Source of the DNA: Ophiura sarsii
Taxonomy: Eukaryota > Echinodermata > Ophiuroidea > Amphilepidida > Ophiuridae
Length of the DNA stretch: 64,000 nt
NCBI GenBank assembly: GCA_035610835.1
Contig: CM069449.1
Location: 40,345,098 to 40,409,097 of the forward strand
Direction: 5' to 3'
Positions within the stretch are counted from its first letter, which is position 1; each line of letters opens with the position of its first letter. Positions 1 to 64,000 of this stretch are shown here, piece after piece. The notes below the pieces were generated by a model, which did no database searches, was not told the DNA's origin, and saw only the letters and a list, made by a program, of their open reading frames with translations. A program made the translations under genes and the position numbers.

Positions 1-750
1 GGATTACTTTAGCGCGCGGATAGATAAAAACCGAATATTTCTCGCCAATATAGAACTGATTGAACTATAAACATGATAAAGGATGGAAGACCAACATACA
101 ACGGCGTAAGGGATTTTCCATATGGAAAAGGGTTCTTATGAGATTAAAAGACCGTACGACTTAAAATACACATATTGACGTAAATAACGAAAGAAAGTAC
201 TTTCTCTGGATCTGGAGTTTGCTTTGCTTAAACAACGGATTGCATTCAAATAATTGGTATTTTAAAATGTTTGATAGAAATCAACGATCACTATTTAAAG
301 TAATACGAATGGTAGATTTGTGCAAATGTTAGCGGCTTCAACATTGTGTAAATCAAATCAAACTTATTCGCCATCTAGAGCTGAACATTGGCAATGGTAG
401 GTGATTTGCTATTCTTCTGAAAATACAGCAAAATGCTTATTATTAACAAGTAGCATTTGGCCCTCTAGATTGGACTTTAAGAAATGCTTTATTATTTGAA
501 AAACATATAAGGAATATTTTTCAGAAACTATATGCGCCATCATCATAACTCATGTTATAAGCTTTCGAAACGAAGCAGGATATCATTAAATTCAATACGC
601 GCATAAAAGTGCAAGATCTTCTATAAGCAAGTGGGCATGGTGAGTGAAGTAGGTAATATCCTGAACAATGCTGCACTTGTTTGGTAAAAAAGAGTAAGCC
701 AAGAAATCAATACTTCCAAATGTTATGAAATAATAAAGACTATAACGTAC
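1..750. other. AT-rich non-coding sequence left of lectin exon
   Basis: No exon is recognisable here. The C-type lectin domain begun by the exons at 2382-2537 and 751-839 still lacks its C-terminal third (the segment with the last two conserved cysteines). I could not find it in this stretch on the minus strand, so it probably lies beyond the left edge. Confidence 0.5.
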
Positions 751-839
751 ACTTGATCCATCAATCCATTTAAATGCTCCTTCTACATCCATATCATCAA
801 ATCCTATCCATGCATTTCCTCCTCCAACGCGTACGATAC
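751..839 (-). CDS. C-type lectin domain, middle exon (partial gene)
   Basis: This 89-nt exon encodes the core of a C-type lectin-like domain: NAWIGFDDMD followed by VEGAFKWIDGSS, which matches the family's WIGL/F-D-D-x-x-E-G-x-F-x-W-x-D-G core. The acceptor is a pyrimidine/AT tract ending in AG just above 839, entered in phase 1. The donor GTACGT lies at 745-750 and leaves phase 0. The entering phase agrees with the exon at 2382-2537, so the two join as ...FVTG then IVRVGGG. The residues that would show Ca2+ or sugar binding (EPN/QPD and WND motifs) would be in the next exon, which is not in the window, so ligand specificity cannot be judged. The gene could also be a decayed copy, but no stop or frameshift interrupts what is visible. 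Confidence 0.8.
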
Positions 840-1018
840 CTATTGAAAAATGGTGAAAATATAAGTCGAGGTGACTTTTAACTGTAAACACTGATATCTA
901 GTCAAGCTTTCTTATAATAAATAACAGCGAGGCAGATATCTACCGCAAGTTATACAACTCAAACACGCATAGCAAACCTCGACTCATATCCTAACTTAAA
1001 GCAAGGACATGAGCCGGT

Positions 1019-1035
1019 GCGGGACTCGAACCCTT
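1019..1035 (-). repeat. tRNA B-box-like fragment
   Basis: On the minus strand this stretch reads GGGTTCGAGTCCC, the pol III B-box/T-arm motif, but no matching acceptor stem or A box is visible. It is probably the remnant of a tRNA-derived repeat. Confidence 0.3.
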
Positions 1036-1100
1036 GAACTGTCTTTATCCGGCTAGCTGTTATTTATTTACATTGGTCATGTTCCCTATTAAATCGCTTA

Positions 1101-1250
1101 GGGAGTACATCAAAACTCGACCACCCGGCAACCGCCGGTTCCGTGGGGTTCCGTGCGGTTGCAGCCGGTTTCTATTGTTCTAAACAATGATATGCGATTC
1201 AACCGGGCGGAACCGGCGGTTGCCGCGCGGTCGAGTTTTGATTTGCTCCC
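1101..1250. mobile_element. 150-bp MITE with TTA target duplication (PIF/Harbinger-like)
   Basis: The ends are inverted repeats: GGGAGTACATCAAAACTCG at 1101 and its near-complement CGAGTTTTGATTTGCTCCC ending at 1250. The complementarity continues inward through the GC-rich CAACCGCCGGTTCC / GGAACCGGCGGTTG arms. The element is flanked by TTA at 1098-1100 and at 1251-1253. A 3-bp TTA/TWA duplication is typical of the PIF/Harbinger superfamily. It has no coding capacity. Confidence 0.75.
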
Positions 1251-1450
1251 TTATGCGATACTCTATACGTTGGTTCGCGATGCGTATAACCCATCTCATC
1301 GTCAGATATGGTGTTTGCATTTCTTATAATAGTCAGACTTAAAAAGAGAATGAACCCGATTAGCTGAAAACATTGTTATGATCACATAGCCTAATTGCCT
1401 ACAATCAATCTTGATAAGATATTTGCCCAAAGTTTTAATTTTTGTGAAAA

Positions 1451-1592
1451 AATGTACTTTAGGTCCCAGATACGGGTATACCAGTATCGGTCAATACTGG
1501 AACATAACATTTGCCAGTATCGCTTAATACTGGTCCGATTTTATTGTTCCAGTATCGGTCGATACTGGAACACGAGCCTGTGCACGTGCTAA
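1451..1592. repeat. CCAGTATC palindrome element, copy 1
   Basis: After the lead-in AATGTACTTTAGGTCC come three 20-bp palindromes at 1481-1500, 1514-1533 and 1549-1568, each of the form CCAGTATCGGTCGATACTGG with one or two changes. They are separated by 13-15 bases. The same lead-in and palindromes occur at 2641 and, in part, at 12928 and 19843, so this is a dispersed family. No gene is seen between 1593 and 2381. Confidence 0.7.
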
Positions 1593-2381
1593 TATCATTA
1601 ATATTTACGTACGATGTCACTGATTGGTACTCGTTTTAGAATTGACCAACCTCCACTAGTGTCGTTGTCGGGGTCGTTGGACGTGCGAGTGGATGTTAAG
1701 CCGCATGAATAATGACTATTCGCCATGTTTGGTAATATTAATCCACACGAAGAACTGCTGGATTTCCAGCATCAGCATTACAATTTGCACGCACAATGCT
1801 TCACTCACTACTAAATCCTAGGACGCTGTATTCAGCTCTATGTGGAAAGGTGGGATTTCCGTGTTAGAAAAATCAGATGGCTTAACTGACAATCTCGGAC
1901 TGCATTATTTCAAACAATTTTAGAAGCCTGACCAAGGCTTAAGGCTATGTGCAGCTTGAAAGGTTATCATTTCCTTATATTTTCTTTATTTTTTCTTATC
2001 ACATACCATGATTACGGGTGTGCACCATCGCCATACACAGTAGCCTATACTATATAATATAAATAGGATCATATTCTGCATATACTTGTCTTGGCCATCT
2101 TTCAGCCTGGCCTAATTACTAACTAAAATTAAAATTATTTTTGAATCCATCTTGTATTACATACTTGGGTAATTAAAAAGCCTAAACAGTCATTTATAGA
2201 TTTTACAAGTGATTAACAATCTGGAGATTTTATCGTCTTTAGCAACGTGATCAAATTTTAGCTTACATAAATCCCATGGGCTCTTACTATTTTAACCTAA
2301 ACCAGTCAGATTGGGGTTAATGATACTTCTTTCGATCAGTGCGGAATATGGCAATTTATTAAATTATGGAATCCACCCTAC

Positions 2382-2537
2382 CTGTCACGAAATCGTTCTC
2401 CCCAGCATTATGCACAGACGTGAGATTCGAACCCTTGTTAACACAATCTGTAGACGCACCGTTATAGCTGCGTTTTGAATCTGACGCATAGTAACAATAA
2501 TCATCACGTAGTATCCAGTCCTGCTTGCAACCCATTA
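2382..2537 (-). CDS. C-type lectin domain, N-terminal exon (partial gene)
   Basis: This 156-nt exon is symmetrical (phase 1 in, phase 1 out). It encodes the first third of a C-type lectin-like domain: GCKQDWILRDDYCYY with the two N-terminal cysteines, then ASTDCVNKGSNLTSVHNAGE and NDFVTG, matching the C-x-x-x-G-(S/A)-x-L-x-S-(I/V)-H-x-x-x-E-N-x-F-(I/V) helix signature of the family. The acceptor is a T-rich tract ending CTAG just above 2537. The donor GTAGGG occupies 2376-2381. The next coding exon is 751-839. The exon carrying a signal peptide was not found between 2540 and 9800. The protein is probably secreted or membrane-bound and extracellular. It lies on the same strand as, and downstream of, the discoidin receptor that ends at 9869. 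Confidence 0.82.
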
Positions 2538-2640
2538 CTAGAAGAATAAGAATACGTGCTTCTATTTGATATTTCCGTTTGATATGTGAATGATGAACGA
2601 TGTGTAACATTGGGAATTACCGTATACATGCCGATAAAAA

Positions 2641-2785
2641 AGTGTACTTTAAGTACCAGATACTGATAAACCAGTGTAAACCAGTGTTTAAATGTTGGCA
2701 GTATCACTCTATACTGGTACGATTTAACTGTTCCATTATCTGTCCATATCGAGCGATACTGGAACGGTTTATGTTCCAGTATCGG
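2641..2785. repeat. CCAGTATC palindrome element, copy 2
   Basis: The lead-in AGTGTACTTTAAGTACCAG matches copy 1. It is followed by degenerate CCAGTATC/GATACTGG arms at about 2698-2717 and 2750-2785. This copy is more decayed than the one at 1451. Confidence 0.6.
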
Positions 2786-4800
2786 ACTTCGACGGTTCAT
2801 TGGCTCTGATGTGCTCAACTTTAGCGTTAATTCTAGAATGGTAAGAAATCATTGTTAGCAGAATGACCATAGTAGTCTAGGGACTGGGACCCCTAAAAGT
2901 GATCGTTCAACCGGTGTACCTTCTCAAGTCTGATCACATAGGTAGTGGGGGTCATTGTCAAATTTAATAAATGCAGTTTTGATTGATATTCGTGATTTTA
3001 AAGTAGAAAAATGAATACAATATATAAAAATAGCACAGTCTGTATTTGAACGAGCAAAATTGGTTGGATATATCTTAACTCAGTAACAGTTTTTCACTCC
3101 ATAGCTATCTATATATAAATAGCTTCAACCTTCAATAATAATTTGGGCGAGCAGAAAGCCCAAAGTGTTAAGTTCATCATTTGTTACCTTATAAAAATGA
3201 TACTTTATAAAATTAAATTTGTTATAAAAACTAGTGTTGTTTCAGATTTTGTAAAATAAAAAGGTCACATTTCGAGAAAAATCACGATTATATTATTGCT
3301 TGAGCAGGTTTTGATTTTTAAAATGAGCCCAATGTGGACTTTGAAAAACCTCATGTGGCAACACTCTCCAGTGCCTTTTAGTCAAGCAGGAAGCCCGCAA
3401 GCAAGTTCCACAGTATGTCGTCGATGGACGGGAGTCGGTTGGTCTGCCAATTGCTGGTTGATGGTTGATGGTTGAAACAACACCCAAATTGTAAGGTTTT
3501 AGCATGTTTTAGCGTGGTTGTATACATAATTTCTAGCTTTGAACTTTGATTTGTTATACAAATTAGTGTTTCGTATTTCAGATTTCAAATTTTAAGAAAA
3601 GTCGCGATATTGCATTTCTAAAGCTGATTTTATTTTCAATTATTAGCCCAATTGGCCAAATTAAATGCTAACTAAAACACGGCAAGACTGTATTGGCTAG
3701 GCAAAGTAGGGATACATGTTCATGAGCAATTACTAGTATTTTGGCCTGTCAAATCTGTCAAGAAATTTTGCTAAAAACATAGAGGCTATGGAACCGTAAT
3801 GAGGTAGTGTGCACTCTCAAATTGTGGGGGCACTTTATTGTTACAGGCCTATTTCAAAAGTATATCATTCGATGGTTAAATAGCACGATTCTAGGATAGA
3901 TAAACATAAATCATCATATTATCTATGGTTAATTTCAACCGAATTGCGGCATTTTTTTATACAAATAATGCCAAATGATTACTTCTCCTACGTTAAAATT
4001 TCCACGAAGCTGTGTACCACACAAATAATTCGAAATACTAATATAACATATCCATTTGACAAAATATTAACATGTTTATTGCACACTATTTGCCACATTC
4101 AGCAAAATGTATTTAGTATCGTTTAATAGGTGTAATTACTGCAATTTCATTGGTTAAAACGTATGAAATCTGGTCCATATAGTGTAAACAAGAAAATCAA
4201 ACCACACAGAATATTCCATATCCTCGATATCCGCGTTACCAGCATTTACGCGGTATGATCGGTAAAATATTACGTGTAAAGCGATTGATTTGCGTCTGTG
4301 GAAGAGTTGCTTAAAATATGACACGTACGTAATAAATAAATAAAATGGTGGGTGATTTTAACGCAACTGAGTCGATTTATGTTACATTCTGTGGCCGAAA
4401 TAGACGGCAAAAAGGTCTAATCCATGCCGAAAAATAAATGATCTGCAGAATACCATAACCGGACATGTTTTTGCGATGATTTCATGGACAGAGGTGACGG
4501 CGCAGAGCCTGCTAAAGGGTTGTTAACTTTTGGGGATTTTACGGAGGTAGGAAGAGAAGAGAATTAGGCGCCTTGTTTGAAGGGAATTTCGTTTTCCATT
4601 CATATGCGATCGCATTATATTTTGATTTGTGTGCGAATTGCAGGTTTTGTGCATAGGAGGAACATCTTTAGAGGGAAATCTTTTTCTACTTATGAGCTAA
4701 ATAACTGTGATTTCCTTTTTACTTAACAGAATAAATGATGTTTTTTCATCATGTGGTTCTAGAAATAGAATTGATGAAGTGTTTGAATCTCACGGCTATA
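2786..4800. other. AT-rich intergenic stretch
   Basis: I see no supported gene. Short open frames, for example on the minus strand near 3293-3505, lack recognisable domains. TTAA- and AT-rich simple sequence predominates. Confidence 0.5.
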
Positions 4801-4808
4801 ACTATATT

Positions 4809-4882
4809 TCCTTGATAGCTCGGTTGATAAAGCGTTCGCTTGAAGAACGGGAGGTCCGGGGTTCGATCCTTCCGCTCTGCAC
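4809..4882 (+). repeat. tRNA-derived SINE head, copy 1
   Basis: An A-box-like TAGCTCGGTTGATAAAGCG is followed by a perfect 5-bp anticodon stem CGTTC/GAACG and the B box GGTTCGATCC. The acceptor stem does not pair, so this is a tRNA-derived repeat and not a working tRNA gene. A tail containing TCATATGATTTTTT follows. Related copies lie inverted at 5322-5401 and at 14218-14292. Confidence 0.65.
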
Positions 4883-4941
4883 AATGTCATATGATTTTTT
4901 TTGTGCACTGTTAAAAGCGCTGTTTAAAATTTTAAATAACT

Positions 4942-5079
4942 ACAAGTTAATGAGTGAATCGCTCAACGTTGTTTAATATTTTAAATAATGTGGCTCAAAA
5001 TGGAATTAACTTGTTTAAAATTATGAGCAATATTGTTTAAAATGTTAAACGACGTTGAGCGATTCACTGGTTAACTTGT
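4942..5079. repeat. Inverted repeat between two SINE copies
   Basis: The arm at 4942-4973 (ACAAGTTAATGAGTGAATCG and onward) is the near-complement of the arm at 5046-5079 (GTTGAGCGATTCACTGG then TTAACTTGT). It lies between the oppositely oriented SINE heads at 4809 and 5401, so the whole 4.75-5.45 kb region is a large imperfect palindrome with TGAAGTGTT...CACGGCTATA flanks repeated on both sides. Confidence 0.65.
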
Positions 5080-5129
5080 GGTTGTTTAAAATGTTCCTGG
5101 TATTAAAGACGCGACGTGTACACAAGGTC

Positions 5130-5240
5130 CATGATGTGACGTTTTGAAGATTTGCTGCATTTACACCTGATTTGCCTCATTATGCGTAATGTGTCTTTTG
5201 AAATTAATATTTGAGTGGGTGAAGGGATAACCTGAGCACA
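5130..5240 (+). repeat. Dispersed repeat body, also at 13855-13985 inverted
   Basis: The words TTGCTGCATT, ACACCTGATT, GCCTCATTATG and TTGAGTGGGTGAAG recur in the same order on the minus strand between about 13855 and 13985. In both places this body is followed at the right by the AATATAATTTATAGCAA stretch and a minus-strand SINE head, but the body itself is inverted between the two loci. Confidence 0.55.
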
Positions 5241-5321
5241 ATCGCACCCAAATAATTTAAATATAAATAAATATAATTTATAGCAACAAAACTGATTTTA
5301 ACGAGAGAAAAAATCATATGA

Positions 5322-5401
5322 CATTGTGCAGAGCAGAAGGATCCAACCCAGGACCTCCCGTTCTTCAAGCGATCGCTTTACCAACTGAGCTATCAAGGGA
5401 G
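5322..5401 (-). repeat. tRNA-derived SINE head, copy 2 (inverted)
   Basis: Read on the minus strand it shows TAGCTCAGTTGGTAAAGCG (A box), GCTTGAAGAACGGGAGG and a degenerate B box GGTTGGATCC, the same unit as at 4809 but facing it. The anticodon stem has a mismatch. Confidence 0.6.
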
Positions 5402-5449
5402 CATAGCTATAGCCGTGAACACTTCATTAATTTTGTCCAAAGCCATGTA

Positions 5450-6100
5450 TCACTTTGGGGTCGCGTACAAATAAAATATTCCACTCGTGCTTACATACCA
5501 TACATGAATGTATCTAAACGTCTAAAGTTACCATATGATCATAGCATTGACATAGTCATGAACTCACCTTGCATAGAAACCTCCGGCAGAAATGAAAACA
5601 GGTAAATCGTGGTCAAGATTAACAACATTTTCATCGTAAATGTTGTCCCGTCCGGAATATGTTATTACATTAATGGATATTATATTACCGATGACAAGTT
5701 TAATTTCGATGAACCTGTGTATCAATTACATTTGTGAAACCTATATCCGATAACTATTGCAGTAGTAGTGTGTATCGATCTATACCAACTTGAATCATAT
5801 AGTTCATACTATGATCAAAGGTTATAATGATAAAAAAGTGCGTTTTAAAAATTAATTTTACAGTTCTTAGTTCCGTGTTTTGCAATAATAAACATAAAGC
5901 ATTATCAAATGCTCGTATTTGCACAGTGACTATCATAGAATAACAATTATTGGACTTGTCAAATATAAATATAAAGTTTGTTTTCGTCCGAGGGCGCTAT
6001 CACCTGTTATGTTATCACATCCAGGCGACACCGGATTATAGTAGTATCTCTCTGATTCCCTTCAGATTTGTCCATGCCATGCATGCCCTAGGCCTACAAT
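5450..6100. other. AT-rich intergenic stretch
   Basis: No gene, RNA or clear repeat structure was recognised. Confidence 0.4.
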
Positions 6101-6103
6101 TAC

Positions 6104-6275
6104 AAGCTGCATCAAGAGGAGAAATAGTAACCGGCAAACAATGCGATTGAAAAATATGATAACAAAATCAAAATACAGAAGAACATACTTGATAATGCAT
6201 TATGGGATACAATAAGTTTATGTTAGTTTGACATTGTGCATTGTTTGCCAAATATGATTTCTCCTCTTAGCTGCG
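6104..6275. repeat. Inverted repeat with 45-bp arms
   Basis: The plus-strand stretch at about 6107-6147 (AGAGGAGAAAT ... GGCAAACAATGC) recurs on the minus strand at about 6232-6270 (same words, AAGAGGAGAAAT ... GGCAAACAATGC). Both arms translate to a similar short peptide (RGEIVTGKQC and RGEIIFGKQC), so the arms may be exon remnants or simply a foldback repeat. No function is proposed. Confidence 0.5.
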
Positions 6276-6420
6276 TCCCTCCGTAATATAGATTAAAATG
6301 ATTTACCGGTATATTTAAATTAATAGAACGTATCAATATTGTATAGAACATCACATAAGGCATTTCTTTATCTAATGTAAAATAATATAGTCTGATGATA
6401 ATTATTTTCAAGGGGAAGAA

Positions 6421-6440
6421 GGGGGGGGGGGGGGGGGGGG
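6421..6440. repeat. Poly-G tract (20)
   Basis: There are twenty consecutive G residues. The length in an assembly is unreliable. Confidence 0.9.
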
Positions 6441-7425
6441 TAGGGTACATTTGTGTAGTTATAGCGAGATGGGGGTCAAAAACGTTTAATTAATCATTGT
6501 CCAGGTCTCCCCAAAGTATTTATGAATAGTCCATTAAATGTAACGAGCAGAAAGAAGGGAATTCCCTCCAGTCAGGGCTCGCCTCCTGATATATGCCCCA
6601 AACGAAATGACTTATCTCGGTTTGAGCCTGATCAAAGGTTATATTAATACATGACCATGACCGATAGCGATAGGTTCCGGGTTTGAACAACTTCCTTAAA
6701 CGTTAAATATAATTATGTCTTTGATATATAAACTGTGTAGTCAGGACCGTAAGTGATTTATATATGAAACACTTCTGGCCTTTTTTAGTTAAACGTTTTA
6801 CTACCCAGGGTAGAAGGGACCGAAGAGTCACACAAATGAAATAGAGAGAATGCGATTTGGCCATTGTTTAAACAATAAAATGAATAAAACTGTGTTTTTT
6901 TTACATTAAAACACTCCCTGAATTGAACATCATATTCTAGTAGAGAATGTCTAGATAACAATTCAATATTATTATTCATAGTAGCAGGCACATGTTATTA
7001 ACACATATGAGAAGTTTGAAAACTTTCCTATGTATAATTTTAAAATGGCATCAATTTCAAAAGTTCTATTTTCCCACTAGTTTGTGTAGAAACCTATGGG
7101 CGCCTCATCCACCGGCGCCTCATCCACCGATCCCACCCTTGACTCACTCGACGTTTAGATTGATAACTTCACTGTTGCTAAACATGTGGCTTTAATTCTT
7201 TTTTTATTCGGTAGCTGGATAAATTGTCTTTAATATGATACCAAAAATGTTATGTTTTTTTGACAACTTCTATTTAAAATAGAGACACGTATCACGATTT
7301 TAAGGATTTTTTGAAACGATCCCACCTTATTTGATATACTTATTAGTGACCTGTGACCAATGGCGCAATGGTAACTTCATAATGGATTAGGCTAGTCGCG
7401 TAGCTAGGTTTTTCATATTGGGGAT

Positions 7426-7446
7426 GGGGGGGGGGGGGGGGGGGGG
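7426..7446. repeat. Poly-G tract (21)
   Basis: Uninterrupted G run preceded by GGGGAT. Confidence 0.85.
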
Positions 7447-7730
7447 TGCGGGGGCAAGAAATGAAAGTGAACCGACGAGATTATTCTGACTGAAAAAAGG
7501 CCCGCGTTGCCCGCGAATATTGGTGATTTGATGTTTATTGTTGCTATGAATGAGGTACATTTCGGCTTTAAAGATGCTTTAATAAATATTTCATTTTGGG
7601 GACATATGGGTGGGAATGGGATACATTTTGGGGAAAAAAATACATGTGTACTTTTGACCGTCGTAATTACATGATTCCTGTTGTCAAATGAACCGACAGT
7701 GCCAATCTCAACCGACACGACAGTCAATAT

Positions 7731-7755
7731 GGGGGGGGGGGGGGGGGGGGGGGGG
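7731..7755. repeat. Poly-G tract (25)
   Basis: Twenty-five consecutive G residues, the longest homopolymer noted in the window. Confidence 0.9.
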
Positions 7756-8842
7756 CCTTCTCCTCGTTCGCGGGCATGAAAGTTAAAATAAGTCGACTTG
7801 TATTGAGGTGGTACAATTTAGGGATCTACCATTGATTGAGATCAAAATTGTCTGTATTTCCAGACGGATAGTATTGAAACATCAAATAAAAACTGCTGGC
7901 AAACTTTCAAAACGTCATACTGCTATATACCGTATAATGTTCTTTTTCACGTAGTTGGTATTTGATCATACGTACATTAAAACAGATACAATTTTGTGTC
8001 AAAGTAAGTAAGCCCACAGGGCGAACATACCCCATCCTCTCACAGGACGAACGTGTTCCTCGTGCATTTTCATTATTTTACCTAATGGTAATATGCATAG
8101 TACTCATCGAATGCCGCTTTTATAACTGACTCAAATCATTGACGAAACCTGTACGTTCCGAATACATATTTTTAAAAACATCACCATTATTGCTGTGATA
8201 ACGTCATTGCCCATGCCGTAATGTGGAATGTTTACGATGATCATGCTCTTTCTAGTGTCGTCATTACCAAATTGCCCCAATGTCCGCAATGCTGTGAATC
8301 CCATGGCCGACAAACTAGACCAGTAATTACACGCTTTGGTCTCCGTATTGTTGAGCATTTTAATACATCCATGTACACCGAAGCTCAAACTTCAAAGGTG
8401 CCTGACTGGTGCATTCTGTTCAAAATGTTATAGCTGATATTTATAATTTGGATCCCTATTGATTATCCTTTACATACCAACGAATCTGTATTATCTACTC
8501 TGATTCAGAAATATATAATACAATAGAAATTAATAGTCCATAAAAACATGATCACCGCGCAATTACAGACTGTACCACAGAGGCTGTGTTGTCGTGGGCA
8601 CTTTAATTACGAGCGTTAATTACAAAGTCTTTGTTGAGAATCTCAAGCGGCCGAAATACGCAAACGTAGTAATTATTGAACGCATCCCTGTTACCGCAGT
8701 GGCAATATGTATAAACATCTAGTTTAGCACAACGTTGGTGATAAAATATATACACCGTTTTCGCTTTCAAAGCAATTGGATTTTCATCGAAAAAATCTTA
8801 CGGGATTGTTTACACCAACGGGAGTTGTACACACGATCTTAA

Positions 8843-9800
8843 GGGGGAAGTAGGGGTTGAGAGCACATTTCACTAAAACTAATTTTTCTCCAATATTAAA
8901 GGTACTGTTAATGTTAATTGGGTATGTACTCAAACCTTAAGTGTTGTAGATTAAAAAATATCGCTACTTGGGTCGGTCATGTGACCCGTTGCCATGGAAA
9001 CGGCGTCCATATTGGATCATCTTTTTTACTACGAGGACACCTTGCGCGCAAGATATCTCAACAACTATTATCGTAGAGTTTTGGGACAAAGAGCAAAGGA
9101 AAGCTGATTGATACGGCTATAGAATGAACTAGGATCTAAGCAATTGGACACTATTAACTAGGGTAAGGATTTGATTTTGTGTTCACAAGAAAAAAAAGAT
9201 TTTTTTTTAACGAAGATGTAAACAAATATGTTCTCGTAGGGTTAGAGTCTCCATTCTATATAGTTCATGTTAAAGCTTATCTTATTAACAGTATTCTGGC
9301 CAAATGTAAAGCTCCTAGCCCCTTTAGTTTTCTAGATATACTGCGCGGACGGTCGCAAAATGGTCGAAATTAGTTACAGAGATTTCGTCAGTTAAATGTC
9401 GGGTCATTAGTAAATACGAATAATTAATACTCATTAAAGGTAATTAATCGTCATTTTTGTATCAAATTAAGTAAATTTGATTTAAAAATGAAGTTTTCAC
9501 TTATTTAAGGCATCTTAGAACACTAAATATATTAATTTTGGAGTAATCAAATAACATATGACATATTTGACCAGAAATGAATACTTAAAACAATAGAATA
9601 CATAAGAAGTAAATACATGCTTTAATATACGAAATTTTCGACTTCGCGACACACTTGAACACGCAAAATTTATCATAACTTTGCAGAGGAATATCCGATT
9701 TTGTTCATTTTTCAAGCAAAAGAAAGCTAATTCACTGGGCTGTGATATAAAGCAAAATAAAAACACCATAATATAAAACCTTTCAACCCCTACTTCCTCC
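8843..9800. mobile_element. 958-bp TTAA-flanked inverted-repeat element
   Basis: The left end GGGGGAAGTAGGGGTTGA and right end TCAACCCCTACTTCCTCC are inverted repeats with one mismatch. The element is bracketed by TTAA at 8839-8842 and 9801-9804. A TTAA target duplication is characteristic of piggyBac-type transposition, although piggyBac ends usually start with C, so the superfamily is uncertain. The interior has only short frames, so it is non-autonomous. It contains the palindrome GTTGCCATGGAAAC at about 8989-9002, an RFX X-box-like sequence. It stops 29 bp short of the polyadenylation signal of the receptor gene. Confidence 0.7.
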
Positions 9801-9832
9801 TTAACATTGATTATAGACCTATATTAATGTTA

Positions 9833-9838
9833 TTTATT
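9833..9838 (-). terminator. Polyadenylation signal AATAAA of receptor gene
   Basis: Minus-strand AATAAA lies about 31 bases beyond the TAA stop at 9869-9871, in the right place to end the receptor transcript with a very short 3' UTR. Confidence 0.5.
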
Positions 9839-9868
9839 ATCTTGTATAATATATGTGTTAGCCTATGT

Positions 9869-10266
9869 TTACGGTGCATTGATATAGGAATGATCTTTTG
9901 GTGTATCTACAAACAAATGGGCATCTTTATTGAAAGACGGTACATCATTATTCTGTACCATGTAAGTATTTTCAATGTTGTCTTTCCCTATTTCATCATG
10001 ATTCTGAACCATATAAGTATTTTCAATATTTTCTTCTGGGTCTTTCCTCATACCAAGATCAAGATCCAGACGATCAGCATAAGCATATTGTTGATCATCA
10101 GAAATGTTCTTTGCCGCATCGACCTTTTTAAGCTTTAGACCTGATTTGTCGACGCATGCGTTCTCGTAAAATTCTCGATGTTCTCGCGAGATCTCGTCGA
10201 CGCAGGATGGGAATGATGGATTCTCGTAGCAAGATAGATTGTCTGCTTCATCGTTATCCAATCGAT
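9869..10266 (-). CDS. Discoidin receptor, last exon: tyrosine-rich cytoplasmic tail
   Basis: This terminal exon enters in phase 1 after a T-rich acceptor (AAATAG) and ends at TAA. It encodes about 131 residues of acidic, hydrophilic tail with no fold I recognise but many SH2-type tyrosine motifs: CYENPSF and FYENACV (YxN, the Grb2 SH2 consensus), QYAYADRL, two copies of NIENTYMVQN (YxxQ, the STAT3-type docking consensus) repeated with a 17-residue period, and a C-terminal SYINAP (YxN). It joins the exon at 11128-11324. The inferred role is phosphotyrosine signalling under the plasma membrane. The motif matches are seen in the sequence; binding partners are inferred from known SH2 preferences. 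Confidence 0.88.
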
Positions 10267-11127
10267 CTATTTAAAAAATGGAAGCAAATAAGTTAACTGA
10301 TTAATGATTTAATAAGTTTAATTTGTGTTTGCAAGCTCATCCTACGTTTCATTTTAAACATGTGTAATTGCAGCAATATACTTACTTTAAAGTTAAGTAT
10401 CTTCATCTGTTGATTGAAAACCAGAATGATATGTTGTTCTATTTAGAGCATGAAATCTATTCAGAACAGCTAAGGATTTGTTGTTATGAATGAAATGATT
10501 ATAGGTCAATAAATGCGTATGTGTTGTTTCGAGAGAAAGAGAAATTAGACAAAGCAGCGCACGCGCGCTGATGTTGACGTGTGAACATATCAACATTTGC
10601 ACATTCATACACGACACGATACAAATCAAAATTCACAATTTAAGCATAATGTTGATCAATGTTACACGAACAAACATGTTAACAAGTTTGCTAACACCCG
10701 AAGTGAACAACGAGGTAAAACAAAGCGTGCGGTGCGTGCATTGAACGTGAACGACGCACACGTGAAGCGCATTAGACACTTTCAACGCACTCCGCGTATT
10801 TAAGTTTCTTGCTTTCTAGTTGGTTCGACACTACTAAGAGTGTATGAATATGTTTGTGGACGAGTTCTTTGACAAACACATAATAATTGCTCTGAATGCA
10901 AAGAAAAGCATATGATATCGTCAATTGATTCTAGGTATAGTAGCGATATGATTCATTTTGTGTATTAAGCTATGATATGTTTTTTGAAAGGATGCATTTA
11001 AAACATATCAATGTGTTCGTTCGAATAGAAAATCATGATTCTATTTCATATTTAACGGCCTAAATTGAAACAAAATATTTGTAGGTTTTTTTTATAGAAA
11101 GATGATGATAACAATCTATTTCCTCAC
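10267..11127 (-). other. Intron of discoidin receptor gene
   Basis: This intron separates the two cytoplasmic exons. The donor is GTGAGG at 11122-11127 and the acceptor AG lies just above 10266. It is AT-rich and no nested gene was seen. Confidence 0.7.
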
Positions 11128-11324
11128 CAAAACCAGTTTCCAATCCGTTCTTGTCCCCATGTTGTTTAGTATCAAGTTCCTGATAGGCGTCATTTCTGTC
11201 TATGTCCTTTAAATTAAGTTCGGTATAATTCTGGGATTGTTTCCCCTTTTCTAATGGGTCGCGTCCATTGTTCATTGTAGATGTTGCCACTGGTGGAATT
11301 GGGTCACGTGGCTGTTTTCCTGTC
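11128..11324 (-). CDS. Discoidin receptor, exon with ITAM-like pair
   Basis: This 197-nt exon enters in phase 2 (acceptor CCCCAACCGCAG) and leaves in phase 1 (donor GTGAGG). It encodes the membrane-proximal tail: a basic, Pro-containing start (RTGKQPRDPIPPV) and then SQNYTELNLKDIDRN followed by DAYQELD. YTEL and YQEL are separated by 10 residues, which fits the permissive ITAM pattern YxxL/I-x(6-12)-YxxL/I. The acidic residue usually found at -3 of the first tyrosine is absent. The exon joins the membrane exon at 12071-12155 and the tail exon at 9869-10266 in matching phase. Confidence 0.87.
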
Positions 11325-11517
11325 CTGCGGTTGGGGAGACAATATTTCAGTTAGGCTTATTTCATTATCATTAGGCCTATTATTGAGTCAAATATTATTC
11401 AAAAATTGTATTTAAACAATTAAATGTGTGTGACTAGTGAGATTCTCTAATTTGCAAGTATTTCGCAAGTATCTAAAGGCCTAAGCGTCTCTTATTAAAA
11501 TGAAGGATTAAATATGT

Positions 11518-11790
11518 ATGTTCTGATCACCTTTTTTCGGCTATGATGTTTTGTTCACATCAAGATATTTTGATATCAGAAGAATCTAATATTGTTTTCA
11601 TTATATCTGAAAAATCTTAGGGGCCAGAAATGTTCCATTTATAAATTTTAGGCTAAAATGTGGTGAATTACTGCCAAAGGTGGTTCACCAGCCAGTTTGT
11701 GAACTACTCAATGGGCAAATTTCTTGTGACCTTGTGCTTCTAAAATAAGAACCATTGGAGTTCTGCAGCTCAAACTTTGGAATGCGAAAT
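11518..11790. repeat. Dispersed repeat, left copy flanking the membrane exon
   Basis: It shares the words ATATTTTGATATCAGAAGAA, GAATTACTGCCAAAGGTGG, ACTACTCAATGGGCA, CTTCTAAAATAAGAACCA and CTCAAACTTTGGAAT in the same order and orientation with 12306-12560. The two copies lie in the introns on either side of the transmembrane exon. Confidence 0.75.
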
Positions 11791-12070
11791 TTCAAGGATG
11801 ACCTTTAAGTGAAATAGAAAACTTCAAGTTGAAAATCGTGCCAGCAATTAGAACATCTACCTTTAAAACAACTCCACAAACTCTAAGCGAATGTTATACA
11901 CCAAATTCATAAAGGGAATACAGTTGATAATTATTGCATTGTTCCGCAACTTTTATGTATATTCGTTAAGTTTCCTCAAGATGTATCTGAATTCTTCAAA
12001 CATAAAGCTGCAATTAGAACACGACATTATTTATTTCATAATGTGAAATTAATTATATTGTCCTATTTAC

Positions 12071-12155
12071 CTTGATTTGTGAGAAAGAAGACAGACCATC
12101 GCAATAATCAACAAAATTACGGCTAATGATCCCACAGTGATGCCAATAATTGTAG
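12071..12155 (-). CDS. Discoidin receptor, transmembrane exon
   Basis: This 85-nt exon (phase 1 in, phase 2 out) has acceptor TGTTGTTCTTTCAG and donor GTAAAT at 12065-12070. It encodes TIIGITV followed by GSLAVILLIIAMVCLL, a single hydrophobic helix of about 23 residues, then the positively charged SHKSR stop-transfer, so the C-terminus faces the cytosol. This gives a type I orientation: the F5/8C domain and mucin stalk are outside and the tyrosine tail inside. The exon is flanked by direct repeats (11518-11790 and 12306-12560). Confidence 0.9.
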
Positions 12156-12305
12156 CTGAAAGAACAACATATTGTAATACGTATTAATATTTGTGACATT
12201 ATTTATATCATGAGAGTTCATTATCTGTTTCGTACGTAAATGTGTAAATGATCTAGTACTAGAGTTACGAATTGCCATATTTCCTGAAGCTATAAATATT
12301 ATTTA

Positions 12306-12560
12306 AAGGTAGATGTTCCGATCGCTTGAGCTTTTTTTTCTTCATCAACATATTTTGATATCAGAAGAAACCCCATATTTTTCTCATTATTTCTGTACAC
12401 TTTTTGGCGCGAGATATGTTCGAAAATGCAGTGAATTACTGCCAAAGGTGGTTAACCACCTTGCTAGTTTGTGTACTACTCAATGGGCATGTTTCATGTC
12501 ACCATGAGCTTCTAAAATAAGAACCAATGGAGTTATTTATGCAACTCAAACTTTGGAATA
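12306..12560. repeat. Dispersed repeat, right copy flanking the membrane exon
   Basis: This is the second copy of the repeat described at 11518-11790, in the same orientation and clearly diverged, so the duplication is not recent. Confidence 0.75.
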
Positions 12561-12927
12561 CGACTATTTTAATGAATAATTTTAACGACGTGGATATTAC
12601 TACGCTCGTCGTCTGACCAACTCTGAGCAAGTATGTTCATCCACATGATCACATCACATTTTTCTATCAAATCGATTTTCTTTTAAATATCCTAAACAAA
12701 GAACATGGAGATTATCTTTAATTTCTATATCATCGTTACTACGCTATCAGCACTCAAATCTGCCCGCGTGACCTTTTTTTTCTCGAGGCGCATCGGTGTT
12801 ACGATATTAATACGCTGGTGTAGAGTAAGAAGTAACATTTTCTCTAGACTTATACGATGAAATCAGGGTATTATTTTTGCATCACCAATCGTACAATTAC
12901 TCATGACAATTAAATTGAGACCAACAT

Positions 12928-13052
12928 ATAATACTGGCGTACATATGTCACTATGTAATACCACCGACGAGCGATACTGGAACACATACATCGTTCCAGT
13001 ATTGGTTAATACTGGAACAGTAAAATCGTACCAGTATCGATCGAGCGATACT
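12928..13052. repeat. CCAGTATC palindrome element, copy 3
   Basis: It contains GCGATACTGGAACA, TTCCAGTATTGGTTAATACTGG and ACCAGTATCGATCGAGCGATACT, the same palindromic module as at 1451 but without the close lead-in; a diverged GCACTTTATTTAGGTCC lies further right at about 13125. Confidence 0.6.
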
Positions 13053-13854
13053 AGAAATAATGATGTTTCAAACGACACAGGTATTCACATGCTCACAATA
13101 AAGTGCTCAACAAAAGAAAGTCTTGCACTTTATTTAGGTCCATATCATTTTTTCGCGGCTTGCGTGCGTTGAAAATGTGACTTTTGAAAAGTGACTAATT
13201 TTCAGAAGTTACTCTAAAGGACCTAAACAAATGATTTTATTTTTGTGAGCACTTTAGTACTCCCCATGGTCTCTTTTTATTGACCTGAATAGCTAAGGGG
13301 ATAGCTAATAGGCCACTTCAATTTGACCCAAAATTATCAAGTGCGAGGGCGCCCTGCGGTAAATACAATTTTTTTTTATTACATTGCGTAGATCAAAATT
13401 AGAAGCGTTTATTCATGCCAAAATATAATCAAAACAAGACCTTCGATCGTTGATCAATTAACATACATTGAAGTATATGCCTCTCATTCAATATTTCTTT
13501 CAATTTAAGTAATTTACCAAGTCAAGTTTACCCTGAAATATGTGAAAACATGCAGCTACATCAGAGTAAAAATTGACAAGGAAGGGATGAAACGGTGTCA
13601 AATTCAAGTGAACAATGTCCGTAAATACCTTATTTTTGAACGTCGTAAAAAATCCGTTCACAGAATGATGAATTATGATAAGATGTTTCATATTTCCCCT
13701 TTGAGATTTTTTTTTGAGTGGTTAACACAAATGTTGCCGCATCATCTTGAGCTAGCTCTAATCCAAAATCAAAATTCTGAACCTTTGACAGTAGGCCTAC
13801 ACATGGACATGTCGCTCACTCGAATGGTCCGCCTGGGTGCGAATGTGCTGAAGT

Positions 13855-13985
13855 TATTCCTTCACCCACTCAAATACTAGTTTAAAAGACAAATGACACA
13901 CAATGAGGCCAATCAGGTGTTAATGCAGCAAAACATTGTCATGAAAAACCATCTTCAGAACTTCACATCATAGACCGTAATACGC
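13855..13985 (-). repeat. Dispersed repeat body, inverted relative to 5130-5240
   Basis: Read on the minus strand it gives TTTGCTGCATTAACACCTG, GGCCTCATTGTG and TTTGAGTGGGTGAAGG, the same order as 5130-5240. Confidence 0.55.
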
Positions 13986-14217
13986 CGCGTCTTAATACAT
14001 GTAATATTTATGAATACAAGTCACTGATGCCGAGCATAAGTCACTCCCGAACATCGATGTAGGCTTATCGCTTTGGGATTATAGAATGGTGGGATATGTT
14101 AACTTACGAAAGAAATCAACCAAACAATCATAAATAAATTAAATATAATTAAATATAATTTATAGCAAAAAAGCAACAACATTGATTTTGACGACTAAAA
14201 CAAATCATATGACTTGG

Positions 14218-14292
14218 TGGTCAGCAACAGGATCGAACCCCGTACCTCCAGTTCTACAGGCGAACGCTCTACCAACTGAGCTATCGAGGGAA
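14218..14292 (-). repeat. tRNA-derived SINE head, copy 3
   Basis: The minus strand reads TAGCTCAGTTGGTAGAGCG (an intact A box), the stem GTTC/GAAC around GCCTGTA, and the B box GGTTCGATCC. This is the best-preserved control region of the three copies, but the acceptor arm is still not paired, so it is called a SINE. Confidence 0.6.
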
Positions 14293-14608
14293 ACTATTAC
14301 AACCGATGTAAAGATTCAAACCGTTTATCAATTCTGTTTCTAGAACCACATAATGCAAAAAGGAAATCACAGTTTTTTGTTAGTCAGTTGAAAAAGATTT
14401 CCTCGAAAGTTGTTCCCGCAATCCGTACAAAAAAATAAAAAAAACAACGCGATTGCACATGAATGGACAGATGGACAAAATGCCAATGGTTCAAAATTTT
14501 GATCTCACTTCAAATGACTTTTAATGTACTTAAATGGTCACCTCGTAAAATCGATTTCAGAATAATAGCTGCTAAAAACCCTCATTTATCTCAATACAGA
14601 AAATTGTG

Positions 14609-15703
14609 TACACTGCAAATGTGGTTGGTCAAAAATTGACCAACATTTTGACCAACGTTTAGTCTTATATCAACAATCTAATTTGTTGGTCAAACTTTTG
14701 ACCAACTGCTTTTGATAAAAGTTTTAACCAACAAATGGTTAGAAATTAACCAACACTGTTGGGCTAAATGTTTCACCAATTGTTGGGCAAAGATAATGAT
14801 TAAACAGTTGGGTATAAATGACCAACTGTTGGTTTTCTGTAAAACATTTGTTGGTCAATGTAATGAAATTATTTAACCATATATTGGGCACTCTTTTACT
14901 TAATGCCAACAGTTGGTCAAAATATTTCGTCTGGTTAGGGTTAGGATTTCTCGGGGGAGCACTGACATTGGAAAAGGGTATAGGTAGGCCTATGTGCCGC
15001 CCTGGAGACCCCTTTTTCACCCTCTTCTGTTGGAAGTCACAATTATAATACATGGTATGATTCCATCAAGAACGAGTTCAAGTATTCCGTGAATAATTTA
15101 GGCTAATTGCATACCTACAAAAAACCCGGTAAATTTCCTACGGTATTGACAGTAAGCTTACTATAACATTGGTAAGCTTACCGTCATGACCGTAGAAAAT
15201 GAACATTTTTCAAGCCTGCAATTAGAAAATTATTCACAGAATTCTTGAACTCGTTCTTGATGAAATTATATCATGTATATAGCATAATAATTGTGACTTA
15301 CCTTTGAAAGTGTCTATTATATACGATGGAGGGCCCCAAGACCCCAGCAGACGCGATACCGACATGACTTCCACGTTTGCCGTTCTGATGATGAATGATG
15401 AATTCGCAAGCAAACGGTGGGAATGATGCCCAACTGTTGGGCTGCTCTAGTTTGCAGTGCGCATGATCATGTTGATCGGTCGTCTTTGCCCAACAAATTT
15501 GCCCAACAATTTTGATTTATTAAAAGTTCAACCGTTTTGACCAGAGTGTTGCGAGTTTTAGTCAAAATAAATGGGCAAAACAAAGGTTTACCCAACTGAT
15601 GTGATGATATCGGTTTTGTTGGGTAAATCTTGACCAACAAATTAGATAAATGCTTTGCCCAACCGAATGTGTCAAAGATAATGACCAACACATTTGCAGT
15701 GTA
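14609..15703. mobile_element. 1.1-kb inverted-repeat element rich in TTGGTCA/TGACCAA
   Basis: The perfect 15-bp terminal repeats TACACTGCAAATGTG (14609-14623) and CACATTTGCAGTGTA (15689-15703) include TA at both outer edges, compatible with a TA target duplication. Next to each end the sequence is packed with alternating TTGGTCAAA and TGACCAA words that can pair within and between arms. It sits in the intron between the membrane and stalk exons. No transposase was seen, so it is non-autonomous. A second palindrome is nested at 15048-15278. Confidence 0.7.
15048..15278. repeat. Nested palindrome inside the 1.1-kb element
   Basis: The arm beginning ATACATGGTATGATTCCATC then AAGAACGAGTTCAAG pairs with CTTGAACTCGTTCTTGATG ... 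TCATGTAT ending at 15278. A second inner pair, GTAAGCTTAC, is at about 15160-15185. It looks like one foldback element inserted in another. Confidence 0.65.
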
Positions 15704-16586
15704 ATTTCGCTGGTTAAGACAGCTGTTTGGCATATCAATGTATACACTTCTCGGACGCATCTCATTTTCGATATCGACGAATTTGTAAATGCTCTGCTTA
15801 AATATAGATATCATAGACTGGATTCAATAAGTTTTCAAGACAGGTCCTCTTATAAGGAGTATTTCAAGACCTTAATCTCAATGAAAGACTTTGATTTCAC
15901 CTCAAGATCACTCTTAAAACCGACGGTTCAATTTCCGCGGGAGTTTAACTCGGTATTAGTACCCAAAGTGCGGGGTTCAAAATTGCGCGGTTCGTTTTGG
16001 TGATTGACCTACGCTATTGTTCACTGCTAAGTGGGCCATCAGCTATGAAGGCCTAATCAACCCATCGCGCGTACAAATATACATGATATAGTTGATGGCC
16101 AATCGATATCATCAGATTAAAACTGAAATGGTAAATATCGAGTGGCCATCAACTATAACAGTGCCGTTACAGACCTGGTTTGCTGCGCATAGCAAATATG
16201 AATGGACGCTTCTTATCCATTTAGGTACATATGTCCCATGGGTGAAGCTCGATAGATGGGGTGACATGTGATGTCATGCTGGGCATTTGGTCGGCAGTTG
16301 TCATCGCGGATCCTGTTTTGTTTAGGACCCGTGCTTTTAAAACTCACGCCAAAGTATTAAAAGGCAATAAGGCATAGTGAATAATATTGTAGTCATAATT
16401 ATGCTGTTCCCCCAATCATGTATCGACAGTCCAGTCCCTTCGACCATTGCTTTTGTTGATAAACATTGATATATAAATATGATAAACATATAAGGCACTA
16501 ACATTTTTACTTTTAAGTCCATCGTTTTGATATCGACGCCCGCCTTACTTAATTTGTTTTCAACATTATACATTACACGTACTTAC
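15704..16586. other. Intron sequence
   Basis: No exon was recognised. TGGCCATCAACTATA-type words occur in both orientations at about 16027-16050, 16085-16105 and 16141-16160, so a small inverted repeat is present. Confidence 0.4.
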
Positions 16587-16769
16587 CAGTGGAAGGAGGA
16601 CCTGCAGCCAAGCTGGTCGAGTGTGGAAGCTCCGAAGTTGAAAGAGTTACAGTAGTTAATGATGTTGACTTTGATTGATAGGAAGTCGGCGAGTAAGTAG
16701 TTATAGGCGGAACGAAGTCAGTTGTTGTAATTTGCGTTGTTGGAGGTGGCGTTGTTATTGGAGGAATAG
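16587..16769 (-). CDS. Discoidin receptor, Thr/Ser/Pro stalk exon
   Basis: This 183-nt symmetrical exon (phase 1 in and out) has acceptor TTTGTACAACAG and donor GTAAGT at 16581-16586. It encodes 61 residues dominated by Thr, Ser and Pro, for example IPPITTPPPTTQITTTDF and STSLTTVTLSTSELPHSTS. This is a mucin-like, probably O-glycosylated stalk that lifts the discoidin domain off the membrane. Because it is symmetrical it can be skipped or duplicated without a frameshift. It joins the discoidin exon at 17347-17485 upstream and the membrane exon at 12071-12155. Confidence 0.87.
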
Positions 16770-17035
16770 CTGTTGTACAAAACACGGGCGAAAAATAAGG
16801 GTTTCAAAATTGTCAAGATTGTGAATATGAATTGATGAATTCATATGACTATAGGCGCAAGAGCAATTAATAAAGTTTGAATTTTATATTACCAAAGAAG
16901 AACAAATTAATCATAGTTGATTATCAATATGGATGACCATAAAATAGTAATGTGGTGAATCAAAGAATCTAGATTATTATAGGCCTACTAGTACGGCTGA
17001 TGTCCACATTCTTGTTGAGTGCAAGTAGTGGAGGA

Positions 17036-17057
17036 GGGGGTGGGTGGGTGGGTGGGG
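17036..17057 (+). other. G-quadruplex motif with single-base loops
   Basis: A run of G5 is followed by T-separated G3 tracts and a final G4 (five G tracts with loops of one T). This satisfies the most stable parallel quadruplex pattern. It lies in the receptor intron with the G-rich strand opposite to the transcript. Confidence 0.75.
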
Positions 17058-17346
17058 CCATCGGGAGAAATGACATACACTATCTGTATTTGTATGTGTT
17101 TTATGTTATCTTAAGGTTTGATACCCGCTTCATTCAATTATCTTTCCATGGTTGCTACAAAATTTGCATCGAATGACCACTTTGTTTGTATATTCCACAC
17201 ATTGTCTTACCACTATCGGACAATTCGAAACCCACTTAGCTTTGTACATCATTGAGTAGGCACTTACTTTTCGATCATAATTTTTATTTGGGAATACACA
17301 CACCTGAATTTAAAACGTACTCACTATTTGGGTTCACAAAACATAC

Positions 17347-17485
17347 CTTTACAGCCGAGGATTTCTAATCGCAAGCTAATGTGAGAACGCCATTCTTGAG
17401 GAAGAACTCTAATATGGCTGGCTACGACTCCAGTCGTGAACAGGCTTGTAACGTGAGTGTTTCTGTCTGAATTTCCGTCAAAGAT
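17347..17485 (-). CDS. Discoidin receptor, F5/8 type C domain C-terminal exon
   Basis: This 139-nt exon (phase 0 in, phase 1 out) has acceptor ATATCAAAAG and donor GTATGT at 17341-17346. It encodes IFDGNSDRNTHVTSLF, then TTGVVASHIRVLPQEWRSHI and SLRLEILGCK. This is the second half of an F5/8 type C (discoidin) domain: the F-x-G-N-x-D-x-N-T-x-V turn, the A-R/S-x-I-R-(V/I)-x-P-x-x-W strand and the closing E-(I/L)-x-G-C cysteine. The cysteine should pair with the one at the start of the exon at 20011-20342. Discoidin domains bind phospholipids, glycans or collagen-like ligands; the ligand here is unknown. Confidence 0.93.
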
Positions 17486-17589
17486 CTTTTGATATTATAA
17501 GTTATATAATGATAACATAATATACATATTAATAATAGATGGTTATAAGGCGCAAAAATCTTTCAAGGAACTCAGAGCGCGTAAAACAT

Positions 17590-17990
17590 ACAACAATTAA
17601 TTTCGTGAATCAGGAAACGCCTGGCGGAAGAATTTAGTTTTTAGCTGGCTTTTGAACTGAGAGAGTTTTGGGATATTGCGAAGACTGTCTGGAAGTGAAA
17701 TACAGAAAGCCGACGCAGCAAAACGAAATGAGCGTTCACCGGCTGACTTGAGATTGACGCGCGGAGTAATGAGCATTTTCCCCGTAGAAGGACGTAGCGA
17801 ACGCGAAGGTTTGTAAGTGCAAGATATGGTGGTAGAGTACCATCAAAGTGACGGTAAGCCAAACAGCCAGCTTAAATTGGATGAGAAATTCTTTGAAGAG
17901 TTGATCGGTGGACATACAAGTTAGTGTTGAGTTGCAGAAATCAAGCCGCGGGTAAGGTCCAATATTAAAGCACATTGGATAGGTCACACT
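17590..17990. repeat. Possible retroelement-like relic
   Basis: This block is more GC-rich than the surrounding intron and has broken reading frames on both strands. Its style resembles decayed 3' parts of non-LTR retroelements. I could not identify a domain, so the assignment is weak. Confidence 0.25.
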
Positions 17991-18908
17991 TTTAAAAGTA
18001 TTTGTTTTATTAGAGCGGGCAGATATCTTCAGTGTACGTTTTCTAGTTTCAAATTCTAGTGTGCGTTTTCTATTTTCAAATATTTAGAGGTAGTTACCAC
18101 ATGAATTACCTCTTACCTGGCATACAGACTGTAACAAAACAATTGAACAATTACATTTATGTCTCCAAAAAAAGGTAAACTTTCCAGTGACATTATTTCC
18201 TAGTGGAAAACAAATCATACTTTTGGTTACCAAACACATTTTGTTTTTATTCACACGTTATCTTTAAACGACAAGGTCATATGTAAACATGAATTGGCAA
18301 TTTTCGCCGATTTTTAGCATTAACAAGTGTGTTTGTACTAATTGAAATGGTTGGCTTTGTAGAGCGCTTATGAGAAATGACAACATTGTCTTACTTTTTT
18401 CCATTAAAATACTAGATAAGCCTGTCTTATGTGATTTTCCACAATTTTCATCTACAAATTCATAGTAAATTGGTCTTAGTTGTGGTTTAACACTTTTGTG
18501 AAGATGCAGTGAAAACCGAATGTCCATTTAATGTGATGGAAACGGATGAGAATTCTGAAGGCTGCACATAAATAAAATCTAGTAAGTGACGTACCTATGT
18601 ATTAGCATTCTATAGGTATCCTGTAGCAGGATTTGTAACAATGAATTTGGCAGATTAGCAGTATTACAATATAGGTATAGCACTTGCTGACAATATTATT
18701 TATACATGAAAATACCGTATTACATTTAAGATGTCCATTGTTTTTCATTTCCAGTTTTAAAACTCTGCTCTTATTTCTAATCCGGCAAAATTGAGACCCC
18801 CCAAAAAATAAAACCACACACATTTATTTATTTTGTGGGTAATTTTCCGTTTTCATTTTCTAAAATTTCTCTCTGACTTTAACCGCATCAGCACAACACT
18901 GAAACACA

Positions 18909-19159
18909 TCGAGGGCTCAAAAACACAAGGCCTTATCTCTATTTTGACCATTTTGAGAAACAGACTATTGAAGATTTTAAAACACATTGGGGAGATGGAG
19001 ATAAGGCCTTGTGATACTGGCTATAACTTTGAAAGGCCGGGTTTTGTTATGGAGATAGGCTGTGTGTTACTGGAAAGAGAATTTCTTTCTGAAAATGATG
19101 ATACCAAAATGTCATTTTTGAAAAAATGGAGATGAGGCCTTGTGTTTCTGAGCCCTCGA
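18909..19159. repeat. Foldback element with TCGAGGGCTC ends
   Basis: The left arm TCGAGGGCTCAAAAACACAA followed by GGCCTTATCTC is complementary to the right arm GAGATGAGGCCTTGTG then TTTCTGAGCCCTCGA. A third copy of GAGATAAGGCCTTGTG lies inside at about 18998-19013. The element lies in the intron between the two discoidin exons. Confidence 0.65.
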
Positions 19160-19842
19160 CATATCAATTTCATAGCTATGAATCAGCGCTTTGCCATAAG
19201 GCTAACATCCGTATTAGCGCTGTTATGAGACTGTTGTTATGAGGGACGGGGTAGAACTCATTCAATGACCCTCGTATTATCTGATTATGTTTAAACACCA
19301 AATCTTTTTTGAAATGTAACATTATTCATCCAAAATCTTATGTTTCAGAAATGCCATTAATTTTTTCACTTTTAAGTAAAAATCGGCCTCTAATTGACTT
19401 ACAAACACACTAATAAAATTTAAATTGTATGTCAAAAAACGTTTTTGAAATGGTAAACTGCTTTTGTTACAGTCTGTATAAATTCATCGTTTACCTCAGA
19501 ATAGTTCACATTATAGTTTGTTTTCATAGGCCCATTTAGTTGATTCAGGTCTTTTTCTCCCATCTACATAAAGATTTCTATTTTTATATAAGCTTTTTTT
19601 GAACTTGCTTTTCTACCAGCGTACGCCGAATCAATCGAGTCTTAATTGTAACATTATCAATAATATGGATATCAGAAGAATATTGAATGGACATGACTGC
19701 ATTCAGAGTATAAGTCCGAGGTGATCTCGAAAACCATGTTATGTTATAACATGATTTCGAGATAAGACTGAGCCATTACTTTGAACCTTGACTCGAAAAA
19801 CAGTCATTATTTGGTTTATAAACCAGATTACGGTATAAACGA

Positions 19843-19900
19843 CAGTGTACTTTAGGTTGGGCTGTACTAGTATTTGACGCGTGACGATACTGGAACACAG
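19843..19900. repeat. CCAGTATC palindrome element, truncated copy 4
   Basis: The lead-in AGTGTACTTTAGG is followed by GTACTAGTATTTGACG and GACGATACTGGAACA. Only one degenerate palindrome remains. Confidence 0.5.
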
Positions 19901-20010
19901 TCCCAAAGCGCTCTTTTATTATACATGTCCTCATTTTTGTTGGTGATCAGGATGTATTCATGGACAAGGAATAACTAGGCCTACGTGATATATATATATT
20001 TAAATCTTAC

Positions 20011-20342
20011 CATATCAGTCATATTATCATCTTTCACGTACTGCCAAGAAAATCCATCAGTGCTATGTTGTACCTTGTATTTGGTCACCCATTCATCTAA
20101 GTCTTCTCTGCCTTGCATCACTATCCCAGAAACAGAGTGTAATGTTCCAAGATCCACCTGTATCCATTGGTTCATATCAGTGGTAGCAGCACTCCAACCT
20201 CCCCTTCTGTCACCATCTCTGATTAGATCTAATCTGGCATTAGACGCGCTATGATCATGATTGTCATCCAACTCACTTGAAGCTGATATCTGATTGTCTT
20301 GTATGGTTCCATCTTTCATGCCAAGTAAGTTTACGCACACAC
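20011..20342 (-). CDS. Discoidin receptor, F5/8 type C domain N-terminal exon
   Basis: This 332-nt exon enters in phase 1 (acceptor TTGTTATTAG) and leaves in phase 0 (donor GTAAGA at 20005-20010). It encodes VCVNLLGMKDGTIQDNQISA, then SSELDDNHDHSASNARLD, the GGWSAATTDMNQWIQVDLG core, and later YKVQHSTDGFSWQYVKD. This is the canonical first two thirds of an F5/8 type C domain: opening Cys, L-G-M-x-(D/S)-G-x-I-x-D-x-Q-I-x-A-S-S, W-x-A, Q-W-(I/L)-Q-V-D-L-G, and S-x-D-G-x-x-W. With the exon at 17347-17485 the domain is complete (about 157 residues, one copy). The entry phase shows that at least one more 5' exon with the signal peptide exists. I did not find it between 20343 and 23139. Confidence 0.93.
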
Positions 20343-21715
20343 CTAATAACAAAGGTATTTTGGATTTGAAAAGAAAGGGTTTGTATACAGGGCGTCGGAA
20401 AAAAATTACAACAAACCTACCTTTCAATGATCGAAACTTCACACAATAAGTATCAACATTTAGTAAACGATTTTGGTTGAGCAATTATGAATCATGTAAT
20501 GTATCTCCAGCCAAGTGTTGAGATTGTGTATGTTGTCCGAAGAATTATTCTATTGCACCACACCTCATTAATGTTCATGAACTAAACCAGGTATATCCCT
20601 TGTGAATATTAATGACTATTTCCCTACAAAAGACATCGTAGTGAATGAAACAAATACTACTATCAGGTAATAGTGCTATTTCTCATTGTATACTGGCAAT
20701 GGGCTTGTCACCATTAATCCTTCGGATAGTACTTGTATTCGGTCACATGGCTTAAATTGATTGTGTGATAAAGAGCGAGTAACAAAAATTGTACTCAAAG
20801 TAAAATAAATATTTCAAATATTTTTCACCAAAATATGAAGGCAATCAATGCTTGAATCAATAGCTGCACTTATTTACTGTTATCAGTAAAAGAATCACAA
20901 CATTTCATGTTACCGTTATCCAGTTATGACTCTTTTTTCTGAAGCATTTTGAGACCGAACAAAATAATTATTGAGTATTGTACTCAATGACGCATAATAT
21001 GTATGATTAAGTGGCTACATGCATGAGACACAATAGCTAATTAATAAGACAAAACATTTGAGAAATAGTTGCACAGATTTTTAGAAATGATATCCCAAAG
21101 TTAAGAACAGGTTTTTTTCATATGGTCGAATCCAACGAAAAGTGTACACGTGATGTTCAGGCCTATAATAAAATAATCTATATCTTGACTATTTTATTTT
21201 TGTGTTATACGTATCCGCCTCGATGAGACGCTTCGCGCCATATATAATATGACTAACTTCTATGCACAATTGGGCGTATGCGAGCAATAAACCTGCTATT
21301 TTCACCCTTTTTACAAAATAGTTGTTAAAGGGGCGTGTACATCTCAAGTGTTTGTCCTGGACAAAAATCACATGACTCCCTACGTATCTGAGTCTCCGTG
21401 TTTCCATGTAATAATACCCATGGTGCAATAGATTTGCCGCGCCGAATTCCAATCGAAAAAACGTAATGGCCAACATTTTATGTACGAACGAAATACTAAG
21501 GTGTCTAGAATCGTTTCGAAAAGTAGTGTTATGCATTATAATGAAATCAGAATTACAATCTCCTTCAGCATATAATCAACTTTTGGGCGATAATCCTATG
21601 TTAAAAACGCACAACAATCGAAATATAAAGCATTTTAGCCCGCATTTTTGCCCCGATTTATGTGATATTCGTATTTTGAACTTTATGTATTTTATTTTCT
21701 AAATATCTATGTGTA

Positions 21716-21788
21716 GTCTTCATTAGCTCAGTCGGCAAAGCGCCGGCTTCATAATCATGAGGTCAGTGGTTCGAATCCTAGGATTGTT
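21716..21788 (+). pseudogene. tRNA-like relic
   Basis: An A-box-like TTAGCTCAGTCGGCAAAGCG, a CTTCATAATC loop (CAT anticodon position) and the B box GGTTCGAATCC are present. Anticodon, T and acceptor stems do not pair well, so it is a tRNA-derived repeat or pseudogene rather than a functional tRNA. Confidence 0.45.
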
Positions 21789-22195
21789 ATACTTTTTTCT
21801 GTTTGTTATTTACACTTATTTTTAGAAATTGACAGGATTGCATATCGTTCGCAATCTTTATTGAATGTTGAATGATATTTTTTTCTTCTTTTGCAATTTC
21901 ACTGCGATAAAGAATACCCTATAAATATATTGTGTTGACTATTCCGTTCAATTGAACTATGGAGACCCTAGCTAGTCTATCAATGAACATGATTTACAAA
22001 GGCCAATTGTTATGTAAATAAGAAGCCAATCGCTAATATGTCCTTGAATCGATTTTCTTATTTCCTATACGACCGATATTTGTATTTGCTGATTTGCTCC
22101 AAACTTTAAAAAAAAAAGAGAGTGGTACCTTCAAAAATACGTTACGCGGTTCACGGCTTTCACGGCCTGGTGTGAGCGACTGTATTTTGGCGTGG

Positions 22196-22260
22196 ATTTG
22201 ATACCGTGCTCAGTGGCGAACCCAGGGGTCCAGGGGCCGGTGCCCCCTGACATATCCCCG
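22196..22260 (+). repeat. Dispersed repeat end (GTGGCGAACCCAGG type)
   Basis: TCAGTGGCGAACCCAGGGGT followed by GGTGCCCCCTGAC resembles the widespread GTGGCGTAGCCAGG...CCCCCTGAC repeat end found in many invertebrate genomes. Related CTGACCCCTGTC words follow at 22451 and 22830. Confidence 0.4.
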
Positions 22261-22665
22261 TCGGTAAACTTGAGCTTCCGTCGGTACAGTCAGATGCCAA
22301 CGTTGAGTGAGTCTATTGTATACGAAGAGAAGCGGATGTCGATATCGTGCAATTCAATTTATGCCAAAATGTCAGCCTTATACAATGACAACATTAAGGC
22401 ATTTAAATGTGGTTCAACGTCATGTGACTAGGGGGATATTTCCGGTGGCACTGACCCCTGTCTCATTAAAAGCTTTAAATTAATAACCTTCCACGATCAT
22501 CAATTTATTGCTCTTTACATTGAATCCAAACCTAGCTTGCAGCGACACCGTTTTCACATTTAAAATACAATTTAGAAACTGGGTTCAATTTGGCTACATT
22601 TCGTCAAATACTCAATAGTTCACCACTAGTTCATTATTATAGAGAACACATAGACACGTCAGTAA

Positions 22666-22747
22666 GTAGTTATGGCCGAGCGGTTACGAATATGGACTAG
22701 TAATCTAATAGATTCTCCCCTCCTCGGTTCGAATCCTGCTGAATACC
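22666..22747 (+). pseudogene. Serine-tRNA-like relic with long variable arm
   Basis: The acceptor strands GTAGTTA and TGAATAC pair with one mismatch. TGGCCGAGCGGTTA matches the Ser-type D arm. The loop CTAGTAA sits where Ser tRNAs have CTGCTAA. A variable arm and the B box GGTTCGAATCC follow. The T stem is degenerate and the anticodon position reads AGT, so it is most likely a pseudogene or a tRNA-derived repeat. Confidence 0.5.
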
Positions 22748-23139
22748 ATTTTTTAGAAAAAACGATTTAGTCTCTGTGTGTTGGAAAATGGCGTATATTT
22801 TTACCGTAGGTGAATAAAAGTCGTGGCCCTGACCCCTGTCCAAAAATGTATTACAAATAAATATATTTTTGATCAAGTTTAATACGTTAGGAACATTTCT
22901 TGTGCATAAAGTTTTTGCTATGACGTCTAAAAATCATCAAAAATACGATGTTTACGATCGCATTGAAAATGCATCTTTATCGACTCAAAGATAGTAACAA
23001 AAATCGTGTTTTTTATTAAATCGGAAATGACATCTTACATAAATAGGACTTCCCCTTCAAAATGAGCCTAAGATGATCAAAAATTGATGGAGGCAATCCC
23101 TTCACAATCGCGAGTTGTAAATGATCCGATTTCTATTTG

Positions 23140-24440
23140 TTATATTAGTCGAGAAACGACTAATATACTGTATTCATCCTGTTTCTTATATTAGTCGAGA
23201 AACGACTAATATACTGTATTCGTCCTGTTTCTTTCTTCTTCTTTATATTAGTCGAGAAACGACTAATATACTGTATTCTAGCTGTTTCTTATATTAGTCG
23301 AGAAACGACTAATATACTGTATTCTAGCTGTTTCTTTCTTATATTAGTCGAGAAACGACTAATATACTGTATTCTACCTGTTTCTTTCTTCTTTCTTCTT
23401 CTTCTTTCTTCTTCCGCCATGGGACCTATAGCTCCGTAACCATTGAGCCGATTTTGACCATATTTGGTCATAAGTACCCTTATGTGCACCACTACTCAGG
23501 TTGTAAAGCATAAGGGGTCAAAGGTCACACAAGGGTAACTAGGGGTCAAAACGTGATTTTCACTTAAAACGCATTTGCAATTTATTGAAATGACCTAGGA
23601 TCGTGAGAATTGGCCAACATATTCCTTTTGACCGTACGCATATATATTAGTTCGGTTTTTTAAATCGAAAAATGTTTGGGGTTACTAGGGGTCAAAATGT
23701 AAATTGTTACTCCATTCACTCAAAACCCTACTTGTCCGAGGGAAAATGACTGATGATACTCAGAATTAGTCAAAAGATTCCTTGGATCCATGTACATATA
23801 GGGTGCTTCTCCACTAAAAGTGAAATGTCAAACGGGGTCACTAGGGGTCATTGAACTTTACAAGGGGAAAATATAAGGCATGCTCCGATTTTGACCGAGT
23901 TTCTTTTATTTTGTGGGCATTGATGAGACAAGAACAAAAGTCAATCATACCGTTAAGGTCAAAGGTCAAGAAAAGGTCCCTAGGGATCAAAATGTACATT
24001 TTCACTCCGCGCACTCAAAATACTACTTGTCCGAGACGAAATGACCGATGATTGTCAGAATTTGTCAAAAGATTCCTCTTATCCATGTTCATATAGGGTG
24101 CTTCTCCATTAAAAGTGACATGTCAAACGGGGTCACTAGGGGTCATTGAACTATACAGGTGTAAAACTGAAGACATGCTCTGATTTTGACCGGACTACTT
24201 TATTCTTGTGCGCATTGATAAGCCAAGAAAAAAAGTCAATTATAAGTTTGGGGTCAAAGGTAAAGAAAAGGTCATTAGGGTTCAAAATGTATTTTTTAAC
24301 TACTTCAGGGCTGAAATTTATAAAAACAATTATCAAATATAGTACAACTTAAGGTTATTGCCCTTTGACAACATATAGCAAGGTCAAAGGTCAAAGCCCT
24401 CGACTAATATCCGTGATCTAAGATCACAATTATCTCTAGT
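23140..24440 (+). repeat. Array unit 1 (type A) with five stacked 5' palindromes
   Basis: This is the first unit of the array. It starts with five copies (23141, 23187, 23244, 23290, 23340) of a palindromic module: arms ATATTAGTCG and CGACTAATAT around AGAAA, then ACTGTATTC and CCTGTTTCTT. A TTC/TTTC microsatellite follows, then the common body beginning GGGACCTATAGCTCCG. It ends with CGACTAATAT, hairpin GTGATCTAAGATCAC, AATTATCT and CTAGT at 24436-24440. Confidence 0.85.
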
Positions 24441-25509
24441 ATGTTTTTGTATTTGTACGACAAAAACAAGAAATCTTCTTTCTTCCGTCATGGGACCTAT
24501 AGCTCCGCAACCATTGAGCCGATTTTGACCATATTTGGTCATAAGTACCCTTATGTGCACCACTACTCAGGTTGTAAAGCATAAGGGGTCAAAGGTCACA
24601 CAGGGGTCACTAGGGGTCAAAACGTGATTTTCACTTAAAACGCATTTGCAATTTAGTGAAATGACCTATGATCGTCAGAATTGGTCAACATATTCCTTTT
24701 GACCGTACGCATGTACAATAGTTCGGTTTTTTAAATCAACAAATATTTGGGGTCACTAGGGGTCAAAATGTTAATTTTACTCCATTCACTCAAAACCCTA
24801 CTTGTCCGAGGGAAAATGACTGATGATACTCAGATTTGGTCAAAAGATTCCTTGGATCAATGTACATATAGGGTGCTTCTACACTAAAAGTGACATGTCA
24901 AATGGGGTCACTAGGGGTCATTGAACTTTACAGGGGAAAATATAAGGCATGCTCCGATTTTGACCGGGTTTCCTTTATTTTGTGGGCATTGATGAGACAA
25001 GAACAAAAGTTAATCATAACGTTAAGGTCAAAGGTCAAAAAAAGGTCACTAGGGGTCAAAATGTACATATTCACTCCTCGCACTCAAAATACTACTTGTC
25101 CGAGAGAAAATGACCTATGACTGTCAGAATTAGTCAAAAGATTCCTCTTATCCATGTTCATATAGGGTGCTTCTCCACTAAAAGTGACATGTCACACGGG
25201 GTCACTAGAGGTCATTGAACTATACAAGTGAAAATCTTAAGACATGCCCCGATTTTGACGGAACTACTTTTTTCTTGCGCGCATTGATAAGCCAATAAAA
25301 ACGTCAATTATAAGTTTGGGGTCAAAGGTCAAGAAAAGGTCATTAGGGTTCAAAATGTATTTTTTTAACTACTTCAGGGCTGAAATTTATAAATACAATT
25401 ATCAAATATAGTACAACTTATGGTTATTGCCCTTTGACAACATATCGCAAGGTCAAAGGTCAAAGCCCTCGACTAATATCCGTGATCTAAGATCACAATT
25501 ATCTCTAGT
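24441..25509 (+). repeat. Array unit 2 (type A)
   Basis: It begins with the alternative 5' module ATGTTTTTGTATTTG...ACAAAAACAAGAAATC, which can also form a hairpin (GTTTTTGT with ACAAAAAC). It ends with the standard type A terminus and CTAGT at 25505-25509. It contains the clean DR1-DR5-DR4 half-site composite at 25025-25058. Confidence 0.85.
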
Positions 25510-26551
25510 TCTTCTTTCTTTCTTACGTCATGGGACCTATAGCTCCGTAACCATTCAGCCGATTTTGACCATATTTGGTCATAAGAACCCTTATGTGCAC
25601 CACTACTCAGGTTGTAAAGCATAAGGGGTCAAAGGTCACGCAAGGGTAACTAGGGGTCAAAACGTGATTTTCACTTAAAACGCATTTGCAATTTATTGAA
25701 ATGACCTAGGATCTTGAGAATTGGTCAACATATTCCTTTTGACCGTACGCATATATAATAGTTAGGTTTTTTAAATCGAAAAATGTTTGGGGTTACTAGG
25801 GGTCAAAATGTAAATTTTACTCCATTCACTCAAAACCCTACTTGTCCGAGGGAAAATGACTGATGATACTCAGAATTAGTCAAAAGATTCCTTGGATCTA
25901 TGTACATATAGGGTGCTTCTCCACTAAAAATGAAATGTCAAACATGGTCACTAGGGGTCATTGAACTTTACAGAGGGAAAATATAAGGCATGCTCCGATT
26001 TTGACCGGGTTTCTTTTATTTTGTGGGCATTGATGAGACAAGAACAAAAGTCAATCATACCGTTAAGGTCAAAGGTCAAAAAAAGGTCCCTAGGGGTCAA
26101 AATGTACATTTTCACTCTGCGCACTCAAAATACTACTTGTCCGAGACGAAATGACCGATGATTGTCAGAATTTGTCAAAAGATTCCTATTATCCATGTTC
26201 ATATAGGGTGCTTCTCCATTAAAAGTGACATGTCAAACGGGGTCACTAGGGGTCATTGAACTATACAGGTGTAAAACTGAAGACATGCTCTGATTTTGAC
26301 CGGACTACTTTATTCTTGTGCGCATTGATAAGCCAAGAAAAAAAGTCAATTATAAGTTTGGGGTCAAAGGTCATGAAAAGGTCATTAGGGTTCAAAATGT
26401 ATTTTTTTAACTACTTCAGGTCTGAAATTTATAAAAACAATTATCAAATATAGTACAACTTAAGGTTATTGCCCTTTGACAACATATAGCAAGGTCAAAG
26501 GTCAAAGCCCTCGACTAATATCCGTGATCTAAGATCACAATTATCTCTAGT
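25510..26551 (+). repeat. Array unit 3 (type A)
   Basis: It has no 5' palindrome: after CTAGT it goes straight into the TTC/TTTC microsatellite and the body. It has the standard type A end, with CTAG at 26547-26550. Confidence 0.85.
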
Positions 26552-27588
26552 TCTTTCTTTCTTTCTTTCTTTCTCCTGTCATAAGACCTATAGCTCCGTA
26601 ACCATTGAGCCGATTTTGACCATATTTGGTCATAAGTACCCTTATGTGCACCACTACTTAGGTTGTAAAGCATAAGGGGTCAAAGGTCACACAAAAATAA
26701 CTAGGGGTCAAAACGTGATTTTCACTTAAAACGCATTTGCAATTTATTGAAATGACCTAGGATCTTGAAAAATGGCCAACATATTCCTATATAATAGTTC
26801 GTTTTTTTAAATCGAAAAATGTTTGGGGTTACTAGGGGTCAAAATGTAAATTTTTACTTCATTCACTCAAAACCCTACTCGTCCGAGGGAAAATGACTGA
26901 TGATACTCAGAATTAGTCAAAAGATTCCTTGGATCCATGTACATATAGGGTGCTTCTCCACTAAAAGTGAAATGTCAAATGGGGTCACAAGGGGTCATTG
27001 AACTTTACAGGGGGAAAATATAAGGCATGCTCCGATTTTGACCGGGTTTCTTTTATTTTGTGGGCATTGATGAGACAAGAACAAAAGTCAATCATACCGT
27101 TAAGGTCAAAGGTCAGGAAAAGGTCGCTAGGGGTCAAAATGTACATTTTCACTCCGCGCACTCAAAATACTACTTGTCCGAGACGAAATGACCGATGATT
27201 GTCAGAATTTGTCAAAAGATTCCTCTTATCCATGTTCATATAGGGTGCTTCTCCATTAAAAGTGACATGTCAAACGGGGTCACTAGGGGTCATTGAACTA
27301 TACAGGTGTAAAACTGAAGACATGCTCTGATTTTGACCGGACTACATTTTTTCTTGTGCGCATTGATAAGCCAAGAAAAAAAGTAAATTATAAGTTTGGG
27401 GTCAAAGATCAAGAAAAGGTCATTAGGGTTCAAAATGTATTTTTTAACTACTTCAGGGCTGATATTTATAAAAACAATTATCAAATATAGTACAATTTAA
27501 GGTTATTGCCCTTTGACAACATATAGCAAGGTCGAAGGTCAAAGCCCTCGACTAATATCCGTGATCTAAGATCACAATTATCTCTAGT
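26552..27588 (+). repeat. Array unit 4 (type A)
   Basis: Microsatellite start (TTTC)n, body with a small deletion near 26790, and standard type A end at 27584-27588. Confidence 0.85.
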
Positions 27589-28659
27589 ATGTTTTTGTAT
27601 TTGTACGACAAAAACAAGAAATCTTCTTTCTTCCGTCATGAGACCTATAGCTCCGTACCCATTGACCCGATTTTGACCATATTTGGTCATAAGAACCCGT
27701 ATGTGCACCACTACTCAGGTTCTAAAGCATAAGGGGTCAAAGGTCACACAGGGGTCACTAGGGGTCAAAACGTGATTTTCACTTAAAACGCATTTGCAAT
27801 TTATTGAAATGACCTAGGATCGTGAGAATTGGCCAACATATTCCTTTTGACCGTACGCATATATAATAGTTTGGTTTTTTAAATCGAAAAAGGTTTGGGG
27901 TTACTAGGGGTCAAAATGTAAATTTTTACTCCATTCACTCAAAACCCTACTTGTCCGAGGAAAAATGACTGATGATACTCAGAATTAGTCAAAAGATTCC
28001 TTAGATCCATGTACATATAGGGTGCTTCTACACTAAAAGTGACATTTCAAACGGGGTCACTAGGGGTCATTGAACTATACAAATGTAAAACTGAAGACAT
28101 GCTCTGATTTTGACCGGACTACTTTTTTCTTGTGCGCATTGATAAGCCAAGAAAAAAAGTCAATCACAAGTTTGGGGTCAAAGGTCAAGAAAATGTCACT
28201 AGGGGTCAAAATGTAATTTTTCACGCCATTCACTCAAAATACTACTTGTCCGAGAGGAAATGACTGTTGATTGTCAGAATTGGTCAAAAGATTCCTCGTA
28301 TCAATGTTCATATAGGGTGCTCCTCCACTAAAAGTGACATGTCACACGGGGTCACTAGGAGTCATTGAACAATACAGGTGTAAAATTGAAGACATGCTCT
28401 GATTTTGACCGGACTACTTTTTTCTTGTGCGCATTGATAAGGCAAGAAAAAAGTCAATTATAACTTTGGGGTCAAAGGTCGAAAAACGGTCACAAGGGTT
28501 CAAAATGTATTTTTTTAACTACTTCAGGGCTGAAATTTATAAAAACAATTATCAAATACCGTACAACTTAAGGTTATTGCCCTTTGACAACATATAGCAA
28601 GGTCAAAGGTCAAAGCCCTCGACTAATATCCGTGATCTAAGATCACAATTATCTCTAGT
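27589..28659 (+). repeat. Array unit 5 (type A)
   Basis: It starts with the ATGTTTTTG hairpin module. The body has a different middle part from its neighbours (the CTCTGATTTTGACCGGACTAC subrepeat occurs twice, near 28100 and 28397). Type A end at 28655-28659. Confidence 0.85.
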
Positions 28660-29884
28660 TATATTAGTCGAGAAACGACTAATATACTGTATTCGTCCTG
28701 TTTCTTTCTTCTTTCTTTCTTTCTTTATATTAGTCGAGAAACGACTAATATACTGTATTCTAGCTGTTTCTTCTTCTTCTTTATATTAGTCGAGAAACGA
28801 CTAATATACTGTATTCTAGCTGTTTCTTCTTCTTCTTTCTTTCTTTCTTTCTTTCTCCTGTCATAAGGCCTATAGCTCCGTAACCATTGAGCCGATTTTG
28901 ACCATATTTGGTCATAAGTACCCTTATGTGCACCACTACTCAGGTTGTAAAGCATAAGGGGTCAAAGGTCACACAAGGGTAACTAGGGGCCAAAACGTGA
29001 TTTTCACTTAAAACGCATTTGCAATTTATTAAAATGACCTAGGATCTTGAGAATTGGCCAACATATTCCTTTTGACCGTACGCATGTATAATAGTTCGGT
29101 TTTTTAAATCGAAAAATGTTTGGGGTTACTAGGGGTCAAAATGTAAATTTTACTCCATTCACTCAAAACCCTACTTGTCCGAGGGAAAATGACTGATGAT
29201 ACTCAGAATTGGTCAAAAGATTCCTTGGATCCATGTACATATAGGGTGCTTCTCCACTAAAAATGAAATGTCAAACGGGGTCACTAGGGGTCATTGAACT
29301 TTACAGGGGGAAAATATATGGCATGCTCCGATTTTGACTGGTCTTCTTTTATTATGTGGGCATTGATGAGACAAGAACAAAAGTCAATCATACCATTAAG
29401 GTCAAAGGTCAAGAAAAGGTTCCTAGGGGTCAAAATGTACATTTTCACTCCGCGCACTCAAAATACTACTTGTCCGAGACGAAATGACCGATGATTGTCA
29501 GAATTTGTCAAAAGATTCCTCTTATCCATGTTCAAATAGGGTGCTTCTCCATTAAAAGTGACATGTCAAACGGGGTCACTAGGGGTCCTTGAACTATACA
29601 CGTGTAAAACTGAAGACATGCTCTGATTTTGACCGGACTACTTTTTTCTTGTGCGCATTGATAAGCCAAGAAAAAAAGTCAATTATAAGTTTGGGGTCAA
29701 AGGTAAAGAAAAGGTCATTAGGGTTCAAAATGTATTTTTTTAACTACTTCAGGGCTGAAATTTATAAAAACAATTATCACATATAGTACAACTTAAGGTT
29801 ATTGCCCTTTGACAACATATAGCAAGGTCAAAGGTCAAAGCCCTCGACTAATATCCGTGATCTAAGATCACAATTATCTCTAGT
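28660..29884 (+). repeat. Array unit 6 (type A) with three 5' palindromes
   Basis: ATATTAGTCG palindromes start at 28660, 28726 and 28782, each followed by TTC/TTTC stretches of different length. The body is nearly the same as unit 7, including the shared ATATATGGCATGCTCCG variant. Type A end at 29880-29884. Confidence 0.85.
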
Positions 29885-30931
29885 TCTTTCTTTCTTTCTT
29901 TCTCCTGTCATAAGGCCTATAGCTCCGTAACCATTGAGCCGATTTTGACCATATTTGGTCATAAGTACCCTTATGTGCACCACTACTCAGGTTGTAAAGC
30001 ATAAGGGGTCAAAGGTCACACAAGGGTAACTAGGGGCCAAAACGTGATTTTCACTTAAAACGCATTTGCAATTTATTGAAATGACCTAGGATCTTGAGAA
30101 TTGGCCAACATATTCCTTTTGACCGTACGCATGTATAATAGTTCGGTTTTTTAAATCGAAAAATGTTTGGGGTTACTAGGGGTCAAAATGTAAATTTTAC
30201 TCCATTCACTCAAAACCCTACTTGTCCGAGGGAAAATGACTGATGATACTCAGAATTGGTCAAAAGATTCCTTGGATCCATGTACATATAGGGTGCTTCT
30301 CCACTAAAAATGAAATGTCAAACGGGGTCACTAGGGGTCATTGAACTTTACAGGGGGAAAATATATGGCATGCTCCGATTTTGACTGGGTTTCTTTTATT
30401 ATGTGGGCATTGATGAGACAAGAACAAAAGTCAATCATACCATTAAGGTCAAAGGTTAAGAAAAGGTCCCTAGGGGTCAAAATGTACATTTTCACTCCGC
30501 GCACTCAAAATACTACTTGTCCGAGACGAAATGACCGATGATTGTCAGAATTTGTCAAAAGATTCCTCTTATCCATGTTCAAATAGGGTGCTTCTCCATT
30601 AAAAGTGACATGTCAAACGGGGTCACTAGGGGTCATTCAACTATACAGGTGTAAAACTGAAGACATGCTCTGATTTTGACTGGACTACTTTTTTCTTGTG
30701 CGCATTGATAAGCCAAGAAAAAAAGTCAATTATAAGTTTGGGGTCAAAGGTCAAGAAAAGGTCATTAGGGTTCAAAATGTATTTTTTTAACTACTTCAGG
30801 GCTGAAATTTATAAAAAAAATTATCACATATAGTACAACTTAAGGTTATTGCCCTTTGACAACATATAGCAAGGTCAAAGGTCAAAGCCCTCGACTAATA
30901 TCCGTGATCTAAGATCACAATTATCTCTAGT
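29885..30931 (+). repeat. Array unit 7 (type A)
   Basis: Microsatellite start. Shares rare variants with unit 6, so the two are recent duplicates. Type A end with CTAG at 30927-30930. Confidence 0.85.
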
Positions 30932-31981
30932 TCTTTCTTTCTTTCTTTCTTTCTTCCGTCATGGGACCTATAGCTCCGTAACCATTAGGCCGATTTTGAC
31001 CATATTTGGTCATAAGAACCCTTATGTGCACCACTACTCAGGTTGTAAAGCATAATGGGTCAAAGGTCACACAAGGGTAACTAGGGGTCAAAACGTGATT
31101 TTCACTTAAAACGAATTTGCAATTTATTGAAATGACCTAGGATCTTGAAAATTGGCCAACATATTCCTTTTGACCGTACGCATATATAATAGTTCGGTTT
31201 TTTAAATCGAAAAATGTTTGGGGTTACTAGGGGTCAAAATGTAAATTTTACTCCATTCACTCAAAACCCTACTTGTCCGAGGGAAAATGACTGATGATAC
31301 TCAGAATTAGTCAAAAGATTCCTTGGATCCATGTACATATAGGGTGCTTCTCCACTAAAAGTGAAATGTCAAAAGGGGTCACAAGGGGTCATTGAACTTT
31401 ACAGAGGGAAAATATAAGGCATGCTCCGATTTTGTCGGGGTTTCTTTTATTATGTGGGCATTGATGAGACAAGAACAAAAGGCAATCATACCGTTAAGGT
31501 CAAAGGTCAAAAAAAGGTCGCTAGGGGTCAAAATGTACATTTTCACTCAGCGCACTCAAAATACTACTTGTCCGAGACGAAATGACCGATGATTGTCAGA
31601 ATTTGTCAAAAGATTCCTCTTATCCATGTTCATATAGGGTGCTTCTCCATTAAAAGTGACATGTCAAACGGGGTCACTAGGGGTCATTGAACTATACAGG
31701 TGTAAAACTGAAGACATGCTCTGATTTTGACCGGACTACTTTTTTCTTGTGCGCATTGATAAGCCAAGAAAAAAAGTAAATTATAAGTTTGGGGTCAAAG
31801 GTCAAGAAAAGGTCATTAGGGTTCAAAATGTATTTTTTAACTACTTCAGGGCTGAAATTTATAAAAACAATTATCAATTATAGTACAACTTAAGGTTATT
31901 GCCCTTTGACAACATATAGCAAGGTCAAAGGTCAAAGCCCTCGACTAATATCCGTGATCTAAGATCACAATTATCTCTAGT
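30932..31981 (+). repeat. Array unit 8 (type A)
   Basis: Microsatellite start, standard body, type A end with CTAG at 31977-31980. Confidence 0.85.
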
Positions 31982-33060
31982 ATGTTTTTGTATTTGTACG
32001 ACAAAAACAGGAAATCTTTCTTTCTTCCGTCATGGGACCTATAGCTCCGTAACCATTGAGCCGATTTTGACCATATTTGGTCATAAGTACCCTTATGTGC
32101 ACCACTACTCAGGTTGTAAAGCATAAGGGGTCAAAGGTCACACAAGGGTAACTAGGGGTTAAACGTGATTTTCACTTAAAACGCATTTGAAATTTAGTGA
32201 AATGACCTAGGATCGTCAGAATTGGTCAACATATTCCTTTTGACCGTACGCATGTATAATAGTTCGGTTTTTAAAATCAAAAAATATTTGGGGTCCCTAG
32301 GGGTCAAAATGTAAATTTTTACTCCATTCACTCAAAACCCTACTTGTCCGAGGGAAAATGACTGATTATACTCAGAATTGGTCAAAAGAGTCCTTGGATC
32401 AATGTTCATATAGGGTGCTTCTACACTAAAAGTGACATGTCAAACGGGGTCACTAGGGGTCATTGAACTTTACAGGGGGAAAATATACGGCATGCTCCGA
32501 TTTTGACCGAGTTTCTTTTATTTTGTGGGCATTGATGAGACAAGAACAAAAGTCAATCATATCGTTAATGTCAAAGGTTAAGAAAAGGTCACTAGGTGTC
32601 AAAATGTAAATATTTACTCCTCGTTCTCAAAATACTACTTGTCCGAGAGAAAATGACTTATGATTGTCAGAATTAGTCATAAGATTCCTCTCATCCATGT
32701 TCATATAGGGTGCTTCTCCACTAAAAGTGACATGTCAAACAGGGTCACTAGGGGTCATTGAACTTTACAAGGGTAAAAGTTAAGACATGTTCTGATCTTG
32801 ACCGGTCATGGCTCATCTTGTAGGCATTGATGAGACAAGAAAAAAAGTCAATCATATTTTTGGGGTCAAAGGTCAAGAAAAGGTCACTAGGGGTCGAAAT
32901 GTACATTTTTACTCCATTAGGACCCCTAGTGACCTTTTCTTGACCTTTGACCCCCCCCCCCCCCCCCCAAAAAATGATTGACTTTTTTCTTGTCTCATCA
33001 ATGCCTACAAAATGAGCCATGACCGGTCAAAATGGGAGCAAGTCTTACATTTTACCCGGT
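31982..33060 (+). repeat. Array unit 9 ending in a foldback, without Helitron-like end
   Basis: It starts with the ATGTTTTTG module. From about 32790 the sequence folds back on itself: GGCATTGATGAGACAAGAAA...GGTCACTAGGGGTC is followed by its reverse complement (GACCCCTAGTGACC-type words) up to about 33060, with centre near 32915 and a poly-C run at 32950-32968. The unit therefore lacks the CTAGT terminus, and the array stops here. Confidence 0.8.
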
Positions 33061-33144
33061 GTGAATGAATTATCTGTCCTCTGGACGCATAATTCATTTT
33101 TAGTCGAACCTTGTTTAATATAGTCAACCCTGCTGGGTCCCTTA

Positions 33145-33222
33145 TATACTCCTCATATAGGTCTTATACCCATACCTTAACTACACAGAAATTGTCCAAT
33201 AAGACCTATATGAGGAGTATAT
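33145..33222. repeat. 78-bp palindrome 1 (CTCCTCATATAGGTCTTA)
   Basis: Arms ATACTCCTCATATAGGTCTT and AAGACCTATATGAGGAGTAT surround the spacer TACCTTAACTACACAGAAA. Confidence 0.8.
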
Positions 33223-33360
33223 TAAGGCTTGATCAAATTGCATTTCTTCAACCCAAAAACATTTGAAAACACAATTCAAGTTAAATAGTCGACACACTAA
33301 TATATTTCTCAAAAAGATCATAGCTTGTCTAGTATTAAGCATGTTAATAGTCGACACTCT

Positions 33361-33441
33361 ATTATGCTCCTCATATAGGTCTTAAATAGACATTTTTGTG
33401 TAGTTAACGTATAGGCGTAAGACCTATTTGAGGAGTATATA
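33361..33441. repeat. 78-bp palindrome 2
   Basis: Arms ATGCTCCTCATATAGGTCTT and AAGACCTATTTGAGGAGTAT. The spacer is in the opposite orientation to copy 1 (TGTGTAGTTAACGTATAGGCG). Confidence 0.8.
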
Positions 33442-33469
33442 AAGCTTGTTAGCGCTAGCCGACACTCTA

Positions 33470-33549
33470 TAATACTCCTCAAATAGGTCTTACGCCCATA
33501 CGTTAACTACACACAAATGTGCCTTTAAGACCTATATGAGGAGTATACT
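33470..33549. repeat. 78-bp palindrome 3
   Basis: Arms ATACTCCTCAAATAGGTCTT and AAGACCTATATGAGGAGTAT, spacer ACGCCCATACGTTAACTAC. Confidence 0.8.
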
Positions 33550-34267
33550 ACACTACGCAGCTGTCGAGAGCGTGTGACTGCTGAATAACGTTAGCTACTA
33601 TACCGTTTGAACACACGGCATAAAGCGTAACAATATAGTGGTGATCGTGTTGGCTATGTGTTTACACGACATTTGGCTAAACACGCCTGATGCTATCACT
33701 GGAGATTTGAACTCGTGGCGCTACATCATGACATTATGTACCATTGGGTCATTTACATGACAAGAAGAGAATTTTAAGGGAGCCACATCATACAATAAAC
33801 TATGATTTCATATTGGTAGCATGGCTATAATACTATACAGTGGTCATTAAAATATTTGAATACAGTCTAGACAGAACGCAATTCGTCATTTACATGAGAA
33901 ATAGACAATGTCTCTATCCGAATACAGAATTGAATACCTGGAGATTATTAATTTGGTAAGTTTTAAATGGTTGTTGCAACCATTCCGCAATTTGAATTCA
34001 GAAGTTTTTATAGACTGGGTGGAATATTACCTAAAACAAATATGTCCTACTTGCATTTTTCGGGCCATCACAAAATGAACCATTTTGCCACATATTGAGT
34101 GAAACAAATAGGTCTCATTCTTCATTTAAAACGTTCTTCCCCCAAAAAACTACTAAACCCCCTTTTTTGCTACGCAATTTCCCCCAACAGAAATCCCCTT
34201 GTCTGTCCTCCGGACGCATAATTCATTTTAGTTTAACCTTGTTTAATATAGGCCTAGTCAACCCCTT

Positions 34268-34347
34268 ATATGATCCTCATATAGGTCTTACGCCCATACC
34301 TAAACTACATTAAGAAGTGTCTTTAAGACCTAATTGAGGAGTATATT
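34268..34347. repeat. 78-bp palindrome 4
   Basis: Arms ATGATCCTCATATAGGTCTT and AAGACCTAATTGAGGAGTAT. It lies in the left copy of the roughly 430-bp duplication. Confidence 0.75.
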
Positions 34348-34691
34348 ACGCACGACATGACAAATAATTCGGATATTTTGTGACAAAATAACCTCATAAA
34401 AATGAAACAAAATGCCAAACAAACATTTAGTATTATAAACCATCCAAACAAATACATTGTAAAAACTTGCATTTTTCGTGTCACTTCAAAATGAACCATT
34501 TTGCCAAATATTTACTAAAACAAATAGGTCTCATTCTTGCACATTTAATCTTCTTCCCCCCCCCCAAAAAAAACCCTACTAAACCCCTCTTTTTTGCTAC
34601 GCAATTCCCCCCCCCCCCAACAGAAATCCCCTTGTCTGTCCTCCGGACGCATAATTCATTTTAGTTTAACCTTGTTTAATATAGTCAACCC

Positions 34692-34767
34692 CATACTCCT
34701 CATAGGTCTTACGCCCATACCTTAACTACACTAAGAAGTGTCTTTAAGACCTAATTGAGGAGTATAT
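34692..34767. repeat. 78-bp palindrome 5
   Basis: Arms ATACTCCTCATAGGTCTT and AAGACCTAATTGAGGAGTAT. It lies in the right copy of the roughly 430-bp duplication. Confidence 0.75.
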
Positions 34768-35010
34768 TACGCACGGCATGAAATATTATTTTGATACTTT
34801 TTGACAACAAGCTCATAGAAATGATCCAAAATGCCAAATAAACTATTAGCATTAATACATCCAAACAAATACAGTCTCAAAACTTCCATTTTTCGTGTCA
34901 AATTAAAATGAACCATTTTGCCACATATGTGAGTGAAACAAATAGGTCTAATTTTTGACAAAATGCATACATTGTAAATCATTAATCATGTTAATTATAG
35001 TCGACACTCT

Positions 35011-35090
35011 ATTATACTCCTCATATAGGTCTTAAAGACGCATTTTTGTGTAGTTAGGTATAGGCGTAAGACCTATTTGAGGAGTATATA
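35011..35090. repeat. 78-bp palindrome 6
   Basis: Arms ATACTCCTCATATAGGTCTT and AAGACCTATTTGAGGAGTAT. Preceded by TAGTCGACACTCT, a flank it shares with copy 2. Confidence 0.8.
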
Positions 35091-35449
35091 AGTATGTCAA
35101 CTAAATAAATACATGTAGTTATTGGTGTCTAATAGCACTCCATGCAACATAACTTTTTTCTGTGTATAGTACTGTTTGAGGATAATGCCGGACATTTTTC
35201 ACGTTGGTTTTAAATGCGATATTCATTTAAACAAAAATTAAAACAAGAGAGAAAAAAGAGGTGATCGTAGCTTTTTATTCAATTGTTTATATTTAAATCA
35301 CAAAATTTAAAATAAATTAGAATTAAAATGAACAAAAAAACACCAAAGCGAGGTTTTATCCGATTGTGCCATGGAGAGACTCCTTGTATAATGATTGTGT
35401 TTTTAAAACTCTATTCAGTCTATATAATTTTGCTTAAAGTTAAGGTAGC

Positions 35450-35910
35450 ACACCTCTAAATCACGTCTACACGCGTTTCTATGCAGTATGCATCATTTTC
35501 CGGCGATCAGAACTCGAGTTAGCCAAATACGATTTTTATGAATATGGTATCAAAATTTAGTTCTGATTCAACTCTTTCAAATAAGATTGTAAAAACTATA
35601 TGGATAACAGTTAGATTTTTCACAATTTCGTGTCGAAACAGTGCATGCGAGATTCACGCATTGTCATCCACATGGGACGGAGTAACAAGGTACGAAATAG
35701 TGCCTCTGTATTATCAACAAAAACTGATCAAATCGATTCCTCACGCGCATTTTTCAATTCTACATATTCTCAGCTTTATTTTGGTACCACATTCAGATAG
35801 TCAATCTTAATACTTTTACAAATATCAAAGTTTCATGCAGCGTAGCGTTTTATACTATTGCGCAAGAAGAGTTGCAAGTTTTCGCCTGGAACTATTTAGA
35901 GGCGTGCTAA
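35450..35910. mobile_element. Candidate 460-bp inverted-repeat element
   Basis: The left end GTAGCACACCTCTAAAT and right end ATTTAGAGGCGTGCTAAA are inverted repeats with a few mismatches. The satellite resumes about 30 bp to the right. No clear target duplication or coding capacity was seen. Confidence 0.45.
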
Positions 35911-35941
35911 AGGGTGTCGGAACCGATGCAAATTAGATTTA

Positions 35942-36383
35942 GGCAAAATGTAAATTTTAACTCATTCACTCAAAATGCTACTTGTCCGAGGGAAAATGAC
36001 TGATGATACTCAGAATTGGTCAAAAGATTCCTTGGATCCATGTACATATAGGGTGCTTCTCCACTAAAAGTGATATGTCAAACGGAGTCACTAGGGGTCA
36101 TTGAACTTTACAGGGGGAAAATATAAGGCATGCTCCGATTTTGACCGGGTTTCTTTTATTTTGTAGGCATTGATGAGACAAGAACAAAAGTCAATCATAC
36201 CGTTAAGGTCAAAGGTCAAAAAAGGGTTACTAGGGGTCAAAAAGCGATTTTAACTTAAAACGCCATTGCAATTTAGTGAAATGACCTAGGATCGTCAGAA
36301 TTGCCCTTTGACAACATATACCAAGGTCAAAGGTCAAAGCCCTCGACTAATATCCGTGATCTAAGATCACAATTATCTCTAGT
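35942..36383 (+). repeat. Array unit 10 (type A, 5'-truncated and internally deleted)
   Basis: The array resumes in mid-unit (AAAATGTAAATTTTAACTC) and jumps from the middle to the terminal part near 36300. Type A end, CTAGT at 36379-36383. Confidence 0.8.
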
Positions 36384-37674
36384 TCTTCTTATATTAGTCG
36401 AGAAACGACTAATATACTGTATTCTAGCTGTTTCTTATATTAGTCGAGAAACGACTAATATACTGTATTCTAACTGTTTCTTATATTAGTCGAGAAACGA
36501 CTAATATATTGTATTCGTCCTGTTTCTTTATATTAGTCGAGAAACGACTAATATACTGTATTCTAGCTGTTTCTTATATTAGTCGAGAAACGACTAATAT
36601 ACTGTATTCTAGCTGTTTCTTCTTCTTCTTTCTTTCTCCTGTCATTAGGCCTATAGCTCCGTAACCATTGAGCCGATTTTGACCATATTTAGTCATAAGT
36701 ACCCTTATGTGCACCACTACTCAGGTTGTAAAGCATAAGGGGTCAAAGGTCAAACAAGGGTAACTAGGGGTCAAAACGTGATTTTCACTTAAAACGCATT
36801 TGCAATTTATTGAAATGACCTAGGATCTTGAAAATTGGCCAACATATTCCTTTTGACCGTACGCATATATAATAGTTCGGTTTTTTAAATCGAAAAATGT
36901 TTGGGATTACTAGGGGTCAAAATGTAAATTTTACTCCATTCACTCAAAACCCTACTTGTCCGAGGGAAAATGACTGATGATACTCAGAATTAGTCAAAAG
37001 ATTTGTTCGATCCATGTACATATAGGGTGCTTCTCCACTAAAAGTGGAATGTCAAACAGGGTCACTAGGGGTCATTGAACTTTACAAAGGAAAAATATAA
37101 GGCATGCTCCGATTTTGACCGGGTTTCTTTTATTATGTGAACATTGATGAGACAAGAACAAAAGTCAATCATACCGTTAAGGTCAAAGGTCAAGAACAGG
37201 TCCCTAGGGGTCAAAATGTACATTTTCACTCCGCGCACTCAAAATACTACTTGTCCGAGACGAAATGACCGATGATTGTCAGAATTTGTCAAAAGATTCC
37301 TCTTATCCATGTTCATATAGGGTGCTTCTCCATTAAAAGTGACATGTCAAACGGGGTCACTAGGGGTCATTGAACTATACAGGTGTAAAACTGAAGACAT
37401 GCTCTGATTTTGACCGGACTACTTTTTTCTTGTGCGCATTTATAAGCCAAGAAAAAAAGTCAATTAAAAGTGTGGGGTCAAAGGTCAAGAAAAGGTCATT
37501 AGGGTTCAAAATGTATTTTTTAACTACTTCAGGGCTGAAATTTATAAAAACAATTATTACAAATTATCAAATATAGTACAACTTAAGGTTATTGCCCTTT
37601 GACAACATATAGCAAGGTCAAAGGTCAAAGCCCTCGACTAATATCCGTGATCTGAGATCACAATTATCTCTAGT
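36384..37674 (+). repeat. Array unit 11 (type A) with five 5' palindromes
   Basis: Palindromes start at 36390, 36436, 36482, 36529 and 36575. The body is standard, and the terminal hairpin has the variant GTGATCTGAGATCAC. CTAGT at 37670-37674. Confidence 0.85.
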
Positions 37675-38765
37675 TATATTAGTCGAGAAACGACTAATAT
37701 ACTGTATTCTAACTGTTTCTTTCTTCTTCTTTCTTCTTCTTCCGCCATGGGACCTATAGCTCCGTAACCGTTCACCCGATTTTGACCATATTTGGTCATA
37801 AGTACCCTTATGTGCACCACTACTCAGGTTGTAAAGCATAAGGGGTCAAAGGTCACACAAGGGTAACTAGGGGTCAAAACGTGATTTTCACTTAAAACGC
37901 ATTTGCAATTTATTGAAATGACCTAGGATCTTGAGAATTGGCCAACATATTCCTTTTGACCGTACGCATATATAATAGTTCGGTTTTTTAAATCGAAAAA
38001 TGTTTGGGGTTACAGGGGTCAAAATGTAAATTTTACTCCATTTACTCAAAACCCTACTTGTCCGAGGGAAAATGACTGATGATACTCAGAATTAGTCAAA
38101 AGATTCCTTGGATCCATGTACATATAGGGTGCTTCTCCACTAAAAGTGAAATGTTAAACGGGGTCACTAGGGGTCATTGAACTTTACAGGGGGAAATATA
38201 AGGCATGCTCCGATTTTGACCGAGTTTCTTTTATTTTGTGGGCATTGATGAGACAAGAACAAAAGTCAATCATACCGTTAAGGTCAAAGGTCAAGAAAAG
38301 ATCCCATGTGGTCAAAATGTACATTTTCACTCCGCGCACTCAAAATACTAATTGTCCGAGACGAAATGACCGATGATTGTCAGAATTTGTCACAAGATTC
38401 CTCTTATCCATGTTCATATAGGGTGCTTCTCCATTAAAAGTGACATGTCAAATGGGGTCACTAGGGGTCATTGAACTATACAGGTGTAAAACTGAAGACA
38501 TGCTCTGATTTTGACCGGACTACTTTATTCTTGTGCGCATTGATAAGCCAAGAAAAAAGTTAACTATAAGTTTGGGGTCAAAGGTCAAGAAAAGGTCATT
38601 AGGGTTCAAAATGTATTTTTTTAACTACTTCAGGGCTGAAATTTATAAAAACAATTATCAAATATAGTACAACTTAAGGTTATTGCCCTTTGACAACATA
38701 TAGCAAGGTCAAAGGTCAAAGCCCTCGACTAATATCCGTGATCTAAGATCACAATTATCTCTAGT
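37675..38765 (+). repeat. Array unit 12 (type A)
   Basis: One 5' palindrome. Rare variants (GATCCCATGTGGTC, TACTAATTGTCCGAG, TTGTCACAAGATTCC) are shared with unit 14, so those two are closely related. CTAGT at 38761-38765. Confidence 0.85.
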
Positions 38766-40215
38766 ATGTTTTTGTATTTGGTTGACAAAAACAAGAAATC
38801 TTTCTTCTTCTGTCATGGGACCTATAGCTCCGTAACCATTGACCCGATTTTAACCATATTTGGTCATAAGAACCCTTGTGTGCACCACTACTCAGGTTGA
38901 AAAGCATAAGGGGTCAAAGGTCACACAGGGGTCACTAGGGGTCAAAACGTGATTTTCACTTAAAACGCATTTGCAATTTAGTGAAATGACCTAGGATCTT
39001 CAGAATTGGTCAACATGTTCCTTTTGACCGTACGCATGTACAAAAGAACGGTTTTTAAAATTAAAAATCATTTGGGGTCACTAGGGGTCAAAATGTAAAT
39101 TTTACTCCATTCACTCAAAACCCTACTTGTCCGAGGGAAAATGACTGATGATACTCAGAATTGGTCAAAAGATTCCTTGGATCAATATTCATATAGGGTC
39201 CTTCCACACTAAAAGTGACATGTCAAACAGGGTCACTAGGGGTCATTGAACTTTACAGGGGGAAAATATAACGCATGCTCTGATTTTGACCGGGTTTCTT
39301 TTATTTTGTGGGCATTGATGAGACAAGAACAAAAGTCAATCATACCGTTAAGATCAAAGGTCAAGAAAAGGTCACTAGGGGTCAAAATGTACATTTTCAC
39401 TCCTCGCACTCAAAATACTACTTGTCCAAGAGATAATGACCTATAATTGTCAGAATTAGTCAAAAGATTTCTCTTATCTATGTCCATATAGGGTCCTTCT
39501 CCACTAAAAGTGACATGTCACACGAGGTCACTAGAGGTCATTGAACTATACAGGTAAAAATCTTTAAACATGCTCCGATTTTGACAGGACTACTTTTTTC
39601 TTGTGCGCATTGATCAGCCAAGCAAAAAAGTTAATTACAAGTTTTGGGTCAGAGGTCAAAAAAAGGTCACTAGGGGTCAAAACGTGATTTTCACTAAAAA
39701 CGCATTTGCAATTTAGTGAAATGACCTAGGATCGTCAGAATTGGTCAACATATTCCTATTGACCGTACGCATGTACAATAGTTAGGTTTTTAAAATCAAA
39801 AAATATTTGGGGTCACTAGGGGTCAAAATGTAAATTTTCACTCCATTCACTCAAAATGCTACTTGTCCGAGAGGAAATGACCTATGATTGTCAGAATTAG
39901 TCAAAAGGTTCCTCTCATGCATGTTCATATAGGGTCCTTCTCCACTAAAAGTGACATGTCACACGGGGTCACTAGAGGTCATTGAACTTTACAAGTGAAA
40001 ATCTTAAAACATGCTCCGATTTTGACGGGACTACCTTTTTCTTGTGCGCATTGATCAGCCAAGCAAAAAAGTCAATTACAAGTTTTGGGTCAGAGGTCAA
40101 GAAAAGGTCACTAGGGGTTCAACTGTATTTATTTACTCCATTTACCACTCGAAGGGGTTAACATGTAACACACCCGACTAATATTCGTGATCTCCGATCA
40201 CAGGTCATGTCTAGT
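38766..40215 (+). repeat. Array unit 13 (type B)
   Basis: It starts with the ATGTTTTTG module. This is the first type B unit: it ends with CCCGACTAATATTCGTGATC, hairpin GTGATCTCCGATCAC, AGGTCATGT and CTAGT (40211-40215). It is nearly identical to 50014-52121 apart from the 653-bp insertion there. Confidence 0.85.
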
Positions 40216-41363
40216 TATATTAGTCGAGAAACGACTAATATACTGTATTTGTCCTGTTTCTTTCTTATATTAGTCGAGAAACGACTAATATACTGTATTC
40301 GTCCTGTTTCTTTCTTCTTCTTCTTCTTTCTTCTTCTTCCGCCATGGGACCTATAGCTCCGTAACCATTGGGTCGATTTTGACCATATTTGGTCAAAGGA
40401 ACCCTTATGTGCACCACTACTCAGGTTGTAAAGCATAAGGGGTCAAAGGTCACACAAGGGTAACTAGGGGTCAAAACGTGATTTTCACTTAAAACGCATT
40501 TGCAATTTATTGAAATGACCTAGGATCTTGAGAATTGGCCAACATATTCCTTTTGACTGTACGCATATATAATAGTTCGGTTTTTTAAATCGAAAAATGT
40601 TTGGGGTTACTAGGGGTCAAAATGTAAATTTTACTCCATTTACTCAAAACCCTACTTGTCCGAGGGAAAATGACTGATGATACTCAGAATTAGTCAAAAG
40701 ATTCCTTGGATCCATGTACATATAGGGTGCTTCTCCACTAAAAGTGAAATGTTAAACGGGGTCACTAGGGGTCATTGAACTTTACAGGGGGAAATATAAG
40801 GCATGCTCCGATTTTGACCGAGTTTCTTTTATTTTGTGGGCATTGATGAGACAAGAACAAAAGTCAATCATACCGTTAAGGTCAAAGGTCAAGAAAAGAT
40901 CCCATGTGGTCAAAATGTACATTTTCACTCCGCGCACTCAAAATACTAATTGTCCGAGACGAAATGACCGATGATTGTCAGAATTTGTCACAAGATTCCT
41001 CTTATCCATGTTCATATAGGGTGCTTCTCCATTAAAAGTGACATGTCAAATGGGGTCACTAGGGGTCATTGAACTATACAGGTGTCAAACTGAAGACATG
41101 CTCTGATTTTGACCGGACTACTTTATTCTTGTGCGCATTGATAAGCCAAGAAAAAAGTTAACTATAAGTTTGGGGTCAAAGGTCAAGAAAAGGTCATTAG
41201 GGTTCAAAATGTATTTTTTTAACTACTTCAGGGCTGAAATTTATAAAAACAATTATCAAATATAGTACAACTTAAGGTTATTGCCCTTTGACAACATATA
41301 GCAAGGTCAAAGGTCAAAGCCCTCGACTAATATCCGTGATCTAAGATCACAATTATCTCTAGT
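40216..41363 (+). repeat. Array unit 14 (type A) with two 5' palindromes
   Basis: Palindromes at 40216 and 40266. The 5' part matches 52122 onward and the 3' part matches unit 12. CTAGT at 41359-41363. Confidence 0.85.
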
Positions 41364-43683
41364 TATATTAGTCGAGAAACGACTAATATACTGTATTCGT
41401 CCTGTTTCTTCTTCTTTTTCTGTCATGGGACCTATAGCTCCGTAACCGTTGAGCCGATTTTGCCCATATTTGGTCATAAGAACCCTTATGTGCACCACTA
41501 CTCAGGTTGAAAAGCATAAGGGGTCAAAGGTCACACAGGGGTCACTAGGGGTCAAAACGTGATTCAACATGCTCCGATTTTGCTCAAACTCGGACATTTT
41601 GTGCGCATTGACAAAAAAAGAAAAAAAGTCAATCATGACCTTGGGGTCAAATGTCAAACAGGGGTCATTAGGGGTCAAAACGTGATTTTCACTAAAAACG
41701 CATTTGCAATTTAGTGAAATGACCTAGGATCGTCAAAATTGGTCCACATATTCCTTTTGACCGTACGCATGTACAAAAGAACGGTTTTTAAAATTAAAAA
41801 TCATTTGGGGTCACTAGGGGTCAAAATGTAAATTTTACTCCATTCACTCAAAACCCTACTTGTCCGAGGGAAAATGACTGATGATACTCAGAATTAGTCA
41901 AAAGATTTCTTTGATCAATGTTCATATAGGGTCCTTCCACACTAAAAGTGACATGTCAAACGAGGTCACTAGAGGTCATTGAACTTTACAAGGGAAAAAT
42001 ATAAGGCATGCTTCGATTTTGACCGGGTTTCTTTTATTTTGTGGGCATTGATAAGACATGAACAAAAGTCAATCATACCGTTAAGATCAAAGGTCAATAA
42101 AAGGTCACTAGGGGTCAAAATGTACATTTTTACTCCTCGCACTCAAAATACTACTTGTCCAAGAGATAATGACCTATGATTGTCAGAATTGGTCAAAAGA
42201 TTCCTCTTATCCATGTCCATATAGGGTCCTTCTCCACTAAAAGTGACATGTTACACGAGGTCACTAGAGGTCATTGAACTATACAGGTGAAAATCTTAAG
42301 ACATGCTCCGATTTTAACAAGACTACTTTTTTCTTGTGCGCATTAATCAGCCAAGCAAAAAAGTCAATTACAAGTTTTGGGTCAGAGGTCAAGAAAAGGT
42401 CACTAGGGGTCAAAACGTGATTTTCACTAAAAACGCATTTGCAATTTAGTGAAATGACCTAGGATCGTCAAAATTGGTCCACATATTCCTTTTGACCGTA
42501 CGCATGTACAAAAGAACGGTTTTTAAAATTAAAAATCATTTGGGGTCACTAGGGGTCAAAATGTAAATTTTACTCCATTCACTCAAAACCCTACTTGTCC
42601 GAGGGAAAATGACTGATGATACTCAGAATTGGTCAAAAGATTTCTTTGATCAATGTTCATATAGGGTCCTTCCACACTAAAAGTGACATGTCAAACGAGG
42701 TCACTAGAGGTCATTGAACTTTACAAAGGAAAAATATAAGGCATGCTATGATTTTGACCGGGTTTCTTTTATTTTGTGGGCATTGATAAGACATGAACAA
42801 AAGTCAATCATACCGTTAAGATCAAAGGTCAATAAAAGGTCACTAGGGGTCAAAATGTACATTTTTACTCCTCGCACTCAAAATACTACTTGTCCAAGAG
42901 ATAATGACCTATGATTGTCAGAATTGGTCAAAAGATTCCTCTTATCCATGTCCATATAGGGTCCTTCTCCACTAAAAGTGACATGTTACACGAGGTCACT
43001 AGAGGTCATTGAACTATACAGGTGAAAATCTTAAGACATGCTCCGATTTTAACAAGACTACTTTTTTCTTGTGCGCATTGATCAGCCAAGCAAAAAACTC
43101 AATAACAAGTTTTGGGTCAGAGGTCAAGAAAAGGTCACTAGGGGTCAAAACGTGATTTTCACTAAAAACGCATTTGCAATTTAGTGAAATGACCTAGGAT
43201 CGTCAGAATTGGTCAACATATTCCTTTTGACCGTACGCATGTACAATAGTTCGGTTTTTAAAATCAAAAAATATTTGGGGTCACTAGGGGTCAAAATGTA
43301 AATTTTCACTCCATTCACTCAAAATGCTACTTGTCCGAGAGGAAATGACCTATGATTGTCAGAATTAGTCAAAAGGTTCCTCTCATCCATGTTCATATAG
43401 GGTCCTTCTCCACTAAAAGTGACATGTCACACGGGGTCACTAGAGGTCATTGAACTTTACAAGTGAAAAGCTTAAAACATGCTCCGATTTTGACGGGACT
43501 ACCTTTTTCTTGTGCGCATTGATCAGCCAAGCAAAAAAGTTAATTACAAGTTTTGGGTCAGAGGTCAAGAAAAGGTCACTAGGGGTTCAACTGTATTTAT
43601 TTACTCCATTTACCACTCGAAGGGGTTAACATGTAACACACCCGACTAATATTCGTGATCTCCGATCACAGGTCATGTCTAGT
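41364..43683 (+). repeat. Array unit 15 (long type B, 2320 bp)
   Basis: One 5' palindrome, then a long body with an internal duplication of about 735 bp (compare 41979 with 42714). It is duplicated nearly without change at 47694-50013 with a constant offset of 6330. Type B end, CTAGT 43679-43683. Confidence 0.85.
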
Positions 43684-45155
43684 TATATTAGTCGAGAAAC
43701 GACTAATATACTGTATTCGTCCTGTTTCTTCTTCGTCTTCTTTCTTTTTCTGTCATGGGACCTATAGCTCCGTAACCGTTGAGCCGATTTTGACCATATT
43801 TGGTCATAAGAACCCGTATGTGCACCACTACTCAGGTTGTAAAGCATAAGGGGTCAAAGGTCACACAGGGGTCACTAGGGGTCAAAACGTGATTTTTACT
43901 AAAAACGCATTTGCAATTTAGTGAAATGACCTAGGATCGTCAAAATTGGTCCACATATTCCTTTTGACCGTACGCATGTACAAAAGAACGGTTTTTAAAA
44001 TTAAAAATCATTTGGGGTCACTAGGGGTCAAAATGTAAATTTTACTCCATTCACTCAAAACCCTACTTGTCCGAGGGAAAATGACTGATGATACTCAGAA
44101 TTGGTCAAAAGATTCCTTTGATCAATGTTCATATAGGGTCCTTCCACATTAAAAGTGACATGTCAAACGAGGTCACTAGAGGTCATTGAACTTTACAGGG
44201 GAAAAATATAAGGCATGCTTCGATTTTAACCGGGTTTCTTTTATTTTATGGCCATTGATAAGACAAGAACAAAAGTCAATCATACCGTTCAGATCAAAGG
44301 TCAAGAAAAGGTCACTAGGGGTCAAAATGTACATTTTCACTCCTCGCACTCAAAATACTACTTGTCCAAGAGATAATGACCTATGATTGTCAGAATTGGT
44401 CAAAAGATTCCTCTTATCCATGTCCATATAGGGTCCTTCTCCACAAAGAGTGACATGTCACACGAGGTCACTAGAGGTCATTGAACTATACAGGTGAAAA
44501 TCTTAAGACATGCTCCGATTTTGACAAAACTACTTTTTTCTTGTGCGCATTGATCAGCCAAGCAAAAAAGTCAATTACAAGTTTTGGGTCAGAGGTCAAG
44601 AAAAGGTCACTAGGGGTCAAAACGTGATTTTCACTAAAAACGCATTTGCAATTTAGTGAAATGACCTAGGATCGTCAGAATTGGTCAACATATTCCTTTT
44701 GACCGTACGCATGTACAATAGTTCGGTTTTTAAAATCAAAAAATATTTGGGGTCACTAGGGGTCAAAATGTAAATTTTCACTCCATTCACTCAAAATGCT
44801 ACTTGTCCGAGAGGAAATGACCTATGATTGTCAGAATTAGTCAAAAGGTTCCTCTCATCCATGTTCATATAGGGTCCTTCTCCACTAAAATTGACATGTC
44901 ACACGGGGTCACTAGAGGTCATTGAACTTTACAAGTGAAAATCTTAAAACATGCTCCGATTTTGACGGGACTACCTTTTTCTTGTGCGCATTGATCAGCC
45001 AAGCAAAAAAGTCAATTACAAGTTTTGGGTCAGAGGTCAAGAAAAGGTCACTAGGGGTTCAACTGTATTTATTTACTCCATTTACCACTCGAAGGGGTTA
45101 ACATGTAACACACCCGACTAATATTCGTGATCTCCGATCACAGGTCATGTCTAGT
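43684..45155 (+). repeat. Array unit 16 (type B)
   Basis: One 5' palindrome, type B body and terminus, CTAGT 45151-45155. Confidence 0.85.
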
Positions 45156-46606
45156 ATGTTTTTGTATTTGGTTGACAAAAACAAGAAATCTTTCTTTCTT
45201 CTGTCATGAGACCTATAGCTCCGTAACCATTAAGCCGATTTTGACCATATTTGGTCATAAGAACCCTTATGTGCACCACTACTAAGGTTGTAAAGCATAA
45301 GGGGTCAAAGGTCACATAGGGGTCACTAGGGGTCAAAACGTGATTTTCACTTAAAACGCATTTCCAATTTAGTGAAATGACCTAGGATCGTCAAAATTGG
45401 TCCACATATTCCTTTTGACCGTACGCATGTACAAAAGAACGGTTTTTAAAATTAAAAATCATTTGGGGTCACTAGGGGTCAAAATGTAAATTTTACTCCA
45501 TTCACTCAAAACCCTACTTGTCCGAGGGAAAATGACTGATGATACTCAGAATTGGTCAAAAGATTCCTTGGATCAATGTTCATATAGGGTCCTTCCACAC
45601 TAAAAGTGACATGTCAAACAGGGTCACTAGGGGTCATTGAACTTTACAGAGGGAAAATATAACGCATGCTCCGATTTTGACCGGGTTTCTTTTATGTTGT
45701 GGGCATTGATGAGACAAGAACAAGAGTCAATCATATTGTTAAGATCAAAGGTCAAGAAAAGGTCACTAGGGGTCAAAATGTACATTTTCACTCCTCGCAC
45801 TCAAACTACTACTTGTCCAAGAGATAATGACCTATGATTGTCAGAATTGGTCAAAAGATTCCTCTTATCCATGTCCATATAGGGTCCTTCTCCACTAAAA
45901 GTGACATGTCACACGAGGTCACTAGAGGTCATTGAACTATACAGGTGAAAATCTTGAGACATGCTCCGATTTTGACGGGACTACTTGTTTCTTGTGCGCA
46001 TTAATCAGCCAAGCAAAAAAGTCAATTACAAGTTTTTGGTCAGAGGTCAAAAAAAGGTCACTAAAGGTCAAAACGTGATTTTCACTAAAAACGCATTTGC
46101 AATTTAGTGAAATGACCTAGGATCGTCAGAATTGGTCAACATATTCCTTTTGACCGTACGCATGTACAATAGTTCGGTTTTTAAAATCAAAAAATATTTG
46201 GGGTCACTAGGGGTCAAAATGTAAATTTTCACTCCATTCACTCAAAATGCTACTTGTCCGAGAGGAAATGACCTATGATTGTCAGAATTAGTCAAAAGGT
46301 TCCTCTCATCCATGTTCATATAGGGTCCTTCTCCACTAAAAGTGACATGTCACACGGGGTCACTAGAGGTCATTGAACTTGACAGGTGAAAATCTTAAAA
46401 CATGCTCCGATTTTGACGGGATTACCTTTTTCTTGTGCGCATTGATCAGCCAAGCAAAAAAGTCAATTACAAGTTTTGGGTCAGAGGTCAAGAAAAGGTC
46501 ACTAGGGGTTCAACTGTATTTATTTACTCCATTTACCACTCGAAGGGGTTAACATGTAACACACCCGACTAATATTCGTGATCTCCGATCACAGGTCATG
46601 TCTAGT
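45156..46606 (+). repeat. Array unit 17 (type B)
   Basis: ATGTTTTTG hairpin start, type B body and terminus, CTAGT 46602-46606. Confidence 0.85.
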
Positions 46607-47640
46607 TCTTCTTCTTCTTCTTCTTCTTCTTCTGTCATGGGACCTATAGCTCCGTCACCATTGAGCTGATGTTGACCATGTTTGGTCAGAAGTACTCTTA
46701 TGTGCACCACTACTCAGGTTTTAAAGCACAAGGTGTCACATGTCGCACAGGGGTCACAAGGGGTCATTGAACTTTACAGGTGGAAAATGTAAGACATGCT
46801 CCGATTTTAACCGGGTTTGTTTGATTTTGTGGGCATTGATGAGACAAGAACAAAAGTCAATCATACCGTTAAGGTCAAAGGTCAAGAAAAGGTCACTAGG
46901 GGTCAAAATGTACATGTTCACCCCATTCACTCAAAATGCTACTTGTCCGAGAGGAAATGATCTATGATTGTCAGAATTGGTCAAAAAATTCCTCCCATCC
47001 ATGTTCATATAGGTTGCTTCTCCACTAAAAGTGACATGTCACATGGGGTCACTAGGGGTCATTGAACTTTACAGGGGGAAAATGTAAGACATGCTCCGAT
47101 TTTGACCAGGTTTGTTTTATTTTGTGAGCATTGATGAGAGAAGAACAAAAGTCAATCATACTGTTAAGGTCAAAGGTCAAGAAAAGGTCACTAGGGGTCA
47201 AAATGTACATGTTCACCCCCATTCACTCAAAATGCTACTTGTCCGAGAGGAAATGACCTATGATTGTCAGAATTGGTCAAAAGATTCCTTGGATCCATGT
47301 TCATATAGGCTGCTCAGCGATTAAAAGTGACATGTCAAATGGGATCACTAGAGGTCATTGACCTAAACAGGGATATAATGTAAGACATGCTCCGATATTG
47401 ACCAATCATGGCTCATTTTGTAGGCATTGATGAGACAAGCAAAAAAGTCAATCATTTCTTTGGGGTCAAAGGTCAAAAAAAGGTCACTAGGGGTCGAAAT
47501 GTACATTTTTACTACATTAGGACCCCTAGTGACCTTTTCTTGACCTTTGACCCCAAACAAATTATTGTCTCATCAATGCCTACAAAATGAGCCATGAATG
47601 ACCGGTCAAAATCGGAGCAAGTCTTAAATTTTACCCTGTG
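46607..47640 (+). repeat. Array unit 18 (diverged, ends in foldback)
   Basis: Starts in a (TTC)n run. The body is diverged, with two subrepeats of GAACTTTACAGG...GTACATGTTCACC. A clean half-site composite is at 46872-46905. From about 47410 it folds back to about 47640 (centre near 47520), and it lacks a CTAGT end. Confidence 0.8.
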
Positions 47641-47693
47641 TGTCTTTATATTAGTCGTGTCAACGACTAATATACTGTATTCGTCCTGTTTCT
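47641..47693 (+). repeat. Orphan 5' palindrome with changed loop
   Basis: The palindrome at 47647 keeps the ATATTAGTCG/CGACTAATAT arms, but the loop AGAAA is replaced by TGTCAA. It precedes a normal palindrome at 47694. Confidence 0.8.
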
Positions 47694-50013
47694 TATATTA
47701 GTCGAGAAACGACTAATATACTGTATTCGTCCTGTTTCTTCTTCTTTTTCTGTCATGGGACCTATAGCTCCGTAACCGTTGAGCCGATTTTGCCCATATT
47801 TGGTCATAAGAACCCTTATGTGCACCACTACTCAGGTTGAAAAGCATAAGGGGTCAAAGGTCACACAGGGGTCACTAGGGGTCAAAACGTGATTCAACAT
47901 GCTCCGATTTTGCTCAAACTCGGACATTTTGTGCGCATTGACAAAAAAAGAAAAAAAGTCAATCATGACCTTGGGGTCAAATGTCAAACAGGGGTCATTA
48001 GGGGTCAAAACGTGATTTTCACTAAAAACGCATTTGCAATTTAGTGAAATGACCTAGGATCGTCAAAATTGGTCCACATATTCCTTTTGACCGTACGCAT
48101 GTACAAAAGAACGGTTTTTAAAATTAAAAATCATTTGGGGTCACTAGGGGTCAAAATGTAAATTTTACTCCATTCACTCAAAACCCTACTTGTCCGAGGG
48201 AAAATGACTGATGATACTCAGAATTAGTCAAAAGATTTCTTTGATCAATGTTCATATAGGGTCCTTCCACACTAAAAGTGACATGTCAAACGAGGTCACT
48301 AGAGGTCATTGAACTTTACAAAGGAAAAATATAAGGCATGCTTCGATTTTGACCGGGTTTCTTTTATTTTGTGGGCATTGATAAGACATGAACAAAAGTC
48401 AATCATACCGTTAAGATCAAAGGTCAATAAAAGGTCACTAGGGGTCAAAATGTACATTTTTACTCCTCGCACTCAAAATACTACTTGTCCAAGAGATAAT
48501 GACCTATGATTGTCAGAATTGGTCAAAAGATTCCTCTTATCCATGTCCATATAGGGTCCTTCTCCACTAAAAGTGACATGTTACACGAGGTCACTAGAGG
48601 TCATTGAACTATACAGGTGAAAATCTTAAGACATGCTCCGATTTTAACAAGACTACTTTTTTCTTGTGCGCATTAATCAGCCAAGCAAAAAAGTCAATTA
48701 CAAGTTTTGGGTCAGAGGTCAAGAAAAGGTCACTAGGGGTCAAAACGTGATTTTCACTAAAAACGCATTTGCAATTTAGTGAAATGACCTAGGATCGTCA
48801 AAATTGGTCCACATATTCCTTTTGACCGTACGCATGTACAAAAGAACGGTTTTTAAAATTAAAAATCATTTGGGGTCACTAGGGGTCAAAATGTAAATTT
48901 TACTCCATTCACTCAAAACCCTACTTGTCCGAGGGAAAATGACTGATGATACTCAGAATTGGTCAAAAGATTTCTTTGATCAATGTTCATATAGGGTCCT
49001 TCCACACTAAAAGTGACATGTCAAACGAGGTCACTAGAGGTCATTGAACTTTACAAGGGAAAAATATAAGGCATGCTATGATTTTGACCGGGTTTCTTTT
49101 ATTTTGTGGGCATTGATAAGACATGAACAAAAGTCAATCATACCGTTAAGATCAAAGGTCAATAAAAGGTCACTAGGGGTCAAAATGTACATTTTTACTC
49201 CTCGCACTCAAAATACTACTTGTCCAAGAGATAATGACCTATGATTGTCAGAATTGGTCAAAAGATTCCTCTTATCCATGTCCATATAGGGTCCTTCTCC
49301 ACTAAAAGTGACATGTTACACGAGGTCACTAGAGGTCATTGAACTATACAGGTGAAAATCTTAAGACATGCTCCGATTTTAACAAGACTACTTTTTACTT
49401 GTGCGCATTGATCAGCCAAGCAAAAAACTCAATAACAAGTTTTGGGTCAGAGGTCAAGAAAAGGTCACTAGGGGTCAAAACGTGATTTTCACTAAAAACG
49501 CATTTGCAATTTAGTGAAATGACCTAGGATCGTCAGAATTGGTCAACATATTCCTTTTGACCGTACGCATGTACAATAGTTCGGTTTTTAAAATCAAAAA
49601 ATATTTGGGGTCACTAGGGGTCAAAATGTAAATTTTCACTCCATTCACTCAAAATGCTACTTGTCCGAGAGGAAATGACCTATGATTGTCAGAATTGGTC
49701 AAAAGGTTCCTCTCATCCATGTTCATATAGGGTCCTTCTCCACTAAAAGTGACATGTCACACGGGGTCACTAGAGGTCATTGAACTTTACAAGTGAAAAG
49801 CTTAAAACATGCTCCGATTTTGACGGGACTACCTTTTTCTTGTGCGCATTGATCAGCCAAGCAAAAAAGTTAATTACAAGTTTTGGGTCAGAGGTCAAGA
49901 AAAGGTCACTAGGGGTTCAACTGTATTTATTTACTCCATTTACCACTCGAAGGGGTTAACATGTAACACACCCGACTAATATTCGTGATCTCCGATCACA
50001 GGTCATGTCTAGT
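47694..50013 (+). repeat. Array unit 19 (long type B, near-identical copy of unit 15)
   Basis: It matches 41364-43683 with an offset of 6330 from the first base of its 5' palindrome to the last base of CTAGT, with only scattered substitutions. The neighbours differ on both sides exactly at those two points. Confidence 0.88.
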
Positions 50014-52121
50014 ATGTTTTTGTATTTGGTTGACAAAAACAAGAAATCTTTCTTCTTCTGTCATGGGACCTATAGCTCCGTAACCATTGACCCGATTTTA
50101 ACCATATGTGTGGGGGCATGGGAAAACCCTTCACATGGTCATTTTCTAGCAACTTGGTTTTTATCTCTGGCAGAGAGCTCCATACTTTACTGAGTATAGA
50201 ACTGTTTAAATTTTTCAGAAATTCCATCTAGAACTACAGTTATAGTATTTTAAAGTCGGCAAGTTTAAATGCAACACTAAAAATTGAAACTGGCAATTTA
50301 AAGGTGTACATAAAATCTTTTAAATAATAAAATATTTGATAATAATAAAACTACATTGTTATATCACACAGAATAGCTTGTCATATGAAAAGACCTTTTG
50401 ATATGAACCTAGTTTTTTGCGATATTATTAACAATTGTAAGTTCTTCACTTTCAAAATCTTTACAATGCATTGTAGGAATTCACAAGTGGTTACCATGGT
50501 AACAATGACATTATACCTAAACATAGCATTTTACACATAAAATTTGATAAACAAGGTTCAGAAAAGTACTAAAATAAACTTAACATCTGGAATTTTGCAT
50601 AAAAAACTCCTGGAGACTAAAGTTCAAGGTATAATCTGTATCTTGGGACCAAAGTTGGAAAATTGACTTGGAACTTATTTGTTAGGAATGTTTTGGTATG
50701 ACCCAGATATCTCAATATTAACACTAGCGACTTCCGACGGGTTTTCCCATACCACCACACATATTTAATCATAAGAACCCTTGTGTGCACCACTACTCAG
50801 GTTGAAAAGCATAAGGGGTCAAAGGTCACACAGGGGTCACTAGGGGTCAAAACGTGATTTTCACTTAAAACGCATTTGCAATTTAGTGAAATGACCTAGG
50901 ATCTTCAGAATTGGTCAACATGTTCCTTTTGACCGTACGCATGTACAAAAGAACGGTTTTTAAAATTAAAAATCATTTGGGGTCACTAGGGGTCAAAATG
51001 TAAATTTTACTCCATTCACTCAAAACCCTACTTGTCCGAGGGAAAATGACTGATGATACTCAGAATTGGTCAAAAGATTCCTTGGATCAATATTCATATA
51101 GGGTCCTTCCACACTAAAAGTGACATGTCAAACAGGGTCACTAGGGGTCATTGAACTTTACAGGGGGAAAATATAACGCATGCTCTGATTTTGACCGGGT
51201 TTCTTTTATTTTGTGGGCATTGATGAGACAAGAACAAAAGTCAATCATACCGTTAAGATCAAAGGTCAAGAAAAGGTCACTAGGGGTCAAAATGTACATT
51301 TTCACTCCTCGCACTCAAAATACTACTTGTCCAAGAGATAATGACCTATAATTGTCAGAATTAGTCAAAAGATTTCTCTTATCTATGTCCATATAGGGTC
51401 CTTCTCCACTAAAAGTGACATGTCACACGAGGTCACTAGAGGTCATTGAACTATACAGGTAAAAATCTTTAAACATGCTCCGATTTTGACAGGACTACTT
51501 TTTTCTTGTGCGCATTGATCAGCCAAGCAAAAAAGTTAATTACAAGTTTTGGGTCAGAGGTCAAAAAAAGGTCACTAGGGGTCAAAACGTGATTTTCACT
51601 AAAAACGCATTTGCAATTTAGTGAAATGACCTAGGATCGTCAGAATTGGTCAACATATTCCTATTGACCGTACGCATGTACAATAGTTAGGTTTTTAAAA
51701 TCAAAAAATATTTGGGGTCACTAGGGGTCAAAATGTAAATTTTCACTCCATTCACTCAAAATGCTACTTGTCCGAGAGGAAATGACCTATGATTGTCAGA
51801 ATTAGTCAAAAGGTTCCTCTCATGCATGTTCATATAGGGTCCTTCTCCACTAAAAGTGACATGTTTACACGGGGTCACTAGAGGTCATTGAACTTTACAA
51901 GTGAAAATCTTAAAACATGCTCCGATTTTGACGGGACTACCTTTTTCTTGTGCGCATTGATCAGCCAAGCAAAAAAGTCAATTACAAGTTTTGGGTCAGA
52001 GGTCAAGAAAAGGTCACTAGGGGTTCAACTGTATTTATTTACTCCATTTACCACTCGAAGGGGTTAACATGTAACACACCCGACTAATATTCGTGATCTC
52101 CGATCACAGGTCATGTCTAGT
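50014..52121 (+). repeat. Array unit 20 (type B, copy of unit 13, interrupted)
   Basis: It matches 38766 onward with an offset of 11248 before the insertion at 50108-50760 and about 11905 after it. Type B terminus with CTAG at 52117-52120. Confidence 0.88.
50108..50760. mobile_element. 653-bp inverted-repeat element inserted in the satellite
   Basis: The ends GTGTGGGGGCATGGGAAAAC (left) and GTTTTCCCATACCACCACAC (right) are inverted repeats with two mismatches. ATAT flanks both sides (50104-50107 and 50761-50764). The uninterrupted site is preserved at about 38852-38870 (ACCATATTTGGTCATAAG), which fixes the insertion and shows duplication of ATAT. No coding frame, so it is non-autonomous. The interior carries the 14-bp palindrome GTTACCATGGTAAC at 50490-50503. 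Confidence 0.85.
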
Positions 52122-53268
52122 TATATTAGTCGAGAAACGACTAATATACTGTATTTGTCCTGTTTCTTTCTTATATTAGTCGAGAAACGACTAATATACT
52201 GTATTCGTCCTGTTTCTTTCTTCTTCTTCTTCTTTCTTCTTCTTCCGCCATGGGACCTATAGCTCCGTAACCATTGGGTCGATTTTGACCATATTTGGTC
52301 AAAGGAACCCTTATGTGCACCACTACTCAGGTTGTAAAGCATAAGGGGTCAAAGGTCACACAAGGGTAACTAGGGGTCAAAACGTGATTTTCACTTAAAA
52401 CGCATTTGCAATTTATTGAAATGACCTAGGATCTTGAGAATTGGCCAACATATTCCTTTTGACTGTACGCATATATAATAGTTCGGTTTTTTAAATCGAA
52501 AAATGTTTGGGGTTACTAGGGGTCAAAATGTAAATTTTACTCCATTTACTCAAAACCCTACTTGTCCGAGGGAAAATGACTGATGATACTCAGAATTAGT
52601 CAAAAGATTCCTTGGATCCATGTTCATATAGGGTGCTTCTCCACTAAAAGTGAAATGTCAAACGGGGTCACTAGGGGTCATTGAACTTTACAAGGGGAAA
52701 ATATAAGGCATGCTCCGATTTTGACCGAATTTCTTTTATTTTGTGGGCATTGATGAGACAAGAACAAAAGTCAATCATACCATTAAGGTCAAAGGTCAAG
52801 AAAAGGTCCCTAGGGGTCAAAATGTACATTTTTACTCCGCGCACTCAAAATACTACTTGTCAGAGACGAAATGACCGATGATTGTCAGAATTTATCAAAA
52901 GATTCCTCTTATCCATGTTCAAATAGGGTGCTTCTCCATTAAAAGTGAAATGTCAAACGGGGTCACTAGGGGTCATTGAACTATACAGGTGTAAAACTGA
53001 AGACATGCTCTGATTTTGATCGGACTACTTTTTTCTTGTGCGCATTGATAAGCCAAGAAAAAAGTCAATAATAAGTTTGGGGTCAAAGGTCAAGAAAAGG
53101 TCATTAGGGTTCAAAATGTATTTTTTTAACTACTTCAGGGCTGAAATTTATAAACAATTATCAAATATAGTACAACTTAAGGTTATTGCCCTTTGACAAC
53201 ATATAGCAAGGTCAAAGGTCAAAGCCCTCGACTAATATCCGTGATCTAAGATCACAATTATCTCTAGT
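52122..53268 (+). repeat. Array unit 21 (type A) with two 5' palindromes
   Basis: Palindromes at 52122 and 52172. The first roughly 500 bp copy unit 14, then it diverges from it. CTAGT 53264-53268. Confidence 0.85.
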
Positions 53269-54311
53269 TCTTTCTTTCTTTCTCCTGTCATAAGGCCTAT
53301 AGCTCCGTAACCATTGAGCCGATTTTGACCATATTTGGTCATAAGTACCCTTATGTGCACCACTACTCAGGTTGTAAAGCATAAGGGGTCAAAGGTCACA
53401 CAAGGGTAACTAGGGGTCAAAACGTGATTTTCACTTAAAAAGCATTTGCAATTTATTGAAATGACCTAGGATCTTGAGAATTGGCCAACATATTCCTTTT
53501 GACCGTACGCATATATAATAGTTCGGTTTTTTAAATCGAAAAATGTTTGGGGTTACTAGGGGTCAAAATGTAAATTTTACTCCATTCACTCAAAACCCTA
53601 CTTGTCCGAGGGAAAATGACTGATGATACTCAGAATTGGTCAAAAGATTCCTTGGATCCATGTACATATAGGGTGCTTCTCCACTAAAAATGAAATGTCA
53701 AACGGGGTCACTAGGGGTCCTTGAACTTTACAGGGGGAAAATATAAGGCATGCTCCGATTTTGACCGGGTTTCTTTTATTTTGTGGGCATTGATGAGACA
53801 AGAACAAAAGTCAATCATATTGTTAAGGTCAAAGGTCAAAAAAAGGTCCCTAGGGGTCAAAATGTACATTTTCACTCCGCGCACTCAAAATACTACTTGT
53901 CCGAGACGAAATGACCGATTATTGTCAGAATAGGTCAAAAGATTCCTCTTATCCATGTTCATATAGGGTGCTTCTCCATTAAAAGTGACATGTCAAACGG
54001 GGTCACTAGGGGTCATTGAACTATACAATTGTAAAACTGAAGACATGCTCTGATTTTGACCGGACTACTTTTTTCTTGTGCGCATTGATAAGCCAAGAAA
54101 AAAAGTCAATTATAAGTTTGGGGTCAAAGGTCAAGAAAAGGTCATTAGGGTTCAAAATGTATTTTTTTAACTACTTCAGGGCTGAAATTTATAAAAACAA
54201 TTATCACATATAGTACAACTTAAGGTTATTGCCCTTTCACAACATATAGCAAGGTCAAAGGTCAAAGCCCTCGACTAATATCCGTGATCTAAGATCACAA
54301 TTATCTCTAGT
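53269..54311 (+). repeat. Array unit 22 (type A)
   Basis: (TTTC)n start, 1043 bp, standard type A end with CTAG 54307-54310. Confidence 0.85.
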
Positions 54312-55354
54312 TCTTTCTTTCTTTCTCCTGTCATAAGGCCTATAGCTCCGTAACCATTGAGCCGATTTTGACCATATTTGGTCATAAGTACCCTTATGTG
54401 CACCACTACTCAGGTTGTAAAGCATAAGGGGTCAAAGGTCACACAAGGGTAACTAGGGGTCAAAACGTGATTTTCACTTAAAACGCATTTGCAATTTTTT
54501 GAAATGACCTAGGATCTTGAAAATTGGCCAACATATTCCTTTTGACCGTACGCATATATAATAGTTCGGTTTTTTAAATCGAAAAATGTTTGGGGTTACT
54601 AGGGGTCAAAATGTAAATTTTACTCCATTCACTCAAAACCCTACTTGTCCGAGGGAAAATGACTGATGATACTCAGAATTAGTCAAAAGATTCCTTCGAT
54701 CCATGTACATATAGGGTGCTTCTCCACTAAAAGTGGAATGTCAAACGGGGTCACTAGGGGTCATTGAACTTTACAGAGGGAAAATATAAGGCATGCTCCG
54801 ATTTTGACCGAGTTTCTTTTATTATGTGGGCATTGATGAGACAAGAACAAAAGTCAATCATACCGTTAAGGTCAAAGTTCAAGAAAAGGTCCCTAGGGGT
54901 CAAAATGTACATTTTCACTCCGCGCACTCAAAATACTACTTGTCCGAGACGAAATGACCGATGATTGTCAGAATTTGTCAAAAGATTCCTCTTATCCATG
55001 TTCATACAGGGTGCTTCTCCATTAAAAGTGACATGTCAAACAGTGTCACTAGGGGTCATTGAACTATACAGGTGTAAAACTGAAGACATGCTCTGATTTT
55101 GACCGGACTACTTTTTTCTTGTGCGCATTGATAAGCCAAGAAAAAAAGTCAATTATAAGTTTGGGGTCAAAGGTCAAGAAAAGGTCATTAGGGTTTAAAA
55201 TGTATTTTTTTAACTACTTCAGGGCTGAAATTTATAAAAACAATTATCAAATATAGTACAACTTAAGGTTATTGCCCTTTGACAACATATAGCAAGGTCA
55301 AAGGTCAAAGCTCTCGACTAATATCCGTGATCTAAGATCACAATTATCTCTAGT
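54312..55354 (+). repeat. Array unit 23 (type A)
   Basis: (TTTC)n start, 1043 bp, type A end with CTAGT at 55350-55354. Confidence 0.85.
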
Positions 55355-56400
55355 TCTTCTTTCTTTCTTTCTTCCGTCATGGGACCTATAGCTCCGTAAC
55401 CATAAAGCAGATTTTGACCATATTTGGTCATAAGAACCCTTATGTGCACCACTACTCAGGTTGTAAAGCATAAGGGGTCAAAGGTCACACAAAAATAACT
55501 AGGGGTCAAAACGTTATTTTCACTTAAAACGCATTTGCAATTTAGTGAAATGACCTAGGATCGTCAGAATTGGCCAACATATTCCTTTTGACCGTACGCA
55601 TATATAATAGTTCGGTTTTTTAAATCAACAAATGTTTGGGATTACTAGGGGTCAAAATGTAAATTTTTACTTCATCACTCAAAACCCTACTCGTCCGAGG
55701 GAAAATGACTGATGATACTCAGAATTGGTCAAAAGATTCCTTGGATCCATGTACATATAGGGTGCTTCTCCACTAAAAGTGAAATGTCAAACGGGGTCAC
55801 AAGGGGTCATTGAACTTTACAAGGGGAAAATATAAGGCATGCTCCGATTTTGACCGGGTTTCTTTTATTTTGTGGGCATTGATGAGACAACAACAAAAGT
55901 CAATCATACCGTTAAGGTCAAAGGTCAAAAAAAGGTCCCTAGGGGTCAAAATGTACATTTTCACTCCGCGCACTCAAAATGCTACTTGTCCGAGACGAAA
56001 TGACCGATGATTGTCAGAATTTGTCAAAAGATTCCTCTTATCCATGTTCATATAGGGTGCTTCTCCATTAAAAGTGACATGTCAAACGGGGTCACTAGGG
56101 GTCATTGAACTATACAAGTGTAAAACTGAAGACATGCTCTGATTTTGACCGGACTACTTTTTTCTTGTGCGCATTGATAAGCCAAGAAAAAAAGTCAATT
56201 ATAAGTTTGGGGTCAAAGGTCAAGAAAAGGTCATTAGGGTTCAAAATGTATTTTTTTAACTACTTCAGGGCTGAAATTTATAAAAACAATTATCAAATAT
56301 AGTACAACTTAAGGTTATTGCCCTTTGACAACATATAGCAAGGTCAAAGGTCAAAGCCCTCGACTAATATCCGTGATCTAAGATCACAATTATCTCTAGT
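55355..56400 (+). repeat. Array unit 24 (type A)
   Basis: TTC/TTTC start, 1046 bp, CTAGT 56396-56400. Confidence 0.85.
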
Positions 56401-57471
56401 ATGTTTTTGTATTTGTACGACAAAAACAAGAAATCTTCTTTCTTCCGTCATGGGACCTATAGCTCCGCAACCATTGAGCTGATTTGGACCATATTTGGTC
56501 ATAAGAACCCTTATGTGCACCACTACTCAGGTTGTAAAGCATAAGGGGTCAAAGGTCACACAAGGGTAACTAGGGGTCAAAACGTGATTTTCACTTAAAA
56601 CGCATTTGCAATTTATTGAAATGACCTAGGATCGTGAGAATTGGCCAACATATTCCTTTTGACCGTACGCATATATAATAGTTAGGTTTTTTAAATCGAA
56701 AAATGTTTGGGGTTACTAGGGGTTAAAATGTAAATTTTACTCCATTTACTCAAAACCCTACTTGTCCGAGGGAAAATGACTGATGATACTCAGAATTAGT
56801 CAAAAGATTCCTTGGATCCATGTACATATAGGGTGCTTCTCCACTAAAAGTGAAATGTCAAACGGGGTCACTAGGGGTCATTGAACTTTACAGGGGGAAA
56901 ATATAAGGCATGCTCCGATTTTGACCGAGTTTCTTTTATTTAGTGGGCATTGATGAGACAAGAACAAAAGTCAATCATACCGTTAAGGTCAAAGGTCAAG
57001 AAAAGGTCCCATGGGGTCAAAATGTACATTTTCACTCCGCGCACTCAAAATACTACTTGTCCGAGACGAAATGACCGATGATTGTCAGAATTTGTCAAAA
57101 GATTCCTCTTATCCATGTTCATATAGGGTGCTTCTCCATTAAAAGTGACGTGTCAAACGGGGTCACTAGGAGTCATTGAACTATACAGGTGTAAAACTGA
57201 AGACATGCTCTGATTTTGACCGGACTACTTTATTCTTGTGCGCATTGATAAGCCAAGAAAAAAAGTTAACTATAAGTTTGGGGTCAAAGGTCAAGAAAAG
57301 GTCATTAGGGTTCAAAATGTATTTTTTTAACTACTTCAGGGCTGAAATTTATAAAAACAATTATCAAATATAGTACAATTTAAGGTTATTGCCCTTTGAC
57401 AACATATAGCAAGGTCAAAGGTCAAAGCCCTCGACTAATATCCGTGATCTAAGATCACAATTATCTCTAGT
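56401..57471 (+). repeat. Array unit 25 (type A)
   Basis: ATGTTTTTG hairpin start, standard body, type A end with CTAG 57467-57470. Confidence 0.85.
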
Positions 57472-59085
57472 TCTTTCTTCTTTCTTCTTTCTCCTGTCAT
57501 GGGACCTATAGCTCCGTAACCATTGAGCCGATTTTGACCATATTTGGTCATAAGAACCCTTATGTGCACCACTACTCAGGTTGTAAAGCATAAGGGGTCA
57601 AAGGTCACACAAGGGTATCTAGGGGTCAAAACGTGATTTTCACTTAAAACGTATTTGCAATTTAATGAAATGACCTAGGATCGTCAGAATTGGCCAACAT
57701 ATTCCTTTTGACCGTACGCATATATAATAGTTCGGTTTTTTAAATCGAAAAATGTTTGGGGTCACTAGAGGGCAAAATGTAAATTTTAACTCATTCACTC
57801 AAAATGCTACTTGTCCGAGAGCAAATGACTGATGATACTCAGAATTGGTCAAAAGATTCCTTGGGTCCATGTTCATTTAGGGTGCTTCTCCACTAAAAGT
57901 GACATTTCAAACGGGGTCACTAGGGGTCATTGAACTATACAGGTGTGAAACTGAAAACATGCTCTGATTTTGACCGGACTACTTTTTTCTTGTGCGCAAT
58001 GATAAGCCAAGAAAAAGTCAATCATAAGTTTGGGGTCAAAGGTCAAGAAAATGTCACTAGGGGTCAAAATGTAATTTTTCACTCCATTCACTCAAAATAC
58101 TACTTGTCCGAGAGGAAATGACTGATGATTTGTCAGAATTGGTCAAAAGATTTCTCGTATCAATGTTCATATAGGGTGCTCCTCCACTAAAAGTGACATG
58201 TCACACGGGGTCCCTAGGGGTCATTGACCTAAACAAGGATATAATGTAAGACATGCTCCGATATTGACCGATCACGGCTCATTGTGTAGGCATTGATGAG
58301 ACAAGCAAAAAAGTCAACCATTTCTTTGGGGTCAAAGGTCAAAAAAAGGTCACTAGGGGTCGAAATGTACATTTTTACTACATTAGGACCCCTAGTGACC
58401 TTTTCTTGACCTTTGACCCCCAAAAAATGATTGACTTTTTTTCTTGTCTTATCAATGCCTACAAAATGAGCCATAACCGGTCAAAATCGGAGCAAGTCTT
58501 AAATTTTACCCTGTATAACCTTTTAAAAAAATCTATGTCTTAATAATTATTCGATTTAAAATAAAGTTATACAGGGTAAAATGTAAGACTTGCTCCGATA
58601 TTGACCGATCATGGCTCATTGTGTAGGTATTGATGAGACAAGCAAAAAAGTCAACCATTTCTTTGGGGTCAAAGGTCAAAAAAGGTCACTAGGGGTCGAA
58701 ATGTACATTTTTACTACATTAGGACCCGTAGTGACCTTTTCTTGACCTTTGACCCCAAAAAAATGATTGACCTTTTTTTGTCTCATCAATGCCTACAAAA
58801 TGAGTCATAACCGGTCAAAATCGGAGCAAGTCTTAAATTTTACCCTGTATAACCTTTAAAAAAAATCTATGTCTTAATAATTATTCGATTTAAAAAAAAT
58901 ATATATACAGGGTAAAATGTAAGACTTGCTCCGATTTTAACCGATCATGGCTCAATTATCAACTATAGTTCAATTTAAGATATGATAAGATTATTGCCCT
59001 TTGACAACAGACATCATATACCAAGGTCAAAGGTCAACACGCCCTCGACTAATATCCGTGATCTATGATCACAATTATCTCTAGT
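57472..59085 (+). repeat. Array unit 26 (type A with inserted foldbacks)
   Basis: The body runs normally to about 58215 and then enters two and a half foldback segments: about 58232-58515, 58569-58851 and a half copy from 58906. The complete one has ends reading TATACAGGGTAAAATGTAAG and its complement. A type A terminus, with hairpin variant GTGATCTATGATCAC, follows with CTAGT 59081-59085. Confidence 0.8.
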
Positions 59086-60606
59086 TATATTAGTCGAGAA
59101 ACGACTAATATACTGTATTCGTCCTGTTTCTTATATTAGTCGAGAAACGACTAATATACTGTATTCGTCCTGTTTCTTTCTTCTTCGTCTTCTTTCTTCT
59201 TCTGTCATGGGACCTATAGCTCCATAACCATTGACCCGATTTTGACCATATTTGGTCAAAAGAACCCTTATGTGCACCACTACTCAGGTTGTAAAGCATA
59301 AGGGGTCAAAGGTCACACAGGGGTCACTAGGGGTCAAAACGTGATTTTCACTTAAAACGCATTTCCAATTTAGTGAAATGACCTAGGATCGTCAAAATTG
59401 GTCCACATATTCCTTTTGACCGTACGCATGTACAAAGAACGGTTTTTAAAATTAAAAATCATTTGGGGTCACTAGGGGTCAAAATGTAAATTTTACTCCA
59501 TTCACTCAAAACCCTACTTGTCCGAGGGGAAATGACTGATGATACTCAGAATTGGTCAAAAGATTCCTTGGATCAATGTTCATATAGGGTCCTTCCACAC
59601 TAAAAGTGACATATCAAACGGGGTCACTAGGGGTCATTGAACTTTACAGTGGGAAAATATAACGCATGCTCCGATTTTGACCGGGTTTCTTTTATTTTGT
59701 GGGCATTGATGAGACAAGAACAAAAGTCAATCATATTGTTAATATCAAAGGTCAAGAAAAGGTCACTAGGGGTCAAAATGTACATTTTCACTCTTCGCAC
59801 TCAAAATACTACTTGTCCAAGAGATAATGACCTATGATTGTCAGAATTAGTCAAAAGATTCCTCTTATCCATGTCCATATAGGGTCCTTCTCCACCAAAA
59901 GTGACATGTCACACGAGGTCACTAGAGGTCATTGAACTATACAGGTGAAAATCTTAAGACATGCTCCGATTTTAACGGGACTACTTTTTTCTTGTGCGCA
60001 TTGATCAGCCAAGCAAAAAAGTCAATTACAAGTTTTGGGTCAGAGGTCAAAAAAAGGTCACTAGGGGTCAAAACGTGATTTTCTCTAAAAACGCATTTGC
60101 AATTTAGTGAAATGACCTAGGATCGTCAGAATTGGTCAACATATTCCTTTTGACCGTACGCATGTACAATAGTTAGGTTTTTAAAATCAAAAAATATTTG
60201 GGGTCACTAGGGGTCAAAATGTAAATTTTCACTCCATTCACTCAAAATGCTACTTGTCCGAGAGGAAATGACCTATGATTGTCAGAATTAGTCAAAAGGT
60301 TCCTCTCATCCATGTTCATATAGGGTCCTTCTCCACTAAAAGTGACATTTCACACGGGGTCACTAGAGGTCATTGAACTTTACAAGTGAAAATCTTAAAA
60401 CATGATCCGATTTTGACGGGACTACCTTTTTCTTGTGCGCATTGATCAGCCAAGCAAAAAAGTCAATTACAAGTTTTGGGTCAGAGGTCAAGAAAAGGTC
60501 ACTAGGGGTTCAACTGTATTTATTTACTCCATTTACCACTCGAAGGGGTTAACATGTAACACACCCGACTAATATTCGTGATCTCCGATCACAGGTCATG
60601 TCTAGT
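59086..60606 (+). repeat. Array unit 27 (type B) with two 5' palindromes
   Basis: Palindromes at 59086 and 59132, type B body and end, CTAGT 60602-60606. Confidence 0.85.
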
Positions 60607-62145
60607 TTCTTCTTCTCCTGTCATGGGACCTATAGCTCCGTAACCATTGACCCGATTTTGACCATATTTGGTCATAAGAACCCTTGTATGCACCACTACT
60701 CAGGTTGTAAAGCATAATGGGTCAAAGGTCACACAGGGGTCACTAGGGGTCAAAACGTGATTCAACATGCTCCGATTTTGCTCAAACTTTAACACTTTGT
60801 GCGCATTGACAAGAAAAGAAAAAAAGTCAATCATGACCTTGGGGTCAAATGTCAAACAGGGGTCATTAGGGGTCAAAACGTGATTTTCACTTAAAACGCA
60901 TTTCCAATTTAGTGAAATGGTCAGGATCGTCAAAATTGGTCCACATATTCCTATTGACCGTACGCATGTACAAAAGAAAGGTTTTTAAAATTAAAAATCA
61001 TTTGGGGTCACTAGGGGTCAAAATGTAAATTTTACTCCATTCACTCAAAACCCTACTTGTCCGAGGGAAAATGACTGATGATACTCAGAATTGGTCAAAA
61101 GATTCCTTGGATCAATGTACATATAGGGTCCTTCCACACTAAAAGTGACATGTCAAACGGGGTCACTAGGGGTCATTGAACTTTACAGGGGGAAAATATA
61201 AGGCATGCTCCGATTTTGACCGGGTTTCTTTTATTTTGTGGGCATTGATAAGACAAGAACAAAAGTCAATCATACCGTTAAGATCAAAGGTCAATAAAAG
61301 GTCACTAGGGGTCAAAATGTACATTTTTACTCCTCGCACTCAAAATACTACTTGTCCAAGAGATAATGACCTATGATTGTCAGAATTTGTCAAAAGATTC
61401 CTCTTATCCATGTCCATATAGGGTCTTTCTCCACTAAAAGTGACATGTCACACAAGGTCACTAGAGGTCATTGAACTATACAGGTGAAAATCTTAAGACA
61501 TGCTCCGATTTTGACAGGTTTACTTTTTTCTTGTGCGCATTGATCAGCCAAGCAAAAAAGTCAATAACAAGTTTTGGGTCAGAGATCAAGAAAAGGTCAC
61601 TAGGGGTCAAAACGTGATTTTCACTAAAAACGCATTTGCAATTTAGTGAAATGACCTAGGATCGTCAGAATTGGTCAACATATTCCTTTTGACCGTACGC
61701 ATGTACAATAGTTCGGTTTTTAAAATCAAAAAATATTTGGGGTCACTAGGGGTCAAAATGTAAATTTTCACTCCATTCACTCAAAATGCTACTTGTCCGA
61801 GAGGAAATGACCTATGATTGTCAGAATTAGTCAAAAGGTTCCTCTCATCCATGTTCATATAGGGTCCTTCTCCACTAAAAGTGACATGTCACACGGGGTC
61901 ACTAGAGGTCATTGAACTTTACAAATGAAAATCTTAAAACATGCTCCGATTTTGACGGGACTACCTTTTTCTTGTGCGCATTGATCAGCCAAGCAAAAAA
62001 GTCAATTACAAGTTTTGGGTCAGAGGTCAAGAAAAGGTCACTAGGGGTTCAACTGTATTTATTTACTCCATTTACCACTCGAAGGGGTTAACATGTAACA
62101 CACCCGACTAATATTCGTGATCTCCGATCACAGGTCATGTCTAGT
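60607..62145 (+). repeat. Array unit 28 (type B)
   Basis: TTC start, extra GTGATTCAACATGCTCCG segment near 60760 as in units 15 and 19, type B end CTAGT 62141-62145. Confidence 0.85.
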
Positions 62146-63614
62146 TATATTAGTCGAGAAACGACTAATATACTGTATTCGTCCTGTTTCTTCTTCTTCT
62201 TCTTTCTCCTGTCATGGGACCTATAGCTCCGTAACCGTTGACCCGATTTTGACCATATTTGGTCATAAGAACCCTTATGGGCACCACTACTCAGGTTGTA
62301 AAGCATAAGGGGTCAAAGGTCACACAGGGGTCACTAGGGGTCAAAACGTGATTTTCACTTAAAACGCATTTCCAATTTAGTGAAATGACCTAGGATCGTC
62401 AAAATTGGTCCACATATTCCTTTTGACCGTACGCATGTACAAAAGAACGGTTTTTAAAATTAAAAATCATTTGGGGTCACTAGGGGTCAAAATGTAAATT
62501 TTACTCCATTCACATAAAACCCTACTTGTCCGAGGGAAAATGACTGATGATACTCAGAATTGGTCAAAAGATTCCTTTGATCAATGTTCATATAGGGTCC
62601 TTCCACATTAAAAGTGACATGTCAAACAGGGTCACTAGGGGTCATTGAACTTTACAGTGGGAAAATATAACGCATGCTCCGATTTTGACCGGGTTTCTTT
62701 TATTTTGTGGGCATTGATGAGACAAGAACAAAAGTCAATCATACCGTTAAGATCAAAGGTCAAAAAAAGGTCACTAGGGGTCAAAATGTACATTTTCACT
62801 CCTCGCACTCAAAATACTACTTGTCCAAGAGATAATGACCTATAATTGTCAGAATTAGTCAAAAGATTCCTCTTATCCATGTCCATATAGGGTCCTTCTC
62901 CACTAAAAGTGACATGTCACACGAGGTCACTAGAGGTCATTGAACTATACAGGTGAAAATCTTAAGACATGCTCCGATTTTAACAAAACTACTTTTTTCT
63001 TGTGCGCATTGATCAGCCAAGCAAAAAAGTCAATTACAAGTTTTGGGTCAGAGGTCAAAAAAAGGTCACTAGGGGTCAAAACGTGATTTTCACTAAAAAC
63101 GCATTTGCAATTTAGTGAAATGACCTAGGATCGTCAGAATTGGTCAACATATTCCTTTTGACCGTACGCATGTACAATCGTTCGGTTTTTAAAATCAAAA
63201 AATATTTGGGGTCACTAGGGGTCAAAATGTAAATTTTCACTCCATTCACTCAAAATGCTACTTGTCCGAGAGGAAATGACCTATGATTGTCAGAATTAGT
63301 CAAAAGGTTCCTCTCATCCATGTTTATATAGGGTCCTTCTCCACTAAAAGTGACATGTCACACGGGGTCACTAGAGGTCATTGAACTTTACAGGTGAAAA
63401 TCTTAAAACATGCTCCGATTTTGACAGGACTACCTTTTTCTTGTGCGCATTGATCAGCCAAGCAAAAAAGTCAATTACAAGTTTTGGGTCAGAGGTCAAG
63501 AAAAGGTCACTAGGGGTTCAACTGTATTTATTTACTCCATTTACCACTCGAAGGGGTTAACATGTAACACACCCGACTAATATTCGTGATCTCCGATCAC
63601 AGGTCATGTCTAGT
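62146..63614 (+). repeat. Array unit 29 (type B)
   Basis: One 5' palindrome, type B body and end, CTAGT 63610-63614. Confidence 0.85.
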
Positions 63615-64000
63615 ATGTTTTTGTATTTGGTTGACAAAAACAAGAAATCTTTCTTTCTTCTGTCATGAGACCTATAGCTCCGTAACCATTGAGCCGATTT
63701 TGACCATATTTGGTCATAAGAACCCTTATGTGCACCACTACTCAGGTTGTAAAGCATAAGGGGTCAAAGGTCACAAAGGGGTCACTAGGGGTCAAAACGT
63801 GATTTTCACTTAAAACGCATTTCCAATTTAGTGAAATGACCTAGGATCGTCAAAATTGGTCCACATATTCCTTTTGACCGTACGCATGTACAAAAGAACG
63901 GTTTTTAAAATTAAAAATCATTTGGGGTCACTAGGGGTCAAAATGTAAATTTTACTCCATTCACTAAAAACCCTACTTGTCCGAGGGAAAATGACTGATG
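63615..64000 (+). repeat. Array unit 30 (partial, runs off the window)
   Basis: ATGTTTTTG hairpin start and the first part of the body. The array evidently continues to the right of the window. Confidence 0.85.

Follow-up and report, generated by a model that had tools for sequence, protein, structure and literature searches.

A 70.7-kb array in Ophiura sarsii, probably a nest of non-autonomous Helentrons inserted into their own 5' microsatellites

How a dispersed transposon turns into a long array is debated; in the portion of PMC12628747 available to us, the published explanations invoke rolling-circle concatemers, unequal exchange, or repeated insertion made possible by target-site duplications. 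The question is raised by a stretch of 64,000 nucleotides of Ophiura sarsii (contig CM069449.1, positions 40,345,098 to 40,409,097; the window), for which the original prediction, made from the letters alone, had proposed a rolling-circle element turned into a satellite of more than 40 kb. The predicted length is confirmed and exceeded: the array starts at position 23140 of the window and ends at C9:40438905, 29.8 kb past the window end, giving a total of 70.7 kb (C9:40368237-40438905) with host DNA on both sides, the left flank ending in ...CTATTTG. All units of this array lie on a single strand, internal tandem repeats of about 295 bp occupy the unit bodies, and foreign and inverted DNA breaks the array inside the window (e.g., at about 32914-35943). 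Stop-to-stop frames that overlap 23-64 kb reach at most 95 aa. Among ten window frames searched, the only Pfam match (F5/8 type C) lies at 19981-20484. Small arrays with host DNA at either side are also present on C10 and C2.

The 3' ends are highly uniform. At least 27 units had been expected to carry a Helitron-like 3' layout, and in 27 of 27 window hairpins (GTGATC-NNN-GATCAC) this layout is exact: the hairpin lies 2 bases 3' of CGACTAATAT and 8-9 bases 5' of CTAG, T follows CTAG directly, and the 3' subterminal repeat immediately before the hairpin is the inverse of the 5' one. The layout occurred 0 times in 100 dinucleotide shuffles. The 6-bp 3' hairpin itself is energetically weak (two ends were folded, with z -0.65 and -1.86). 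At the 5' side, ATATTAGTCG is found 25 times in the window and always forms the first arm of a palindrome, TATATTAGTCG-loop-CGACTAATATA; in all 25 of these heads the 5' subterminal repeat and its own downstream complement form a hairpin, and folding of one head gave -8.6 kcal/mol, with 0 of 200 shuffles equally good. As anticipated for the 5' end, TTTC/TTC microsatellites come after the heads. Across the arrays examined, T is next after 117 of 117 3' ends and is the first base in 85 of 86 heads, of which 45 lie directly behind a T/C tract, 29 directly behind CTAG and 12 behind neither. The expectation that many units begin with the complement of the subterminal sequence holds for the heads, but only 11 of the 29 body starts in the window stand directly behind a head; 10 lack one, and in 8 a second type of hairpin comes before the body.

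These features, judged by the published anatomy, support the assignment of the units to the non-autonomous Helentrons (HINE/Helitron2), as originally proposed, and agree with the structural features in the available parts of PMC4067079 and PMC7492417. Two further features that characterize HINEs (Helitron2), a microsatellite on the 5' side and tandem repeats in the centre, are both present. The fit to a canonical Helitron (Helitron1; 5' TC, 3' CTRR, A/T insertion) is limited to CTAG: the units start with T-TATATTAG, and T flanks the end, the head likewise starting with T. A prokaryotic or viral origin was rejected: exact 3' end, head and body-start patterns gave 0 matches in viral_contigs, genome_contigs contained 0 matches to the A-type 3' end, and one unit had no phage match.

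Units start in three ways: with the hairpin head (P), often stacked; headless, running straight into the TTTC/TTC microsatellite (S); or with the second hairpin (M). The 46-bp head with its microsatellite has the look of a minisatellite. The units of the window are as follows (position, strand, content).

23140..24439, +, five stacked P heads (23140, 23186, 23243, 23289, 23339), microsatellite, A body, 3' end
24440..25508, +, M-start unit, A-type 3' end
25509..26550, +, headless (S) unit, A body, 3' end
26551..27587, +, headless (S) unit, A body (ATAAG subtype), 3' end
27588..28658, +, M-start unit, diverged body, A-type 3' end
28659..29883, +, three stacked P heads (28659, 28725, 28781), A body (ATAAG subtype), 3' end
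29884..30930, +, headless (S) unit, A body (ATAAG subtype)
30931..31980, +, headless (S) unit, A body (CCGTC subtype)
31981..36382, +, M-start unit, A-type 3' end; body breaks at ~32913 and resumes at ~35944, foreign/inverted DNA between
36383..37673, +, microsatellite piece TTCTTC, five stacked P heads (36389, 36435, 36481, 36528, 36574), A body
37674..38764, +, one P head, A body (CCGCC subtype)
38765..40214, +, M-start unit, B body
40215..41362, +, two P heads, A body (CCGCC subtype)
41363..43682, +, one P head, long B body (BB, 2320 bp); a copy of 47693-50012 (4 differences, other flanks)
43683..45154, +, one P head, B body
45155..46605, +, M-start unit, B body
46606..47645, +, headless (S) unit, body old, truncated at ~47521 and lacking a 3' end of its own; inverted fragments follow
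47646..50012, +, P head at 47646, then P head at 47693 with BB body and 3' end; the first head's TTTC immediately precedes the BB element
50013..52120, +, M-start unit, B body, insert at ~50103-50759
52121..53267, +, two P heads, A body (CCGCC subtype)
53268..54310, +, headless (S) unit, A body (ATAAG subtype)
54311..55353, +, headless (S) unit, A body (ATAAG subtype)
55354..56399, +, headless (S) unit, A body (CCGTC subtype)
56400..57470, +, M-start unit, A body
57471..59084, +, headless (S) unit, diverged body, A-type 3' end
59085..60605, +, two P heads, B body
60606..62144, +, headless (S) unit, B body
62145..63613, +, one P head, B body
63614..64000, +, M-start unit, cut by the window end

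We propose that the array is probably a nest of HINEs that landed repeatedly in their own 5' microsatellite. An element would comprise a hairpin head (T-ATATTAGTCG...CGACTAATATA), close behind it the TTTC/TTC microsatellite, a body with central tandem repeats, the complementary subterminal repeat, the 3' hairpin and CTAG. Insertion would take place between Ts, and inside arrays the commonest landing site would be the T-rich microsatellite near the element's own 5' end. A newcomer would split the resident, whose head and left microsatellite piece would remain upstream and whose remaining microsatellite and body would come to lie directly behind the newcomer's CTAG. Repeated rounds would pile up heads on the upstream side and leave headless bodies on the downstream side, ordered last in, first out like nested brackets, which predicts both the P and the S starts. 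Because each newcomer would add a microsatellite and leave two pieces of the old one, targets would multiply and the locus would grow. The insertions were presumably made by a Rep/helicase-driven rolling-circle reaction, and their placement in the microsatellite would reflect target preference, not chance or selection.

If every head belongs to one non-M body, from which later insertions may have split it, their numbers should agree, and in six arrays we counted 55 P heads versus 57 non-M bodies (heads/bodies: array of the window 30/31, C12 3/3, C9b 4/5, C10 2/2, C5b 8/7, C9c 8/9), or 47 versus 48 without C9c, the left edge of which is a judgement. The window, with 25 heads and 21 non-M bodies, predicts four surplus closings to the right, where five headless bodies and zero surplus heads were found. 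The order of the units fits as well: bodies without an open head number 3 of 57, compared with 10.1 in shuffled unit orders (p 0.0026; p 0.009 without C9c); taken singly, no array gives a significant result (array of the window, p 0.13). The microsatellite pieces are additive, those between stacked heads (8.7, n 36) and at headless starts (19.5, n 38) summing to 28.2 versus 26.3 for uninterrupted ones (n 42). Finally, in 33 last-in-first-out pairs the subtypes of head and body match better than in shuffles (p 0.016 within arrays, p 0.00025 overall). The balance nevertheless misses by one in four of the six arrays, and among 12 headless bodies of the ATAAG type, 4 are paired with a head of the wrong subtype; there must therefore also be some deletion, exchange or double-headed transposition.

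Five 2320-bp BB copies, with 4-15 differences, have exact ends and differing flanks, in line with the insertion of whole elements. The arrays on C12 and C9b both start behind a head of another family (Q), and one identical other body sequence comes after both. This body probably belongs to the Q head, which suggests that other families nest alike; an uninterrupted Q element was not seen.

The M starts lie outside what nested insertion explains. All 31 of them stand directly behind CTAG, four M units are in tandem at C12, and by similarity the M bodies are scattered among those of P and S units. Joint movement of a dimer (unit-CTAG-M unit) was considered and rejected: M bodies are mutual nearest relatives in 11 cases versus 7.9 by chance (p 0.23), and a comparison of 26 B bodies gave one fitting first-M pair of similar trimers (C14_9467 / main_81673, 98.3%), the others not fitting.

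Replication that overruns the 3' terminator, or uses a circle without one, could lay down more than one copy, or more than one 5' end, in a single event. Such rolling-circle concatemers would account for the head-to-tail order on one strand in the window's array, for the tandem M units at C12 and for three consecutive BB units (68715-75674 of the extended array), and many 5' ends with one 3' end are frequent in plant arrays, as far as the available excerpts go. We nonetheless consider concatemers unlikely, since 11 of 21 head stacks are of mixed subtype, surplus heads are balanced by headless bodies, and the three adjacent BB copies differ mutually (8, 9, 11) about as much as from two distant ones (8-15). 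Neighbours are also seldom nearest relatives: the nearest relative of a unit is its neighbour in 3 of 118 cases versus 1.8 in shuffles (p 0.26), and lies in another array in 86 of 118.

Quite improbable, in our estimate, is local duplication of the 5' head together with microsatellite slippage or recombination, combined with head loss elsewhere, which would make stacks and headless units independent of each other. The minisatellite look of the head is in line with this, as are the off-by-one imbalances, the wrong pairings and the intermixed M bodies, which appear as if heads had been swapped; the balance of 55 versus 57, the additive microsatellite pieces and the mixed-subtype stacks are not predicted by it.

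An ordinary satellite, in which a founding HINE tandem was enlarged by unequal crossing-over, is very unlikely: tandem order across 70 kb, two large near-identical blocks (38855-41364 / 50760-53269 and 41363-43683 / 47693-50013) and an excess of nearest relatives in the same array (32 versus 20.9 shuffled, p 0.03) speak for it, but the scarcity of adjacent nearest relatives and their frequency in other arrays speak against it, and stacked heads, headless bodies and near-equal numbers of the two are not predicted. As worded, the claim that the element has turned into a satellite was thus not borne out, as neighbouring units show no local homogenization and heads and bodies are arranged in a way that agrees with nested insertion.

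A search for an autonomous Rep/Helicase element with matching termini had been proposed as a check of the original prediction, as had one for solitary copies. The B-type 3' end occurs in 1,988 copies in the genome, and 93 of 100 copies listed fall in a cluster on C1. Two 18.6-kb end-to-end intervals on C1 (C1:46977010-46995653 and C1:47080821-47099474) have a P head at the start, a B-type 3' end at the finish and one PF14214 (Rep) frame each among the candidates listed (150 of 249 were scored and listed). The match stands at the level of the interval ends. These intervals point to a candidate autonomous partner, the protein of which would be directly testable. A solo copy at C1:56.1 Mb was rejected as such, since it adjoins another 3' end and is hence a tandem member; a second apparent loner, examined short of its 5' end, lies at C1:72.69 Mb.

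Nested insertion would give the 5' microsatellite retained by HINEs a possible role as a landing pad for kin. The array also seems to record its own history, one bracket pair corresponding to one insertion, so that order, subfamily waves and target choice may be read from a single sequence. More tentatively, Helentrons might target themselves at two docking sites, P-type elements entering the TTTC/TTC repeat near the resident's 5' end and M-type elements only the resident's CTAG end, the element being its own safe haven. Full Rep frames would then lie in the same piles, and such piles could be a general route from dispersed transposon to satellite-like locus, with the insertion order kept in brackets; we regard this as possible rather than likely.

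Lepidopteran Helitron-like elements reportedly disrupt (GAAA)n microsatellites. The target named in the title of Coates et al. (2010), (GAAA)n, is TTTC on the opposite strand, the same motif as here. Self-nesting of Helentrons via their own microsatellite was not described in the available portions of the literature searched, among them those of PMC4067079, PMC7492417, PMC3627910 and PMC12628747. According to the available parts of PMC4067079 and PMC7492417, HINE and DINE-1-like non-autonomous Helentrons, including Cg_HINE of the Pacific oyster (PMC7492417), are dispersed single elements, with clusters ascribed to bypassed termination or 3'-truncated inner copies. The array units share with them the 5' subterminal repeat with its own complement, the left-part microsatellite, the central tandem repeats, the 3' subterminal repeat with palindrome and, probably, the insertion among Ts; unlike them, whole elements are here probably piled in a 70-kb nest via their own microsatellite. 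With Helitron2, as far as described in the accessible text of PMC3627910, they share a hairpin at either end, asymmetric terminal inverted repeats, the 5' T and, probably, insertion behind T tracts, whereas nesting and tandem arrays are absent from that description. In the portion of PMC12628747 available, tandemly arranged plant Helitrons (Xiong et al., 2016) are attributed to replication past the terminator or on a terminator-less circle, and insertion-site preference is given as the main source of Drosophila TE dimers (McGurk and Barbash). TE-derived arrays are common to these systems and the present one, but multiple insertion is explained there by target-site duplications and here, in the reading we favor, by a simple repeat inside the element.

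The 3'-end motif that the original prediction had described proved exact in all 27 cases in the window. It forms the terminus of two main body families, A and B, and of a few diverged bodies, and the units start in three ways:

A body, approximately 1.04 kb, 3' end ...AATTATCTCTAG
B body, approximately 1.45 kb, or 2.32 kb for BB, 3' end ...AGGTCATGTCTAG
P head, 46-bp module, TTATATTAGTCG-AGAAA-CGACTAATATA-CTGTATT-variable-TGTTTC, continuing into TTTC/TTC
P start, a single head or head stack immediately 5' of the body
S start, CTAG, then microsatellite and body at once, without a head
M start, CTAG, then TATGTTTTTGTATTTG...GACAAAAACAAGAAATC (a hairpin unlike that of P), microsatellite and body

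A complete unit has, in this order, a 5' subterminal repeat and its complement, a microsatellite, central repeats, and a 3' subterminal repeat with a palindrome. DNA folding of one P head gave an 11-bp hairpin; the M hairpin has a 9-bp stem, equalled on folding by 2 of 200 shuffles. The sequence AGGTCAAAGGTCA, which we take to be the nuclear-receptor motif DR1, has 33 copies within the array portion of the window (23137-64000), compared with none in the 23 kb on the left of it; the copies in A units lie a short distance 5' of the 3' end.

The array was read across the window (contig C9, 40345098-40409097) joined to a 40-kb right flank (combined positions). It stops at combined position 93808, its last CTAG giving way to TTGTTTTTTGAAATC rather than to another unit. 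In the genome (1.57 Gb, 748 contigs), a 1,069-bp unit found at least 134 matches spread over many contigs (35 of 4,367 candidates scored), and copies of the 41-base B-type 3' end number 1,988 when as many as two mismatches are allowed (1121 + 867; reversed control, 0). Other features of the window are:

19981-20484, - strand, F5/8 type C (discoidin) domain (E 4.4e-22) in an exon-like frame, consistent with a eukaryotic genome
31981-33060 and 46606-47645, units with a partial-length body followed by inverted body sequence
33100-35100, several palindromic-element copies, with sequences like TACTCCTCATATAGGTCTTA, within foreign DNA breaking up the array

The junction of body positions 1-928 with inverted positions 490-624 is repeated at several genome sites, and this arrangement may therefore be a separate, longer element.

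We consider it probable that the arrays grew by nested self-insertion. A newcomer would land in the microsatellite that follows the head of a resident, leaving that head upstream, while the resident's body, now headless, would follow the newcomer's CTAG. The window holds 25 heads versus 21 non-M bodies, from which four surplus closings were forecast for the right flank beforehand; five headless bodies were found there, together with five heads that each have a body of their own. The six arrays treated as complete contain 55 heads and 57 non-M bodies, 22 M bodies being left out of the count: 30 and 31 in the main array (window and right flank) and, in arrays named by contig, 3 and 3 (C12), 4 and 5 (C9b), 2 and 2 (C10), 8 and 7 (C5b), and 8 and 9 (C9c). 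The completeness of C9c is a judgement, as another unit's end lies six bases 5' of its first head, and both the TTATTA there and the TTATTATTG behind its last end were taken as host; without it the count is 47 heads and 48 bodies. The first C2 array, read by eye, has 2 and 2, and the edge-cut or unclear arrays C14, C6, C5a and C11 were omitted. To account for the off-by-one imbalances, deletions, exchange or transposition of double-headed elements must be invoked; the last of these is suggested by units 40215-41362 and 52121-53267, both of which carry the same two heads.

Unit order was tested as well. Read from left to right, an open head is missing for 3 of 57 bodies, against a mean of 10.1 with unit order shuffled within arrays (p 0.0026; p 0.0034 with another seed), and for 2 of 48 against 7.6 without C9c (p 0.009); array by array, none is significant singly (main array, p 0.13). 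Among all starts parseable by pattern at 11 loci, the microsatellite averages 8.7 between stacked heads (n=36) and 19.5 at headless starts (n=38), pieces that add up to 28.2 versus 26.3 for uninterrupted tracts from head to body (n=42). In 48 adjoining head-body pairs, TAGC heads precede ATAAG bodies (4/4) and TAAC/TACC heads CCGCC bodies (6/7), the remaining 37 heads preceding B (24), CCGTC (7), CCGCC (3) or different bodies (3). When heads and headless bodies were paired last-in-first-out, 33 of 42 headless bodies found a partner (six of the nine without an open head lie in the left-cut C14 and C6), and these pairs obey the rule better than shuffled ones do (within arrays, p 0.016; overall, p 0.00025). 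Of 12 ATAAG bodies, 8 are paired with a TAGC head and 4 are not.

Comparison of the bodies speaks against local amplification of units. Among 118 of 120 bodies compared at 11 loci (two were too diverged), only 3 have their nearest relative next to them (1.8 on average after shuffling, p 0.26), and 86 have it in a different array. Head subtypes are mixed in 11 of the 21 stacks that contain at least two heads. In its favor, same-array nearest relatives are in excess (32 versus 20.9, p 0.03), and the window has two block duplications. The BB block occurs in five copies in the window and right flank, each exactly 2320 bp with 4-15 differences, and their left neighbors are of three kinds (A end, B end, TTTC of a head).

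A T follows every 3' end, and heads lie most commonly in T/C tracts (45/86), otherwise after CTAG (29/86) or elsewhere (12/86), positions compatible either with target preference or with selection against other sites. Going by what is known of this family, Rep/helicase single-strand rolling-circle transposition would insert units between Ts. Insertion immediately 3' of CTAG could result from the same process acting on the first TT of a leftover piece of microsatellite.

Nested self-insertion does not account for M starts being seen only at CTAG, or for their different hairpin. At the 11 parsed loci, CTAG immediately precedes all 31 probe-detected M starts, and the M variant follows the family of its own body: ACGAC variants have an A-type end in 17/17 with the next end found (one more has none in view), GTTGAC variants a B-type end in 11/12, and one further variant an A-type end. 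Among the 30 cases with both ends known, 4 have a preceding end that differs in type. M bodies are intermingled by similarity with P and S bodies, which suggests that heads were swapped by way of the microsatellite or that M units arose more than once.

Nesting appears to extend to other families:

Q head, ACCTTGATTTTTTCAAAAATC-GAGGT and microsatellite, preceding arrays C12 and C9b
Combined 84543-91007 (L010-L011), Q (head ACCTTGATTTTTTCAAAAATCGAGGT) and R, two more HINE-like families nested in the main array
R, within combined 84543-91007, head TTATATTGGTTT..AAACCAATATA, its repeat recurring in the tail together with a GTGCTTC-TCG-AAGCAC hairpin

In the right flank, a Q head encloses R, whose tail bears R's own subterminal repeat. 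One identical non-A/B body sequence follows both C12 and C9b and also comes after this R tail; we take it for the body of Q, of which no intact element was seen.

For a candidate autonomous partner, the Helitron_like_N profile (PF14214) gave at least 150 matches (150 of 249 candidates scored), many in open frames of >2,000 codons, and none in 14 control genomes. At 46.84-47.13 Mb of contig C1, seven such frames are interspersed with runs of perfect B-type ends (at least 93, + strand), a cluster far above the window's array in size. Measured from the start of a frame, the next listed end lies at 6601, 16832, 6591, 7411, 10686 and 6192; the seventh has no listed perfect end behind it within the cluster. 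Two of the intervals that separate successive listed ends, 18,643 and 18,653 bases long, each contain one frame; they are known from their termini, and mismatched or A-type ends may lie inside them, the list holding perfect B-type ends only. Immediately 3' of CTAG, both open with a P head and the start of a B-type body, matching main-array stretches, preceding end included, at 97.2% (L050) and 96.6% (L051), and the stretches 5' of their 3' ends are B-type (L054, 99.5%; L055, 98.0%). Two other starts ahead of Rep-bearing gaps are a stack of four heads (L052) and a headless start (L053).

That the units are Helentron/HINE elements is highly likely, and we hold this with greater confidence than their nested self-insertion. 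The element kind is already known, and its way of accumulating is unusual. HINEs are described with a 5' subterminal repeat and complement, microsatellite, central repeats, and 3' repeat with palindrome (PMC4067079; PMC7492417), the same layout as that of the window's units, and the termini described for Helitron2 (PMC3627910) have the same end structure.
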